Of a stretch of 64,000 nt of DNA, positions 1-64,000 are shown in pieces (the first letter of the stretch is position 1; each line of letters begins with the position of its first letter). This DNA comes from Crossaster papposus (taxonomy: Eukaryota > Echinodermata > Asteroidea > Velatida > Solasteridae): positions 1,488,001-1,552,000 of the forward strand of contig JBAIAA010000441.1 of the NCBI GenBank assembly GCA_037893245.1, in the 5' to 3' direction. The notes under the pieces are model-generated. The model was not told the DNA's origin and searched no databases. It was given only the letters and a program-made list of their open reading frames with translations. The position numbers were made by a program, and so were the translations under genes.

Positions 1-523
1 CACCCAATTGCAAGCGAAAGGAAGAAAGTGTAACTTTAAAAAGAAAAGCAGTTAACCTCCTGAGCCAGAAACATATATTTACAAAGAAAAGCAAGTCCAG
101 TCAAATTTCCTTTAACAACAAAAAACTTCTGAGTATTATTGTTTCCCAGGCCTTGCTTTACTTAATCTTTCTGTTTTTGTGATTTCATTACACGGCGGAG
201 TTTTGCGGTGGTTTGTTTGTTGTTGTTTGTTGTGGGTTTTTTTTTTTGGGGGGAAGGGCGATTTTACAGGTTCAACATTACTTCTTTTTACAATTATTTC
301 ATTGGAATTAAACAAAATTAATCCATAGGAAAGGAGAAAATATCCAGAAGAAAACGTTGAAACTTTGTAATAATATATCCATTGAGACGTAAGATGAAGA
401 CAAATTGTTGAATCCGGTGCCATTTTCTAGGGTTTTATTCCCTGTATACACACAATTAAACTTTATCAATGAATGTTTTTCTAACATTTCTGTTTTGTTT
501 CTTTACATGGCTCATCACGCAAG

Positions 524-532
524 TATAATACG
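524..532 (+). CDS. Microexon 1 (YNT), 9 nt
   Basis: The acceptor is acatggctcatcacgcaag (505-523) and the donor is gtaagagt, one base off the array consensus gtaagtgt. The three phase-0 codons read Tyr-Asn-Thr. This is one of eight 'late-AG' cassettes in which the usual ttacag acceptor reads ttacat and the next AG lies 15 nt downstream. The flanks closely match the copies at 22,860 and 25,102, but the exon differs. Use of this exon is inferred. Confidence 0.5.
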
Positions 533-1054
533 GTAAGAGTAAATTCGATTCGCCTTCACTTTTTAACTTCGGAGTTCATATAAGTTTATTTCACGGTTTC
601 GCCATAATCTGGTCGATATTCTGTCACTAATTATGGCATTTACATAATTTCTAAATTCAGAAGAATTTGTTCCTGCCAGGAAGTGACATAGTTGCTTTGA
701 TATTAAATCGTCAATACATGTTAGGAGCCTCTGGGTGCCTTTTTAAGATGCCAAGTGCACCCCCTGGATCCTGTCTTATAGAACGATTATAGAATGCATT
801 AAAACGAATGGTAATGATTTCACTGTCAACCTGTTTTAAAAAGTGTAAATTTAAAAAGGAAAGAAGTTAGCCTCCCCAGCCAGAAATAAATATTTTACAA
901 AGTTTATTTTGCATACCGGTATAAGTGAATAGAACCAACTTTCGTTTTATTGGTTACAATAAAGTTTATTTTTATCGTCAGATAAAAACAATGTATATTC
1001 TTAAAGATGTTTTCTTACTATTGTAATGTTCACCTCTCTTTCATTCCCTTGCAG

Positions 1055-1075
1055 ATGTCAATGAATACTCCTATG
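1055..1075 (+). CDS. Microexon 2 (MSMNTPM), 21 nt
   Basis: The acceptor is tcattcccttgcag and the donor is gtaagtttatgctgtcatta. Seven phase-0 codons read MSMNTPM. Its flanks pair with microexon 21 at 31,164, which has the same ttccttgcag / gtaagtttatg frame but an unrelated peptide. The matching module near 19,080 has lost this exon by deletion. Confidence 0.55.
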
Positions 1076-2225
1076 GTAAGTTTATGCTGTCATTAGAGAG
1101 GTTGAGATTTATATGCATGTGCGTGTATACGTAAGCATACTATCAGTTTACCCAAAAAAAGACACGTTCTCGGTTGTCATCTTAAGCGCATGTGTGTGAT
1201 ATCATGCCTTCAAAACCAAGTTTACGCTAAATGTTAACAACATTTTAAGACGATTGCCTTGGGATACCAACAATAGTATGAAATCAGTTTTGTTATTTTA
1301 TAAATATGCCTTGTAGATTGGCTACCTTGTGGTTTAGCGCTATTGTTCGTCAGTGTCGATCGCTTTCCATTTTGCCGCATACATACCTACGTAGTTCATT
1401 AATCTTAGTCGGATTTGTCATAAAGAGTCAATTTTTCATGGTTTGGCCAGGGTTGGTTCAGATTAGACAACCTGTTCCATTATGGTCATCAAAAAGGAGA
1501 TGAATCACTTTGTTTATCACTCGTGAGAGTTCATAGTGCCAGTGACATATGAATTTATCGGGTTAAACCCTCTCACGTAACCGGTCACTCTTCTAATTAT
1601 CTTCACTTAGTCGTGCGCAATACTATACCAATAAGTCCGGATTTTATAAAGTCTGAAATTCATGCCAAATTTAAACCAGACGTCCAAATTTTGGTCAAAT
1701 GTCCTCTAGGCGATTATGGTATGCAAGTCGTCTCAGTACAGTGCAAATCCCCTCAACTCCTACCTGTACCGTTTGGGAACGTAATGTTGTTCGAAAGTCC
1801 TATAATGATGAGAACAGTCGAAGAACATCGGGCTTATCAAATCAGATGATCTTATGTATTACGCGGATATGTATCTATACGTATTTATCTAATTGTGATC
1901 TCCCTAATATACCTTGTAATACAGTGGGCCTACTTAATATTTTCCTCTGCTTTGTCATTACTCGCTCATTCCCTTCCTATTGATTATTTTACTGAGGTTC
2001 AAATCTTGATTAATCACGACTGTTTACACACAATGTCGCTGGGCGATTAGGAGTTTTCTATCGATAATTATTTCCTCATCTGTTTTAATGAAGTATCAGT
2101 TCAAGACGTAAGATGAAGACAAAGTGTTCAATCCTGTGCCATTTTCTTGATATTTCTTGTCTATATACACACAATTAAACGTTATCAAATAATGTTTTTC
2201 TAACAACTCTTTTATTTGTTTACAG

Positions 2226-2252
2226 GAAGGTTACCGTGATGTGCCATCACAG
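2226..2252 (+). CDS. Microexon 3 (EGYRDVPSQ), 27 nt
   Basis: The acceptor is ttatttgtttacag and the donor is gtaagtgtacatt. Nine phase-0 codons read EGYRDVPSQ. Paralogous cassettes at 27,403 (GGYRGVLLQ) and 20,215 (EVSSP, shortened) share the same upstream intron. The YRDVP core resembles an SH2-type docking site if the segment is cytoplasmic and phosphorylated, which is inference. Confidence 0.65.
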
Positions 2253-3313
2253 GTAAGTGTACATTAAGAAGCCGCGGATCGAAGATTTCCCAAACTGGCC
2301 CGTCAAATGTACTGTAGCTATATAACGGTGAAGGCAAATTGCGGCGCCGAAGGCGGGCCCGCCTGGTGCATTTTCTTGTGATCTAAGGCATATTTGTCTT
2401 GGTTTTGTGGGTGTGTGTGCATCTACCCCTCCCTATCTTGCTCTTGTTTATGTTGCCAGGAAACCAGAATAGCTGCCTTGTTTTTAACTGAAAACTATTT
2501 ATATTTTCCCCTGTCTTTGATAGTCTGTTTTTACTCATAGAAGTTCAGCTACATATGACTTACTTTCGATTCCCTTACATTGAAATTGAATGAGCTGAAA
2601 ACAAACTCAATGTGCTTTTTCCGATATGTTGTTCCTTTTACTCATGATAATATGGGCTGGCCCTCCCTCTCTGATTATAGGAACCCTGTGATAAGCGTGC
2701 GTGCGTATGTATGGGCGTCCAGGGCCGAATTTTTGTCCTAGTCCGTCCGCCCCTGTTTAGGTCCTTTTGCGTACACTAAGAGTAAATAGAATCCACCATC
2801 TAATTATATGATCAATACTCGAATAGAGATAATTTAGGTGTCGTTGATTGCAAGTTGCCATGGGTGTTTTGTTGTGTTCGTTCAGTCGTATTATTATTAA
2901 GGTATTGATTTGTCCACGCTTGTCAAATACGTTTTCCCACTATTCTTTTATTTTGTTTTCTATTCGCATCAAAACATTGGTTTGAGGGGTATCAATGTAG
3001 TTGATATACATGTACTGAGATTCAAAATAACCACAGACTCAGTAAAAATTCTACCAACATCCAACGAATGTCGCTGGGTCAAAATGATCGAGATTATCTT
3101 GATACGACTGTTTATACACAATGTCTCTGGGCGATTAGGAGTTTTCTGTCTAGAATCATTCCCTGATCTGTTTTAATGAAGTATCAGTTGAAAACGTAGG
3201 ATGAATATAAAGTGTTCAGTCCTGTGCCATTTTGTTGATATTTATTTTCTATGTACACACAATTAAACTTTATCAAATAATGTTATTCTCATATCTCTTT
3301 TATTTCTTTACAG

Positions 3314-3334
3314 CCTGCACCCTTGTCGTTCCCG
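3314..3334 (+). CDS. Microexon 4 (PAPLSFP), 21 nt
   Basis: The acceptor is ttatttctttacag and the donor is gtaagtgtacattcgatt. Seven phase-0 codons read PAPLSFP. The downstream intron is very close to those after microexons 13 and 15, whose peptide is SAPWPPR. It belongs to the proline-rich 21-nt class together with LPPIPPP. Confidence 0.65.
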
Positions 3335-5131
3335 GTAAGTGTACATTCGATTCTCCTTCACTTGTTAACTTCGGAGTTCATATAAGTTTATTTCACGGTT
3401 TCGATATTCTGTCACTAATTATGGCATTTACATAATTTCTAAATTCAGAAGAATTTGTTCCTGTCAGGAAGTGACATAGTTGCTTCGATATAAAATCGTC
3501 AATACATGTTAGGAGCCTCTGGGTGCCTTAAGATGCCAAGTACACCCCCTGGATCCTGTCTTGTAGAACGATTATAGAATGCATTAAAACGAATTGTAAA
3601 TATTTCACTGTCAACCTGCTTTAAAGTTGCAACCGAAACATTTTCATGCTGCACGAAAACCTAACATATTTACCGGGAAAAGTCTCTGAAAAGTGGCCGA
3701 ACGATCTTAATTTTTTTCATAACTTTGTGCCATGCCATGTTTGAGTTCTTGTTGCATACAGATATTATTGAATATAGAACCAATTATGTAATACTATTAT
3801 GATCAATACACGATCAATGATTTTGTCAGGAAACCAGACTAGCTGCCTTGTTTTTAACTAAAAACTAGTGTTTCTTTCCCTGTCTTTGATAGTTTGTTTT
3901 TGCTCATAGAGGTTCAGCTACGTATGACTTACTTTCCATTTCCTTCTACTGAAATTGAATGGGCTGAAAACGAACCCAATGTGCTTTTTCCGATATTTTG
4001 TTCCTTTTACTTACGATATTATGGGCTGGCCCCCCCCTCTCTGATTATAGGAACCCTTTGATAAGCGTGCGTTTGTATTGACCGGCAATCGTGGTCGTCG
4101 GACAAAAGAATTGGGAGTCAAACAATGGGTCCACGATTGACAAAACGTCCACGATCTTTTCTCGTGTACAAATCCTATTGCGATCATCCGAAAATGTTAG
4201 AGTATAAACAAAAGAGGGAAGACGGTCGGACAATGCCCCGTCCACGATTGAAGGTCTTTATCAAGATGCAGGCGTGTGTGTGTGTTTTTATGTCATGCCC
4301 TCCAATATTTTGCAGGCCCTCAAATATTTCCTAGATCTTCGAATCTTTCTTAGGTCCCCAAATATTTTGTAGGCCCCCAGATATTTTGTGTCAAAAAATA
4401 GCCTCGAAGCGGACTCGTCATTTCCATCTGAAAACAACATTATTTTTGTAATTTCAGTTGAATTTCTTTTAAAGGACGCAACTCTATGTCTCAATTAGCC
4501 CTCTCAAAAGGTTTTATCTTCGGTGCAACCTTTTGTCATGTAAAAATTACTACTTGTTGTTTTAACCTACCAAGAAGTATACATGTAGATACCATAATAC
4601 TATAGAACAGTCACAATTCACCTCCAGCTATAAATGGACACATTTTGGAGTTTACAAATCACACCGAAGCATTCATAAATCTCCCCATTGCAAGCGAAAG
4701 GAAGAAAGTGTAACTCTAAAAAAGAAAGAAGTTAACCTCCCAAGTCCAGTCAAATTTTTTTCAACGACAAAACTTCTGAATATTACCGTTCCCTCAAAAC
4801 TTGCTTCACTCAATCTTTCTGTTTTCGTGATTTTATTACACGGCGGAGTTTTGCGTTTTTCTTGGATTGCGATTTCACAGGTTTAACTTCTTTATAAAAT
4901 TATGTCATTGGAATAAGAAAAAATCTAGAGAAAAAGAGGAAATATCCAGAAGAAAATGTTGAAACTTTGTAATAGTATATATTTATTGAAACTCAAGATA
5001 AAGACAAAGTGTTGAATAATGTGCCGATTTCTTGGTTTGTATTCCCTTTATAGGCCTACACACAATTAAACTGTATAAATTAATGTTTTTCTAACATCTT
5101 TTTTGTTTCTTTACATGTCTTATTCGGCAAG

Positions 5132-5140
5132 GACGTGGAG
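5132..5140 (+). CDS. Microexon 5 (DVE), 9 nt
   Basis: The acceptor acatgtcttattcggcaag (5113-5131) is a diverged form of the late-AG type, and the donor is gtaagtgtacattcgatt. Three phase-0 codons read Asp-Val-Glu. This is the most diverged acceptor of its class, yet the reading phase is kept. Confidence 0.45.
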
Positions 5141-7011
5141 GTAAGTGTACATTCGATTCGCCTTCACTGTTTAACTTCGAAGTATATTTCGCGGTTTTCC
5201 ATATCTAGTCGGTATACTGTCATCAGTGTGCGATTTTTCTTCGTTAGTTTAAATCTGCCTGACTATTATTGGTTCCATATAAACTCTTACATTGTTGAAG
5301 TCAATTGCAGGACTGCGATATTATTTCTTTTGACTTAATGTCGTGCAAGACCAAACTTCACTTTAAACTACAGTGTTAATAAATGTTACAGAAGTATCAA
5401 GTACACTCATGGATCTTGTCTTGTAAAACGATTATAGAGTGCATAGAAACGAATGGTAATTATTTCACTGTCAATCTGCTCTAAAGTTGCTTTAAAGTTG
5501 CAACCGAAACATTTCCATGCTGCACGAAAACCTAACATATTTACCGGAAAAAGAGTCTGAAGAGTAACCGAACGATCTTCAATTTTTTTTTACGACTTTG
5601 TGTTATGCCATGTTTGAGTTCTCGTTGCATACAGATATGAGTGAATATAGAACCAACTATGTAATACTGTTATGATCAATACACGATCAATTATTTTGTC
5701 AGGAAACCAGACTAGCTGCCTTGTTTTTAACTAAAAACTAGTGTTTTTTCCCCTGTTTTTGCTAGTCTGTTTTTACTCATAGAGGTTCAGCTACGTATGA
5801 CTTACTTTCAATTCCCTTCTACTGAAATTAAATGGGCTGAAAACGAACCCAGTGTGCTTTTCCCGATATTTTGTTGCTTTTACTCACGATATTATGGGCT
5901 GGCCCTCGCTCTCATAAATCACCCAATTGCACGCGAAGGGAAGACAGTGTAACTTTAAAAAGGAAAAAAGTTGTGAACAACAAGGTGTTAACTGATGGAT
6001 GCAGTACACATCCAAAGTCACTTTCCCCCTCTCTGAAAAGGAACTTTAGAGGGAATTGGGGTTGGAGTTATACATGTTTGTGTATAAATGAAGGGGGACA
6101 CTTGAGTGGACCAGAATCCAAATTTGGGGTTGAAAACATTTTCTGAATGCAAGAAAAAATAGTACTTAGCCAAAGTGTTGTTAACTACATGTTTTGTACC
6201 TGAATGTCCACAGTATCGTATCGTGGTGCGTTTTTGTGTAGTGTAATTTCATGTGAGTTTGTTTTTGATTGAAATAGTGGACGTATAAATAAAGAGGACA
6301 ATAGGGTCCCCTATTTCGCCAAGGTCCCCGATTCGGACTTGTGTGCAAATCTTATGGCGATCACCCGAAAACGTTAAAGTACACAAAAGAGGTCTCAATT
6401 AGCCCTCTCAAAAGGTTTTATCTTAAGTTCAACATTTTGTCATGTAACAGTTACTACTTGTTGTTTTAACCTACCAAGAAGTATACATGTAGATACCATA
6501 ATACTATAGAACAGTTACATTTCACCTCCAGCTAATAGACACATTACAAATCAATTTACAAATCACACCGAAGAATTCATAAATCACCCCATTGCAAGCG
6601 AAAGGAAGAAAGTGTAACTTTAAAAAGGAAAGAAGCCCAAGTCCAGTCAAATTTCCTTCAACAACAAAACTTCTGAGTATTACTGTTTCCCCAAGCCTTG
6701 CTTCACTCAATCTTAATGTTTTCGTGATTTTATTACACGGCGGAGTTTTGCGTTTTTTCTTGGAGGACGATTTCACATATTTAACTTCTTTACACAATTA
6801 TGTCATTGGAATTATATAAAAAAATCCAGAGGAAAGGAGAAAATATCCAGAAGAAAACGTTGAAACTTTGTAATAGTATATATTTATTGAGACGTAAGAC
6901 GAAGACAAAGCGTTGAATCCTGTGCCATTTTCTTGGTTTGTATTCCCTTTATATACACTATTAAACTGTATCAATTAATGCGTTTCTATCATCTCTTTTG
7001 TTTCTTTACAG

Positions 7012-7032
7012 CTTCCACCCATACCGCCACCG
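7012..7032 (+). CDS. Microexon 6 (LPPIPPP), tandem unit 1
   Basis: The acceptor is ttgtttctttacag and the donor is gtaagtgtacattcgatt. Seven phase-0 codons read LPPIPPP. The peptide is a short polyproline motif of the kind bound by SH3, WW or EVH1 domains (family knowledge; binding here is inferred). Confidence 0.7.
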
Positions 7033-8694
7033 GTAAGTGTACATTCGATTCGCCTTCACTGTTTAACTTCGGAGTTCATAGAAGTATATATTTCACGGTT
7101 TTGCCATAATTATGTGGTCGAAATACTGTCATCAGTGTATATGCGATTCCAAATAAACTCTTACAGTGTTGAAGTCAATTTTGCACCGAATCATTTCCAT
7201 GCTGCACGAAAACCTAACATATTTACCGGGGGAAAAGAGTCTAAAGAGTGGCAGAACGATCTTCAATTTTTTCACAACTTTGTGCCATGTCATGTTTGAG
7301 TTCTTGTTGCATACAGATATGAGTGAATATAGAACCAACTATGTAATACTATTATGATCAATACACGATCAATTATTTTGTCAGGAAACCAGACTAGCTG
7401 CCTTGTTTGTAACTAAAAACTAGTGTTTTTTCCCCTGTTTTTGCTAGTCTGTTTTTACTCATAGAGGTTCAGCTACGTATGACTTACTTTCAATTCCCTT
7501 CTACTGAAATTAAATGGGCTGAAAACGAACCCAGTGTGCTTTTTCCGATATTTTGTTGCTTTTACTCACGATATTATGGGCTGGCCCTCCCTCTCATAAA
7601 TCACCCAATTGCACGCGAAGGGAAGACAGTGTAACTTTAAAAAGGGAAAAAGTTGTGAACAACAAGGTGTCAACTGATAAATGCAGTACACATCCAAAGT
7701 CACTTTCCCCCTCTCTGAAAAGGAACTTTAGAGGGAATTGGGGTTGGAGTTATACATGTTTGTGTATAAATGAAGGGGGACACTTGAGTGGACCAGAATC
7801 CAAATTTGGGGTTGAAAACATTTTCTGAATGCAAGAAAAAATAGTACTTAGCCAAAGTGTTGTTAACTACATGTTTTGTACCTGAATGTCCACAGTATCG
7901 TATCGTGGTGCGTTTTTGTGTAGTGTAATTTCATGTGAGTTTGTTTTTGATTGAAATAGTGGACGTATAAATAAAGAGGACAATAGGGTCCCCTATTTCG
8001 CCAAGGTCCCCGATTCGGACTCGTGTGCAAATCTTATGGCGATCACCCGAAAACGTTAAAGTACAAACAAAAGAGGTCTCAATTAGCCCTCTCAAAAGGT
8101 TTTATCTTAAGTTCAACATTTTGTCATGTAAAAGTTACTACTTGTTGTTTTAACCTACCAAGAAGTATACATGTAGATACCATAATACTATAGAACTGTT
8201 ACATTTCACCTCCAGCTAATAGACACATTACAAATCAATTTACAAATCACACCGAAGCATTCATAAATCACCCCATTGCAAGCGAAAGGAAGAAAGTGTA
8301 ACTTTAAAAAGGAAAGAAGCCCAAGTCCAGTCAAATTTCCTTCAACAACAAAACTTCTGAGTACTACTGTTTCCCCAAGCCTTGCTTCACTCAATCTTAA
8401 TGTTTTCGTGATTTTATTACACGGCGGAGTTTTGCGTTTTTCTTGGAGGACGATTTCACATATTTAACTTCTTTACACAATTATGTCATTGGAATTATAT
8501 AAAAAAATCCAGAGGAAAGGAGGAAATATCCAGAAGAAAACGTTGAAACTTTGTAATAGTATATATTTATTGAGACGTAAGACGAAGACAAAGCGTTGAA
8601 TCCTGTGCCATTTTCTTGGTTTGTATTCCCTTTATATACACTATTAAACTGTATCAATTAATGCGTTTCTATCATCTCTTTTGTTTCTTTACAG

Positions 8695-8715
8695 CTTCCA
8701 CCCATACCGCCACCG
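8695..8715 (+). CDS. Microexon 7 (LPPIPPP), tandem unit 2
   Basis: Its sequence and both splice sites are identical to the exon 1,683 bp upstream. If spliced to its neighbours it would extend a proline-rich repeat in steps of seven residues. Confidence 0.7.
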
Positions 8716-10377
8716 GTAAGTGTACATTCGATTCGCCTTCACTGTTTAACTTCGGAGTTCATAGAAGTATATATTTCACGGTTTTGCCATAATTATGTGG
8801 TCGAAATACTGTCATCAGTGTATATGCGATTCCAAATAAACTCTTACAGTGTTGAAGTCAATTTTGCACCGAATCATTTCCATGCTGCACGAAAACCTAA
8901 CATATTTACCGGGGGAAAAGAGTCTAAAGAGTGGCAGAACGATCTTCAATTTTTTCACAACTTTGTGCCATGTCATGTTTGAGTTCTTGTTGCATACAGA
9001 TATGAGTGAATATAGAACCAACTATGTAATACTATTATGATCAATACACGATCAATTATTTTGTCAGGAAACCAGACTAGCTGCCTTGTTTGTAACTAAA
9101 AACTAGTGTTTTTTCCCCTGTTTTTGCTAGTCTGTTTTTACTCATAGAGGTTCAGCTACGTATGACTTACTTTCAATTCCCTTCTACTGAAATTAAATGG
9201 GCTGAAAACGAACCCAGTGTGCTTTTTCCGATATTTTGTTGCTTTTACTCACGATATTATGGGCTGGCCCTCCCTCTCATAAATCACCCAATTGCACGCG
9301 AAGGGAAGACAGTGTAACTTTAAAAAGGGAAAAAGTTGTGAACAACAAGGTGTCAACTGATAAATGCAGTACACATCCAAAGTCACTTTCCCCCTCTCTG
9401 AAAAGGAACTTTAGAGGGAATTGGGGTTGGAGTTATACATGTTTGTGTATAAATGAAGGGGGACACTTGAGTGGACCAGAATCCAAATTTGGGGTTGAAA
9501 ACATTTTCTGAATGCAAGAAAAAATAGTACTTAGCCAAAGTGTTGTTAACTACATGTTTTGTACCTGAATGTCCACAGTATCGTATCGTGGTGCGTTTTT
9601 GTGTAGTGTAATTTCATGTGAGTTTGTTTTTGATTGAAATAGTGGACGTATAAATAAAGAGGACAATAGGGTCCCCTATTTCGCCAAGGTCCCCGATTCG
9701 GACTCGTGTGCAAATCTTATGGCGATCACCCGAAAACGTTAAAGTACAAACAAAAGAGGTCTCAATTAGCCCTCTCAAAAGGTTTTATCTTAAGTTCAAC
9801 ATTTTGTCATGTAAAAGTTACTACTTGTTGTTTTAACCTACCAAGAAGTATACATGTAGATACCATAATACTATAGAACAGTTACATTTCACCTCCAGCT
9901 AATAGACACATTACAAATCAATTTACAAATCACACCGAAGCATTCATAAATCACCCCATTGCAAGCGAAAGGAAGAAAGTGTAACTTTAAAAAGGAAAGA
10001 AGCCCAAGTCCAGTCAAATTTCCTTCAACAACAAAACTTCTGAGTACTACTGTTTCCCCAAGCCTTGCTTCACTCAATCTTAATGTTTTCGTGATTTTAT
10101 TACACGGCGGAGTTTTGCGTTTTTCTTGGAGGACGATTTCACATATTTAACTTCTTTACACAATTATGTCATTGGAATTATATAAAAAAATCCAGAGGAA
10201 AGGAGGAAATATCCAGAAGAAAACGTTGAAACTTTGTAATAGTATATATTTATTGAGACGTAAGACGAAGACAAAGCGTTGAATCCTGTGCCATTTTCTT
10301 GGTTTGTATTCCCTTTATATACACTATTAAACTGTATCAATTAATGCGTTTCTATCATCTCTTTTGTTTCTTTACAG

Positions 10378-10398
10378 CTTCCACCCATACCGCCACCG
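10378..10398 (+). CDS. Microexon 8 (LPPIPPP), tandem unit 3
   Basis: This is an identical exon with the same acceptor (tttctttacag) and donor (gtaagtgtac). The spacing to the previous copy is exactly 1,683 bp. Confidence 0.7.
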
Positions 10399-12061
10399 GT
10401 AAGTGTACATTCGATTCGCCTTCACTGTTTAACTTCGGAGTTCATAGAAGTATATATTTCACGGTTTTGCCATAATTATGTGGTCGAAATACTGTCATCA
10501 GTGTATATGCGATTCCAAATAAACTCTTACAGTGTTGAAGTCAATTTTGCACCGAATCATTTCCATGCTGCACGAAAACCTAACATATTTACCGGGGGAA
10601 AAGAGTCTGAAGAGTGGCAGAACGATCTTCAATTTTTTTCACAACTTTGTGCCATGTCATGTTTGAGTTCTTGTTGCATACAGATATGAGTGAATATAGA
10701 ACCAACTATGTAATACTATTATGATCAATACACGATCAATTATTTTGTCAGGAAACCAGACTAGCTGCCTTGTTTGTAACTAAAAACTAGTGTTTTTTCC
10801 CCTGTTTTTGCTAGTCTGTTTTTACTCATAGAGGTTCAGCTACGTATGACTTACTTTCAATTCCCTTCTACTGAAATTAAATGGGCTGAAAACGAACCCA
10901 GTGTGCTTTTTCCGATATTTTGTTGCTTTTACTCACGATATTATGGGCTGGCCCTCCCTCTCATAAATCACCCAATTGCACGCGAAGGGAAGACAGTGTA
11001 ACTTTAAAAAGGAAAAAAGTTGTGAACAACAAGGTGTCAACTGATAGATGCAGTACACATCCAAAGTCACTTTCCCCCTCTCTGAAAAGGAACTTTAGAG
11101 GGAATTGGGGTTGGAGTTATACATGTTTGTGTATAAATGAAGGGGGACACTTGAGTGGACCCGAATCCAAATTTGGGGTTGAAAACATTTTCTGAATGCA
11201 AGAAAAAATAGTACTTAGCCAAAGTGTTGTTAACTACATGTTTTGTACCTGAATGTCCACAGTATCGTATCGTGGTGCGTTTTTGTGTAGTGTAATTTCA
11301 TGTGAGTTTGTTTTTGATTGAAATAGTGGACGTATAAATAAAGAGGACAATAGGGTCCCCTATTTCGCCAAGGTCCCCGATTCGGACTCGTGTGCAAATC
11401 TTATGGCGATCACCCGAAAACGTTAAAGTACAAACAAAAGAGGTCTCAATTAGCCCTCTCAAAAGGTTTTATCTTAAGTTCAACATTTTATCATGTAAAA
11501 GTTACTACTTGTTGTTTTAACCTACCAAGAAGTATACATGTAGATACCATAATACTATAGAACAGTTACATTTCACCTCCAGCTAATAGACACATTACAA
11601 ATCAATTTACAAATCACACCGAAGCATTCATAAATCAGCCCATTGCAAGCGAAAGGAAGAAAGTGTAACTTTAAAAAGGAAAGAAGCCCAAGTCCAGTCA
11701 AATTTCCTTCAACAACAAAACTTCTGAGTATTACTGTTTCCCCAAGCCTTGCTTCACTCAATCTTAATGTTTTCGTGATTTTATTACACGGCGGAGTTTT
11801 GCGTTTTTCTTGGAGGACGATTTCACATATTTAACTTCTTTACACAATTATGTCATTGGAATTATATAAAAAAATCCAGAGGAAAGGAGGAAATATCCAG
11901 AAGAAAACGTTGAAACTTTGTAATAGTATATATTTATTGAGACGTAAGACGAAGACAAAGCGTTGAATCCTGTGCCATTTTCTTGGTTTGTATTCCCTTT
12001 ATATACACTATTAAACTGTATCAATTAATGCGTTTCTATCATCTCTTTTGTTTCTTTACAG

Positions 12062-12082
12062 CTTCCACCCATACCGCCACCG
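12062..12082 (+). CDS. Microexon 9 (LPPIPPP), tandem unit 4
   Basis: The exon and splice sites are identical to the other units. The spacing is 1,684 bp because of a one-base T-run difference in the intervening intron near 10,630. Confidence 0.7.
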
Positions 12083-13744
12083 GTAAGTGTACATTCGATT
12101 CGCCTTCACTGTTTAACTTCGGAGTTCATAGAAGTATATATTTCACGGTTTTGCCATAATTATGTGGTCGAAATACTGTCATCAGTGTATATGCGATTCC
12201 AAATAAACTCTTACAGTGTTGAAGTCAATTTTGCACCGAATCATTTCCATGCTGCACGAAAACCTAACATATTTACCGGGGGAAAAGAGTCTAAAGAGTG
12301 GCAGAACTATCTTCAATTTTTTCACAACTTTGTGCCATGTCATGTTTGAGTTCTTGTTGCATACAGATATGAGTGAATATAGAACCAACTATGTAATACT
12401 ATTATGATCAATACACGATCAATTATTTTGTCAGGAAACCAGACTAGCTGCCTTGTTTGTAACTAAAAACTAGTGTTTTTTCCCCTGTTTTTGCTAGTCT
12501 GTTTTTACTCATAGAGGTTCAGCTACGTATGACTTACTTTCAATTCCCTTCTACTGAAATTAAATGGGCTGAAATCGAACCCAGTGTGCTTTTTCCGATA
12601 TTTTGTTGCTTTTACTCACGATATTATGGGCTGGCCCTCCCTCTCATAAATCACCCAATTGCACGCGAAGGGAAGACAGTGTAACTTTAAAAAGGAAAAA
12701 AGTTGTGAACAACAAGGTGTCAACTGATGGATGCTGTACACATCCAAAGTCACTTTCCCCCTCTCTGAAAAGGAACTTTAGAGGGAATTGGGGTTGGAGT
12801 TATACATGTTTGTGTATAAATGAAGGGGGACACTTGAGTGGACCAGAATCCAAATTTGGGGTTGAAAACATTTTCTGAATGCAAGAAAAAATAGTACTTA
12901 GCCAAAGTGTTGTTAACTACATGTTTTGTACCTGAATGTCCACAGTATCGTATCGTGGTGCGTTTTTGTGTAGTGTAATTTCATGTGAGTTTGTTTTTGA
13001 TTGAAATAGTGGACGTATAAATAAAGAGGACAATAGGGTCCCCTATTTCGCCAAGGTTCCCGATTCGGACTGGTGTGCAAATCTTATGGCGATCACCCGA
13101 AAACGTTAAAGTACAAACAAAAGAGGTCTCAATTAGCCCTCTCAAAAGGTTTTATCTTAAGTTCAACATTTTGTCATGTAAAAGTTACTACTTGTTGTTT
13201 TAACCTACCAAGAAGTATACATGTAGATACCATAATACTATAGAACAGTTACATTTCACCTCCAGCTAATAGACACATTACAAATCAATTTACAAATCAC
13301 ACCGAAGAATTCATAAATCACCCCATTGCAAGCGAAAGGAAGAAAGTGTAACTTTAAAAAGGAAAGAAGCCCAAGTCCAGTCAAATTTCCTTCAACAACA
13401 AAACTTCTGAGTATTACTGTTTCCCCAAGCCTTGCTTCACTCAATCTTAATGTTTTCGTGATTTTATTACACGGCGGAGTTTTGCGTTTTTCTTGGAGGA
13501 CGATTTCACATATTTAACTTCTTTACACAATTATGTCATTGGAATTATATAAAAAAATCCAGAGGAAAGGAGAAAATATCCAGAAGAAAACGTTGAAACT
13601 TTGTAATAGTATATATTTATGGAGACGTAAGACGAAGACAAAGCGTTGAATCCTGTGCCATTTTCTTGGTTTGTATTCCCTTTATATACACTATTAAACT
13701 GTATCAATTAATGCGTTTCTATCATCTCTTTTGTTTCTTTACAG

Positions 13745-13765
13745 CTTCCACCCATACCGCCACCG
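13745..13765 (+). CDS. Microexon 10 (LPPIPPP), tandem unit 5
   Basis: This is the last exon of the five-unit tandem. The upstream intron matches the other units. The downstream intron switches within about 45 bp to the module found after microexon 16 (25,110 onward), marking a recombination or duplication boundary. Confidence 0.7.
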
Positions 13766-14707
13766 GTAAGTGTACATTCGATTCGCCTTCACTGTTTAAC
13801 TTCGGGGTTCATATAAGTATGTATTTAACGGTTTCGCCATATCTTGTCGATTATATACTGTCTTTATAAGTATATGCGAGTATATATGCAGTGTATATTT
13901 TTTTTCGTTAGTTTAACTCTGCCTGAAAATCATTGGTTCCAAATAAACTCTTACAGTGTTGAAGTCAATTGTGCACCGAATCATTTCCATGCTGCACGAA
14001 AACCTAACCGAGGGAAAAGAGTCTGAAGAGTGGCAGAACGATCTTCAATTTGTTTTAACGACTTTGTGCCATGCCATATTTGAGTTCTTGTTGCATACAG
14101 ATATTAGTGAATATAGAACCCACTATGTAATACTATTATGATCAATACACGATATGAATACGACATTGTTAGTATTATTGGTTAAAAGTTACCCGCCAAT
14201 AATCCCCAGTTTGCTTTTAACCTTTTATCCGTTTCGGTTTATCAGATAAAAACATAATTTCCGAATGCAATATAATTTCGCTCTGTCCGAAACTTACATC
14301 ACAAGTTTAAATATAAATGGTCATTAAATGGTATGAACATCTGAATGATCAAGTACACCCTTTGACGCTGCCTTGAAGAATAAAATAAATCACAAAATGT
14401 CACCGTCAACCGGCTTTAAACATACAACAAATATATCGTTGTGTCAGAAAGATCGAGATTGTCGTGATGCGACTGTTGATACGGCGACTGCGATGAGGAG
14501 TTGTCTGTCGTTTGAGCTCCTTTTGCATAAAACAATAGGGAATAGAATCAATCATAAATATGACCAACACACGATATAAATATGATAAGGTTCGTTTTAG
14601 TGATTGCGAGCACACCAAAGGTAGTTTACTAGGATTCCAAGTATAACTACAGACAGGGGCGTAGCGATTAGGGGGGAAGGGGTGGTCATACACACCCCCA
14701 ATATTTT

Positions 14708-14825
14708 CTCTCGGTCGGCATTTCGAGCCCCAGTCGGCAACTGGCCTGTACCACATAAACTGGGCCACCAAATTAATAATTTGGTGGCCTATTTGCCGAC
14801 TGAGGCTCTAAATGCCGACTGAGTA
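14708..14825. repeat. Palindromic hairpin, copy 1
   Basis: The two arms share cggcatttcgagcc / ggctctaaatgccg around a near-perfect core ggccaccaaatta / taatttggtggcc. The hairpin lies in the intron upstream of microexon 11. A second copy lies at the equivalent place before microexon 17. Confidence 0.75.
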
Positions 14826-14919
14826 TACTTTCCGTACCCATCTTCATTTTTTGTAAACGACTTTATGCCATGTTGCAACCCCCGCAATATAACATATTTT
14901 CCCGTCTTGTTTTATTTAA

Positions 14920-17872
14920 AGGGTACTTGAAATTCAAAACTTTAATATGGCGAAATATACGTTTTAATAATGCTGAATACTTAACATCTGCAAAAACTTC
15001 ATATTTGTTTATGTTAGTTCATTAATCGTGACCCTAAAATAAAAAGCAATATGCGCCGTGCCCCGCCCATAAAAGATGACGTCACGGTAAGAATAGAGCG
15101 TGGCTGTACAAGGCTAAGCATAGCCTTGAATACAAGGCTATGCTGTATCCGCAACGTGGGATCATCGTTTGCCACAACACTAAACGTGTAGATAGCCGTA
15201 TACATACGTGTACATACATAGCCGTGCACATACGTATAATAATGCATTGCGGGCTATGTACATGTTTGGTGTTATGACAAACGATGATCCCACGTTGCGG
15301 ATACAGTGCAGCCTTGTATTCAAGGCTAGGCTTAGCCTGGTATATCCACGCTATATTCTTACCGTGACGTCATCTTTTGTGGGCGGGGCACGGCGCATAT
15401 TGCTTTTCATTTTATAATAATAATAATAATAATTACACATTTATACCGCGCAAAATATCTGTCCAGAAACAGGACACCCAAGGCGCACATCAGGAGAGAA
15501 AAAAATAAAAAATTGGAGGAAAAAAGGTTCGAATCAATGAATGAAGTATTAATCAAATCACGAGAAGGTTTGGGTGTATAAGAAAGTCTTCAAATTTGAC
15601 TTAAAACACTGTAGGGATGAAGATTCGTGGATGTCCCTTGGGAGAGTATTCCAAACTCGTGGTGCAGCTACTACGAGTGACCTGTCTCCCCACGATCGTC
15701 TCGATCTGATCTCCGACAACCTGTGCAAGTTGCCGGAGCGAAGACCTGAACGGCGGGGAACATTAGTTTGAAAAAGCTCCGAGATGTACAGTGGAGATTG
15801 ACCGGTAATTGCCTTAAAGGTTGTCATGGCAAGTTTGTATTGAAGTCGCTGTTTGATGGGGAGCCAGTGTAGTTGCTTGAGGATTGGTGTGATATGTGAT
15901 GAAGACCGGGAACCGGAGATAAGACGTGCAGCTGTATTCTGCACCTTTTGCAGTCTCTTGATCTGTCGTTGAGGTAACCCAAATAATGTGGAATTGTACA
16001 AGTCTAGACGTGAGGATACTAGTGCATGAATGAGCAGCTTTGTTGCTTGTGGATTCAGGTACTCTCTAATTCTGCGAATGTTTCGCAGGTGGTAGACCGA
16101 AGACCTAACACAAGATGAAATTTGATGTTCCATAGTCATGTTGGCGTCGAGTATCAGACCAAGATCACGAACTTTGTCGGCAGGGCGTATTTGGGAATCC
16201 CCGACTTTGATGTATGGGATGGTGACTTTCTTTCGGTGTTGAACAGATCCAAAGAGAATGAATTCACTCTTGCTTTCATTCAGTTTGAGATAGTTATTTG
16301 TCATCCAAGTCATGATCTCTGCTACACACGATTCCAGTCTAGCAACGATGCAATCGATATCACTCTGATTAGGCAGACAGGATGCGTACAACTGTATATC
16401 ATCTGCATACACATGGTACATGAGGTTATGTCTAGTGATAATGTCACCGATCGGCAAAATATAGAGGGAGAACAGCTGTGGTCCAAGTACGGAGCCTTGA
16501 GGCACAGAGAAGTTGACAGCTACTGGTTCCGATGAAACGGCTCCAACTCGCACCGATTGTGTCCGGCCATGAAGATAAGAACTGCACCACTCAATGACAG
16601 ATCCACCGATACCAAGATCAGCCAGTCTATGAATCATTATCTCATGGTCGACAGTATCGAATGCTGAACTGAGATCTAAGAGGATAAGGCCTGTCAGCAT
16701 GCCTCGGTCCATAGCTTGAAGCACGTCATTGCTTACTCGCAACACAGCCGTCTCAACGCTATGATTCTTCCGGTAAGCAGATTGATGAGGATCTTGGAGC
16801 TGTTTATCATCTATGTATTCAAGAATACGTGATGACACGACTCGCTCAATAACTTTTCCAAGATACTTTAAATTTGCCACTGGTCTGTAGCTTCCAAGAG
16901 CTTCCCTGTTAAGATCCGACTTTTTAAGTAGAGGTCTAATAATCGCGTGTTTAAAGTTTCCAGGAAATATACCTTCCTCAAGCGACCTATTCACCAGACT
17001 CGTGATAAACGGAGCAAAGATATCCACATGCTCCCTAATCAACCAAGTTGGGAGTGGGTCCTGACCACATGACTTGGCAGGTGAGCGCATGATGACGTTC
17101 TTGACCTCCTCAACTGAAGCTGGCTCAAAGGAGGAAAGTTGTGAGTCTGTGGATGAACTTGGCCTCTCGTCGTTTGTGGATCTCTGTGCCCCATGTTGCT
17201 CAAGGACATCGCGTATCTTGGTGATTTTGCTCAGATAATGCTCAGAAAAACTATTGGCTAAATCTCGTTCCGATGTGTGGTTAGGCAGCACCGGGTCACC
17301 TGTCCTATGAAGGAGTTTGTTGACAATTTTGAACAGTTCTTTCTGGTCAGTAGAGCAGCTATCGACAGCTGCGGAGTAGAACTCCCTTTTTGCGTTTCTG
17401 ATAAGTTTGATGACAGTTTGGCATTGTTTCTGATACAGTTGCCGATCTGCATCGGACCTCCTCCACTTTCTCTCCAACCTTCGTCTGGATTGCTTAGCAG
17501 CCCGGATTTCATCGTTATACCATGGCGACATCCGTTTGTGTATAACGGATCGAGTCTTTACAGGAGCAAGTTGTTCAAGAAGGTTTTTGATAGAAGATTC
17601 AAATTCCACCACTGATTGGCAGAGATTGTTGTTCTCCACATCAATTAACGACAAAGTTTCGCGAACACCAGATTGAAAAAGATCTCTGTTGAGGCCCTTC
17701 CAATTCCGTGTGGTGACGGTCTTCCTCACAGGGTCTGGTTTCTGCAAAGCCAATTTAGGGTCACGATTAATGAGCAAACCTAAACAAATAAGAAGTTTTT
17801 GCAGTTGTTAAGTATTCAGCGTTATTAAAGCGTATATTTCGCCATATTAAAGTTTTGAATTTCAGTTACCCT
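14920..17872. mobile_element. TTAA-flanked foldback element containing a LINE
   Basis: The outer inverted repeats are about 120 bp (14920-15040 and 17757-17872), beginning agggtac and ending gttaccct. They are bounded on both sides by TTAA (14916-14919 and 17873-17876). The inversion continues inward as 15042-15180 against 15265-15412, with a short loop between. Removing the LINE leaves a foldback of about 0.6 kb. The related locus at 26,226-26,250 has the uninterrupted site with a single TTAA, which shows the insertion directly. A TTAA target duplication is typical of piggyBac-type transposition (family knowledge). No transposase is present, so it is a non-autonomous copy. Confidence 0.85.
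15416..17756 (-). mobile_element. 5'-truncated CR1/L2-type LINE with long RT ORF
   Basis: A single open frame runs on the minus strand (about 17,777 down to 15,558, 739 codons counted from a TTG in the flanking arm). It lacks the apurinic endonuclease that normally precedes RT, so the element is 5'-truncated. Visible RT landmarks are SYRPVANL (about residue 296), DLSSAFDTVDH (368-378, motif A), PQGSVLGP (426-433, motif B) and YADD (457-460, catalytic motif C), followed by a C-terminal segment with LYNSTLFGLPQRQIKRLQ. The 3' end (left side) is a TAA microsatellite. A TTTA duplication brackets the insertion into the right arm of the foldback element. The intact frame suggests a fairly recent insertion. 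Clade assignment is by resemblance only. Confidence 0.88.
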
Positions 17873-17881
17873 TTAATACAG

Positions 17882-17908
17882 GATGAAGACGAAGGCGTAA
17901 TTGAATAT
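17882..17908 (+). CDS. Microexon 11 (DEDEGVIEY), 27 nt
   Basis: The acceptor is ttaatacag and the donor is gtaaggacaact. Nine phase-0 codons read DEDEGVIEY, an acidic peptide ending in tyrosine. The foldback/LINE insertion ends five bases before the acceptor AG, inside what was the polypyrimidine tract. Upstream is now ttcagttaccctttaatacag. The undisturbed paralogue is microexon 17 at 26,246 (VEDEGVIEY). Confidence 0.55.
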
Positions 17909-18000
17909 GTAAGGACAACTCGTTTTATTTCTTTGGAGGGTGTAGCTGTCTATATATCTCAGTCAGCCATACACCTATGTTCATCCTGCCACTTGCTACT

Positions 18001-18034
18001 GCGCATGCTACTGCGCATGCTACTGCGCATGCTA
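18001..18034 (+). repeat. Short ctactgcgcatg tandem repeat, copy 1
   Basis: About three copies of the 12-bp unit ctactgcgcatg lie downstream of microexon 11. The same repeat is found after microexon 17 (about 26,361-26,396), consistent with module duplication. Confidence 0.8.
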
Positions 18035-20214
18035 ATGCTGGGCCTGCCGAAACAAAGTGTTTAGGCCGTAGTCATGTTGTAGGACCTACTCCGCCCTAAC
18101 TAGCACCAATTTCAAAGCTTTGACTGGTAAAGCGGTTGTCACACATTCGAAACCTAAACTCCCGATTGACGCACGACCTTCACGATCTAAAAAAAAAAAA
18201 AATTGCGAGGAAAACGTAGGAAATGTGGCACCAAAATAAAAAATGTCACGAGGTTAAGTCCAACTCACGTTTGTCAAGAACTATACACTCGTGTATCGCT
18301 CTGAAAGGTTTTGAGTGGAACGCCACACTCCCATCGCTCCGACCATGTCCCGCCATTAATTCCACTTAAAAAATTAAACCCTCTAACGTGACTGGTCACT
18401 CTTCTAATTATCTTCACTTAGTCATGCGCAATACTATACCAATGAGTCCGGATTTTATAAAGTCTAGAATTCATGCCAAATTACAACCAGGCGTCCAACT
18501 TTTAGGTCAAATGTCCCCCGGGCAAGTAGGGTATGCAAGTCGTCTTAGAACAGTGCAAACCCCCCCCCCCCCCCCCCCCCCCCACCCTAACTCCAGCTTG
18601 TGATCGAGTCTCGACCAATCAAAAGCCAGCAACTCTCCTAAGTATTAATGCTATACCAAGAAGTATAGATACCATAGATACCATAATAATATATAGACCA
18701 GTAAAACATTTCACCTCCAGCCAATAGACACATTGTGTAGTTCACAAATCACACAAAATGCAATCGAAAGGTAAAAAACATGATTATGAAAAAGATAAGT
18801 AATTTTCCTATAGCCATAAATTAGATATTTCAGCAAGTTCAGTCACATTTTTTTCAACACAAATATCTGAGGCTATTTCTCCCACCCATTTCACGCCCCT
18901 TGTTTCACGTTTATTTCACGGTTTCGCCCCATCTGGTCGATATACTGTCACCAATTATGGCATTTACATAATTTCAAAATTCAGAAGATTTTTTCCCTGT
19001 CAGGAAATGACATAGTTGCTTTGATATAAAATTGTCAATATAAGTTAACTTCCTCAGCCAGAAATAGATATTTACAAAGTTCATTTTGCCAGAGCATACT
19101 ATGTAAGCATACTATCAGTTTACCAACACGAAAGACACGTTCTCAGTTGTCACCTTAAGCGCATGTGTGTGATTGCATGTGTTTAAAATCAAGTTTAACT
19201 CAAATGTTGACAACATTTTAAAACGATTGCCTTGGAATACCAACAATAGTTTGAAATCATCAGTTGTTTTTATTGTGTAAATACACTGATTAATGATGCC
19301 TTGTAGATTGGCTACCTTGTGGTTTATCGCTATTGTTCGTCAGTATCGATCGCTTTCCTCCATTTTGCCGCATACATACCTACGTAGTTTATTAATCTTA
19401 GTCGGATTTGTTATAAAGAGTCAGTTGTTCATGGTTTGGCTAGGGTTGGTTCAGATTAGACAACCTGTGCCATAACGGTCATCAAAAATGAGATGAACCA
19501 CTTTGTTATCTCTCGTGGGAGTTCATAGTGCTGGTGTCATATGAATATCAGGTTAAACCCTCTCACGTGACCGGTCACTCTCCTAATTATCTTCACTTAG
19601 TCATGCGCAAAACTATACCAATAAGTCCGGATTTTATAAAGTCTGAAATTCATGCCAAAATAAAACCAGACGTCCAAATGTTGGTCAAATGTCCTTCGGG
19701 CGATTATGGTATGTTAGTCGTCTCATACAGTGAAAATCCCCTCAACTCCTACCGCTGTACCGTTTGTGAACGTAATGTTGTTCGAAAGTCCTAATGATGA
19801 GAACAGTCGAAGAACATCGGGCTTATCAAATCGGATGATCTTATGTATTACGCGGATATGTATCTATACGTATTTATTTAATTGTGATCTCCCTAATATA
19901 CCTTGTAATACAGTTGGTCTACTTAATATTTTCCTCTGCTTTGTCATTTATCGCTAATTCTCTTCTTATTGATTATTTTACTGAGGTTCAAATCTTGATT
20001 AATCACGACTGTTTACACACAATGTCTCTTGGCGATTAGGAGTTTTCTATCGATAATTATTTTCTCATCTGTTTTAATGAAGTATCAGTTCAAGACGTAA
20101 GATGAAGACAAAGTGTTCAATCCTGTGCCATTTTCTTGATATTTCTTGTCTATATACACACAATTAAACGTTATCAAATAATGTTTTTCTAACAACTCTT
20201 TTATTTGTTTACAG

Positions 20215-20229
20215 GAAGTGTCATCACCG
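20215..20229 (+). CDS. Microexon 12 (EVSSP), 15 nt
   Basis: The acceptor is ttatttgtttacag and the donor is gtaagtgtatac. Five phase-0 codons read EVSSP. The upstream intron is nearly the same as before microexon 3 (27 nt), so this looks like a shortened relative that lost 12 nt while keeping frame. A SINE sits about 35 bp downstream. Confidence 0.6.
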
Positions 20230-20260
20230 GTAAGTGTATACATTCGATTCGCCTTCGCCG

Positions 20261-20263
<3 letters not shown>

Positions 20264-20293
<30 letters not shown>

Positions 20294-20662
20294 ATTTTTT
20301 GGTAATGAAACCAAGGATCCTTTAAAAGCGCTCAGGGCACTTTAGCTCGTAAGCCAGAAGAAACCCGTAGACAGAGGCTGTGTCAGCCAGGAACACCGGG
20401 GCAAACCCCTTCTCTTAGCGAAGAGTGTTCTGGGTTCTTTTACGTGCATTATACAATTTTATAATGTTATAATGGGAAAGATATATACACACATTATAAA
20501 TTATACAACACACGGGACCTACAACTTTACGTCCCATCCGAAGGACGAAGCAATAGTGGTTTAATTGCCTTGCTTAAGGACACACGTGTCCCGGCCGGGA
20601 TTCGAACTCACGCTCTGTGGAACAGAAAACACACGCTCTTAACCACTCGGCCACGACACTCC
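20264..20662 (-). mobile_element. tRNA-derived SINE, copy 1
   Basis: Read on the minus strand, the element begins ggagtgtcgtggccgagtgg (A-box region) with a downstream ttcgaatccc B box. It continues with the family body (gcaatagtggtt, tacgtcccatccgaagg in + orientation) and ends in a TTA/TAA microsatellite at 20,264-20,292. Three other copies lie in this window. The head resembles a tRNA with a long variable arm, but as part of a repeat it is not an active tRNA gene. Confidence 0.85.
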
Positions 20663-21623
20663 ACTAAACTAGTTTAACTTCGGAGTGTTCTATATCGCCA
20701 TATCTGGTCGATATACTGTCATCAATTGTGGAAGATACTGCCATCAGTTATGATCAGTTATGGCATTTACATGTTTTCAGTGTACACAATGTTTTCTCTC
20801 TGTGTATAAAATAATGACATAGTTTCAATATAAAATCATCATTCATAAATACCTGGGACAGTTTAGGCATTCCTATTGGTCGAGAGCCCGTCACGTGGCC
20901 GGTATCAAATGTCCTCCAGGCGATTAGGGTATGCTAGTCGTCTCATACAGTGAAAATCCCCTCAACTCCTACCGCGGTACCGTTTGTGAACGTAATGTTG
21001 TTCGAAAGTCCTAATGATGAGAACAGTCGGATATGTACATCGGGCTTATCAAATCGGATAATCTTATGTATTACGCGGATACGTACGTATACGTATTTAT
21101 TTAATTGTGATCTCCCTAATATACATTGTAATACAGTGGGCCTACATAATTGTCTTTTATCGCTCATTCCCTTCTTATCGGTTATTTTACTGAGATTCAA
21201 AGCAACCATAGACTGACTGAAAATGCTACCAGCATCCAACGAATGTCGCTGGGTCAAAATGTTCGAGATTATCTTGATATGACTGGGTGCAAAAACTTTC
21301 GTTATGTATAGATTACTACTTGTTGTTTTAACCTTCCAAGAAGTATACATGTAGATACCATAATAATATATAGAACAGTTACTTGGTCAAAATGATCGAG
21401 ATTATCTTGATACGACTGTTTACACACAATGTCTCTGGGCGATGAGGAGTTTTCTGTCTAGAATTATTCCCTCTTCTGTTTTAATGAAGTATCAGTTGAA
21501 GACGTATAAGATGAATACAAAGTGTTCAATTCTAAGCCATTTTCTTGATATTTCGTTTCTATATACACACAATTAAACGTTATCAAATAATTTTATTCTC
21601 ATATCTCTTTTATTTCTTTACAG

Positions 21624-21644
21624 TCCGCACCATGGCCGCCACGG
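21624..21644 (+). CDS. Microexon 13 (SAPWPPR), 21 nt
   Basis: The acceptor is ttatttctttacag and the donor is gtaagtgttcattcgatt. Seven phase-0 codons read SAPWPPR. The exon is identical to microexon 15 at 24,273, with closely similar introns, so these two are a recent duplicate pair. Confidence 0.65.
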
Positions 21645-22859
21645 GTAAGTGTTCATTCGATTCGCCTTCACTTTTTAACTTCGGAGTTCATATACGTTTA
21701 TTTCACGGTTCGCCATAATCTGGTCGATATTCTGTCACTAATTATGGCATTTACATAATTTCTAAATTCAGAAAAATTTGTTCCTGTCAGGAAGTGACAT
21801 AGTTGGTTCGATATAAAATCGCCAATACATGTTAGGAGAGTCTGGGTGCCTTTTTAAGATGCCAAGTACACCCCTGGATCCTGTCTTATAGAACGACTAT
21901 AGAGTACATTAAAACGAATGGTAATTAATTCACTGTCAACCTGCTTTAAAATTGCAACCGAAACATTTCCATGCTGCACAAAAACCTAACATATTTACCG
22001 GGAAAAGTCTATGAAAAGTGGCCGAACGATCTTAATTGTTTTCACAACTTTGTGCCATGCCATGTTTGAGTTCTTGTTGCATACAGATATTATTGAATAT
22101 AGAACCAACTATGTAATACTATTATGATCAATACACGATCAATGATTTTGTCAGGAAACCAGACTAGCTGCCTTGTTTGTACCTAAAAACTAGTGTTTCT
22201 TTCCCTGTCTTTGATAGTTTGTTTTTACTCATAGAGGTTCAGCTACGTATGACTTACTTTACATTACCTTCCATTGAAATTGAATGAGCTGAAAACGAAC
22301 CCAATGTGCTTTTTCCGATATTTTGTTCCTTTTACTCACGATAATAATGGGCTGGCCCTTTCTCTCCTAAATCATCCAATTGCAAGCGAAAGGAAGAAAG
22401 TGTAGGCCTCACTTAAAAAAAAAAAAATTAACCTCCAGAGCCAGAAAAAGATATTTACTAAGAAAAGCAAGTCCAGTCCAATTTTCTTCAACAACAACAA
22501 AACTTCTGAGTATTACTGTTCCCTCAAAACTTGCTTCACTCAATCTTTATGTTTTCGTGATTTCATTACACGGCGGAGTTTTGCGTTTTTCTTGGAGGAC
22601 GATTTTACAGGTTCAACTTCTTTTTACAATTATGTAATTGGAATTAAACAAAATTAATCCATAGGAAAGGAGAAAATATCCAGATGAAAACGTTGAAACT
22701 TTGTAATAATATATCCATTGAGACGTAAGATGAAGACAAATTGTTGAATCCTGTGCCATTTTCTTGGTTTGTATTCCATTTATACACAAAATTAAACTGC
22801 ATCAATTAATGGTTTTCTAACATTTCTGTTTTGTTTCTTTACATGGCTCATCACGCAAG

Positions 22860-22868
22860 TATGAAACG
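22860..22868 (+). CDS. Microexon 14 (YET), 9 nt
   Basis: The late-AG acceptor acatggctcatcacgcaag is followed by three phase-0 codons Tyr-Glu-Thr and the donor gtaagtgtacattcgatt. It differs from microexon 1 (YNT) at three of nine exon bases, while the acceptor block is identical. Confidence 0.55.
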
Positions 22869-24272
22869 GTAAGTGTACATTCGATTCGCCTTTACTGTTT
22901 AACTTCAGAGTTCATATAAGTATATTTTACGGTTTTGCCTTATCTGGTCGATATACTGTCATCAGTGTATATGCGATTTTTCATCGTTAGTTTAACTCTG
23001 CCTGAAAATCATTGGTTCCATATAAACTCTTAAATTGTTCAAGTCAATTACAGGGCTGCAGTATTATTTCTTTTGACTTAATGTCGTGCAACAACGAACC
23101 CCACTTTAAACTACACTGTTAATCAATTTTACCGAAATGTCAAGTACACTCATGGACCCTGTCTTGTAAAACGATTATAGAGTGAATAGAAACGAATGGT
23201 AATTAATTCACTGTCAACCTGCTTTACAGTTGCAACCGAAACATTTTCATGCTGCACAAAAACCTAACATATTTGCCGGGAAAAGAGTCTGAAGAGTGGC
23301 AGAACGATCTTAAATTTTTTTAACCACTTTGTGCCATGCCATGTTTGAGTTCTTGTTGCATACAGATATTATTGAATATAGAACCAACTATGTAATACTA
23401 TTATGATCAATACACGATCAATTATTTTGTCAGGAAACCAGACTAGCTGCCTTGTTTGTAACTAAAAACTAGTGTTTCTTTCCCTGTCTTTGATAGTTTG
23501 TTTTTACTCATAGAGGTTCAGCTACGTATGACTTACTTTCCATTACCTTCCATTGAAATTGAATGGGCTGAAAACGAACTCAATGTGCTTTTTCCGATAT
23601 TTTGTTCCTTTTACTCACGATAATGGCTGGCCCTCCCTCTATGACTATAGGAACCCTGTGGTGAGCGTCCGTGCGTATGCATGAGCGTCCGGGGCCGAAT
23701 TTGTGTCCCAGTTCGCCCCTGTTGAGGTCCTTTTGCGTACACTAAGAGTAAATAGAATCCACCATCTAATTATGATCAATACTCGAATAGAGATAATTGT
23801 AGTGTCGTTGATTGCAAGTTGCCACCCATGTTTTGTTGTGTTCGTTCAGTCGTATTATTATTAATGTATTAATTTGTCCACTCTTGTCAAATACGTTTTC
23901 CCACTATTATTTTATTTAGTTTTATATTCGCAGCATAACATTTGTTTTGAGTGTATCGATGTAGTAGATATACTGAGATTGAAAATAACCACAGACTCAG
24001 TGAAAATGCTACCAACATCCAACAAATGTCGCTGGGTCAAAATGATGGAGATTATCTTGATATGACTGTTTACACACAATGTCTCTGGCGATTAGGAGTT
24101 TTCTGCCTAGAATTATTCCCTCTTCTGTTTTAATGAAGTATCAGTTGAAGACGTATAAGATGAATACAAAGTGTTCAATCCTAAGCCATTTTCTTGATAT
24201 TTCGTTTCTATATACACACAATTAAACTTTATCAAATAATTTTATTCTCATATCTCTTTTATTTCTTTACAG

Positions 24273-24293
24273 TCCGCACCATGGCCGCCACGG
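24273..24293 (+). CDS. Microexon 15 (SAPWPPR), 21 nt
   Basis: The acceptor is ttatttctttacag and the donor is gtaagtgtacattcgatt. It has the same peptide and DNA as microexon 13. The proline-tryptophan-proline core is unlike the neighbouring exons. Confidence 0.65.
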
Positions 24294-25101
24294 GTAAGTG
24301 TACATTCGATTCGCCTTCACTTTTTAACTTCGGAGTTCATATAAGTTTATTTCACGGTTTCGCCATAATCTGGTCGATATTCTGTCACTAATTATGGCAT
24401 TTACATAATTTCTAAATTCAGAAGAATTTGTTCCTGTCAGGAAGTGACATAGTTGGTTCGATATAAAATCGTCAATACATGTTAGGAGCCTCTGGGTGCC
24501 TTTTTAAGATGCCAAGTACACCCCCTGGATCCTGTCTTGTAGAACGATTATAGAATGCATTAAAACGAATTGTAAATATTTCACTGTCAACCTGCTTTAA
24601 AGTTGTAACCGAAGCATTCATAACTCACCCAATTGCAAGCGATAGGAAGAAAGTGTAACTTTAAAAAGGAAAGAAGTTAACCCCCTGAGCCAGAAATAGA
24701 TATTTACAAAGAAAAGCAAGTCCAGTCAAATTTCTTTTAACAACAACAAAACTTCTGAGTATTACTGTTCCCCCAAGCCTTGCTTCACTCAATCTGTCTG
24801 TTTTCGTGATTCCATTACACGGCGGAGTTTTGCGATTTTTTCTTTGGAGGGCGATATTACAGGTTCAACTTCTTTTTACAATTATGTCATTGGAATAAGA
24901 ACAATCCAGAGAAAAGGCGAACATATCCAGAAGAAAACGTTGAAACTTTGTAATAATATATTTATTGAAACGTAAGATGAAGACAAAGCGTTGAATCCTG
25001 TGCCATTGTCTTGGTTTGTATTCCATTTATACACACTATTAAACTTTATCAATGAATGCTTTTCATAACATTTTGTTTCTTTACATGGCTCATCACGCAA
25101 G

Positions 25102-25110
25102 CGTCTACGG
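25102..25110 (+). CDS. Microexon 16 (RLR), 9 nt
   Basis: The late-AG acceptor acatggctcatcacgcaag is followed by three phase-0 codons Arg-Leu-Arg and the donor gtaagtgtaaattcgatt. It is the only strongly basic microexon. Its flanks match the acidic and tyrosine-bearing members of the class. Confidence 0.5.
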
Positions 25111-26020
25111 GTAAGTGTAAATTCGATTCGCCTTTACTGTTTAACTTCGGAGTTCATATAAGTATATATTTCACGGTTTCGCCATATCTTGTCGATATAC
25201 TGTCAGTGTATATGCTATTTGTTTTCGTTAGTTTAACTCTGCCTGAAAATCATTGGTTCCAAATAAACTCTTACAGTGTTGAAGTCAATTGTGCACCGAA
25301 TCATTTCCATGCTGCACGAAAACCTAACCGGGGGAAAAAAGTCTGAAGAGTGGCAGAACGATCTTCAATTTGTTTTAACGACTTTGTGCCATGCTATGTT
25401 TGAGTTCTTGTTGCATACAGATATTAGTGAATATAGAACCCACTATGTAATACTATTATGATCAATACACATATGAATACGACATTGTTCGTATTATTGG
25501 TTGAAAGTTACCCGCCAATAATCCCCAGTTTGCTTTTAACCTTTTATCCGTTTCGGTTTATCAGATAAAAACATAATTTCCGAATGCAATATAATTTCGC
25601 TCTGCCCGAAACTTACATCACAAGTTTAAATATAAATGGTCATTAAATGGTATGAACATCTGAATGATCAAGTACAGCCCTCGACACTGTCTTGAAGAAT
25701 AACAGAAATCACAAAATGTCACCGTCAACCAGCTTTAAACATACAACAAATATATCGTTGTGATCGAGATTGTCGCGATGCGACTGTTGACACGGCGACT
25801 GTGATGTGGAGTTGTCTGTCGTTTGAGCTCCTTTTGCATAAAACAATAGGGAATAGAATCAATCATAAATATGACCAACACACGATATAAATATGATAAG
25901 GTTCGTTTTATTGATTGCGAGCTTACCAAATGTAGTTTACTGGGATTCCAAGTAACTACAGACAGGGACGTAGCGATTAGGGAGGGAGTGGGTGGTCACA
26001 CACATTCCCAATAATTTCTC

Positions 26021-26145
26021 TCGGTCGGCATTTCGAGCCCCAGTCGGCAAATGGCCTGTACCACATAACCTCAGTCGGCAAATGGGCCACCAAATTAATA
26101 ATTTGGTGGCCCATTTGCCGACTGAGGCTCTAAATGCCGACTGAG
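26021..26145. repeat. Palindromic hairpin, copy 2
   Basis: This is the same inverted repeat as at 14,708-14,825, with a longer perfect core (ggccaccaaattaa / taatttggtggcc) and an extra tcagtcggcaaatg inside the left arm. It lies at the matching place upstream of microexon 17. Confidence 0.75.
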
Positions 26146-26245
26146 TATTCTTTCCCTGCCCATCTTCATTTTTTTTAACGACTTTATGCCATGTTGCGAC
26201 CCCAGCAATATAACATATTTTCCCATCTTGTTTTATTTAATACAG

Positions 26246-26272
26246 GTTGAAGACGAAGGCGTAATTGAATAT
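26246..26272 (+). CDS. Microexon 17 (VEDEGVIEY), 27 nt
   Basis: The acceptor is ttgttttatttaatacag and the donor is gtaaggacaact. Nine phase-0 codons read VEDEGVIEY. It is the uninterrupted paralogue of microexon 11, differing in the first codon. It preserves the polypyrimidine tract that the transposon displaced in the other copy. Confidence 0.62.
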
Positions 26273-27402
26273 GTAAGGACAACTCGTTTTATTTCTTTGG
26301 AGGGTGCAGCTGTCTATATATCTCAGTCAGCCATACACCTATGTTCATCCTGCCACTTGCTACTGCGCATGCTACTGCGCATGCTACTGCGCATGCTAAT
26401 GCTGGGCCTGTCGAAACGAAGTGTTTAGGCCATAGTCATAATTATTTTGTAGCCCCTACTCCGCCCTAACTAGCACCAATTTCTAAGCTTTGACTGGTAA
26501 AGCGGGTGTCACACATAATAGACCAAAACTCCCGATCAGCGCACGACCTTCACGATCTAAATTTGTTTAAATCGCGAGGAGAACGTAGGAAATGTCGCAC
26601 CAAAATAACAAATGTCACGAGGTGAAGTCCAACTCACGTTTGTCAAGAACTATACACTCGTGTATCGCTCTGAAAGGTTTTGAGTGGAACGCCACACTCC
26701 CATCGCTCCGACCATGTCCCATCATTAATTCCACTTGTTAACCCTCTCATGTGACCGATCACTCTCCTTATTATCTTCAATTATTCATGCGCAATACTAT
26801 ACCAATGAGTCCGGATTTTATAAAGTCTGAAATTCATGCCAAAATAAAACCAGACGTCAAAATGTTGGTCAAATGTCCTCCAGGCGATTAGGGTATGCAA
26901 GTCGTCTCATACAGTGAAAATTCCCTCAATTCCTACCGCTGTACCGTTTGTGAACGTAATGTTGTTCGAAAGTCCTAATGATGAAAGAACAGTCGAAGAA
27001 CATCGGGCTTATCAAATCGGATAATCTTATGTATTACGCGGATATGTACGTATACGTATTTAATTAATTGTGATCTCCTCAATATACATTGTAATACAGT
27101 GGGCCTACATAATATTTTCGTCTGCGTTGTCATTTATCGATCATTCCCTTCTTATTGATTATTTTACTGATGTTCAAATCTTGATTAATCACGACTGTTT
27201 ACACACAATGTCTCTGTGCGATTAGGAGTTTTCTATCGATATTTATTTCCTCATGTGTTTTAATGAAGTATCAGTTGAAGACGTAAGATGAAGACAAAGT
27301 GTTCAATCCTGTGCCATTTTCTTGATATTTCTTGTCTATATACACACACAATTAAACGTTATCCAATAATGTTTTTCAAACAACTCTTTTATTTGTTTAC
27401 AG

Positions 27403-27429
27403 GGAGGTTACCGTGGTGTGCTATTACAG
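27403..27429 (+). CDS. Microexon 18 (GGYRGVLLQ), 27 nt
   Basis: The acceptor is ttatttgtttacag and the donor is gtaagtgtacattaag. Nine phase-0 codons read GGYRGVLLQ. It aligns with microexon 3 (EGYRDVPSQ). The introns on both sides are close copies, while several exon codons are replaced. Confidence 0.62.
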
Positions 27430-29763
27430 GTAAGTGTACATTAAGCAGCCGCAGATCGAAGATTTCCCAAACTGGCCCGTCAAATGTACTGTATAGCTAT
27501 ATAACGGTGAAGGCAAGTTGCGGCGCCGAAGGCGGGCCCGCCTGACCTGCTTGAGGGGTCTGGTGCATTTTCTTGTAATCTAAGGCATATTTGTCTTGGT
27601 TTTTTTTTTGTGCCTCTACCCCTCCCTATCTTGCTCTGTTTTTATGTTGCCAGAAAACCAGACTAGCTGCCTTGTTTCTAACTAACAACTATTTATATTT
27701 TCCCTGTCTTTGATAGTCTGTTTTTACTCATAGAGGTTCAGCTACGTATGACTTACTTTCGATTCCCTTACATTGAAATTGAATGAGCTGAAAACGAACC
27801 CAATGTGCTTTGTCCGATATTTTGTTCCTTTTACTCACGATAATATGGGCTGGCCCTCCCTCTCTGATTATAGGAACCCTGTGGTGAGCGTCCGTGCGTA
27901 TGTATGAACGTCCGGGGCCGAATTTGTGTCCCAGTTCGCCCCTGTTGAATTCCTTTTGCGTACACTAAGAGTAAATAGAATCCACCATCTAATATGACCA
28001 ATACTCGAATAGAGATAATTGTAGTGTCGTTGATTGCAAGTTGCCACCCATGTTTTGTTGTGTTCGTTCAGTCGTATTATTATTATGGTATTTATTTGTC
28101 CACGCTTGTCAAATACGTTTTCCCACTATTCTTTTATTTAGTTTTCTATTCGCAGCATAACATTTGTTTTGAGTGTATCGATGTAGTAGATATACTGAAA
28201 TTCAAAATAACCACAGACTCAGTGAAACTGCTACCAACATCCAACAAACGTCACTGGGTCAAAATTATCGAGATTATCTTGATACGACTGTTTACACACA
28301 ATGTCTCTGGGCGATGAGGAGTTTTCTATCTATAATTATTCTATACCTGACATGTGAACAACAGTGTGTCAACTGATGGATGCAGTACACATCCAAAGTC
28401 AGTTCCCCCTCTCTGAAAAGGAACTTTAGATGGAATTGGGGTTAGAGTTATACATGTTTGTGTACAAATGAAGGGGGGCACTTGAGTGGACCAGAATCCA
28501 AATTGTTGAAAACATTAATAGTACTTACTAGCAAAAGTGTTGTACATGTGTTGTACCTGAATGTCCACAGTATCGTATCGGGGTGAGTTAGTCTTGCATA
28601 CGCACTGTGGACCTCCGAACAATATAGGTCCACACGATGCGGGAAGAGGTTACGGTGTGTGGACTTGCACACGTCCACAATCCGTTTTTCAGTTTCCGAA
28701 AAAGAGCGCTAGAGGAAAAACGGGTTAGGGTTATATATAGAAAAGATAGAAGGGACAGCTGAGAGGCCCATAATCCTAATTTGAGGGTAAATTTGTTTTG
28801 GGGAAGCGAGAAAAATGAGTATTTAGTCAAAGTTTGTTAATTACACGAATACAAAGGAATGTCCACAGTGCGTATGTAAGGTAAAGCTGCGTGTGCGTGC
28901 GTGTGTGTTTTTATGGCATGCCCTCCAATATTTTGCAGGCCCTCAAATATTTCATAGATCTTCGAAACTTTCGTAGGCCCTTAAATATTTTGTAGGCCCC
29001 TAGATATTTTGTGTCGAAAAATAGCACCGAATCGGACTCGTCATTTCCATCTGAAAACAACATTATTTTTGGTAATTTTAGTTGAATTTCTTTTAGAGGA
29101 CGCAACTCTATGTCTCAATTAGCCCTCTCAAAAGGTTTTATCTTCGGTGCAACATTTTGTCATGTAAAAGTTACTACTTGTTGTTTTAACCTAACAAGAA
29201 GTATACATGTAGATACCATAATACTATAGAACACTTACAATTCACCTCCAGCTAATAGATACATTTTTGAATTTACAAATCATACCGAAGCATTCATAAA
29301 TCACCCCATTGCAAGCAATCGGAAGAAAGTATAACTTTAACAAGAAACGATTAGTTAACCTCCCGAGCCAGAAATATATCTTTACAAAGAAAAGCAAGTC
29401 CAGTCAAATTTCCTTCAACAACAAAACTTCTGAGTATTACTGTTTCCCCAAGCCCTGCTTCACTCAATCTGTATGTTTTCGTGATTTCATTACACGACGG
29501 AGTTTTGCGTTTTTCCCTTGAAGGGCGATTTTACAGGTTCAACTTCTTTGGAATTATAAAAAAAGTCCAAAGGAAAGAAAGAAATATCCAGAAGAAAACG
29601 TTGAAACTTTATAATAGTACATTGAGACGTACGATGAAGACAAAGTGTTGAATCCTGTGCCATTTGCTTGGTTTGTATTTCCTTAATACACACTGTTAAA
29701 CTTCATCAACTAATGTTTGTCTAACATTTCTGTTTTGTTTCTTTACATGGCTCATCACGCAAG

Positions 29764-29775
29764 TTTGATGATGAT
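29764..29775 (+). CDS. Microexon 19 (FDDD), 12 nt
   Basis: The late-AG acceptor acatggctcatcacgcaag is followed by four phase-0 codons Phe-Asp-Asp-Asp and the donor gtaagtgtacattcgatt. A gat triplet repeat makes this the only 12-nt member of its class. Its length still keeps frame. Confidence 0.5.
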
Positions 29776-30812
29776 GTAAGTGTACATTCGATTCGCCTTT
29801 ACTGTTTAACTTCGGATTTCATATAAGTGTATTTCACGGTTTTGACACACGATTTTTCTTCGTTAGTTTAAATCTGCCTGAAAATCATTGGTTCCGTACA
29901 AACTCTTACATTGTTGAAGTCAATTGCAGGGCTGCAATATTATATCTTTTGACTTAATGTCGTGCAAGACCAAACTCCACTTTAAACTACAGTGTTAATC
30001 AATTTTACCGAAATGTCAAGTACACTCATGGATCCTGTCTTGTAAAACGATTATACAATGCATACAAACGAATGGTAATTACTTCACTGTCAAACTGCTT
30101 TAAAGTTGCAACCCAAACATTTTCATGCTGCACAAAAACCTAACATATTTACCGGGGTAAAAGAGTCTGTTTTTGATAGTCTGTTTGTACTCATAGAGGT
30201 TCAGCTACGTATGACTTACTTTCCATTACCTTCCATTGAAATTGAATGGGCTGAAAACGAACTCAGTGTGCTTTTTCCGATATTTTGTTCCTTTTACTCA
30301 CGATAATATGGGCTGGCCCTCGCTCTCATAAATCACCCGATTGCAAGCGAAAGGAAGAGAGTGTAACTTTAAAAAGGAAAGAAGTTAACCTCCTGAGCCA
30401 GAAATAGATATTTACAAAGAAAAGCAAGTCCATTCAAATTTCCTTTAACAACAACAACACTTCTGAGTATTACTGTTTCCCAAGCCTTGCTTCACTCAAT
30501 CTGTCTGTTTTCGTGAATTCATTACACGGCGGAGTTTTGCGTTTTTCTTGGAGGGCGATTTTAAAGATTCAACGTTTTTATACAATTATGTCATTGTAAT
30601 TATAAAAAAGTCCAGATGAAAGGAGGAAATATCCGGAAGAAAACGTTGAAACTTTGTAATAATATATTTATTGAGACGTAAGATGAAACCAAAGTGTTGA
30701 ATCCTGTGCCATTTTCTTGGTTTGTATTCCCTTAATACACACTTTTAAACTTTATCAATTAATGTTTGTCTAACATTTCTGTTTTGTTTCTTTACATGGC
30801 TCATCACGCAAG

Positions 30813-30821
30813 ATTTATGAG
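30813..30821 (+). CDS. Microexon 20 (IYE), 9 nt
   Basis: The late-AG acceptor acatggctcatcacgcaag is followed by three phase-0 codons Ile-Tyr-Glu and the donor gtaagtgttcattcgatt. Confidence 0.52.
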
Positions 30822-31163
30822 GTAAGTGTTCATTCGATTCGCCTTCACTGTTTAACTTCAGAGTTCATAAGTATATTTCACGGTTTCGCCATATCTGGTC
30901 GATATACTGTCATCAGTGTCTGTCATCGTTAGTTTAACTCTGCCTGAAAATCATTGGTTTCATATAAACTCTTACAGTGTTGAAGTCAATATTGCAGGGC
31001 TGCAATATTATATCTTTTGACTTAATGTCGTGCAAGACCAAACCCCACTTTAAACTACAGTGTTAATAAATGTTAAGTACAAAATCGTTTCGGTCGTCAA
31101 ATAAAAACAATGTATATTTTGGTCCAAGATGTTTTTTCACACATCTCATTTATTTCCTTGCAG

Positions 31164-31184
31164 CTGCAATTTGAGCAGTCATCA
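31164..31184 (+). CDS. Microexon 21 (LQFEQSS), 21 nt
   Basis: The acceptor is tttatttccttgcag and the donor is gtaagtttatgccgtcatta. Seven phase-0 codons read LQFEQSS. Its flank class is shared with microexon 2 (MSMNTPM). Only 78 nt separate it from microexon 22. Confidence 0.58.
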
Positions 31185-31262
31185 GTAAGTTTATGCCGTC
31201 ATTATTAATGAATGCTTGTCTAACATTTCTGTTTTGTTTCTTTACATGGCTCATCACGCCAG

Positions 31263-31271
31263 AATGAAATG
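31263..31271 (+). CDS. Microexon 22 (NEM), 9 nt
   Basis: The acceptor acatggctcatcacgccag is the late-AG class with one base changed, and the donor is gtaagtgtaaattggatt. Three phase-0 codons read Asn-Glu-Met. The 78-nt intron before it joins the downstream flank of a microexon-2-type cassette to the upstream flank of a late-AG cassette, a sign of recombination between cassettes. Confidence 0.5.
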
Positions 31272-32426
31272 GTAAGTGTAAATTGGATTCGCCTTTACTG
31301 TTTAACTTCAGAGTTCATATAAGTATATTTTACGGTTTTGCCATATCTGGTCGATATACTGTCATCAGTTTGACTTAATGTCGTGCAAGAACAAACCCCA
31401 GTTTAAACTACAGTGTTAATAAATGTTCCCGAAGTGTCAAGTACACTCATGGACCTGGTCTTGTAAAACGATTATAGAGTGAATAGAAACGAATGGTAAT
31501 TAATTCACTGTCAACCTGCTTTACAGTTGCAACCGGAACATTTCCATGCTGCACGAAAATCTAACATATTTACCGGGAAAAGAGTCTAAAGAGTGACAGA
31601 ACGATCTTCAATTTTTGTAACGACTTTGTGTTATGCCATGTTTGAGTTCTTGTTGCATACAGATATTATTGAATAGAACCAACTATGTAATACTATTATG
31701 ATCAATACACGATCAATGATTTTGTCAGGAAACCAGACTAGCTGCCTAGTTTGTAACTAAAAACTAGTGTTTCTTTCCCTGTTTTTGACAGTTTGTTTTG
31801 CTCATAGAGGTTCAGCTACGTATGACTTACTTTTCATTTCCTTCTACTGAAATTGAATGGGCTGAAAACGAACCCAATGTGCTTTTTCCGATATTTTGTT
31901 CCTTTTACTCACGATAATAATGGGCTGGCCCTCCTTCTCATAAATCGCCCAATTGCAAGCGAAAGGAAGAAAGTGTAACTTTAAGAAGGAAAGAAGTTAA
32001 CCTCCCGAGCCAGAAAAAGATATTTACTAAGAAACGCAAGTCCAGTCCAATTTTCTTCAACAACAACAAAACTTCTGAGTATTACTGTTCCCTCAAGCCT
32101 TGCGTCACTCAATCTTTATGTTTTCGTGATTTCATTACACGGCGGAGTTTTGCGTTTTTCTTGGATTGCGATTTCACAGGTTTAACTTCTTTATACAATT
32201 ATGTCATTGGAATAAGAAAAAATCTAGAGAAAAAGAGGAAATATCCAGAAGAAAATGTTGAAACTTTGTAATAGTATATATTTATTGAGACGTTAAATAA
32301 AGACAAAGTGTTGAATCCTGTACCATTTTCTTGGTTTGTATTCCCTTAATACACACTTTTAAACTTTATCAATTAATGTTTGTCTAACATTTCTGTTTTG
32401 TTTCTTTACATGGCTCATCACGCAAG

Positions 32427-32435
32427 TTTGGTGAT
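32427..32435 (+). CDS. Microexon 23 (FGD), 9 nt
   Basis: The late-AG acceptor acatggctcatcacgcaag is followed by three phase-0 codons Phe-Gly-Asp and the donor gtaagtgttcattcgatt. It is a sister of microexon 19 (FDDD). Confidence 0.5.
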
Positions 32436-33142
32436 GTAAGTGTTCATTCGATTCGCCTTCACTTGTTTGTAACTAAAAACTAGTGTTTCTTTCGCTGTCT
32501 TTGATAGTCTGTTTTTACTCATAGAGGTTCAGCTACGTATGACTTACATCCCATTACCTTCCATTGAAATTGAATGGGCTGAAAACGAACTCAATGTGCT
32601 TTTCCCGATATTTTGTTCCTTTTACTCACGATAATATGGGCTACCCTCTCTCTCATAAATCACCCAATTGCAAGCGAAAGGAAGAGAGTGTAACTTTAAA
32701 AAGAAAAGAAGTTAACCTCCTGAGCCAGAAACAGATATTTACAAAGAAAACAAGTCCGGTCAAATTTCCTTTAACAACAACAAAACTTCTGGGTATTATT
32801 GTTTCCCAAGCCTTGCTTCACTCAATCTGTCTGTTTTCGTGATTTCATTACACGGCGGAGTTTTGCGGTTTGTTTTTTTGGTTTTTTTGGGGGGAGGGCG
32901 ATATTACAGGTTTAACTTTTTTTTACAATTATGTCATTGGAATTAAACAAAATTAATCCATAGGAAAGGAGACAATATCCAGAAGAAAATGTTGATACTT
33001 TGTAATAATATATCCATTGAGACGTAAGATGAAGACAAAGTGTTGAATCCTTTGACATTGTCTTGGTTTTTATTCCCTTTATACACAGTATTAAACTTTA
33101 TCACTTAATGTTTTTTCTAACATCTCTTTGTTTTCTTTACAG

Positions 33143-33169
33143 TGGCGAGGTGCTAGCTCGAAGTCACCG
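33143..33169 (+). CDS. Microexon 24 (WRGASSKSP), 27 nt
   Basis: The acceptor is ttgttttctttacag and the donor is gtaagtgtacattcgatt. Nine phase-0 codons read WRGASSKSP. This is the last recognisable cassette exon before the constant region. The next exon, 1.05 kb downstream, starts in phase 0 and is compatible with it. Confidence 0.65.
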
Positions 33170-33429
33170 GTAAGTGTACATTCGATTTGCCTTCACTGTT
33201 CATATGAGTTTATTTCACGGTTTGGCCATATCTGGTCGATATACTGTCATCAGTGTATATGCGATTTTTCTTTGTTATTTTAACTCTGCCTGAAAATCAT
33301 TGGTTTCATATAAACTCTTACATTGTTGAAGTCAATTGCAGGGCTGCAACATTATTTGTTTTGACTTGATGTCGTGCAAGACAACACTCCATTTTAAACT
33401 GCAGTGTTAATCAATTTTACCGAAATGTC

Positions 33430-34200
33430 AAGTACACTCATGGATCCTGTATAATTACTATAAGGAATATTTTCCCTCTTGAAATTAGCCTACATGGTCA
33501 ATTCTGTTTACGGGTTAGTGATAATCGTTAGAATGGCAGATAGCCCTACTGCCTGCAGAAGACTGGCTTTTGGAATAGTTATTGGAACACTGTGGTGGTA
33601 GTCCCCTATCAAGTGATATGCAATTGCGTATCACCATAGGCTACGTACAAGAAGTATTACTATTAGCTAACCAGACGTGTTGTCAAGACGACTGTTTTCT
33701 TTGAGAGACTGGTGTCATATGAAAATCAGACTCCTATGGAAATCAGACCTTTTTTTGCTATTATTGGTTAAACCCTCTCACGTGACACATCACGCTCCTA
33801 ATTATCTCTCCTTAATCATGCGTAATACTACCAATGAGTCTGGATTTCATGGAGTCTGAAATTCATGCTACCTCGGATTTGCAAAAAGGACCGCATCTCT
33901 GTATTGAAAGGGAGGTATAATAATGGCATGTTGGTACCTAAAATAGCTCATCTCAAAGTTGTTATCGTAAATAATTCCAACAATTGTGGCTTGGTCATCG
34001 ACGTATCGATTAACAGCACAATTGTTCATATTATCATTATAAAGCTCTCATATAAACGCAAATATATTGTCTATTTAGGAGCTCGGTTGGTAGAGCACCG
34101 TAACTGCAATTCGGAGGTTACAGGTCTAAACCCCGTTCCAGTCAATTTCTTTGCTGCACGTTTAAGAATGAACAAAAAACCCCACATTTTGCAGTTCCTC
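33430..34200. other. Intron between last microexon and constant exons
   Basis: Cassette similarity ends near 33,450. A short piece at about 33,770-33,870 (aaccctctcacgtgac, then an open segment) matches the module seen at 1,560, 18,370, 19,555 and 26,740. The rest holds no feature I can support, except the tRNA-like relic at 34,078-34,150. Confidence 0.5.
34078..34150 (+). repeat. tRNA-like head of a decayed SINE
   Basis: The sequence gagctcggttggtagagcac resembles a pol III A box and aggtctaaacccc a degenerate B box, followed by gttccagtcaattt, a body typical of tRNA-derived SINEs. The B box departs from the consensus ggttcgantcc, so I do not call a tRNA gene. Confidence 0.45.
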
Positions 34201-34214
34201 GTTTTCGTTTCCAG

Positions 34215-34269
34215 GAAACCAGCTTTGCTATAACAGCGGAGAAATCTGTGAATTTACAATCGTCTCCAG
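34215..34269 (+). CDS. Exon joining microexon array to ZU5 body
   Basis: The acceptor is gttttcgtttccag and the donor is gtacgtat. The 55 nt start in phase 0 and end in phase 1 (18 codons plus G). The peptide is ETSFAITAEKSVNLQSSP, followed by a codon completed by the next exon. Its phase-0 start matches the phase-0 ends of all upstream microexons. I recognise no domain in it. Confidence 0.65.
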
Positions 34270-37200
34270 GTACGTATATCCACGGATAATATTTACCTAT
34301 ACGCTGATTGGTAAGCGTCGACTGTTGGTGAAATGTTCTACAGGGTGTCTTTAAAAAAAGTATACCAATTTTAAAATTTGTATTATTGCAAAACTACTGA
34401 ATATTAAACAAAAAAGCCAAATGTCTGTGAAAAGGGTATTCTCTGTCCAATGGTAAAGTTAATTATGTCATTGCCATGGATGACTAAACAAACAAGACAT
34501 TTATAAAATGTACGGAAATCAGCACTGAAATATTCAGTAGTTTTGCAATAATATGAATTTAAAAATGGGTATACTTTTTTTAGAGACACCATGTATGTAG
34601 TCTGTATTACGTTACAATGCAATGTCACAAATTTTTGAGGCAATTGTCAACTTTTTTTACAATGTACGAGGCGAATTTTGAACAGAAGGCCACTTAAATC
34701 ACTAACAGAGTGATTTTACTTAGTGGTTTAATACACTTTTAAAGGGTGGTTCATCATTTATGCAAATGCGAATGCGTTGCGAATTTGACGTCATAATAAA
34801 CCATTCGCTGCGAATTTCGACGGTGCTGAAATGTGTTCAACTGGCTTTTTGCGCCGATTATGAACCAGGCTTAACGTACATGCATCATGATTTGTATTAC
34901 AGCTTTGCCAACTCTCCTGAAAAGGATCTTAGAGGAACACGACCAATTTGCCAAAGGATGCAGCGAAGAGACGCTGAGGAAGAACACCTTCCAGTTGATG
35001 TACATTGCAATCGGTTACTTCGACCAGGAGGGTGGGAGCCTGTCTTTGTTCGAGTACAAAGTTCACCTGTACATCCCCCGCCGGGCACTACCCAAAGGTC
35101 GACTGCAGCAGGTGTTCATCTACGTCAACCCCAACGCGCCGACAGTTGACGGGGTCGGTCCGTCGGACTGTGTCCTGTCGCCGATGATCCAGTGCGGCCC
35201 AACAGGTCTGAAGTTTCTGGACAGCGTGGTGCTGTCTTACCCACACTTTGCCCAGGAGGGGAGCGGGTGGAAGTTGAACGTACAGTTGTGCAATGACGAA
35301 GGAGGCTCGCCAAAATCCTGGAAGACTCTTGATGCAGACGACGACGGCATGCTGGTGTCTACCAAAGACCAGACCGTCGTACTCCTGATGAAGCATTTCA
35401 CAGGGGCAGCTTTAGTTGGCGAACCATCCGAAACCAGCACCAAAATAATGGAGGCAGGAGTGTTTGGGAGCCCCTTTGATCCGTCTGAGAAGCACAGCCA
35501 CTATCCCTTCCGGATCCACCTCTGGAACGACGAACCAGTTGTAAAACAGGTAAACTCCCTGTTTCTTTGTTTTAAGGGTTGACACTTTCTATCTATATTT
35601 TGGGGGCACAATGCAAGCGTCGGGACTATTTTGGTATTTTTGTAAATGTAATATCGTAAATGTAAGGCTAAAAAGCCACTATAGGCAAAGGGCTACAGAA
35701 AAAAAGAAAACAAATCAGGAAAACTGAAAAAAGGAATTGATATTTCTCTTAGCGGTAGGATACACCATTGGTAATTGCTTCAACTATCAGGAATGGGTGG
35801 ATTTTGGGGATTGTATTTTGGATGCCGAGAATGTTTTTTTTTTTAAATTGATTTTTTAAAATAAAATTTATTTTTCGGAATAATTACAGGATTTCTAGCG
35901 TAATAATTTTGCTGGATGCCTGGAATCATTATTTACTTTCAAATAACTACGATATTTCTTGGTAATTTGGTAGTCATTGATTTTCTCAATATGTGCAAAT
36001 GGTGTATCCTCCCTTTAAAAAAAAGGCCAAATCATAAGAAGGGGAAAAATAACTACTGGGCAAATTGGTCCAAAGAGAGACAGACCGTGAAAAAACCACA
36101 ATTAGAGTATCTCTCTGTTCTATATCTCTACACAGCTAAAGTGTATAGGTGAGAGGAAGCAGAGAGACTGGGTAAAGGAAAACACACTGATATTATTATT
36201 CATTCATAAATACATGAGACAATAACCATTCGTATTGGTCAAGAGCTCGACACGTCGGTATGTTTAAACGACCGATAAAACATGGCCCACAAAGTTGTTT
36301 ACGCATTTTCGGTGTTAGATTATATTTGGAGTCCTATGAAGTCTGGTTCATGAACCTTTTATTTGTTGAAGTTTCACACGGCATGCGCAATTTGTGTCCA
36401 TATATTAATATTCCTCAATTACTCTGCAACACACATCACTCCATATCGAGCGTTAGGTGGAACGCCCGCATCACAATGACACATACATGAGGTACATACC
36501 TATAGCTGGTTGAACCAAGATGGCGTGTGAGTACTAAAGTACTAACGTTGACGGTGTTTTTTGTTTAACTCTTCTTTGTTGTTGTTTTGACTTTGTATGA
36601 ATAGAACAAAATGTGGTTGGCCTGTATTAAATAATTCCATCAGTATGAAACCGACTGATGGGATTGAGCATTAACACATCCAGGCCCATATTTGTAACTT
36701 AAAACCGAGTTAAATTTGAACATGGAGTAATTCGTAGGCAGCAAATAAATACTTAACATGAGCCTGTAAACTATAATTTGCTTTATTTATGCTGCTCAGA
36801 AAGTAACGGAGATGGAAAACGAAACTGGCTCCAAGCGGTTGGACGTTTACCGATATCTGAAAGTGGGCAGATCAGGAGACGTACAAGCTGAAATCGAGAA
36901 AATCAAGCGTGGCTGGGAACTGGAAAACAAGGTAGTATACCCGCAGACCAGAGTATTATAGTTTGGGCCCTTTCCCATGTCCGAAGTATAGCCTATGGCA
37001 CCGAGTGAAATTATAAAAAGTCGAAGGACTACAATGCGGCAGCGTGCATTGAGTGCAGGATGGCTGAACGTACTAATACTTTTTTTCGACCCAACTCATC
37101 GCAAATTAACCGCACGGGACCCGTAAGGGAGCCGTCTAAATATAACGGCCACCCCAAATTAAGATAGGCCTATCAGGAAAGGCTCGGGGGGCCACCTGGA

Positions 37201-40200
37201 CGGTACGGTGTCCGGGGGTCCTCCCGATGGCCTTGTGGGCGCCCGAGACTGCCAACTCGCTCCAAGTAAAACGTTGCTGTGTACGTCATTATCGAGTACG
37301 CTGCGCTGTGACTGTGTTGACGCACTTATCCTATGTTTTGACGCATATTGTATTAACGAAACTCCAGATAAATAATAGAAACACAAAATGTATGGTTAAT
37401 AATGTATCAATTGAAGTTCTTAAAGTTAAAGGATCACAACGTTTATACACCATGTATCGCAATTGGATTGAAATTATTCCTTTTTTAGAAGAACCCCTTT
37501 AAAACAATGTTTGTTTGTTTGTTTGTTTATAAAATAGAAACAGACAATATCAGTCGAAAGAATCTGGGAGTTACCAATGGACTCGGTGACCTTCAACCTT
37601 GAGCGCCAAAATGTGAACGAGGATCCTTATTGCGAGAGTTTCATATCCCAGTGTGGCACCGGAACGGAAGTCAAATCAAGCAGAGGAAGCTTTCGATTTA
37701 CCATTATACCACCAAAGGTACAACTTGAGGGAGAAATCAGATAAACACATGCATTCAGTGTACATTTTTAAAGCTTTTTTTGAACGGGGCCGTATCGTAA
37801 GTCGGACGTCTCATCAGTCCAAAATAATCTCGGAATTATGAGGCGTCGGACCTTTGGGGCGTCGGACCTGTAAGCCTTAATATTTAATTGGGGTGAAATT
37901 TTGTCGGACCTATGAGGTGTCGGGCTTACGAGCATACCCTTTTTGAATGCTTCCATTATGTTCCCACTTCTTTCTATATTAGGCACTTTACTTCGCAATT
38001 CAGCTTCTCAGCGTTTAGCTCCCACTACAATATGGTTTTAGTCGACATGACACTTGCAATGTAATGCTTGATTGTGTACACCTACTTTGGCTTATGAACA
38101 ATTAAGTCTGAAAGTGTAAAACATATGTCTCTCGTGCTGAAAAAAGTATTATTTTATCAATTTTTTTCACAAAACAGAACAGATCGACACAACAGTCAAA
38201 CAAGCAGCGTCTGTGCAACATTTGCCAAAAGGTAAGTTTAACAGATTGGAGAGAAATTGACTTGTGGCAAAATGGCTTCGACCTCGTTATGTCCTAGTCA
38301 CATTTACGCCGATTGTAGAAAATGCGCCCGGTGCGAGCTTCTTGCATAAAATCGCACCGGGAAATCGGGGAAATCTTACATGCCGCACGGGCCGCCGCCA
38401 ACTTTTAACGCACAGTTATAATTTTCCGATGGCCGGCAGACTTTTGTTCGACCCAACTCATCGCAAATTAACCGCACGGGACCCGTAAGGGAGCCGTCCA
38501 ATAGCCTAACGGCCACCCCAAATTAAGAGATCAGGAAAGGCTCGGGGGGGGGGGGGGGCCACCTGGACCGTACGGTGTCCGGGGGTCCTCGTACGGGATA
38601 CGTCCGGCCTCGTCTCGTTCACCTGGCGGGCTCCGCCCGGGCGAAAAACATCGACCGGGTGTCTCAAGGCCTCCCCGTACCGTGCCTGGACGATGTTCGT
38701 AGGGCCACCCTCACCACCCGGCGCCGAGGGTTATGCACGACTCTGCCTGGCAGTAGGGGTTTTTGCAGGGTAATCAAAGAGACAACTATACATGTGTTTT
38801 GCTTCCCAATAATCCCGGCTTATCTCTCTGGTAGACATAATGGATGTATTCAGGTAAAGTTGATATCAAAGTTGTGGTTTCTATATTGTACACCATGCTG
38901 GCTCTCTATAGTTAATCTGGATGACCTCTTGCACATACAAATATTCATGACGTCGGCTCATACTTTTTAAAATGCTCAGACACTGGACACCTGCCGGTAC
39001 TCCGCCGGTTACCCGCCGGTTGGATAAGTGCGTCTTTCTTTACAGTACATAAAGTATTCGGAAATCTGATAACCGTAAATATTAAGTTTAGTTAATGAGC
39101 AGAAGCACCCAACCTCGTCCCCATTATTTTCAACCTCGTTTCCAATAGTAATTGGAAACTGTTGCCCATTATCTTGATTAGAAACAACAACGGCGCGCCG
39201 TTGATATTTTGACAACGATGCGCGCACACGAATTTGAATATGCGATGTCAATTATCTCGTTCTCTTCACTTCAAAACAATCCCCACTTGTCCAGTTTGCT
39301 TTTAGATTAATTATTTAATGTGATAATGAACACTGGCTGATCTCACGCGCGACGACCTAAGTATGTTTACTACAATCACTAATTAAAAAAAAAACAGGCA
39401 CCCGACTTTACCTAACTTGCATGCATATCCAAACCATATTTCGAATAACAGGGTGAGAAACCAGGGCCCAATTTAACGGAATTGCTAAGCACACAAATTT
39501 GCCGAGCACCAAAAAGTCTTGCTCCAAAAAAACCAGGTTACCAGCCAAAACTCTACGTGCTTTTTATGCTAAGCAAAAATAAGCTGACTACCAGTCACAA
39601 ACAACATGAATTACAGGAACATTTGGTTGGTCACCCTGTGAGAAGAATGTTCACCATGCTGAGCAATTTTGTTTTGCTTATTAGCAGCTTCATGAAATTG
39701 GCGCCAGGTTTAGATATCATTATTTTGTGACTATTTAGTATACACTTACATCAAAATTCTCTGTTAAAAATTCTCTGAGGAATATCAGTTTTTAGAAGGG
39801 TTTAAGACAAACTATCTTCCGTTTGTACACAAGTTGTATTTGTATTACGGTAAAAGATAAACTTTTGCAATGCATACTTGTATTTGCATAGCTATCGATC
39901 ATGTTTATTGATACAACTGGACTGGACTTCTTGGATCCTAAACTTATTTATTTTGTTTTGTTTCCAGGATGAAGCCCGCGAAATCTGCACTTCCTGTAAG
40001 GTGAATTAAGTCAGACATTTTGTTTCAGACGGTTTTGTCACCTTTCGCTAAATATCTTTTGTTTTTCTCCTAATTATATATGCTACAGTGTTCTATAACA
40101 TATCGAATCTGTTTTCCTGAATTTGATACATTCTTGATAGTCTTAGACATACCTAGAAGCAACAAAACACTGTAAACCCACCGAACATGAGCCCTTAAAC

Positions 40201-41344
40201 GCGTGACAATTATGTATAAACTGTTGCAAAGGGCGTTTATTTATGAGCTCAAAAGTTAAACACTTTTAGAGTGTATATATTTACTGATAACGTATGTTGA
40301 CTGATTATATTTTTAGGAGAAGATGAAGCATTTTCAAGTTCGCAAGGATCCACAGTCTTCGGATGGTGATTATGGAGGCTTGTCAGAGGAGATGGAGGGC
40401 GCTCTCTATCGACAACCAAACACGACCGGAGCGCTGGCGGAGCTAGCAGGTGTCGGCCACAACTCCATAAAAACGGAGGATTCCTTAAAGATCTTCTTTG
40501 CACGTGAAAGGGCGCAGGGCCTCAAAGACGGGACATCCATAAAGCGTCTGCTGGATTCGTCGCCTGAAATCGCCCAGCCCATTTCCAAGAAACTTCGAGT
40601 GACAGGTATATAGAAAAATATCGGGTGAAAATGACATTTCACCGACTAACTTTATGGGATATTTTTTAACCCGAAATCTGGCAAAACGTGAAGTTTTGAC
40701 CTAGACAAAATTAGTGTCAGGGAAAATAAAAGTCTAGTTATTGGTTTACCGGAATAACAAAATACAATGTTGTTTCATATTTTGTATACAAGTTATTGTT
40801 TTATTTGCTCTTGCCCTAGAAACTTTGCCTGAAGGGAGCTCCATATCGACGGATAGGCTAACCGTGAGTATTATGCTTGACAGTTTCAACTGGTCAATAT
40901 AAAAAGGAAACGTACATGTACAACGTTTCATTTCGGTCAATCATTACGGACGGATAATCTTCAGTTGCGATGATTGTTTTTCGCTCTTTTATGTAATCTG
41001 TCTCTTTTCTTGTTTCCAGGTCTCTTTAACTTTATTATTTGTTTTCTTTTCAGTCGGAAATTGCTGACGAAAAATGCTTCCGTCGGCTTGCAGAGAAATT
41101 GGGAAAGGAGTGGGAGCCACTGGCCACAGAGTTAGGCTTCACTCCGGAGAACCTGTACAAGATAAAAGAGAACAACCAACATAACGTCGGTGAACAGATA
41201 TTTCAAATGCTTGTGCAGTGGAGGCAGCGATGTGGACAGTTGGAAGGATGCATCTTAGCTGGGGCTTTGAAAAAGGTTGGGCTACATAATCTGGCACAGC
41301 AGTTCCACAACACAAATGAACGCTCAATTGAGTCATTCGTTTAA
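34215..41344 (+). CDS. ZU5-UPA-Death domain protein (UNC5-like), constant region
   Basis: Nine exons join in one frame: 34215-34269, 34903-35549, 36800-36931, 37538-37717, 38178-38231, 39968-40000, 40317-40605, 40820-40863 and 41054-41344. They total 1,725 nt (574 residues plus TAA). Every junction has AG/GT sites and matching phase. The order is lead peptide, ZU5, UPA, a four-cysteine segment, a linker and a Death domain, as in the cytoplasmic tails of UNC5 netrin receptors, UNC5CL and PIDD. These are adaptors in which ZU5-UPA can fold over and hold the Death domain inactive (family knowledge). No start codon or signal peptide is seen before the ZU5 exon, and the upstream microexons are phase-compatible. 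The true 5' end, and whether the protein is a membrane receptor, lie outside the window. The first AATAAA I find downstream is near 42,439, which is not convincing as its poly(A) signal. Confidence 0.88.
34340..34594. mobile_element. TA-flanked MITE in intron
   Basis: Terminal inverted repeats of about 27 bp begin cagggtgtctttaaaaaaag on the left and are matched on the right by ggtatactttttttagagacacc. TA dinucleotides flank both ends, as expected for Tc1/mariner-type elements. There is a second internal inversion (gcaaaactactgaatatt / aatattcagtagttttgc) and no coding capacity. Confidence 0.85.
34903..35549 (+). CDS. ZU5 domain exon
   Basis: The exon is 647 nt, entering with two bases that complete the split Ala codon and ending in phase 0 before gtaaactc. 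The N-terminal part (LPTLLKRILEEHDQFAKG) is helical in character. ZU5 landmarks follow: YIPRRALPKGRLQQVFIYVN, then LSPMIQCGPTGLKFLDSVVL with YPHFAQ, close to the UNC5 pattern LSPxVxCGPxGL. The exon ends with the beginning of UPA (YPFRIHLWNDEPVVKQ). The exon is more GC-rich than the surrounding introns. The alignment to UNC5 is by memory of the family. Confidence 0.9.
35751..36019. mobile_element. MITE with ggatacaccatt termini, copy 1
   Basis: It begins ggtaggatacaccattggt and ends aaatggtgtatcctccct, an inverted pair. The interior shares tttgctggatgcct with a second copy at about 45,075-45,375. It has no open frame of note and sits in the intron after the ZU5 exon. Confidence 0.8.
36800..36931 (+). 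CDS. UPA domain exon 1
   Basis: The acceptor is tatgctgctcag and the donor is gtagtata. The 44 codons are in phase 0 on both sides. The peptide runs KVTEMENETGSKRLDVYRYL to IKRGWELENK and continues the UPA domain begun in the ZU5 exon, as in UNC5 proteins. Confidence 0.85.
37083..37220. repeat. GC-rich dispersed repeat, partial copy
   Basis: Landmarks are cgacccaactcatcgcaaat, acccgtaagggagccgtc, caggaaaggctcgggg and ggtacggtgtccgggggtcc. All recur in the longer copy at 38,266-38,770 and, inverted, at 51,930-52,615. The family is not recognised. It is strikingly GC-rich against its intron. Confidence 0.8.
37538..37717 (+). CDS. UPA domain exon 2
   Basis: The acceptor is gtttataaaatag and the donor is gtacaact. 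The 60 codons are in phase 0 on both sides. The segment ISVERIWELPMDSVTFNLER lines up with the UNC5 UPA pattern of an xIWx core followed by a CTFTLER-like strand. The exon ends SFRFTIIPPK. Confidence 0.87.
38178..38231 (+). CDS. Small exon with first CxxC
   Basis: The acceptor is ttttcacaaaacag and the donor is gtaagttt. The 18 codons end RLCNICQK. The position and the CxIC pattern resemble the last strand of the UPA domain in UNC5 (a CKIC motif). The next exon supplies a second CxxC. Confidence 0.75.
38266..38770. repeat. GC-rich dispersed repeat, long copy
   Basis: It shares with the copies at 37,083 and 51,930 the phrases aactcatcgcaaattaaccg, gggacccgtaagggagccgt and gtacggtgtccgggggtcct. 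The long copy adds a GC-rich tail (tacgtccggcctcgtctcgt to ggttatgcacgactctgcc). It includes a run of about 14 G at 38,544. An open frame runs through part of it, but the other copies do not keep it. Confidence 0.8.
39460..39713. mobile_element. MITE-like element in intron
   Basis: The left end ccagggcccaatttaacgg and the right end catgaaattggcgccagg are imperfect inverted repeats. Inner arms ttgctaagcacac / gcttattagcagctt extend the inversion. I recall this termini type as common in echinoderm genomes, which weakly supports the taxonomic guess. Confidence 0.65.
39968..40000 (+). CDS. 33-nt exon with second CxxC
   Basis: The acceptor is ttttgtttccag and the donor is gtgaatta. Eleven phase-0 codons read DEAREICTSCK. 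Joined to the previous exon it makes C-x2-C-x8-C-x2-C. It is small and symmetric, so skipping it would keep frame and remove half of the cysteine set. Confidence 0.72.
40317..40605 (+). CDS. Linker exon between UPA and Death domain
   Basis: The acceptor is gattatatttttag and the donor is gtatatag. The 96 codons plus one base (phase 0 to 1) begin EKMKHFQVRKDPQSSDGDYG. It is polar and charged and I recognise no domain. A moderately hydrophobic patch (TGALAELAGVGHNS) lies in the middle. Confidence 0.82.
40820..40863 (+). CDS. 44-nt exon before Death domain
   Basis: The acceptor is tgctcttgccctag and the donor is gtgagtat. Two bases complete the split codon and 14 codons follow (TLPEGSSISTDRLT), ending in phase 0. 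The Ser/Thr-rich peptide may be a flexible linker. Confidence 0.75.
41054..41344 (+). CDS. Death domain exon and stop
   Basis: The acceptor is tgttttcttttcag. It is 96 codons plus TAA. The Death-fold pattern is clear: FRRLAEKLGKEWEPLATELG, then FTPENLYKIKENN, IFQMLVQWRQRCG and LAGALKKVGLHNLAQQF, six amphipathic helices with the conserved Trp in helix 2. Death domains in this family recruit adaptors such as RAIDD or DAPK in apoptosis or inflammation signalling (family knowledge). The partner here is unknown. Confidence 0.92.
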   Translation, partial: SEIADEKCFRRLAEKLGKEWEPLATELGFTPENLYKIKENNQHNVGEQIFQMLVQWRQRCGQLEGCILAGALKKVGLHNLAQQFHNTNERSIESFV

Positions 41345-42598
41345 TGTTTATTATTGTCTATACAGGGTGGTCAGAAAAACGGACAAGCATACTTCCACAA
41401 CCTTGAGGCCTAGTCTTGTTTGCAAGACGACCTAATCGCGGTATGCAGCGCGCCGTAGACCCCTATAATGCGGGCATTCTCTAACGTACGCCGTAGACCA
41501 CGCCATGGCCTTCCAATAGGTAGTCTTGTCTAACTCATCTAATTCGCTAGGTAAATTCCGAGCAGAATTGTGTCGCATTTGCATGTGCGTGTGACGTTGC
41601 GTGAGGTAACGTGCATAATCGCTGACTCATTGGCCAACTTTCTGCCACGTCGTCACGTAATTATGCATGAAACGTCACACCCGAGTTAGACAGGACGACC
41701 CTATTGGAAGGACCCTATTTGTAATGTTATACTTTCAAATATGTTTGTAGCTGCTGGGCACCTTTGAAAAACAGTGATCCACTAAAAGGTTTCCCCAGGG
41801 TGAATAAGAAATATATAAATCGTCCATAAAATGCGAGGGTTTATTAAATATTTACCTTAACGGATCACTAAACATTATACCAAATTAAATAATCTCAGAT
41901 TATTCAGATACTGGTTCATTTACATGTACATATACATACTGGTCATATCCGCTTCACACCACGTTATTAACAAAACGTTATGTCACAGTTTATTGCTGTG
42001 TCGACTGCCACAAAACAATTTTGTGTTAATTTCGCGCCGGGATTATTTTAACATCACCGAGCCGAGGCGATTATTTTTAACAAAACTTGATCCGAGGCGA
42101 GTTCAGGCTGATGGTACCGGGAAACACACCCAGGCATTTCTGGCCTTGCTCGTAACGTGTTTATGCGTTATCCGTTATAAATCTAGAAAAATTTGTGCAG
42201 GTATATACGTTCTCCAGAGCGAACTGGTTAAATCGGAAACGTAGACCTGAACAATGCAAGTCAACGCCTTCAGGCTAGGGTATCAATGATCCGACTTTGC
42301 TATTACTATTTTTGTAAGGAATATAACGTATAATTATTGTTTAATTAAAGGGTCTATATGTAATGTGTTTTTTATTAGCTTAAATGCACTTATTTTTAAA
42401 TGAGTGATTTCCAGTATGTAAACATTATTAATTTGATTAATAAATATGTAAACAAAATCATAAAGTGTTTTGGGGAAATGGCCCCGCCCCTTGAATGGTA
42501 CCGCATCATTAGCATAGGAAATTGGCCTAATCGTGACGTACGTTTGGGAACTGGCTGGCCGGCCAGTATAGCTGAGCTACAGCGGCCGTGCTGCTAGC
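41345..42598. other. Downstream flank of the Death-domain gene
   Basis: This contains the presumed 3' UTR and a MITE (41,509-41,711). The rest is AT-rich DNA in which I see no gene. An AATAAA occurs at 42,439, too distant to assign with confidence. Confidence 0.5.
41509..41711. mobile_element. MITE with ccttccaataggg termini
   Basis: The left end ccttccaataggtagtcttg and the right end gacgaccctattggaagg form an inverted repeat of about 30 bp that includes gtctaactc / gagttagac. There is no coding capacity. It lies about 165 bp after the stop codon and may be in the 3' UTR. Confidence 0.82.
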
Positions 42599-42925
42599 AC
42601 TGACCTCTACACATGGACAGATCATCATTGTTTCACACTTGAAGTCGGCGCGAACTGGAAGTGCAACATGGCGGACCCACGACGTCACTCTGTGAGCCAA
42701 TGAAATGTCCAGGTGTAGAGTTCAGTGGGTACAGTACGTATGACGTAATGTTTATAAATACAAAATGTACAGAGTAAATCCACTGACCTCTACACCTGGA
42801 CATTTCATTGGCTCACAGAAGTGACGTCTTGGGTCCGCCATGTTGCACTTCCAGCTCGCGCCGACTTCAAATGTTAGCGCAACAGAATATGGACAATGGT
42901 CTGTCCAGGTGTAGAGGTCAGCGGG
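42599..42925. mobile_element. Foldback element with 135-150-bp arms
   Basis: The left arm starts cactgacctctacac and contains gcaacatggcggaccca. The right arm is its inverse (gggtccgccatgttgc, then ggtgtagaggtcagcggg). Arm identity is high, apart from short indels. The loop is about 45 bp. Confidence 0.88.
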
Positions 42926-43600
42926 AGACATGACTTTGTTCTCGTGTACAAAATGGTTAGAAAGTCGAGCACATTTTTCAAAATGCCCTCATTTTAACCA
43001 CAATTTCTTTCCTGGGTTGAAATTTCGACCCAATATACCCTATATTATACCCTAACCCAAACACTAACCCTAACCCACATTCTAACCCTAGTTTTTGAGT
43101 AATTTAAGTACAATCCAAACATTTTATTCTTGAAATTCCTAATGGAGACCTATTTATCTATAGAAATTACCCTTTGGAGACCTTTTCACTCCCATTGTCC
43201 CCATTGTGTTCAAGTCTCCAGAGGATACCGTATTTTGCACCAGTGCGAATTATACATGTACATGTACACACATGCCCGCCGTCCAGACGTATACTGTTTA
43301 TTGTGTTGAGTTCCTAAATGTACGTCACGAACAGCGCCACCATTTGTCAGTGTTTGGACAGGTTAACGAGAGGCTAATTACAGTGTTGCTGATTAACATA
43401 TATTAATGCCATTTTATACCATGTTCGCACCCCTTGTCATGTTATTTACAGACCAAAGCACATCCCTTTAAACTTGGAACTTAACTTTAGAATAAATCCA
43501 TTTGTTTGGAAACAAGCTGTGTTGAAAATCGTAAGCTGTCCGCGTTGCTGCTCGCAAGCGTGAAGTAACCTATCTTCATTCCACACGATCACCTCATGTA
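42926..43600. other. Intergenic, no gene seen
   Basis: This is AT-rich non-coding DNA. A short degenerate CCCTAA-like patch (43,045-43,091) is present but too irregular to call a telomeric tract. Confidence 0.5.
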
Positions 43601-43609
43601 CCACTCTAT

Positions 43610-44195
43610 GGGGGACACTGTGAAATCAGTATGTTCACGCCATGAAAATACTTTGTTTATACTGTGGTCCCCGAACACTGTGGTCACACTATGTTCACGC
43701 TATTAAAACACTATGAAAACACTGTGTTCATACTGTGGAATCAAGTATGTTCACGCTATGAAAAATCTATGACAACGCTATGAAAACACTGTGATCACAC
43801 TATTGGGGAAACTGTGAAATCAGTATGTTCACGCTATGAAAACACTATGACAACATTGTTCTCGTACTGTGGTCACACTGTAGTGACACGATGAAAACAC
43901 GATGAAAACACGATGAAAACACTATGAAAACACTATGAAAACACTATGAAAACACTATGAAAACACTATGAAAACACTATGAAAACACTATGAAAACACG
44001 ATGAAAACACGATGAAAACACTATGAAAACACTATGAAAACACTATGGAAACACTATAAAAACACTATGAAAACACCGTGTTCATACTGTGGAATCAAGT
44101 ATGTTCACGCTATGAAAACACTATGACAACGCTGTGGGGAACACTGTAGTCACACTATGGGGAGCACTGTAAAATCAGTATGTTCACGCTATGAA
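43610..44195. repeat. Minisatellite of 11-bp unit actatgaaaac
   Basis: The core 43,888-44,070 is an almost perfect run of actatgaaaac with acgatgaaaac variants. Around it are longer composite units mixing cactgtggtcacac, cagtatgttcacgctatg and gacaacgctgtgggg. The hierarchical structure suggests repeated unequal exchange or slippage. Confidence 0.92.
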
Positions 44196-44199
44196 AATT

Positions 44200-45070
44200 T
44201 GGGCGCGTGTGTACGCACTGTAGTCGATCTAGTCATTTTATTTTATTTCCAGAATCCATGCATTTAATATAAATGTGATTGCTGAAATTAAAGGGGTACA
44301 TGACCCTAGCTGAAATCCCCGAAAATTGTATGTTTTGGATTGTTTACTTATCTTATTTTAAACATCTGGTTGAAAGAAAACTAAACTAATGTCTTACCGT
44401 TTTCCCGAGAAAAGACGAAAACACTACGTTGTTTACGTTTGACGCAGTGGACATTTTGGGTTATCCGTAGACGCATTTCCGGCCGTCATGGAATAATGAT
44501 GGGCTGTATCGTGTAATTAGACTAGTGCCGCAAATATTGCATTGAATACACGACCGATATCACACTTAGAATTGAGGTGTTATGCCACTGTAGCATAAAC
44601 CTCGTTACCATGGCTACGATCTTGATGCGCCATGTTGTCTCATCATGCATTGCGCGATATTAACCCCGACCGTCGGTTCAACTTTGATCGCAACAGCCAC
44701 GTGATCATGCCACAACCGATGTCGCCAAAATGCTCAGCCAATGGCCGACTACCGAAACAGTTCTTGGTTGTGCGCGCCAAAACAGGCCCCAGATGTATGT
44801 GGTATCTGCGAGGTACAATGTAGTAGGCACACGCATTTTCAAAGATCACATGTGACTGAAATATACGACTAGTAAACACGGTCCGTTTTAGGGGGGAGTA
44901 AATAATACATCTGCAATATTACGGACCGTTATTTGTCACAAATAAACTAAACAAAAACCACAACATTTGAAAGAATAGATGTGTGAATCGTTATATTCTA
45001 CTTTAAAAAAACGCTTCCCGACCATATCCATTTTATTTGTATACATAAAAACGCCCGATCCAAAGCAATG
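44200..45070. other. Intergenic, no gene seen
   Basis: Short open frames near 44,630-44,880 overlap on both strands and show no recognisable domain. I see no reliable feature. Confidence 0.45.
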
Positions 45071-45074
45071 TAAC

Positions 45075-45375
45075 CCTTTAAAGGTGGGATACACCATTGG
45101 TTATTGCTTAAAATATGAGGAATGAGTGGATTAAGGGGGTTGCATTTTATAGTAAATATCGTTTAACTGAACTGAACTGTGAAATTTTACAAACATGGAT
45201 GCTGAGAAAAGCAAGAAATTGTGAATTTGTTTTTATAAAATTCAATGTTCGTCACAATTACAGAATATCTAGCCTAATCATTTTGCTGGATGCCTACGAT
45301 CATTATTTTACTTTCAAATAAGTAAGATATTTCTCAATAATTTCGGTAGAATTGTCCCCCCTATAACTGCAAATG
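45075..45375. mobile_element. MITE with ggatacaccatt terminus, copy 2
   Basis: It starts aaaggtgggatacaccattg and shares aggaatgagtgg, attacag and ttttgctggatgcct with the element at 35,751-36,019. The right terminus is decayed, so the end is approximate. Confidence 0.65.
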
Positions 45376-47026
45376 GCAATGGGCGGGAAATTCATTGATT
45401 GATTAGGATACATACAACGATTTACTGGTTTTTACCCTGCATATTTTATTACGCTCAATTGAATAAACAATGAATGTACAATTAAGGATCTCGTATATCT
45501 TCGTGTACATGGATCTGTATTACACCAAATACATTCAACAAATTTACTTGTGACTGGTGTGATATTAAAATACAACTTTTCTACAGGTATAGTTTCGTTA
45601 GCCGTTGAAGGTATGTTAAAGGTTTAACAGGACATTAACTAGGTTCCACCACATTGTATAATGTTTCCTCTAACTTAAGCTTTTGCGGTTACTAGTAAGA
45701 GTAATATTATTAACACCAAGGAAAAAGCCAACTGTATGACGAAAGTCATACAGTAATTAATAATGGTGTTTTGGAGTCTGGCACAATCCTTTCTTAGCGT
45801 AAACTGTGTGCATTTCTTTACCTTTCAATATCTTAATTACCTATGCATTTCCCAGGGAACAATAATATGCCTTTTTCGGGACGAGCGACTTTCTTGATGG
45901 CCTTCGCTAGATCCGCAATTAAGCGTGGCGGTATATAGTTCAAAATTTGCAACAGTGCGTGGCGATCCATACCGTCACGTCTGCGGGTTTATATAGGCCT
46001 CCAAGATTGTTGCTTTATTTTCAGGTTTTTTTTCGAGAATAGCTTATCCAAACAAGTTCACGTAAAATTACACATTATTGGGTCCTGAGCAATACACCTG
46101 CCGATGTTCAACTTCATACGGTGTCTAGTTCTGGAGATAATCGAAATACGGTGAGACACACACACAGACAGACACCAAGAAGGACAGACAGAGTCGTGGA
46201 ATTATAGTAAAATTTCTAAAACTCTACATTGTGTACGTTTACTTAATTATTCGTCTCTCTGAATTTCAACAATATTGATTTTAATTAAGTGTTGTTTAAA
46301 CATCCAGTGTGTGCAGTCGCTGTGGTAGCATCCGTTTCCACAGAGCTATCACGGGTGAGGTCCGGGCCTTTCTATTAGCATACCACGGGTATGTTTCCCT
46401 GTTTTCTGTCGCAGACGCATTCTCCGACATTAAACTCACCGGGACATTCTAGCAAAATGAGAAACAAGAAACAAAAATGACATAAAATTATAACCAGTAC
46501 AGTCTGGAGCATGGCAGTTTGCACGCCTGTAAATAAAGCTGTAGGTTGTGGGTTTGGGTCGGGCCGAAGGCTGTTACCAAATAAAATCGAGAGAAACTAA
46601 AACATAATATTCAGTCATGTTACTCATGTTCTGTGGCGGCCATTTAAAAAATGGCCGTCCAGGCCAATACAAGTTAAATGTCACGTGCCTCCCAATCTAT
46701 AAATGATTTTGTATGCAATTATAGATATAATGTGCCATTTTGGTGCTTTTTATCACAAAATGTACAATCGGTTTAATATATTGAACTATGCCGATGCACT
46801 ATTTGGCAAGGAACGTTGTCACAAATTGCTCCTTTCCACCCAGCATTGAAATGAGTACCTAAATGGGTACCCATAAGGGCAGATATGGTTGTTATTAACG
46901 GCGTTGCGCCGAAACGGCAGCGTGGAGTTGTATTCTCCCCAGGGGGCTGAGATGGTATTCAGGATATTTCGTGGGCTCAATTATTTAACCATTAGCAACC
47001 AAAGTACTATACTAATGGCACTATAT
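45376..47026. other. Intergenic, no gene seen
   Basis: There is a small hairpin at about 45,712-45,765 (attattaacacca and gtatgacgaaagtcatac). The stretch 46,030-46,210 ends in an acacacacagacagac run. The rest is undistinguished. The right end is the 3' flank of the EF-hand gene before the Penelope-like element inserted. Confidence 0.45.
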
Positions 47027-47161
47027 TACAGATGTCATAGCTATATATATCAGCTATATATATATATATATATATATAAAAAATGTGAAAATATAAATAT
47101 AACAGTGCTCACCGGAAATAAGACCGAGCTTTCGGTGCGAATGCACCTTCTTCAGGGAGAA

Positions 47162-48187
47162 TTATGGCTTGTTGTGATGTCCCGCTGGTAGAACAAACGC
47201 GGAGAAGGTGAACTCCGCGTTCATCCCGTCAGGTTGGAGCGTGCCCAGTTGGAACATCACACGCTGTTCCAAAGATCGGCGCTGCGTGTCCGACGATGCC
47301 GTGGAAACAACGCAGACGCTCATGTCCTTGGTGGAGTGAGATGGCGCGCCGAAGTGTTGGGCGACAGCCAGGCCGGGTTGTTTCAGCCGAACGCTTCGGA
47401 GATGCTCCGTAAAACGGTCGGCAAGTCGGCGCTTGGTTTCTCCAATATAAAGCAAGCCACAGCGAGTACACTTAATACAGTAAACAAGATTAGTAGTGGT
47501 GCATTTGAAATGGCCGCGGATGTTGAAATGGCCTCGGGGACCAGTGATGGATGATGTATTGTCAACATGTGCACAAGTTTTGCACCTTGGACGCTTGCAG
47601 GGAACAGTTCTGAAGGGGCCGTTGTCGATGGTACAAGTGGTGCTGGGGAGTGTTGACCGAACAACATGGTTGCTGATGGAGCGGTCACGTCTAAAGGAAC
47701 ATAGGGGGTTCGTAGACTGGGTGAAGATGGCGCAGGTTGCTGGATCTTCCTGCAGCGTCTTGAAGTGCTTGAGGAGGATATTCTTGGCAGCCATGTTTAG
47801 GGGGTGGTAGGTAAGAACAAGAGGAATACGACCTTGTTGCTTCGGGGGGGCTTGTTCCATGGCGGCATTGCGGGTGACCGATGAAACTCTGCGAAGCGCA
47901 CCATCAGTCACAGATGATGGGTATCCACGTCGTTGGAAAAAACCTTTCATTTCTTTGCCTCGCTGTTTAAATTGGTTATCCTCGCTGCAAATACGACGGA
48001 GGCGGAGGAATTGGCTATAAGGGATGGCATCCTTGCATTTCTTGGGGTGAGACGACTCATAATGCAAGTAGCTGTGAGAATCGGTAGCCTTGTAGTGGAC
48101 TGAAGTGGAGAGAGAATTGCCATTGATTGACACACTGATGTCGAGGAAGGTGATGGTCTCATTGGAAATCTCAGAGGTGAATTGCAC
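47162..48187 (-). CDS. Inverted copy: RT thumb plus GIY-YIG endonuclease (partial)
   Basis: This is an open frame of 341 codons on the minus strand, equal in protein to the last 341 residues of the plus-strand ORF at 48,182-50,284. It begins after the RT palm, so no catalytic RT motif is present. It keeps the cysteine cluster CKRPRCKTC and the GIY-YIG segment (LLYIGETKRRLADRF followed by TEH). It is the antisense arm of the element, probably not an independent gene. Confidence 0.8.
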   Translation of the reverse strand: MQFTSEISNETITFLDISVSINGNSLSTSVHYKATDSHSYLHYESSHPKKCKDAIPYSQFLRLRRICSEDNQFKQRGKEMKGFFQRRGYPSSVTDGALRRVSSVTRNAAMEQAPPKQQGRIPLVLTYHPLNMAAKNILLKHFKTLQEDPATCAIFTQSTNPLCSFRRDRSISNHVVRSTLPSTTCTIDNGPFRTVPCKRPRCKTCAHVDNTSSITGPRGHFNIRGHFKCTTTNLVYCIKCTRCGLLYIGETKRRLADRFTEHLRSVRLKQPGLAVAQHFGAPSHSTKDMSVCVVSTASSDTQRRSLEQRVMFQLGTLQPDGMNAEFTFSAFVLPAGHHNKP

Positions 48188-50284
48188 AGCTGGGTGAAGG
48201 TTCTCCGCATACTGGATGAACGTGATGATACCCCTACAGTCAGTACCATTGATAAACTAGTCCCAAAAGAATATAACTGGTGTCCACCTACTGGCCTCAA
48301 CAAGTCTCTCGACCGAATCATTGAGAATTGTCGCTCTGACGTTAGTCGCCTCAATTTTAACAACCGTTGCACCAGGTCTAACATCTCTTCTGCAGAACAA
48401 CAGGCCCTGCGATCACTCAAGGAAGAAGAGGACTATGTCATTAAGAGAGCGGACAAAGGTGGAGCAACTGTGGTTTGGCGTAAAGATCTATATATGTCCG
48501 AAGCTGAGCGACAACTAACAGATACCAGTTACCAAGTGATCGACCACGACCTCACCCCTACGCACCAGGGAATCGTGTCTGACACAATCAAGGCCTTTAT
48601 CGACACAGGTGAGCTACCCGGGAATGCTACTAAACTCATCACTTCATATCCCAGAACGTCCGTTTTCTATTTGCTTCCCAAGATTCACAAGAAGGATAAT
48701 CCCGGCCGGCACATCGTTTCAGCTTGCAATTGCCCCACTGAGTTGATTTCACAGTTCATTGACTCTGTGCTGTCCCCTATTGTCAACCAACTCCCCTCAT
48801 ATGTGAAGGACACCAATGACGCTCTCCATACCTTCGCCGACTTTGAATTCACGGGCTCCACTAACTACCTGTTCAGTATGGACGTCAAATCACTGTACAC
48901 TTGCATCCCCCACGCCGATGGTTTACTAGCCCTACGTCACTTTCTTGACAGCCGTCCAGACCGTGACCCCCCTACCAATACCCTCATCAGGCTTGCCGAA
49001 CTTGTCCTCACCCTTAACAACTTCACCTTCAACGGAAAGCACTACCTGCAGACCACTGGCGTCGCAATGGGCACGCGTATGGGTCCCAGTTACGCGTGCC
49101 TATTCATTGGATTCCTCGAGGAGAAGATGATGTCAAATTATCCTGGGCCTCAACCGTTGCTGTACAAACGGTACATCGATGACATCATCGGTGCCACTTC
49201 TGGGTCAGTGGAAGACGTCCATACGTTCATCCAGTATGCGGAGAACCTTCACCCAGCTGTGCAATTCACCTCTGAGATTTCCAATGAGACCATCACCTTC
49301 CTCGACATCAGTGTGTCAATCAATGGCAATTCTCTCTCCACTTCAGTCCACTACAAGGCTACCGATTCTCACAGCTACTTGCATTATGAGTCGTCTCACC
49401 CCAAGAAATGCAAGGATGCCATCCCTTATAGCCAATTCCTCCGCCTCCGTCGTATTTGCAGCGAGGATAACCAATTTAAACAGCGAGGCAAAGAAATGAA
49501 AGGTTTTTTCCAACGACGTGGATACCCATCATCTGTGACTGATGGTGCGCTTCGCAGAGTTTCATCGGTCACCCGCAATGCCGCCATGGAACAAGCCCCC
49601 CCGAAGCAACAAGGTCGTATTCCTCTTGTTCTTACCTACCACCCCCTAAACATGGCTGCCAAGAATATCCTCCTCAAGCACTTCAAGACGCTGCAGGAAG
49701 ATCCAGCAACCTGCGCCATCTTCACCCAGTCTACGAACCCCCTATGTTCCTTTAGACGTGACCGCTCCATCAGCAACCATGTTGTTCGGTCAACACTCCC
49801 CAGCACCACTTGTACCATCGACAACGGCCCCTTCAGAACTGTTCCCTGCAAGCGTCCAAGGTGCAAAACTTGTGCACATGTTGACAATACATCATCCATC
49901 ACTGGTCCCCGAGGCCATTTCAACATCCGCGGCCATTTCAAATGCACCACTACTAATCTTGTTTACTGTATTAAGTGTACTCGCTGTGGCTTGCTTTATA
50001 TTGGAGAAACCAAGCGCCGACTTGCCGACCGTTTTACGGAGCATCTTCGAAGCGTTCGGCTGAAACAACCCGGCCTGGCTGTCGCCCAACACTTCGGCGC
50101 GCCATCTCACTCCACCAAGGACATGAGCGTCTGCGTTGTTTCCACGGCATCGTCGGACACGCAGCGCCGATCTTTGGAACAGCGTGTGATGTTCCAACTG
50201 GGCACGCTCCAACCTGACGGGATGAACGCGGAATTCACCTTCTCCGCGTTTGTTCTACCAGCGGGACATCACAACAAGCCATAA
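48182..50284 (+). CDS. Penelope-like reverse transcriptase with GIY-YIG endonuclease, 5'-truncated
   Basis: The frame has 700 codons. RT landmarks are ADKGGATVVW (about 91), YLLPKIHKKDNPGRHIVS (163-180), SMDVKSLYT (232-240, motif A), GVAMGTRMGP (293-302, motif B) and YIDD (331-334, catalytic). A cysteine motif CKRPRCKTC and a GIY-YIG nuclease (LVYCIKC to TEHLRS, about 593-624) close the protein. This RT plus GIY-YIG order defines endonuclease-bearing Penelope-like elements, which integrate by target-primed synthesis (family knowledge). The first 14 or so codons come from the inverted copy, so the native N terminus is missing and the listed start is accidental. Confidence 0.9.
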   Translation: MHSWVKVLRILDERDDTPTVSTIDKLVPKEYNWCPPTGLNKSLDRIIENCRSDVSRLNFNNRCTRSNISSAEQQALRSLKEEEDYVIKRADKGGATVVWRKDLYMSEAERQLTDTSYQVIDHDLTPTHQGIVSDTIKAFIDTGELPGNATKLITSYPRTSVFYLLPKIHKKDNPGRHIVSACNCPTELISQFIDSVLSPIVNQLPSYVKDTNDALHTFADFEFTGSTNYLFSMDVKSLYTCIPHADGLLALRHFLDSRPDRDPPTNTLIRLAELVLTLNNFTFNGKHYLQTTGVAMGTRMGPSYACLFIGFLEEKMMSNYPGPQPLLYKRYIDDIIGATSGSVEDVHTFIQYAENLHPAVQFTSEISNETITFLDISVSINGNSLSTSVHYKATDSHSYLHYESSHPKKCKDAIPYSQFLRLRRICSEDNQFKQRGKEMKGFFQRRGYPSSVTDGALRRVSSVTRNAAMEQAPPKQQGRIPLVLTYHPLNMAAKNILLKHFKTLQEDPATCAIFTQSTNPLCSFRRDRSISNHVVRSTLPSTTCTIDNGPFRTVPCKRPRCKTCAHVDNTSSITGPRGHFNIRGHFKCTTTNLVYCIKCTRCGLLYIGETKRRLADRFTEHLRSVRLKQPGLAVAQHFGAPSHSTKDMSVCVVSTASSDTQRRSLEQRVMFQLGTLQPDGMNAEFTFSAFVLPAGHHNKP

Positions 50285-50436
50285 TTCTCCCTGAAGAAGG
50301 TGCATTCGCACCGAAAGCTCGGTCTTATTTCCGGTGAGCACTGTTATATTTATATTTTCACATTTTCCATGCTCTTCAGTGCTACGCAGCATCCCAAATT
50401 TTTATATATATATATATATATATACAGATGTCATAG

Positions 50437-50680
50437 CTAAATAAATAACCAGATCCAGGCGTAGAACTCCTGGAAGCTGAACTTCTGGTTGCCGTCCTTG
50501 TCTCCAAGCAGGATGAAGGCCTCGGCCTGGCTCTTGGTCATGCCCAGGTCGTTTTCCGCTAACACCTTTAGTTCATCACTGTTGGGAGAGCCACTCCCAT
50601 CTTTGTCATATTTAGAGAAAAGGCTTTTCAACACCACCATCGGTACGTCGCTGTTGAACAAACTCATCTTGGATATAACT
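50437..50680 (-). CDS. Small two-EF-hand calcium-binding protein, coding exon
   Basis: On the minus strand the acceptor cttgttag precedes a short leader and ATG at 50,667. It codes for 76 residues and ends TAG (complement at 50,437-50,439). Two canonical 12-residue loops are visible: DKDGSGSPNSDE (ligands at 1, 3, 5, 7, 9 and 12) and DKDGNQKFSFQE. Between them is LKVLAENDLGMTKSQAEAFI, the linker typical of an EF-hand pair. The size is near S100/calbindin-D9k, but the first loop is the standard 12-residue type, not the S100 pseudo-loop. A likely Ca2+ buffer or sensor; no closer family name is supported. A Penelope-like element abuts the stop codon. Confidence 0.8.
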
Positions 50681-50869
50681 CTAACAAGAAAGACAAAAAG
50701 GTTGATGATACTAAATATTTGTCTGCTCCTAAAACAACTGTCAACTGTCATCAACATTTTCGACTTCTATTCTATGGCTATAAGCACCAAATAACCTCCT
50801 GAAAAAAATAATGTTCCAACCTGACCCTGTTTTTGTCAATACATAGGAGACTTATATCGCCGGTATCCG

Positions 50870-51168
50870 CCGTAAACGACACTCATTGCGCTTCTGCGGC
50901 GCACTTTGCAGCCACTGCCAGGAACACCGGGGCAAACCCCTCCTCTTAGAGCGCGATGAGTGTCACTGGGTTCTTTTACATGTACGTACATTACACAACA
51001 CAATAGACCTACAGCTTTACGTCCCATCCGAAAGACGAAGCAATAGTGGTTAAGTGCCTTGCTTAGGGACACATGTGTCAAGACCGTGACTCGAACCCAC
51101 ACTCTGCTGATCAGACACACTACAGAGCCCGAGTCCACGCGCTATTAACCACTCGGCCATAACACGCC
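50870..51168 (-). mobile_element. tRNA-derived SINE, copy 2
   Basis: Read on the minus strand it begins ggcgtgttatggccgagtgg, with B-box-like gggttcgagtc. The body shares tacgtcccatccg, gcaatagtgg and aacaccggggcaaacccc (+ strand) with the copies at 20,264, 53,352 and 58,451. It lies in the intron of the EF-hand gene. The left end is diverged and approximate. Confidence 0.8.
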
Positions 51169-51468
51169 ACAACCCTCGGCCGTAACAAGGTCAATCAGTG
51201 CAAAAATGTTGAAAAGACATGAATCTGGGACTGAGCACCATTTTCAATTTTGTTAGGAAATACTTAGAAAGTTTTCTTATCTCTTCATGGACTTTGGGGA
51301 AAGATTACCACATTTACCAGTTTGTTGTTTTTTTCAATCCTGAATACGGTAAAAGTTCTTGTCGGATAATTCTCTGCGTTTCCTCTTTTGTTTTTCCATT
51401 GCCGACTATTGTTCTCTATATTTTCACATCATTCGTTCTCACTTTTTTCAATCGTTCATGTGTCTTAC

Positions 51469-51560
51469 CTGTGATTTGAACCTACGCTGTTCTGCAGATT
51501 TTAGACAGATTTCACGGAAGCGCCTCTCGGCCACGCGGACGATATTGCGAGGAATAATGG
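51469..51560 (-). other. Likely 5' UTR exon of the EF-hand gene
   Basis: On the minus strand ggttcaaatcacag is followed by the strong donor gtaagacaca at 51,468. It is the nearest good donor upstream of the coding exon and would give an intron of 788 nt. No ATG in good context is needed here, because the coding exon has its own start. The 5' boundary is a guess. Confidence 0.4.
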
Positions 51561-51929
51561 ATTTGATATATTTAAAGGTTTTATTGATTGAAAGGTCAGT
51601 GAAGGTCAATGAATTTTTATATATTTATATTCAGGTTGATCTACATGTAGGTGTATATCGAGGAGTTCCGGTATCTAATTATTAGTTTCAACTGTTTTGT
51701 TCTAGCATACACCTAGTTGTGGGGACAGGTTCTTTTGTTCTTTTTGGAAAAAAACTGACCGAGTGCATGGGGACATTTTGCTGTCCCCACAGCATTTTGG
51801 GTCTCCAGTAAAGAGGTCTAGAGGTATAATTGGGTTATGGTATAATGAGAGAAAATCTAGAAAAAGACAAATTAGGGTGATGTTGAACATTATAGGTCCA
51901 TGGACGCAACTTTGTGTGGTTTTTCCCCA
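51561..51929. other. Upstream flank of the EF-hand gene
   Basis: This is the presumed promoter side of the minus-strand gene. A small inverted pattern exists around 51,715-51,790 (ggggacaggttcttttg / ggggacattttgctgtcccc). No TATA box or gene can be assigned. Confidence 0.35.
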
Positions 51930-52615
51930 GTCACGTTTCCGCCGGGCGCCGGGCGGAGTGGGGGTTTCGGGCGGTCACCCGATGTCTCAAATTGCACTTG
52001 TTCACGGTCACATGAAATACGGACGCCGCAATGAGATTTCCGCCGATTAAGTCGAACGGACAACGGACGGAGACCATACAGAGGCCTTAAGGCACCCGGC
52101 TGATGTTTTTCGCCCGGGCGGAGCCCGTCAGGTGTACGGGGAGGAGGCCAGACGTATCCCGCACGATGCCCGCTTGGGATTTAATAGACACCGTACGGTC
52201 CAGGTGGCCCCCGAGCCTTTCCTATAATCTCTTAATTAATCCTTTAATGACCGTACTGTGCCGCCGGGTGTCGTGGGGTGGCCGTTAGGCTATCGGACGG
52301 CTCCCTTATGGGTCCCCTGTGGTTCATTTGCGATGAGTTGGGTCAAAAAAATGTCTGCCGGCCATCGAAAACAATTATAACTCTGCGTTAAAAGTTGGCG
52401 GCGGCCCGTGGGGCTTGTTTTAATCGGCCGATAGCTCCGATTGATCCACCGGTGACCGTAAGATTTCCCCGATTCCCGTGCGATTTTAGGCAAAAAGATC
52501 GCCGGGCGGGCGCCTTTCCTACAATCGGCGTAAATGTGACATATACGCGGGGTGAAAACAAACGTATAGCTCCGTCACCGCTGTTCCACAAGCTCCGTGG
52601 GCAACGTTAGGTTTA
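51930..52615. repeat. GC-rich dispersed repeat, inverted long copy
   Basis: It carries the reverse of the 38,266 copy: acggctcccttatgggtccc, ggttcatttgcgatgagttg, cggccatcgaaaacaattat, and a GC-rich tail near 51,945-52,210 including cgcccgggcggagcccgtc. Of the three copies it extends furthest, so its ends may best define the unit. Confidence 0.8.
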
Positions 52616-53351
52616 CAGGCATGTGCTAATTGTATCGAGCTGTATCGTTACATGCATTTTTCATAAGCCCGAAGAATTAAAAAAGAAGAAGATTGGCTAG
52701 AACATTCCTTAAAACTGCTCGTATACACTAAGTATTTAATAATAAGCAATAAGGATGTGAAAATATTTTCACATCTTCGTGGGTAAAATGTAATTTATTG
52801 TCGGCAAAATGCACGGCCTTCAATGCGTTGAACAGATCGAGGCACTACTGAGCGTAACACAGTCCAAGAAAAACATAATTTTTCAAAAAGAAGTAAAGTT
52901 TATCTTATACATGTAGGCCTATACGATCATCATGAAAACATCATTGAGACTTTTTTTCATTTTTCAACGGTTGTTTCGAAAGAAAGAGCTCCTAAACTCG
53001 CTTACAAATAGGGGAATTTCCTGGTGGGAATTTCGCATAATTTAGCCACGCCCCTTAAACAACTTTGGTGCCTTACGTGGATGCGAAACGCGCAGTAGCG
53101 TATTACATGTACGTGGGTCGATCATTGCATACACGTACTTTCTGACTGGATACAGGAGTTTACCCACGTGTACAGTACATCGGACTTTATACGGTGCGAC
53201 CACTTGTAGCAAAAAAAGAAGCTTTCTAATTTTCCAGTGTCTCGTTATAACGCGTATCTAAATAATAAATAATGCAGAGTCCACCATCCGAAAACAGGAC
53301 AAACTACGCTATCACTAGAACAAACAAACTACATGTATCTATGTATCTATG
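52616..53351. other. Intergenic, no gene seen
   Basis: This is AT-rich non-coding sequence with a tandem ctatgtat repeat next to the SINE start at 53,335-53,350. Nothing else is supported. Confidence 0.4.
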
Positions 53352-53650
53352 TGGAGTGTCGTGGCCGGGCGGTTAAGAACTCGGTTTTCTGTTCCGCAGA
53401 GCGTGGGTTCGAGTCCCGGTGTCGACACGTGTGCCCTTAAGCAAGGCAATTAAACCACTATTGCTTCGTCCTTCGGATGGGACGTAAAGCTGTAGGTCCC
53501 GTGCGTTGTGTAATGCACATAAAATAACCCAGTAACACTCTTCGCTAAGAGAAGGGGTTTGCCCGGTGTTCCAGGCAGCGCCTCGGAATAGGCAACTAGA
53601 TAGATGGCGCTTTACAAATGCATGATCATCATGATCATCATCATCATTTA
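53352..53650 (+). mobile_element. tRNA-derived SINE, copy 3
   Basis: It starts ggagtgtcgtggccgggcgg with B box gtgggttcgagtcccg. The body has aagcaaggcaattaaacc, attgcttcgtccttcggatg and ctaagagaaggggtttgccc, then ggcgctttacaaatgc and a tgatcatcatcat tail. The ggcgctttacaaatg end resembles the 3' end of the resident CR1/L2-type LINE (gcgcggtataaatg), suggesting a LINE-borrowed tail. Confidence 0.87.
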
Positions 53651-53814
53651 TAACAAACTACTCTATAGGCTTGGCCAATGTGTTGAAAACAAGATAGTCG
53701 CGTTTGTCCAAGATATGGAATACATTGCAACAGATGCTACGATCGCGTACGTACGTATATACGGCGATAGGTCAATTCCTTCGGTGACGCATCATTGGCC
53801 CACGCCCCGGGTGT

Positions 53815-55500
53815 ACTTTTTAGCTGTTTCGGCATTTCGGCCGAAACAGCTATTGTAATCGTTAAAGTTTTTTTTATTCTTTTTTATTTTCCACTTTCAG
53901 ACTTTTTCTCATAGGATTTGTACACGTTTCGTTTAGCCAATACACTTTGACACTTTGGTAAATCCGATCGACTTGAAACTTGGCATACAATAAGAACACC
54001 ACCCATGGATGGTCGCGATTACGTCATTCATGGTCACGTGACGTCACGTTAAAGGTGCAATTTTTCCCCATAGGTTTTGTACACGTTTTCATCCAGACTA
54101 TTGACTTTGACACTTTAGTAAATCCGATTGACCTAAAAGTTAGCACACACCTCAACCACCATCCTCAGAAGGGCCAATATGAAAATCGCCATGATGACGT
54201 CATCGGGGGTCATGTTACGTCACATTAAAGGTTCAGTTTTAGGACCCTCTATCTCTGGAAGTACAAGTCCGATTAGTGTCAAACTTGGCATACAGGTATT
54301 CCGGGATGTGTTATATACGAAAATTAAGGTGACGTCATAATGACGTCATAACGACGTCATGTGACGTCACATTAAAGGTGTAGTTTTTCCCATAAGATTT
54401 GTACACGTTTTTTCACCCGATATATATTTGGCACTTTGGTAAATCCGATCGACTTCAGACTTGGCTAGCTACTCTTAGCATACTACCCACGGATGATTCT
54501 AGAAGAAATTCGTCACGATTACGTCATTCATGGTCACGTGACGTCACGTTAAAGGTGCAATTTTCGCCCATAGGTTTTGTACACGTTTTCATCAAGACTA
54601 TTGACTTCGACACTTTAGTAAATCCGATTGACCTAAAAGTTAGCGCACACCTCAACCACCATCCTCAAAAAGGCCAATATGAAAATCGCCATGATGACGT
54701 CATCGGGGGTCATGTGACGTCACAATAAAGGTTCAGTTCTTAGGACCCTCTATCTCTGGAAGTACAAGTCCGATTAGTGTCAAACTTGGCATACAGGTAT
54801 TCCGGGATGTGTTATATACGAAAATTAAGGTGACGTCATAATGACGTCATAACGACGTCATGTGACGTCACATTAAAGGTGTAGTTTTTCCCATAAGATT
54901 TGTACACGTTTTTTCACCCGATATATATTTGGCACTTTGGTAAATCCGATCGACTTCAGACTTGGCTAGCTACTCTTAGCATACTACCCACAGATGATTC
55001 CAGAAGAAATTCGTCACGATTACGTCATTCGTGGTCACGTGACATCACGTTAAAGGTGCAGTTTTTTTCCCCATAGGTTTTGTACACGTTTTTCTTCATA
55101 AGTACAGGTCCGATTGGGGTCAAACTTGGTATGCACGTATTCCGGGATGTGTTATAGGTATACATTGAGCTGACGTAATGATAACGACATCGGGTGTCAT
55201 GTGACGTCACATTAAAGGTGAGTTTTCAAGACCATCTATCTCTGAAAGTACAAGTCCGATTTGGGTCAAACTTGGTACGCAAGTATTTCGGGATGTGTTA
55301 TAGGTATTAATTGGGATCACGTCATGATTATGTCATCGGGTGTAATGAGATGTCACATTAAAGGTGTATTTGTTATAGTTTTAGATGAATGTTTTTGTCA
55401 TTTTTGTCACATTTGTTATCAATGAAAGTATGTTGTGATGGTGTCATATAATTATTTAACACTGCCGAAACAGCTAGTGTTTGTCCACAAACACATCTAG
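53815..55500. repeat. Repeat block of ~500-bp tandem units, rich in TGACGTCA
   Basis: The block starts at an inverted repeat agctgtttcgg / ccgaaacagct (53,821-53,848) and ends near gccgaaacagctagtgtttg (55,467). Inside, phrases such as gattacgtcattcatggtca, ttttgtacacgttttcatc and ggtattccgggatgtgttat recur about every 502 bp (for example 54,485 and 54,987). The unit contains clusters of tgacgtca, as at 54,330-54,371 and 54,830-54,873. Open frames here repeat only because the DNA does. Confidence 0.87.
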
Positions 55501-55930
55501 TCTGTATGTGTATTTGCAAGGCAGTGATATGGGGGCTTAGTACTATCGCCTGCCTCATGTATTTAACCGCTTCATGGCTCCATTTGGGGGTTTTAATTAA
55601 TTAAAGTCTTCCACAGTGGCATTTGTTCTTTATTAGGTCTGTCCAACGGTACTTCTTTTGATTCAGAGTAAACTTCCTAACACGACGACAAATTCTGGTA
55701 TTTTAATGTTTTCAATTACATGTACCAAACCGATGCTGGACGGCTGACCAACAATGACAAGAAAAATTGGCGTCTTTCAAAGTCTGTGGGAATATTCTTG
55801 TAATTAAGAATTGATGATCAACCTGAAGTTTTTTGTTCATGTATAAAAACAGGTAACCAGTGTGCAGTACATGTGTTCGAACCTGTAGTCATGTGTTGGT
55901 AATAAGTCTAGCTGCAGCTTTCTAAAACCT
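55501..55930. other. Intergenic, no gene seen
   Basis: Non-coding, with no repeat or motif I can assign. Confidence 0.4.
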
Positions 55931-56360
55931 TTGTACATGTGATTGTATTCACACCCCTTTATCCCCTTGGTCTGTCTTTGATCCTACCCACACTTACCTC
56001 ATTCTTTATTTTTTTTGTTTTTATTTATTTATTTTTTTTGTTTTGTTATTGCTTTATTGATTATTGCTTATTGATTTGTATTTATTTATTGCATTTCTAT
56101 TTTTTATTGAAATTCATTTTTTTACTTTTATATTATTGTATATACACATATAGATATATTTATTTATTGTATGATTCCTCTCTGTGTTTGAGTACACTTT
56201 TGTTGATCCTGGCCATCACAGATTGGTTTATATGTTTTGTTTGTCTTCATCCTCTATCCCCCTCCCTCTTAGTCTTAACCGTAAAGGTATACTGTTCCCT
56301 ATGTATTGTTTGCTTGTTCTATTGGCCGAATAAAGAATAAGAATAATAAGAATAAGAATT
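55931..56360. repeat. T-rich segment ending in aataag microsatellite
   Basis: A long T/TTTA-rich stretch is followed by cttgttctattggccgaata and an aataagaataag tail at 56,329-56,360. This end resembles the 3' terminus of a LINE or SINE, possibly a 5'-truncated insertion. No RT sequence is present, so the assignment is tentative. Confidence 0.4.
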
Positions 56361-58450
56361 CCCTTAGTAGTGGGGCGGATACGTGCAATATATCAAACAA
56401 TTGTGGGTTTTGTCATAGAAGCATGAAATTTGGCACAGTGCTAGATAAGGTCCAAGGGAAGAGTTTCAGAAATGGAGCCACCGTAAAATAATCCTGTGTG
56501 ACCGCCGGCAGCCATTTTCCAAAATGGCGGCCAAACTCCGAACAGATACATGGCGTGACATTGTAATGTGTATATAAAGTGTTCCAATGGTACTAAATAG
56601 TCACCATTTCATGTCATAGTACCACACAAATAATAAATAAACATTGAATATTGTGTTCCAGGACATTTTTTATCATTATTATTGCTAATTAACAGTATAA
56701 TTAACAGTCTTATTATCGTAAATAAAAAAAACGTAACATTTATGCGCTTCATCTGAAAAGAGGGAATTCCCGAGGTGATAGAAACGGGCTCGCTCCATTG
56801 TTAAATCATAAAACTAAAGTGTGTATATAATAAACAACCCAATCTCTGTCATAAATGCTAATACTAGTGTCCCCCTGCTATCACAGCACTGTTGCCTCTA
56901 TTTTCTGATGACTCCAAGTCTGTCGCAATACGACACTCGATGGACGTGGTTAAGCAGGCTGTGCAGCAACCCAACTCTCACCAAGTACCAGTGATCACTG
57001 TGGACCAGCCACTATATACACAATATCCAAGCAGATACAGTGGAACTGGCCAGCAATCTACAGAGAAGAACACTTCATCATCATCCTGGGAGGATTGCAT
57101 ATTGGGAAGGCTAGAATAAAAGTGCTATGAGACTGGCTGGAAGACAGTGGTTGAATTAGGTCGAGGCACTTGTCCAGGCTAAGGTAGCATTAGCAGGGAC
57201 CGCATATTCCTTTTTGAAGGCATCCCATGGTCCTCGAACCAGACACGCACATCAAGTTACAGCGAGCAGCCTGCACATCTTGCTGAAAAAGGCCTACACC
57301 CGTACTACACAGATACACGGGAACCTTGAGACGAACCAGAGACACTTGATGACTGGTGTATTCAACAGAATCGGGCAATTCCACATTTCCAGTTGTGGCA
57401 CACAGGGATACAGCTGGAACTCCTGGTCTTGACATACGTCAGGTCACTGATAACGGCAAACTTCCCCCTGTATGTGGACTGCTTAACCAAGCTTGCACCA
57501 TGGTTTATTCAGCCTGGACCCCACCAACTACGCGAGATGGGTGCCCATTCACATTTGAGACAAGATAGGTCTGAGCAATGCCCATCCAGAGATTGCTTCT
57601 GAATTCAACAGCGGAAACTTCACAGTTCACAAGACCTGCCGGGTGTTCTCATCCATGGCCATTGACCAAGCTCATGAACAGAACAATGCTGCTGTCAAAG
57701 CTGAAGATGGAGCTGTTGGCCTCACCCAAACCCCTGAGTCTCTCAGACGATGGATGGTTGCTGGGCCTGAACTGGTGAGAATGACAGCAGAATTTGAAGC
57801 ATCAATCGAAAGAAGGCACAAAGAAACAACCCAACAGGTCCTCTTTGCTCAACATGTCACAGACCTGGTTGACGTGATGGAAGAAATGGGCAACCCATTC
57901 TTGGAGGAAAGCAACGACCTACTGAGACTGTACACATGATACATCATCGACCCAGCTGTAGCAGTTTCAGTTCGGCAGGCTGAGAATATAGGACAGCAAC
58001 AGTATGATACCTTCCTCGCTGATCGACTGATCGAAAGAACCACATCCATGGCAGAACCAATCAAGAAGAACAAACTGCACATGTTCAGTTGGCCTCCTGC
58101 TAAAGAGACGTCGAAAGCAAAACTCTAAGTCTTTTCCCTGAAGAGTGACTGCGCACTTTTTTTCACGACTCTACATTGCCTGCCAGACACGAGGTGGCAA
58201 CCTGGATGACTTCTTTCGTCACGAGAACCAAAGCCTGTCCCCCATAAATATATCTAAGACTGGGTACCAAATCTGACCTGGTGGGATGTTTGGAGAAATG
58301 CGCATAGTCCAAAAGCGATGTCCCGGATACTGATTTCATCATCTTAGATAGGGCTGTGGTTGTCAACTTCCTGAGACCCGGCGCTGCCAAGACCTTTGAT
58401 GACTATTCAGTAAAGGTCTTCTTGCCACATATTCAGGGTCAGCTACAGCA

Positions 58451-58792
58451 GGTGGAGTGATTTGGCCTAGCGGTTAGAGCACCGGACTTATGTTCTGTTG
58501 TTTAAGAGGCAACAGCGGCGTGGTTTCGAGCCCGGGCCGCGCCGGACACGTGTGCACTTAAGCAAGGCACTTAACCACTATTGCTTCGTCCTTCGGATGG
58601 GACGCAAAGTCGTAGGTCCCGTTTGTTGTATAATGCACACAAATGAACCCAGAAAAACTTATCGCTAAGAAAAGGGGTTTGCCCCGGTGTTTCTGGAGGA
58701 TCAAGACCTTCTTGTGGGGATCAGGCTAAGAGAAAAAAAGACCTTTAGACTAAAGCTGTCAATCCGGACTTTGGTCCATACGACAACAACAA
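58451..58792 (+). mobile_element. tRNA-derived SINE, copy 4, with target duplication
   Basis: The repeat cagctacagca lies at 58,440-58,450 and again at 58,793-58,803. The head ggagtgatttggcctagcgg is followed by B box gtggtttcgagcccgg. The body has attgcttcgtccttcggatg and aaaaggggtttgccccggtg, and a (caa)n tail ends the element. It lies inside the transposon-borne pseudogene and so is younger than it. Confidence 0.88.
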
Positions 58793-59583
58793 CAGCTACA
58801 GCATGCCAGTCGAGTGGACGTGGTCTGGGTCCAGTACTGTGACAACAGCCTGCAATCTCAGACCAGAAACGAGCAGGGGAAGGGCATCAGGAGAAGAGTT
58901 TGTGGATTCACGAATCTACCTGGAAACTGGCAAGAGTTTCTGCGGATAGATGCCAACAAGGTTGAGTTGTTTGCCTTCTTGGCGAAGCACATCAGTCGCC
59001 TGGAAACTGACAAGCAGATAGTCACCACAAACGGTTCATAAGTTATGTGCAGCCTTTCAGAGGATACTAGTGGTCTCGTCCCATGCAACCATGAGGATGC
59101 TGATACACGGATGACGCTGCACCTGGCAGATGCAGTCATTAACCTTGTGTTCCAGAAGATTCTATTGCGCACAGTGGACACAGACCTGGTTGTCTTCGCT
59201 GTGGCAGTAGTATCCAAACTTGTAATCCAGGAACTGTGGGTGACATTCGGTACAGCTGCACACTTCAGGTGCATTCCTACTCACGACATCGCTGCATCTC
59301 TTGGTCCCGACAAGCCAAGCTCTGCTATTATTCTATGCCTTCGCCGGGTGTGACACTGTATCTTCGTTTTCTACACGGGACGAGAAGGCAGCCTGGGAAA
59401 CTTTGAAGGTATGTGAGAAAGTGAATTCAGCATTTTTTGCTCTGTCCACAGGACCAGCACAAATAACTAAAGAGAACTTGGCTTTGCTGGAACAATTCAC
59501 CATCCTGCTGTACAACCGCACCAGCAGCCTGGAGAACATAGACGAAGCTCGCCAAGAGATGTTCGCCAAGAAAGGACATCATC

Positions 59584-59600
59584 CCCCCCCCCCCCCCCCC

Positions 59601-59636
<36 letters not shown>
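59584..59636. repeat. Poly-C tract
   Basis: This is a run of about 50 C broken by a single A near 59,601, inside the pseudogene. Its length is unreliable in most assemblies. A similar tract of about 26 C is at 18,558-18,583. Confidence 0.9.
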
Positions 59637-60466
59637 ACCAAAGCAGCCCTGGCGCAGTATATCAAGAGGGCAGTGTACCAGGGTGGACACTGCTGGGGCA
59701 AGGCTCTGGAAGTGTATGTTGACATGCCATCCCCAGCTGACTGGGGTGGGTTGATCCCGACAACTGTAAACCATTGTGGACTACCCTGTCTGAGGCCAGC
59801 ACTTCATCTAGAGAACTCCTGCACTGCGGTTGCAAATAAGGCTGTGCAGGAAAGGGGCAAGTGCAAGAAGGCAGCATTAAAGTGCACTGCTCTCTGCCAG
59901 TGTGGTGGACGAGACTGCAATGTATAGACTAAACGAACGCATAATGCTAGCAAATCATTTTGCTGACTCAGCATTTGTCCTCTACCAGTTTGCAGCTTAC
60001 TGATACGTTTAATAGTTCCACATGCATTGATAAATGGTTAACAATATTTTACTATCCAATTGCATGGACATGTGTTCATCATTGCTGCATGTTTTTGTGT
60101 GTTTTAAATAGTAGCGTTTCTAAGATTGTGCACGTTTGACATTTTGCTGACTCGGCACTTATTCTCTCAACATGCAGACCTGCATATCTCACTGTCTGCA
60201 TTTTAGAGACAATGTTGTAACATTCTGGAATGCTACTGTGATAAATCGGAACCTTCAAGATCCTTTCATTGCAAGATAACCCCAAATTCCCTGTGTCGCT
60301 AATGGTTTATCACTGCCATTTTTCAAAATGGCCGCCAAGACCGACCTAGAACTATTTCGCGATGGCTCCATTTCTTAAAATGTGTTATGGGTCATAAACT
60401 ACAACTGTGCCAAATTTCATGCTTCTATGAACAAAACCACAATTATTTCACATATCTGCCCCACTA

Positions 60467-62796
60467 TAGCCTGGGCCCTACTAATCCTCCTTTTGTTGAT
60501 TGTTCCACTGGACTCTGTTATTTCTCTTTTGGCGTTTCTTCTGCCAACCATGGTGCGCATCATGCTTGTATGTCCCCCTTTATATGTTTGGTTTCATGTA
60601 CATTGTACACAGCTATTTTTTCTCTGAAGATCTTGTTAATAAGATCGAAATATTAGGCCATAACTTGATTTTTATTGTGTGCCATGGGCAGACCGTACAA
60701 TAGGCTTTTACAATTATTCAGACGGCTGGTCACAAACGCGTATTAACACTGAAAGGGAATCGTGAGACAGGAATTTACTTATTTTAGAGTTGGAGTTGCA
60801 GTGCGTTCACCTCGCGATGTTTTCACCTCGCTAAAATATTTGCTTGGCAGCGACCGTGGCAAACAGGAATTGCCGTGGTCACTTTGGCCCGAAATAGAAT
60901 ACAGAATAGTGTTAATACTACTCGTTGCGTCCTTCTACTTCACACGTTTGTTTGAATCAAATGTACGAAGACTGACCCAGAACCACTATCCCCGTTAACT
61001 CACCTACAGTTTGGTTCACCAACAGCACTGAAAACCTTTAAAAACTTATGCTTAAGTTGAGAAAAAACCGGCGAAGGATGCAACTTCTGAGACCGGAACC
61101 AGGAAGTAATCCATTTGAGTTCTTGTTTGCGTTAACCGCTGGAATAGCGCCCTCATCAACCGCTTGAATAGCGCCCTCAGCCTCGTGATCCGGTGTTTAA
61201 AAAAGTGTGACCAATTAATGTTGACAAATCATTGAATGATTAATGATTTTTGGTTTGGTAAAAGCGTGTGATTGTTTTTTCTCAGACGAAATTGAATGTG
61301 AAAGTTGGTGAATTGAACGAAAATGCTTTTAGCCGGGAAAACCTATAGTTCTAAATATTTCAAACCAACTGTATTTATGGAAAGACTTTTACGTTTTATG
61401 TCTGTACCAAAGTACGCCACCAAAAAAAACCCCACCCTTAAACCCTCATTCCACGAGGGGGGAAAGCGTGTTTAGGAAGCAATGTGCAATGTACGTGCAG
61501 TCTTTGTGGTTAGTTTTGTACGTATTTTTAACAATCAATATTTGTGTAACAATTACTAACTTTTTGGTTGAGGTTGATCGTATTAATGTTCGTATAGATC
61601 GTGTTTGCACTGGTGTTTTTGTTTGTCTTTGAAAAATATAATGAGTAAATCTTTGTATGTATTCGTTGTTACTAGATCACAATAAAACAATTTTGTACAT
61701 AAAACACTATAAATTCCAAGTTTCAGAAAAACAACGTCTCTCAGATTTCCGTTCACATACAAACTCGAGTGATATGAATATAATATGTTTTGTGGCCATT
61801 ATTACTAGTGTACACATTTGAAAACATAAAAACAAAAACACACTACTGAATTATTAATGAAATAATTGACTGCATGTATGTGAATAACAGGTTACAATCA
61901 TTTTGTGAAAGTGTTCTCAAGAAAAGCGGTGTATAGGCTACCACCTTTAATAAATTGGAGAGAAAAAAGATGGGAATTCCACCGATCAGGGGTTGCTGTG
62001 AAATTATTATCCTCGGTGGTTTTTCTTCGGGCGAATTTTCACCGTTTTTATCACTACAAACTTAAACACGAATGTGTTGCAACGAACCGAAACTTGGAAT
62101 TTTAAGACTCGGTGTCGTATTTCGAAACTCGCTGTTTTCCCGGGCGGATTGAGCGGATAAGTTAGCACGTTACAATCACATACTCGTTTATCCGCTGTGC
62201 TTACTTCTCCTGATGCCGGGCTACCAACAGAGGGCGCTATCATCATATTGTTCATCGCATTTATGACAAAATTTGGCTGATTTCAGGACCAATTTTCGTT
62301 AACTGGTCACCCAGATAACTATATACTATAGGGAAAAGACAACTAAATTGGGCAACATGATCAACAAAGATTGGTAAATAATTTAATTTGAAGATTGTAG
62401 CAAGTTGTTTTTATCAGTAGGGATGATGAACTGAACTGAGGAGAAGTTTTAATTATATCTCTGAGCGCCCACATGAGGCGGACTATGTATAAATCTTGTT
62501 GATAAATACACAAATATTCGTTGTTATTATTATTATTATAAATAAATGCAACAGGCAACTGTACACTTTTAAAACACATTTTTTTTGACCCTATAAAGTC
62601 GGCGAAAATGTAAAACCACTGCGCAATTTTGCGCATGCGTGTTGAAGCGAAATGTTCCTTTCGGAGAAGTGAGCACCCCGGAGAAGTGAGACCGCCACAC
62701 CGCCATTAAACAGCATTGTGGGGTGTATGTAAATCAATATTGATGGGGAATTGGCAACGTGTATATAGGGTGAATTAAGGTTAAGCAGATCATGCA
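60467..62796. other. Intergenic, no gene seen
   Basis: Short frames show no domain or codon pattern. A ttattattattattat run lies at 62,523-62,540. No RNA gene or repeat of note is visible. Confidence 0.45.
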
Positions 62797-64000
62797 GTTT
62801 ATCTAGTCTCTATCTCTAGTCTCTATTATTTGTCTAGGAAAAATGGACATTGTGATATTTAGCCCAGCAAACCAAAACTGGGTAAAAATGGTGTGTCCAT
62901 TAATTGGGCGGAAAAGTAGTTAAAGGGTTGCCTAACATAGACGTGAACAAGTTCAAGAAAATCCCCAAAATACATTTTAATTATTAATGATTACTGTAAG
63001 CAACAAAAATCTTTAATTTGGGTGGTTTCCTTGAACTTGTTCAAGTCTCTCACCTTCGGCAACCATTCACCTATCTTTTAGCCCAATTTATGGACACACC
63101 ATTTTCCCCAGTTTTGGTTTGCTGGGCTAAATATCACTATGTTATCATTGTCGTACCCCTCTGCCACATATCGTGCTGGGTATAAAAAAAGTCTCTATAA
63201 TAGTCTATAGTCTCTAGTCTCTGTAGTCTCTATATAGTACCCAGTCTCTATCTCTAGACTCTAGTCTATATCTAGTCTCTATAATAGTCTCTATTTTACC
63301 TGGACTATATCTAGTAGCCTGTAGTCCCTAGTCTCTATATATTCATTCATAGTCTCTATGTAGTCTATAGTCTCTTTCTAGTCTCTAGTCTCTAGTCTCT
63401 ATATAGTCTCTACAGTCTCTAGTATTTAGTAGCTAGTAGTCTCTAAACATTTCTCTAGCCTCTGTAGTCTCTAGTCTCTATAATAGTAAATGGTCTCTAT
63501 ATAGTCTCTAGTCTCTATATAGTCTCTATAGTCTCTATAAAGCTTCTATACAGTTCATAATAGTCTCTATAAATAATAGTCTCTAGTCTCTATTATTATA
63601 GTCTCTATAGTCTCTAGTCTCTAGTTTCTATATAGTCTCTAGTATCCATTCTGTAATATAGTCTCTAGTCTCTATATAGTCTCTATGTAGTCTATAGTCT
63701 CTAGTCTCTATGTAGTCTCTAGTCTCATATAGTCAGTCTCTATAGTCTCTTTAGTCCCTATAGTCCCTGTCTCTAGTCTCGATATAGTCTCCAGTCTCTA
63801 TCTCTAGACTCTAGTCTCTAGTCTTAATAGTCTCTATAGTCTCTAGTCAAAAATAGTCTCTGTACTCTCTATAGTCTCCGTATAGTCTCGAGTCTCTATA
63901 TTGTCTCCAGTCTCTATATAGTCTTTATGTAGTCCATAATAGTCTCTATAAATAATAGTCTCTAGTCTCTAAATATAGTCTCGTCTCTCTATAGTAGTCT
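62797..64000. repeat. tagtctc satellite, interrupted by a MITE
   Basis: Irregular repeats of tagtctcta with spacers such as tatatagtctctag and aatagtctctat fill 63,170 to the window end. A short piece is also seen at 62,800-62,850, just left of the MITE. The array continues past the right edge. Confidence 0.93.
62852..63138. mobile_element. MITE with long inverted termini in satellite
   Basis: The left gtgatatttagcccagcaaa and the right tttgctgggctaaatatcac form an inverted repeat that extends about 85 bp, including atggtgtgtccat / atggacacaccat. An inner pair gaacaagttcaag / cttgaacttgttc follows. It appears to have inserted into the tagtctc satellite. Confidence 0.88.

What the first reader, a model, noticed from the sequence alone, without database searches (positions are those of the whole stretch)
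524..33169. Array of 24 in-frame microexons, all symmetric phase 0
Reading acceptor-donor pairs shows 24 exons of 9-27 nt over 33 kb. All are multiples of three, stop-free, and able to start and end in phase 0, so any subset would splice in frame. Such a dense cassette array of ultra-short exons is far outside normal gene structure. The nearest precedents I know are schistosome micro-exon genes and Dscam-type exon clusters, and neither has this size or this kind of partner domain. This is the strongest candidate here for an undescribed diversification system.
Basis: partly seen in the sequence, partly recalled or inferred. Interest (0 to 1): 0.95.

Follow-up and report, generated by a model that had tools for sequence, protein, structure and literature searches.

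The report
Hypervariable microexon array before death module
An animal gene appears to carry at least 24 tiny, reading-frame-preserving exons, many of which change far faster than the DNA around them, placed just before a cell-death signalling module, which hints at a built-in way to vary the front part of a death or immune sensor.

Summary
All 24 exons are at the stated coordinates (9, 12, 15, 21 or 27 nt); 24 of 24 are multiples of three and 0 of 19 distinct sequences has a stop in phase 0. A blind splice-site scan of 1-33500 (+) gives 25 candidates, 23 of them in this set; shuffles average 1.35 (maximum 7); the minus strand and the rest of the window give 0. The array grew by tandem duplication.

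Two additions to the finding. First, in 5 of 7 disjoint related pairs the exon diverges much faster than its own intron (43 of 122 exon against 336 of 4099 intron positions over all 7). Second, the array reads in phase 0 into a 55-nt exon (0 to 1), a ZU5 exon, UPA-like exons and a Death-domain exon with the stop. The ZU5 has HF-T where PIDD has self-cleaving HF/S.

Best reading: a fast-evolving disordered segment, probably with variable exon inclusion, ahead of a ZU5-UPA-Death module; a bait or docking segment, possibly like the CARD8/NLRP1 tripwire. Splicing and function are inferred: there are no transcripts, organism name or 5' end.

The parts
524..532 (+). microexon 1, 9 nt, YNT (flank type B)
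1055..1075 (+). microexon 2, 21 nt, MSMNTPM (type C)
2226..2252 (+). microexon 3, 27 nt, EGYRDVPSQ (type A1)
3314..3334 (+). microexon 4, 21 nt, PAPLSFP (type A2)
5132..5140 (+). microexon 5, 9 nt, DVE (type B, diverged)
7012..7032 (+). microexon 6, 21 nt, LPPIPPP (type A3; first of five identical exons in 1683/1684-bp tandem units)
8695..8715 (+). microexon 7, LPPIPPP
10378..10398 (+). microexon 8, LPPIPPP
12062..12082 (+). microexon 9, LPPIPPP
13745..13765 (+). microexon 10, LPPIPPP
17882..17908 (+). microexon 11, 27 nt, DEDEGVIEY (type D); its polypyrimidine tract is disrupted by an insertion just upstream, so splicing may be weakened
   Evidence: missed by the scan
20215..20229 (+). microexon 12, 15 nt, EVSSP (type A1)
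21624..21644 (+). microexon 13, 21 nt, SAPWPPR (type A2)
22860..22868 (+). microexon 14, 9 nt, YET (type B)
24273..24293 (+). microexon 15, 21 nt, SAPWPPR (type A2)
25102..25110 (+). microexon 16, 9 nt, RLR (type B)
26246..26272 (+). microexon 17, 27 nt, VEDEGVIEY (type D)
27403..27429 (+). microexon 18, 27 nt, GGYRGVLLQ (type A1)
29764..29775 (+). microexon 19, 12 nt, FDDD (type B)
30813..30821 (+). microexon 20, 9 nt, IYE (type B)
31164..31184 (+). microexon 21, 21 nt, LQFEQSS (type C)
31263..31271 (+). microexon 22, 9 nt, NEM (type B; 78-nt intron before it)
32427..32435 (+). microexon 23, 9 nt, FGD (type B)
33143..33169 (+). microexon 24, 27 nt, WRGASSKSP (type A3)
34215..34269 (+). predicted 55-nt exon, phase 0 in and phase 1 out; converts the frame of the array to that of the ZU5 exon
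34903..35549 (+). ZU5 exon; codons for H-F-T (aligned to the HF/S autoproteolysis site) at 35394-35402
36800..36931 (+). predicted UPA-like exon 1 (start of UPA aligned to UNC5B)
37544..37717 (+). predicted exon 2 of the UPA-like region (no database match of its own; placed by order and open frame)
38178..38231 (+). predicted 54-nt exon ending in CNICQK
39968..40000 (+). predicted 33-nt exon DEAREICTSCK; with the previous exon a CxxC...CxxC pair
40317..40605 (+). predicted linker exon, phase 0 in and phase 1 out
40820..40863 (+). predicted 44-nt exon, phase 1 in and phase 0 out
41054..41344 (+). Death-domain exon with the stop codon at 41342-41344

Best explanation
The locus is the 3' part of one animal gene whose product ends in ZU5-UPA-Death and whose preceding segment is encoded by a tandemly duplicated array of symmetric phase-0 microexons. 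Unequal exchange between long similar introns adds, removes and homogenises units, and selection for new peptides drives most exon sequences apart. Because every exon is 3n in phase 0, any included subset keeps the frame, so cells or individuals can present different short-motif sets (proline-rich LPPIPPP, SAPWPPR; tyrosine and acidic EGYRDVPSQ, DEDEGVIEY, YNT, IYE, FDDD) in a disordered stretch. Most likely that stretch is a variable recognition or bait segment: binding or cutting of it changes the closed state of the ZU5-UPA module, perhaps after self-cleavage at HF-T, and frees the Death domain to signal. Shown from sequence: array, frame, 3n lengths, duplication, accelerated exon divergence in most pairs, domain order. 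Inferred: splicing, variable inclusion, disorder, selection by pathogens or partners, self-cleavage, release of the Death domain.
For: 24 of 24 exons 3n; 0 of 19 distinct sequences with a stop in frame 0. 25 blind candidates against a shuffle mean of 1.35, none on the minus strand. Phase 0 joins through a 55-nt exon to the phase-1 ZU5 exon, and nine downstream exons form one 572-codon frame ending at a stop. Type B units: 24 of 30 upstream and 21 of 26 downstream columns invariant across 8 units, 0 of 9 exon columns; in 7 of these units the six most divergent 9-nt windows of 233 all overlap the exon (five lie wholly inside its columns), 0.62 against at most 0.26 outside. Over 7 disjoint pairs, exon differences 51 of 123 ungapped or 43 of 122 gapped, against 336 of 4099 in introns 40-500 nt away. 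Closest pairs: pN 0.200, pS 0.108, pS being close to the intron value 0.082. Donor GTAAGT in 21 of 24 microexons against 1 of 8 other exons. Pfam ZU5 3.7e-17 and Death 4.5e-13; UNC5B ZU5 to start of UPA 1.3e-11, CRADD Death domain 1.3e-11. F of HF-T aligns with UNC5B Leu-677, the position of CARD8 Phe-296. Precedent: rapidly evolving disordered N-terminus before the ZU5-UPA of CARD8 (passages of PMC10249858).
Against: No transcript evidence. Two of the 7 pairs are not significantly accelerated: 17882/26246 (1 of 27 against 0.084 in introns, p 0.91) and 2226/27403 (4 of 27, p 0.076). In A1 and A2 alignments some intron windows diverge more than the exon. In pair 3314/24273 synonymous sites are as divergent as nonsynonymous ones (2.8 of 6.2 and 6.2 of 14.8), which codon-level selection alone does not explain. 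Seven exons fall in two identical sets, so only 19 peptides are distinct. HF-T lacks the serine found essential in CARD8 and NLRP1. The array could be constitutive, and the upstream protein is unknown.
Confidence: 0.42

Rival explanations
1. Signalling-linker rival: the microexons encode short linear motifs (SH3, WW, EVH1 or SH2 ligands) in the cytosolic juxtamembrane or linker part of an UNC5-like or PIDD-like protein, and tissue-regulated splicing tunes partners, with no link to pathogens.
For: Proline-rich and tyrosine peptides (that these resemble SH3, EVH1 or SH2 ligands is recalled). The nearest solved relative over ZU5 and the start of UPA is the guidance receptor UNC5B, and UNC5B itself has a regulated 33-nt cassette exon, though that paper places its 11 residues in the extracellular part (passages of PMC8358048).
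Against: Conserved partner motifs should slow exon change, whereas most exons change faster than introns. Only the D pair and the identical copies look conserved.
Confidence: 0.3
2. Spacer rival: a constitutive, expandable disordered linker like titin PEVK (recalled), in which only length and disorder matter.
For: 38 of 145 residues are proline and 22 are D or E; five identical LPPIPPP units suggest copy-number change. The window shows no proof of alternative use.
Against: A free spacer should drift at the intron rate, about 8 percent here, not at 40-90 percent as in five pairs.
Confidence: 0.16
3. Mutational rival: exon letters are changed by a local process such as templated replacement or exon-targeted conversion rather than by codon-level selection.
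For: Type B exons are close to saturation (mean pairwise identity 0.393) between borders of 0.95 and 0.92; the pair 3314/24273 differs at synonymous sites too.
Against: Over seven closest pairs pS is near the intron value and pN about twice it; no mechanism is known to me that would respect splice-site borders so exactly.
Confidence: 0.07
4. Null rival: a decaying tandem repeat with chance splice-like sites and no expressed exons.
For: The region is repetitive and transposon-rich, and one unit is disrupted by an insertion.
Against: 24 of 24 3n, 0 of 19 with a frame-0 stop against 11 of 19 in frame 2, 21 of 24 GTAAGT donors, phase match to the downstream gene.
Confidence: 0.05

Closest known systems
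Schistosome micro-exon genes (MEGs)
   Same: Many short (36 bp or less) symmetric exons that can be dropped without loss of frame, raised dN/dS, a 9-bp micro-exon duplicated next to a transposon (passages of PMC8293314)
   Different: MEGs are described as restricted to schistosomes and carry a signal peptide; here the partner is ZU5-UPA-Death, the exons lie in tandem homologous units, and the protein start is not seen
CARD8 / NLRP1 (FIIND with N-terminal tripwire)
   Same: Fast-evolving, disordered N-terminal segment before ZU5-UPA and a death-fold domain (passages of PMC10249858; PMC3210808)
   Different: There the region varies between species, and no microexon array is mentioned in the passages I saw; C-terminal CARD instead of Death; SF/S instead of HF-T
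PIDD
   Same: ZU5-UPA-Death order and HF before the cleavage residue; Death domain matches a PIDD chain weakly (9tuf, E 0.002)
   Different: PIDD has more than one ZU5 domain, leucine-rich repeats and serine at the site; one ZU5 and threonine here, LRR region not in view
UNC5 netrin receptors
   Same: ZU5-UPA-Death order; best solved match over ZU5 and the start of UPA, 47 bits
   Different: Ig, thrombospondin and transmembrane parts not in view; UNC5B has Leu, not Phe, at the position of the cleavage motif
Troponin T mini-exons
   Same: Alternatively spliced mini-exons (human TNNT3 exons 4-8, abstract start; the tandem avian set and the N-terminal hypervariable region are recalled)
   Different: Few exons, muscle protein, no known exon-over-intron acceleration
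Dscam exon clusters and PRDM9 arrays (recalled)
   Same: Tandem exon copies; hypervariable positions in a homogenised backbone
   Different: Dscam copies are of similar length and chosen one at a time; here lengths are 9-27 nt, and no docking-like sequence was found in 33451-34902

Membership tests
Schistosome micro-exon genes | mostly exons of 36 bp or less, symmetric | tested here: met
   24 of 24 exons 9-27 nt and 3n
Schistosome micro-exon genes | signal peptide or membrane location | not testable with these tools
   5' end of the gene lies outside the window
Schistosome micro-exon genes | schistosome origin | not testable with these tools
   organism not named; no genome held
ZU5-UPA-Death proteins (PIDD, UNC5 group) | ZU5 domain | tested here: met
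   Pfam ZU5 3.7e-17, 62.8 bits, cut-off 21
ZU5-UPA-Death proteins (PIDD, UNC5 group) | UPA domain | tested here: inconclusive
   UNC5B alignment covers ZU5 and the first part of UPA only, residues 56-246; no Pfam match to a UPA model
ZU5-UPA-Death proteins (PIDD, UNC5 group) | C-terminal Death domain | tested here: met
   Pfam Death 4.5e-13, 49.6 bits, cut-off 22.6
Autoproteolytic FIIND/PIDD group | HF/S or SF/S cleavage motif with serine | tested here: not met
   HF-T; F aligned to UNC5B Leu-677; threonine might still serve, not tested
CARD8 / NLRP1 | C-terminal CARD | tested here: not met
   Death, not CARD
PIDD | leucine-rich repeats | not testable with these tools
   upstream exons outside the window
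UNC5 | Ig, thrombospondin and transmembrane regions | not testable with these tools
   upstream exons outside the window
Dscam-type mutually exclusive clusters | homologous exons of about one length | tested here: not met
   five lengths from 9 to 27 nt
Dscam-type mutually exclusive clusters | docking sequence pairing with each unit | tested here: inconclusive
   0 k-mers (10-12) of 33451-34902 with reverse complement in at least 8 of 24 units; upstream side not in view, imperfect pairing not tested

The most novel reading that the evidence does not exclude
A combinatorial bait: an invertebrate death or inflammasome-like sensor that makes many versions of its disordered trigger segment by splicing subsets of fast-evolving microexons, so that one gene offers a library of cleavage or binding baits ahead of a self-cleaving (HF-T) ZU5-UPA-Death module.
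Probability: 0.2. Interest if true: 0.93.

Novelty: new variant of a known kind. Interest (0 to 1): 0.74.

Why it matters
If the exons are spliced as the sequence suggests, this is a rare case in which microexons, usually described as strongly conserved, are the fast-changing part of a gene while their introns stay alike. It would join two known ideas, frame-safe microexon shuffling and a rapidly evolving segment before a ZU5-UPA death-fold module, in one locus, and would give a testable model for somatic or individual diversity in an animal cell-death pathway. It also warns that exons of 9-27 nt are easily missed by gene annotation (stated for microexons in abstracts of the listing).

Tried and rejected
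Structure: AlphaFold2 of the ZU5 exon without an alignment failed (mean pLDDT 34.3, pTM 0.24); not used. Whole-genome search: no genome held, so gene copies, 5' end and organism were not reached. The prokaryote, viral, phage, plasmid and E. coli collections were not searched because the window is eukaryotic. Rfam: 0 matches at gathering score. Docking-like pairing on the 3' side: none. Other short candidates in the array: 57-nt AG...GTAAG stretches at 20040-20096 and 27226-27282 are 3n and open but lie in a repeat that also occurs near 2040 and 3130 in forms that I judged by eye, have a poor pyrimidine tract, and are not counted. The 14-nt hits at 2094 and 20083 belong to the same repeat.

Literature for novelty: ten searches. 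ZU5 with microexon gave 1 paper, on Ank3; ZU5, death domain, echinoderm, alternative splicing gave 0; microexon-array wordings gave 4 papers, whose titles and abstract starts concern plants and mouse. Absence from this open library is not absence from print. Papers: passages only of PMC3210808, PMC8293314, PMC2447309, PMC10249858, PMC8358048; search listing only for the rest; nothing of DeMarco 2010 (not held), cited through PMC8293314.

Counts that lean my way: searches compare exons of unequal length without gaps from the first base; gapped counts lower 7012/33143 from 17 to 12 differences and 29764/25102 from 8 of 9 to 5 of 8, giving 43 of 122 overall (still p about 3e-16). The Fisher tests treat sites as independent. 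The codon count reuses exons 22860 and 2226, drops 3 and 12 nt in two pairs, and takes the closest pairs only. The pair and unit lists were chosen by me; 31263 was left out because its upstream side is of another origin.

Full report
What is there. The window is eukaryotic (spliced genes, transposon open reading frames); no genome is held for it. From base 1 to about 33.5 kb it is a tandemly duplicated region: self-comparison gives 250 pairs longer than 150 bp, most in this part, including an about 7-kb tract at 98 percent with a period of 1683-1684 bp. Hidden Markov models of the flanks of 13 seed exons recover the copies. Each unit carries a short exon between strong splice sites.

Is it more than chance. 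All 24 are multiples of three. Among the 19 distinct sequences no exon has a stop in frame 0, 3 do in frame 1 and 11 in frame 2. A blind scan gives 25 candidates on the + strand of 1-33500 (23 are members of the set, one member is missed, two 14-nt intronic hits are added), against a mean of 1.35 and a maximum of 7 in 100 dinucleotide shuffles, 0 on the minus strand and 0 on either strand of 33501-64000. Since copies are related, the shuffles overstate the case; the more telling facts are the three length differences within flank families (12, 6 and 3 nt), all 3n, beside 13 of 42 intron indels, and the pattern of divergence below. 21 of 24 donors read GTAAGT, against 1 of 8 in the other predicted exons of the gene, as expected if very short exons need strong sites (general knowledge).

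The frame. Downstream, splice sites and open frames give nine exons that join in one 572-codon frame to a stop at 41342. The ZU5 exon must be entered in phase 1. A 55-nt exon at 34215-34269 with a good acceptor accepts phase 0 and leaves in phase 1. So the array, read in phase 0, joins the ZU5 gene in frame. This is a prediction from sequence.

The partner. Pfam finds ZU5 (3.7e-17) and Death (4.5e-13) and nothing else above cut-off. The nearest solved structures are the CRADD Death domain and UNC5B over ZU5 and the first part of UPA, both 1.3e-11. Between UPA and Death, two small exons make a CxxC...CxxC pair, a possible zinc site; Pfam sees only sub-threshold zinc-ribbon matches there. In PIDD the chain cuts itself after ZU5 at HF/S, and in CARD8 and NLRP1 at SF/S; CARD8 Phe-296 corresponds to UNC5B Leu-677 (passages of PMC3210808). 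In the alignment the F of our HF-T sits on Leu-677 (chain position 137; numbering fixed by Cys-663, Glu-666 and Cys-670). Histidine and phenylalanine are thus as in PIDD, but threonine stands in place of serine. Threonine can act in some self-cleaving sites (recalled, for example the HL/S-T site of adhesion GPCRs), so cleavage is possible and unproven. A structure prediction failed.

The divergence. In the eight type B units, 24 of 30 upstream and 21 of 26 downstream columns are invariant, 0 of 9 exon columns are. With seven of those units aligned, the six most divergent 9-nt windows of 233 all overlap the exon (0.51-0.62), and the best outside is 0.26. Against introns 40-500 nt away, exons differ at 51 of 123 positions without gaps or 43 of 122 with gaps, introns at 336 of 4099. 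Five of seven disjoint pairs are individually strong (p from 1e-4 to 2e-13), 2226/27403 is not significant (p 0.076) and the D pair 17882/26246 shows no acceleration (p 0.91). In the A1 and A2 families some intron windows exceed the exon. Closest pairs give pN 0.200 and pS 0.108, the latter near the intron rate of 0.082, which favours selection on amino acids; but one pair, 3314/24273, is as divergent at synonymous sites, and total synonymous sites are only 26.

How it may work. Duplication by unequal exchange between long similar introns builds and homogenises units; selection for different peptides moves the exon letters. The assembled 145 residues (38 P, 22 D or E) look disordered. I think it most likely that this segment is a variable bait or docking stretch that sets the state of the ZU5-UPA-Death module. 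The closest functional precedent is the CARD8/NLRP1 tripwire: a disordered, positively selected N-terminus whose cutting by viral proteases frees the C-terminal death-fold part (passages of PMC10249858). By design the closest precedent is the schistosome micro-exon gene (PMC8293314). It meets neither membership list in full: no CARD, no serine at the cleavage site, unknown organism, unseen N-terminus.

What is not known. Whether the exons are spliced at all, whether inclusion varies, what lies upstream (the first unit starts at or before base 1, so the array may be longer), and which animal this is.

Verdict. Observation confirmed; interpretation partly supported; a new variant of a known kind, with an unusual acceleration of exon over intron that deserves transcript data.

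Noticed in passing
window 14920-17871: Insertion with about 40-nt inverted ends (GGGTA...TACCC) and a TTTAA-like target repeat, with a reverse-transcriptase ORF (15558-17807, minus) inside; it sits 10 nt from the acceptor AG of microexon 11 and replaces its pyrimidine tract, compared with the intact copy at 26246.
   Followed up: partly
window 47080-50366: Inverted pair 47080-48223 / 49223-50366 at 99.8 percent with a 717-residue ORF 48131-50281 that has a sub-threshold GIY-YIG match (E 0.0016); looks like a Penelope-like retroelement (recalled).
   Followed up: no
window 38178-40000: Two small exons between UPA and Death encode CNIC...CTSC, a possible zinc site not known to me from PIDD or UNC5.
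   Followed up: partly
type B units, e.g. window 22845-22860: In all eight type B units the AG of the type A acceptor reads AT, and the used AG lies 15 nt further on, a multiple of three; the skipped 15 nt are nearly invariant in seven units and differ in the 5132 unit.
   Followed up: no
window 20040-20096 and 27226-27282: 57-nt open stretches between AG and GTAAG upstream of type A1 exons; probably intronic repeat, not excluded as exons.
   Followed up: partly
window 59583-59635 and 63322-64000: A 53-base poly-C tract inside an ORF, and a TAGTCTC satellite at the right end of the window.
   Followed up: no
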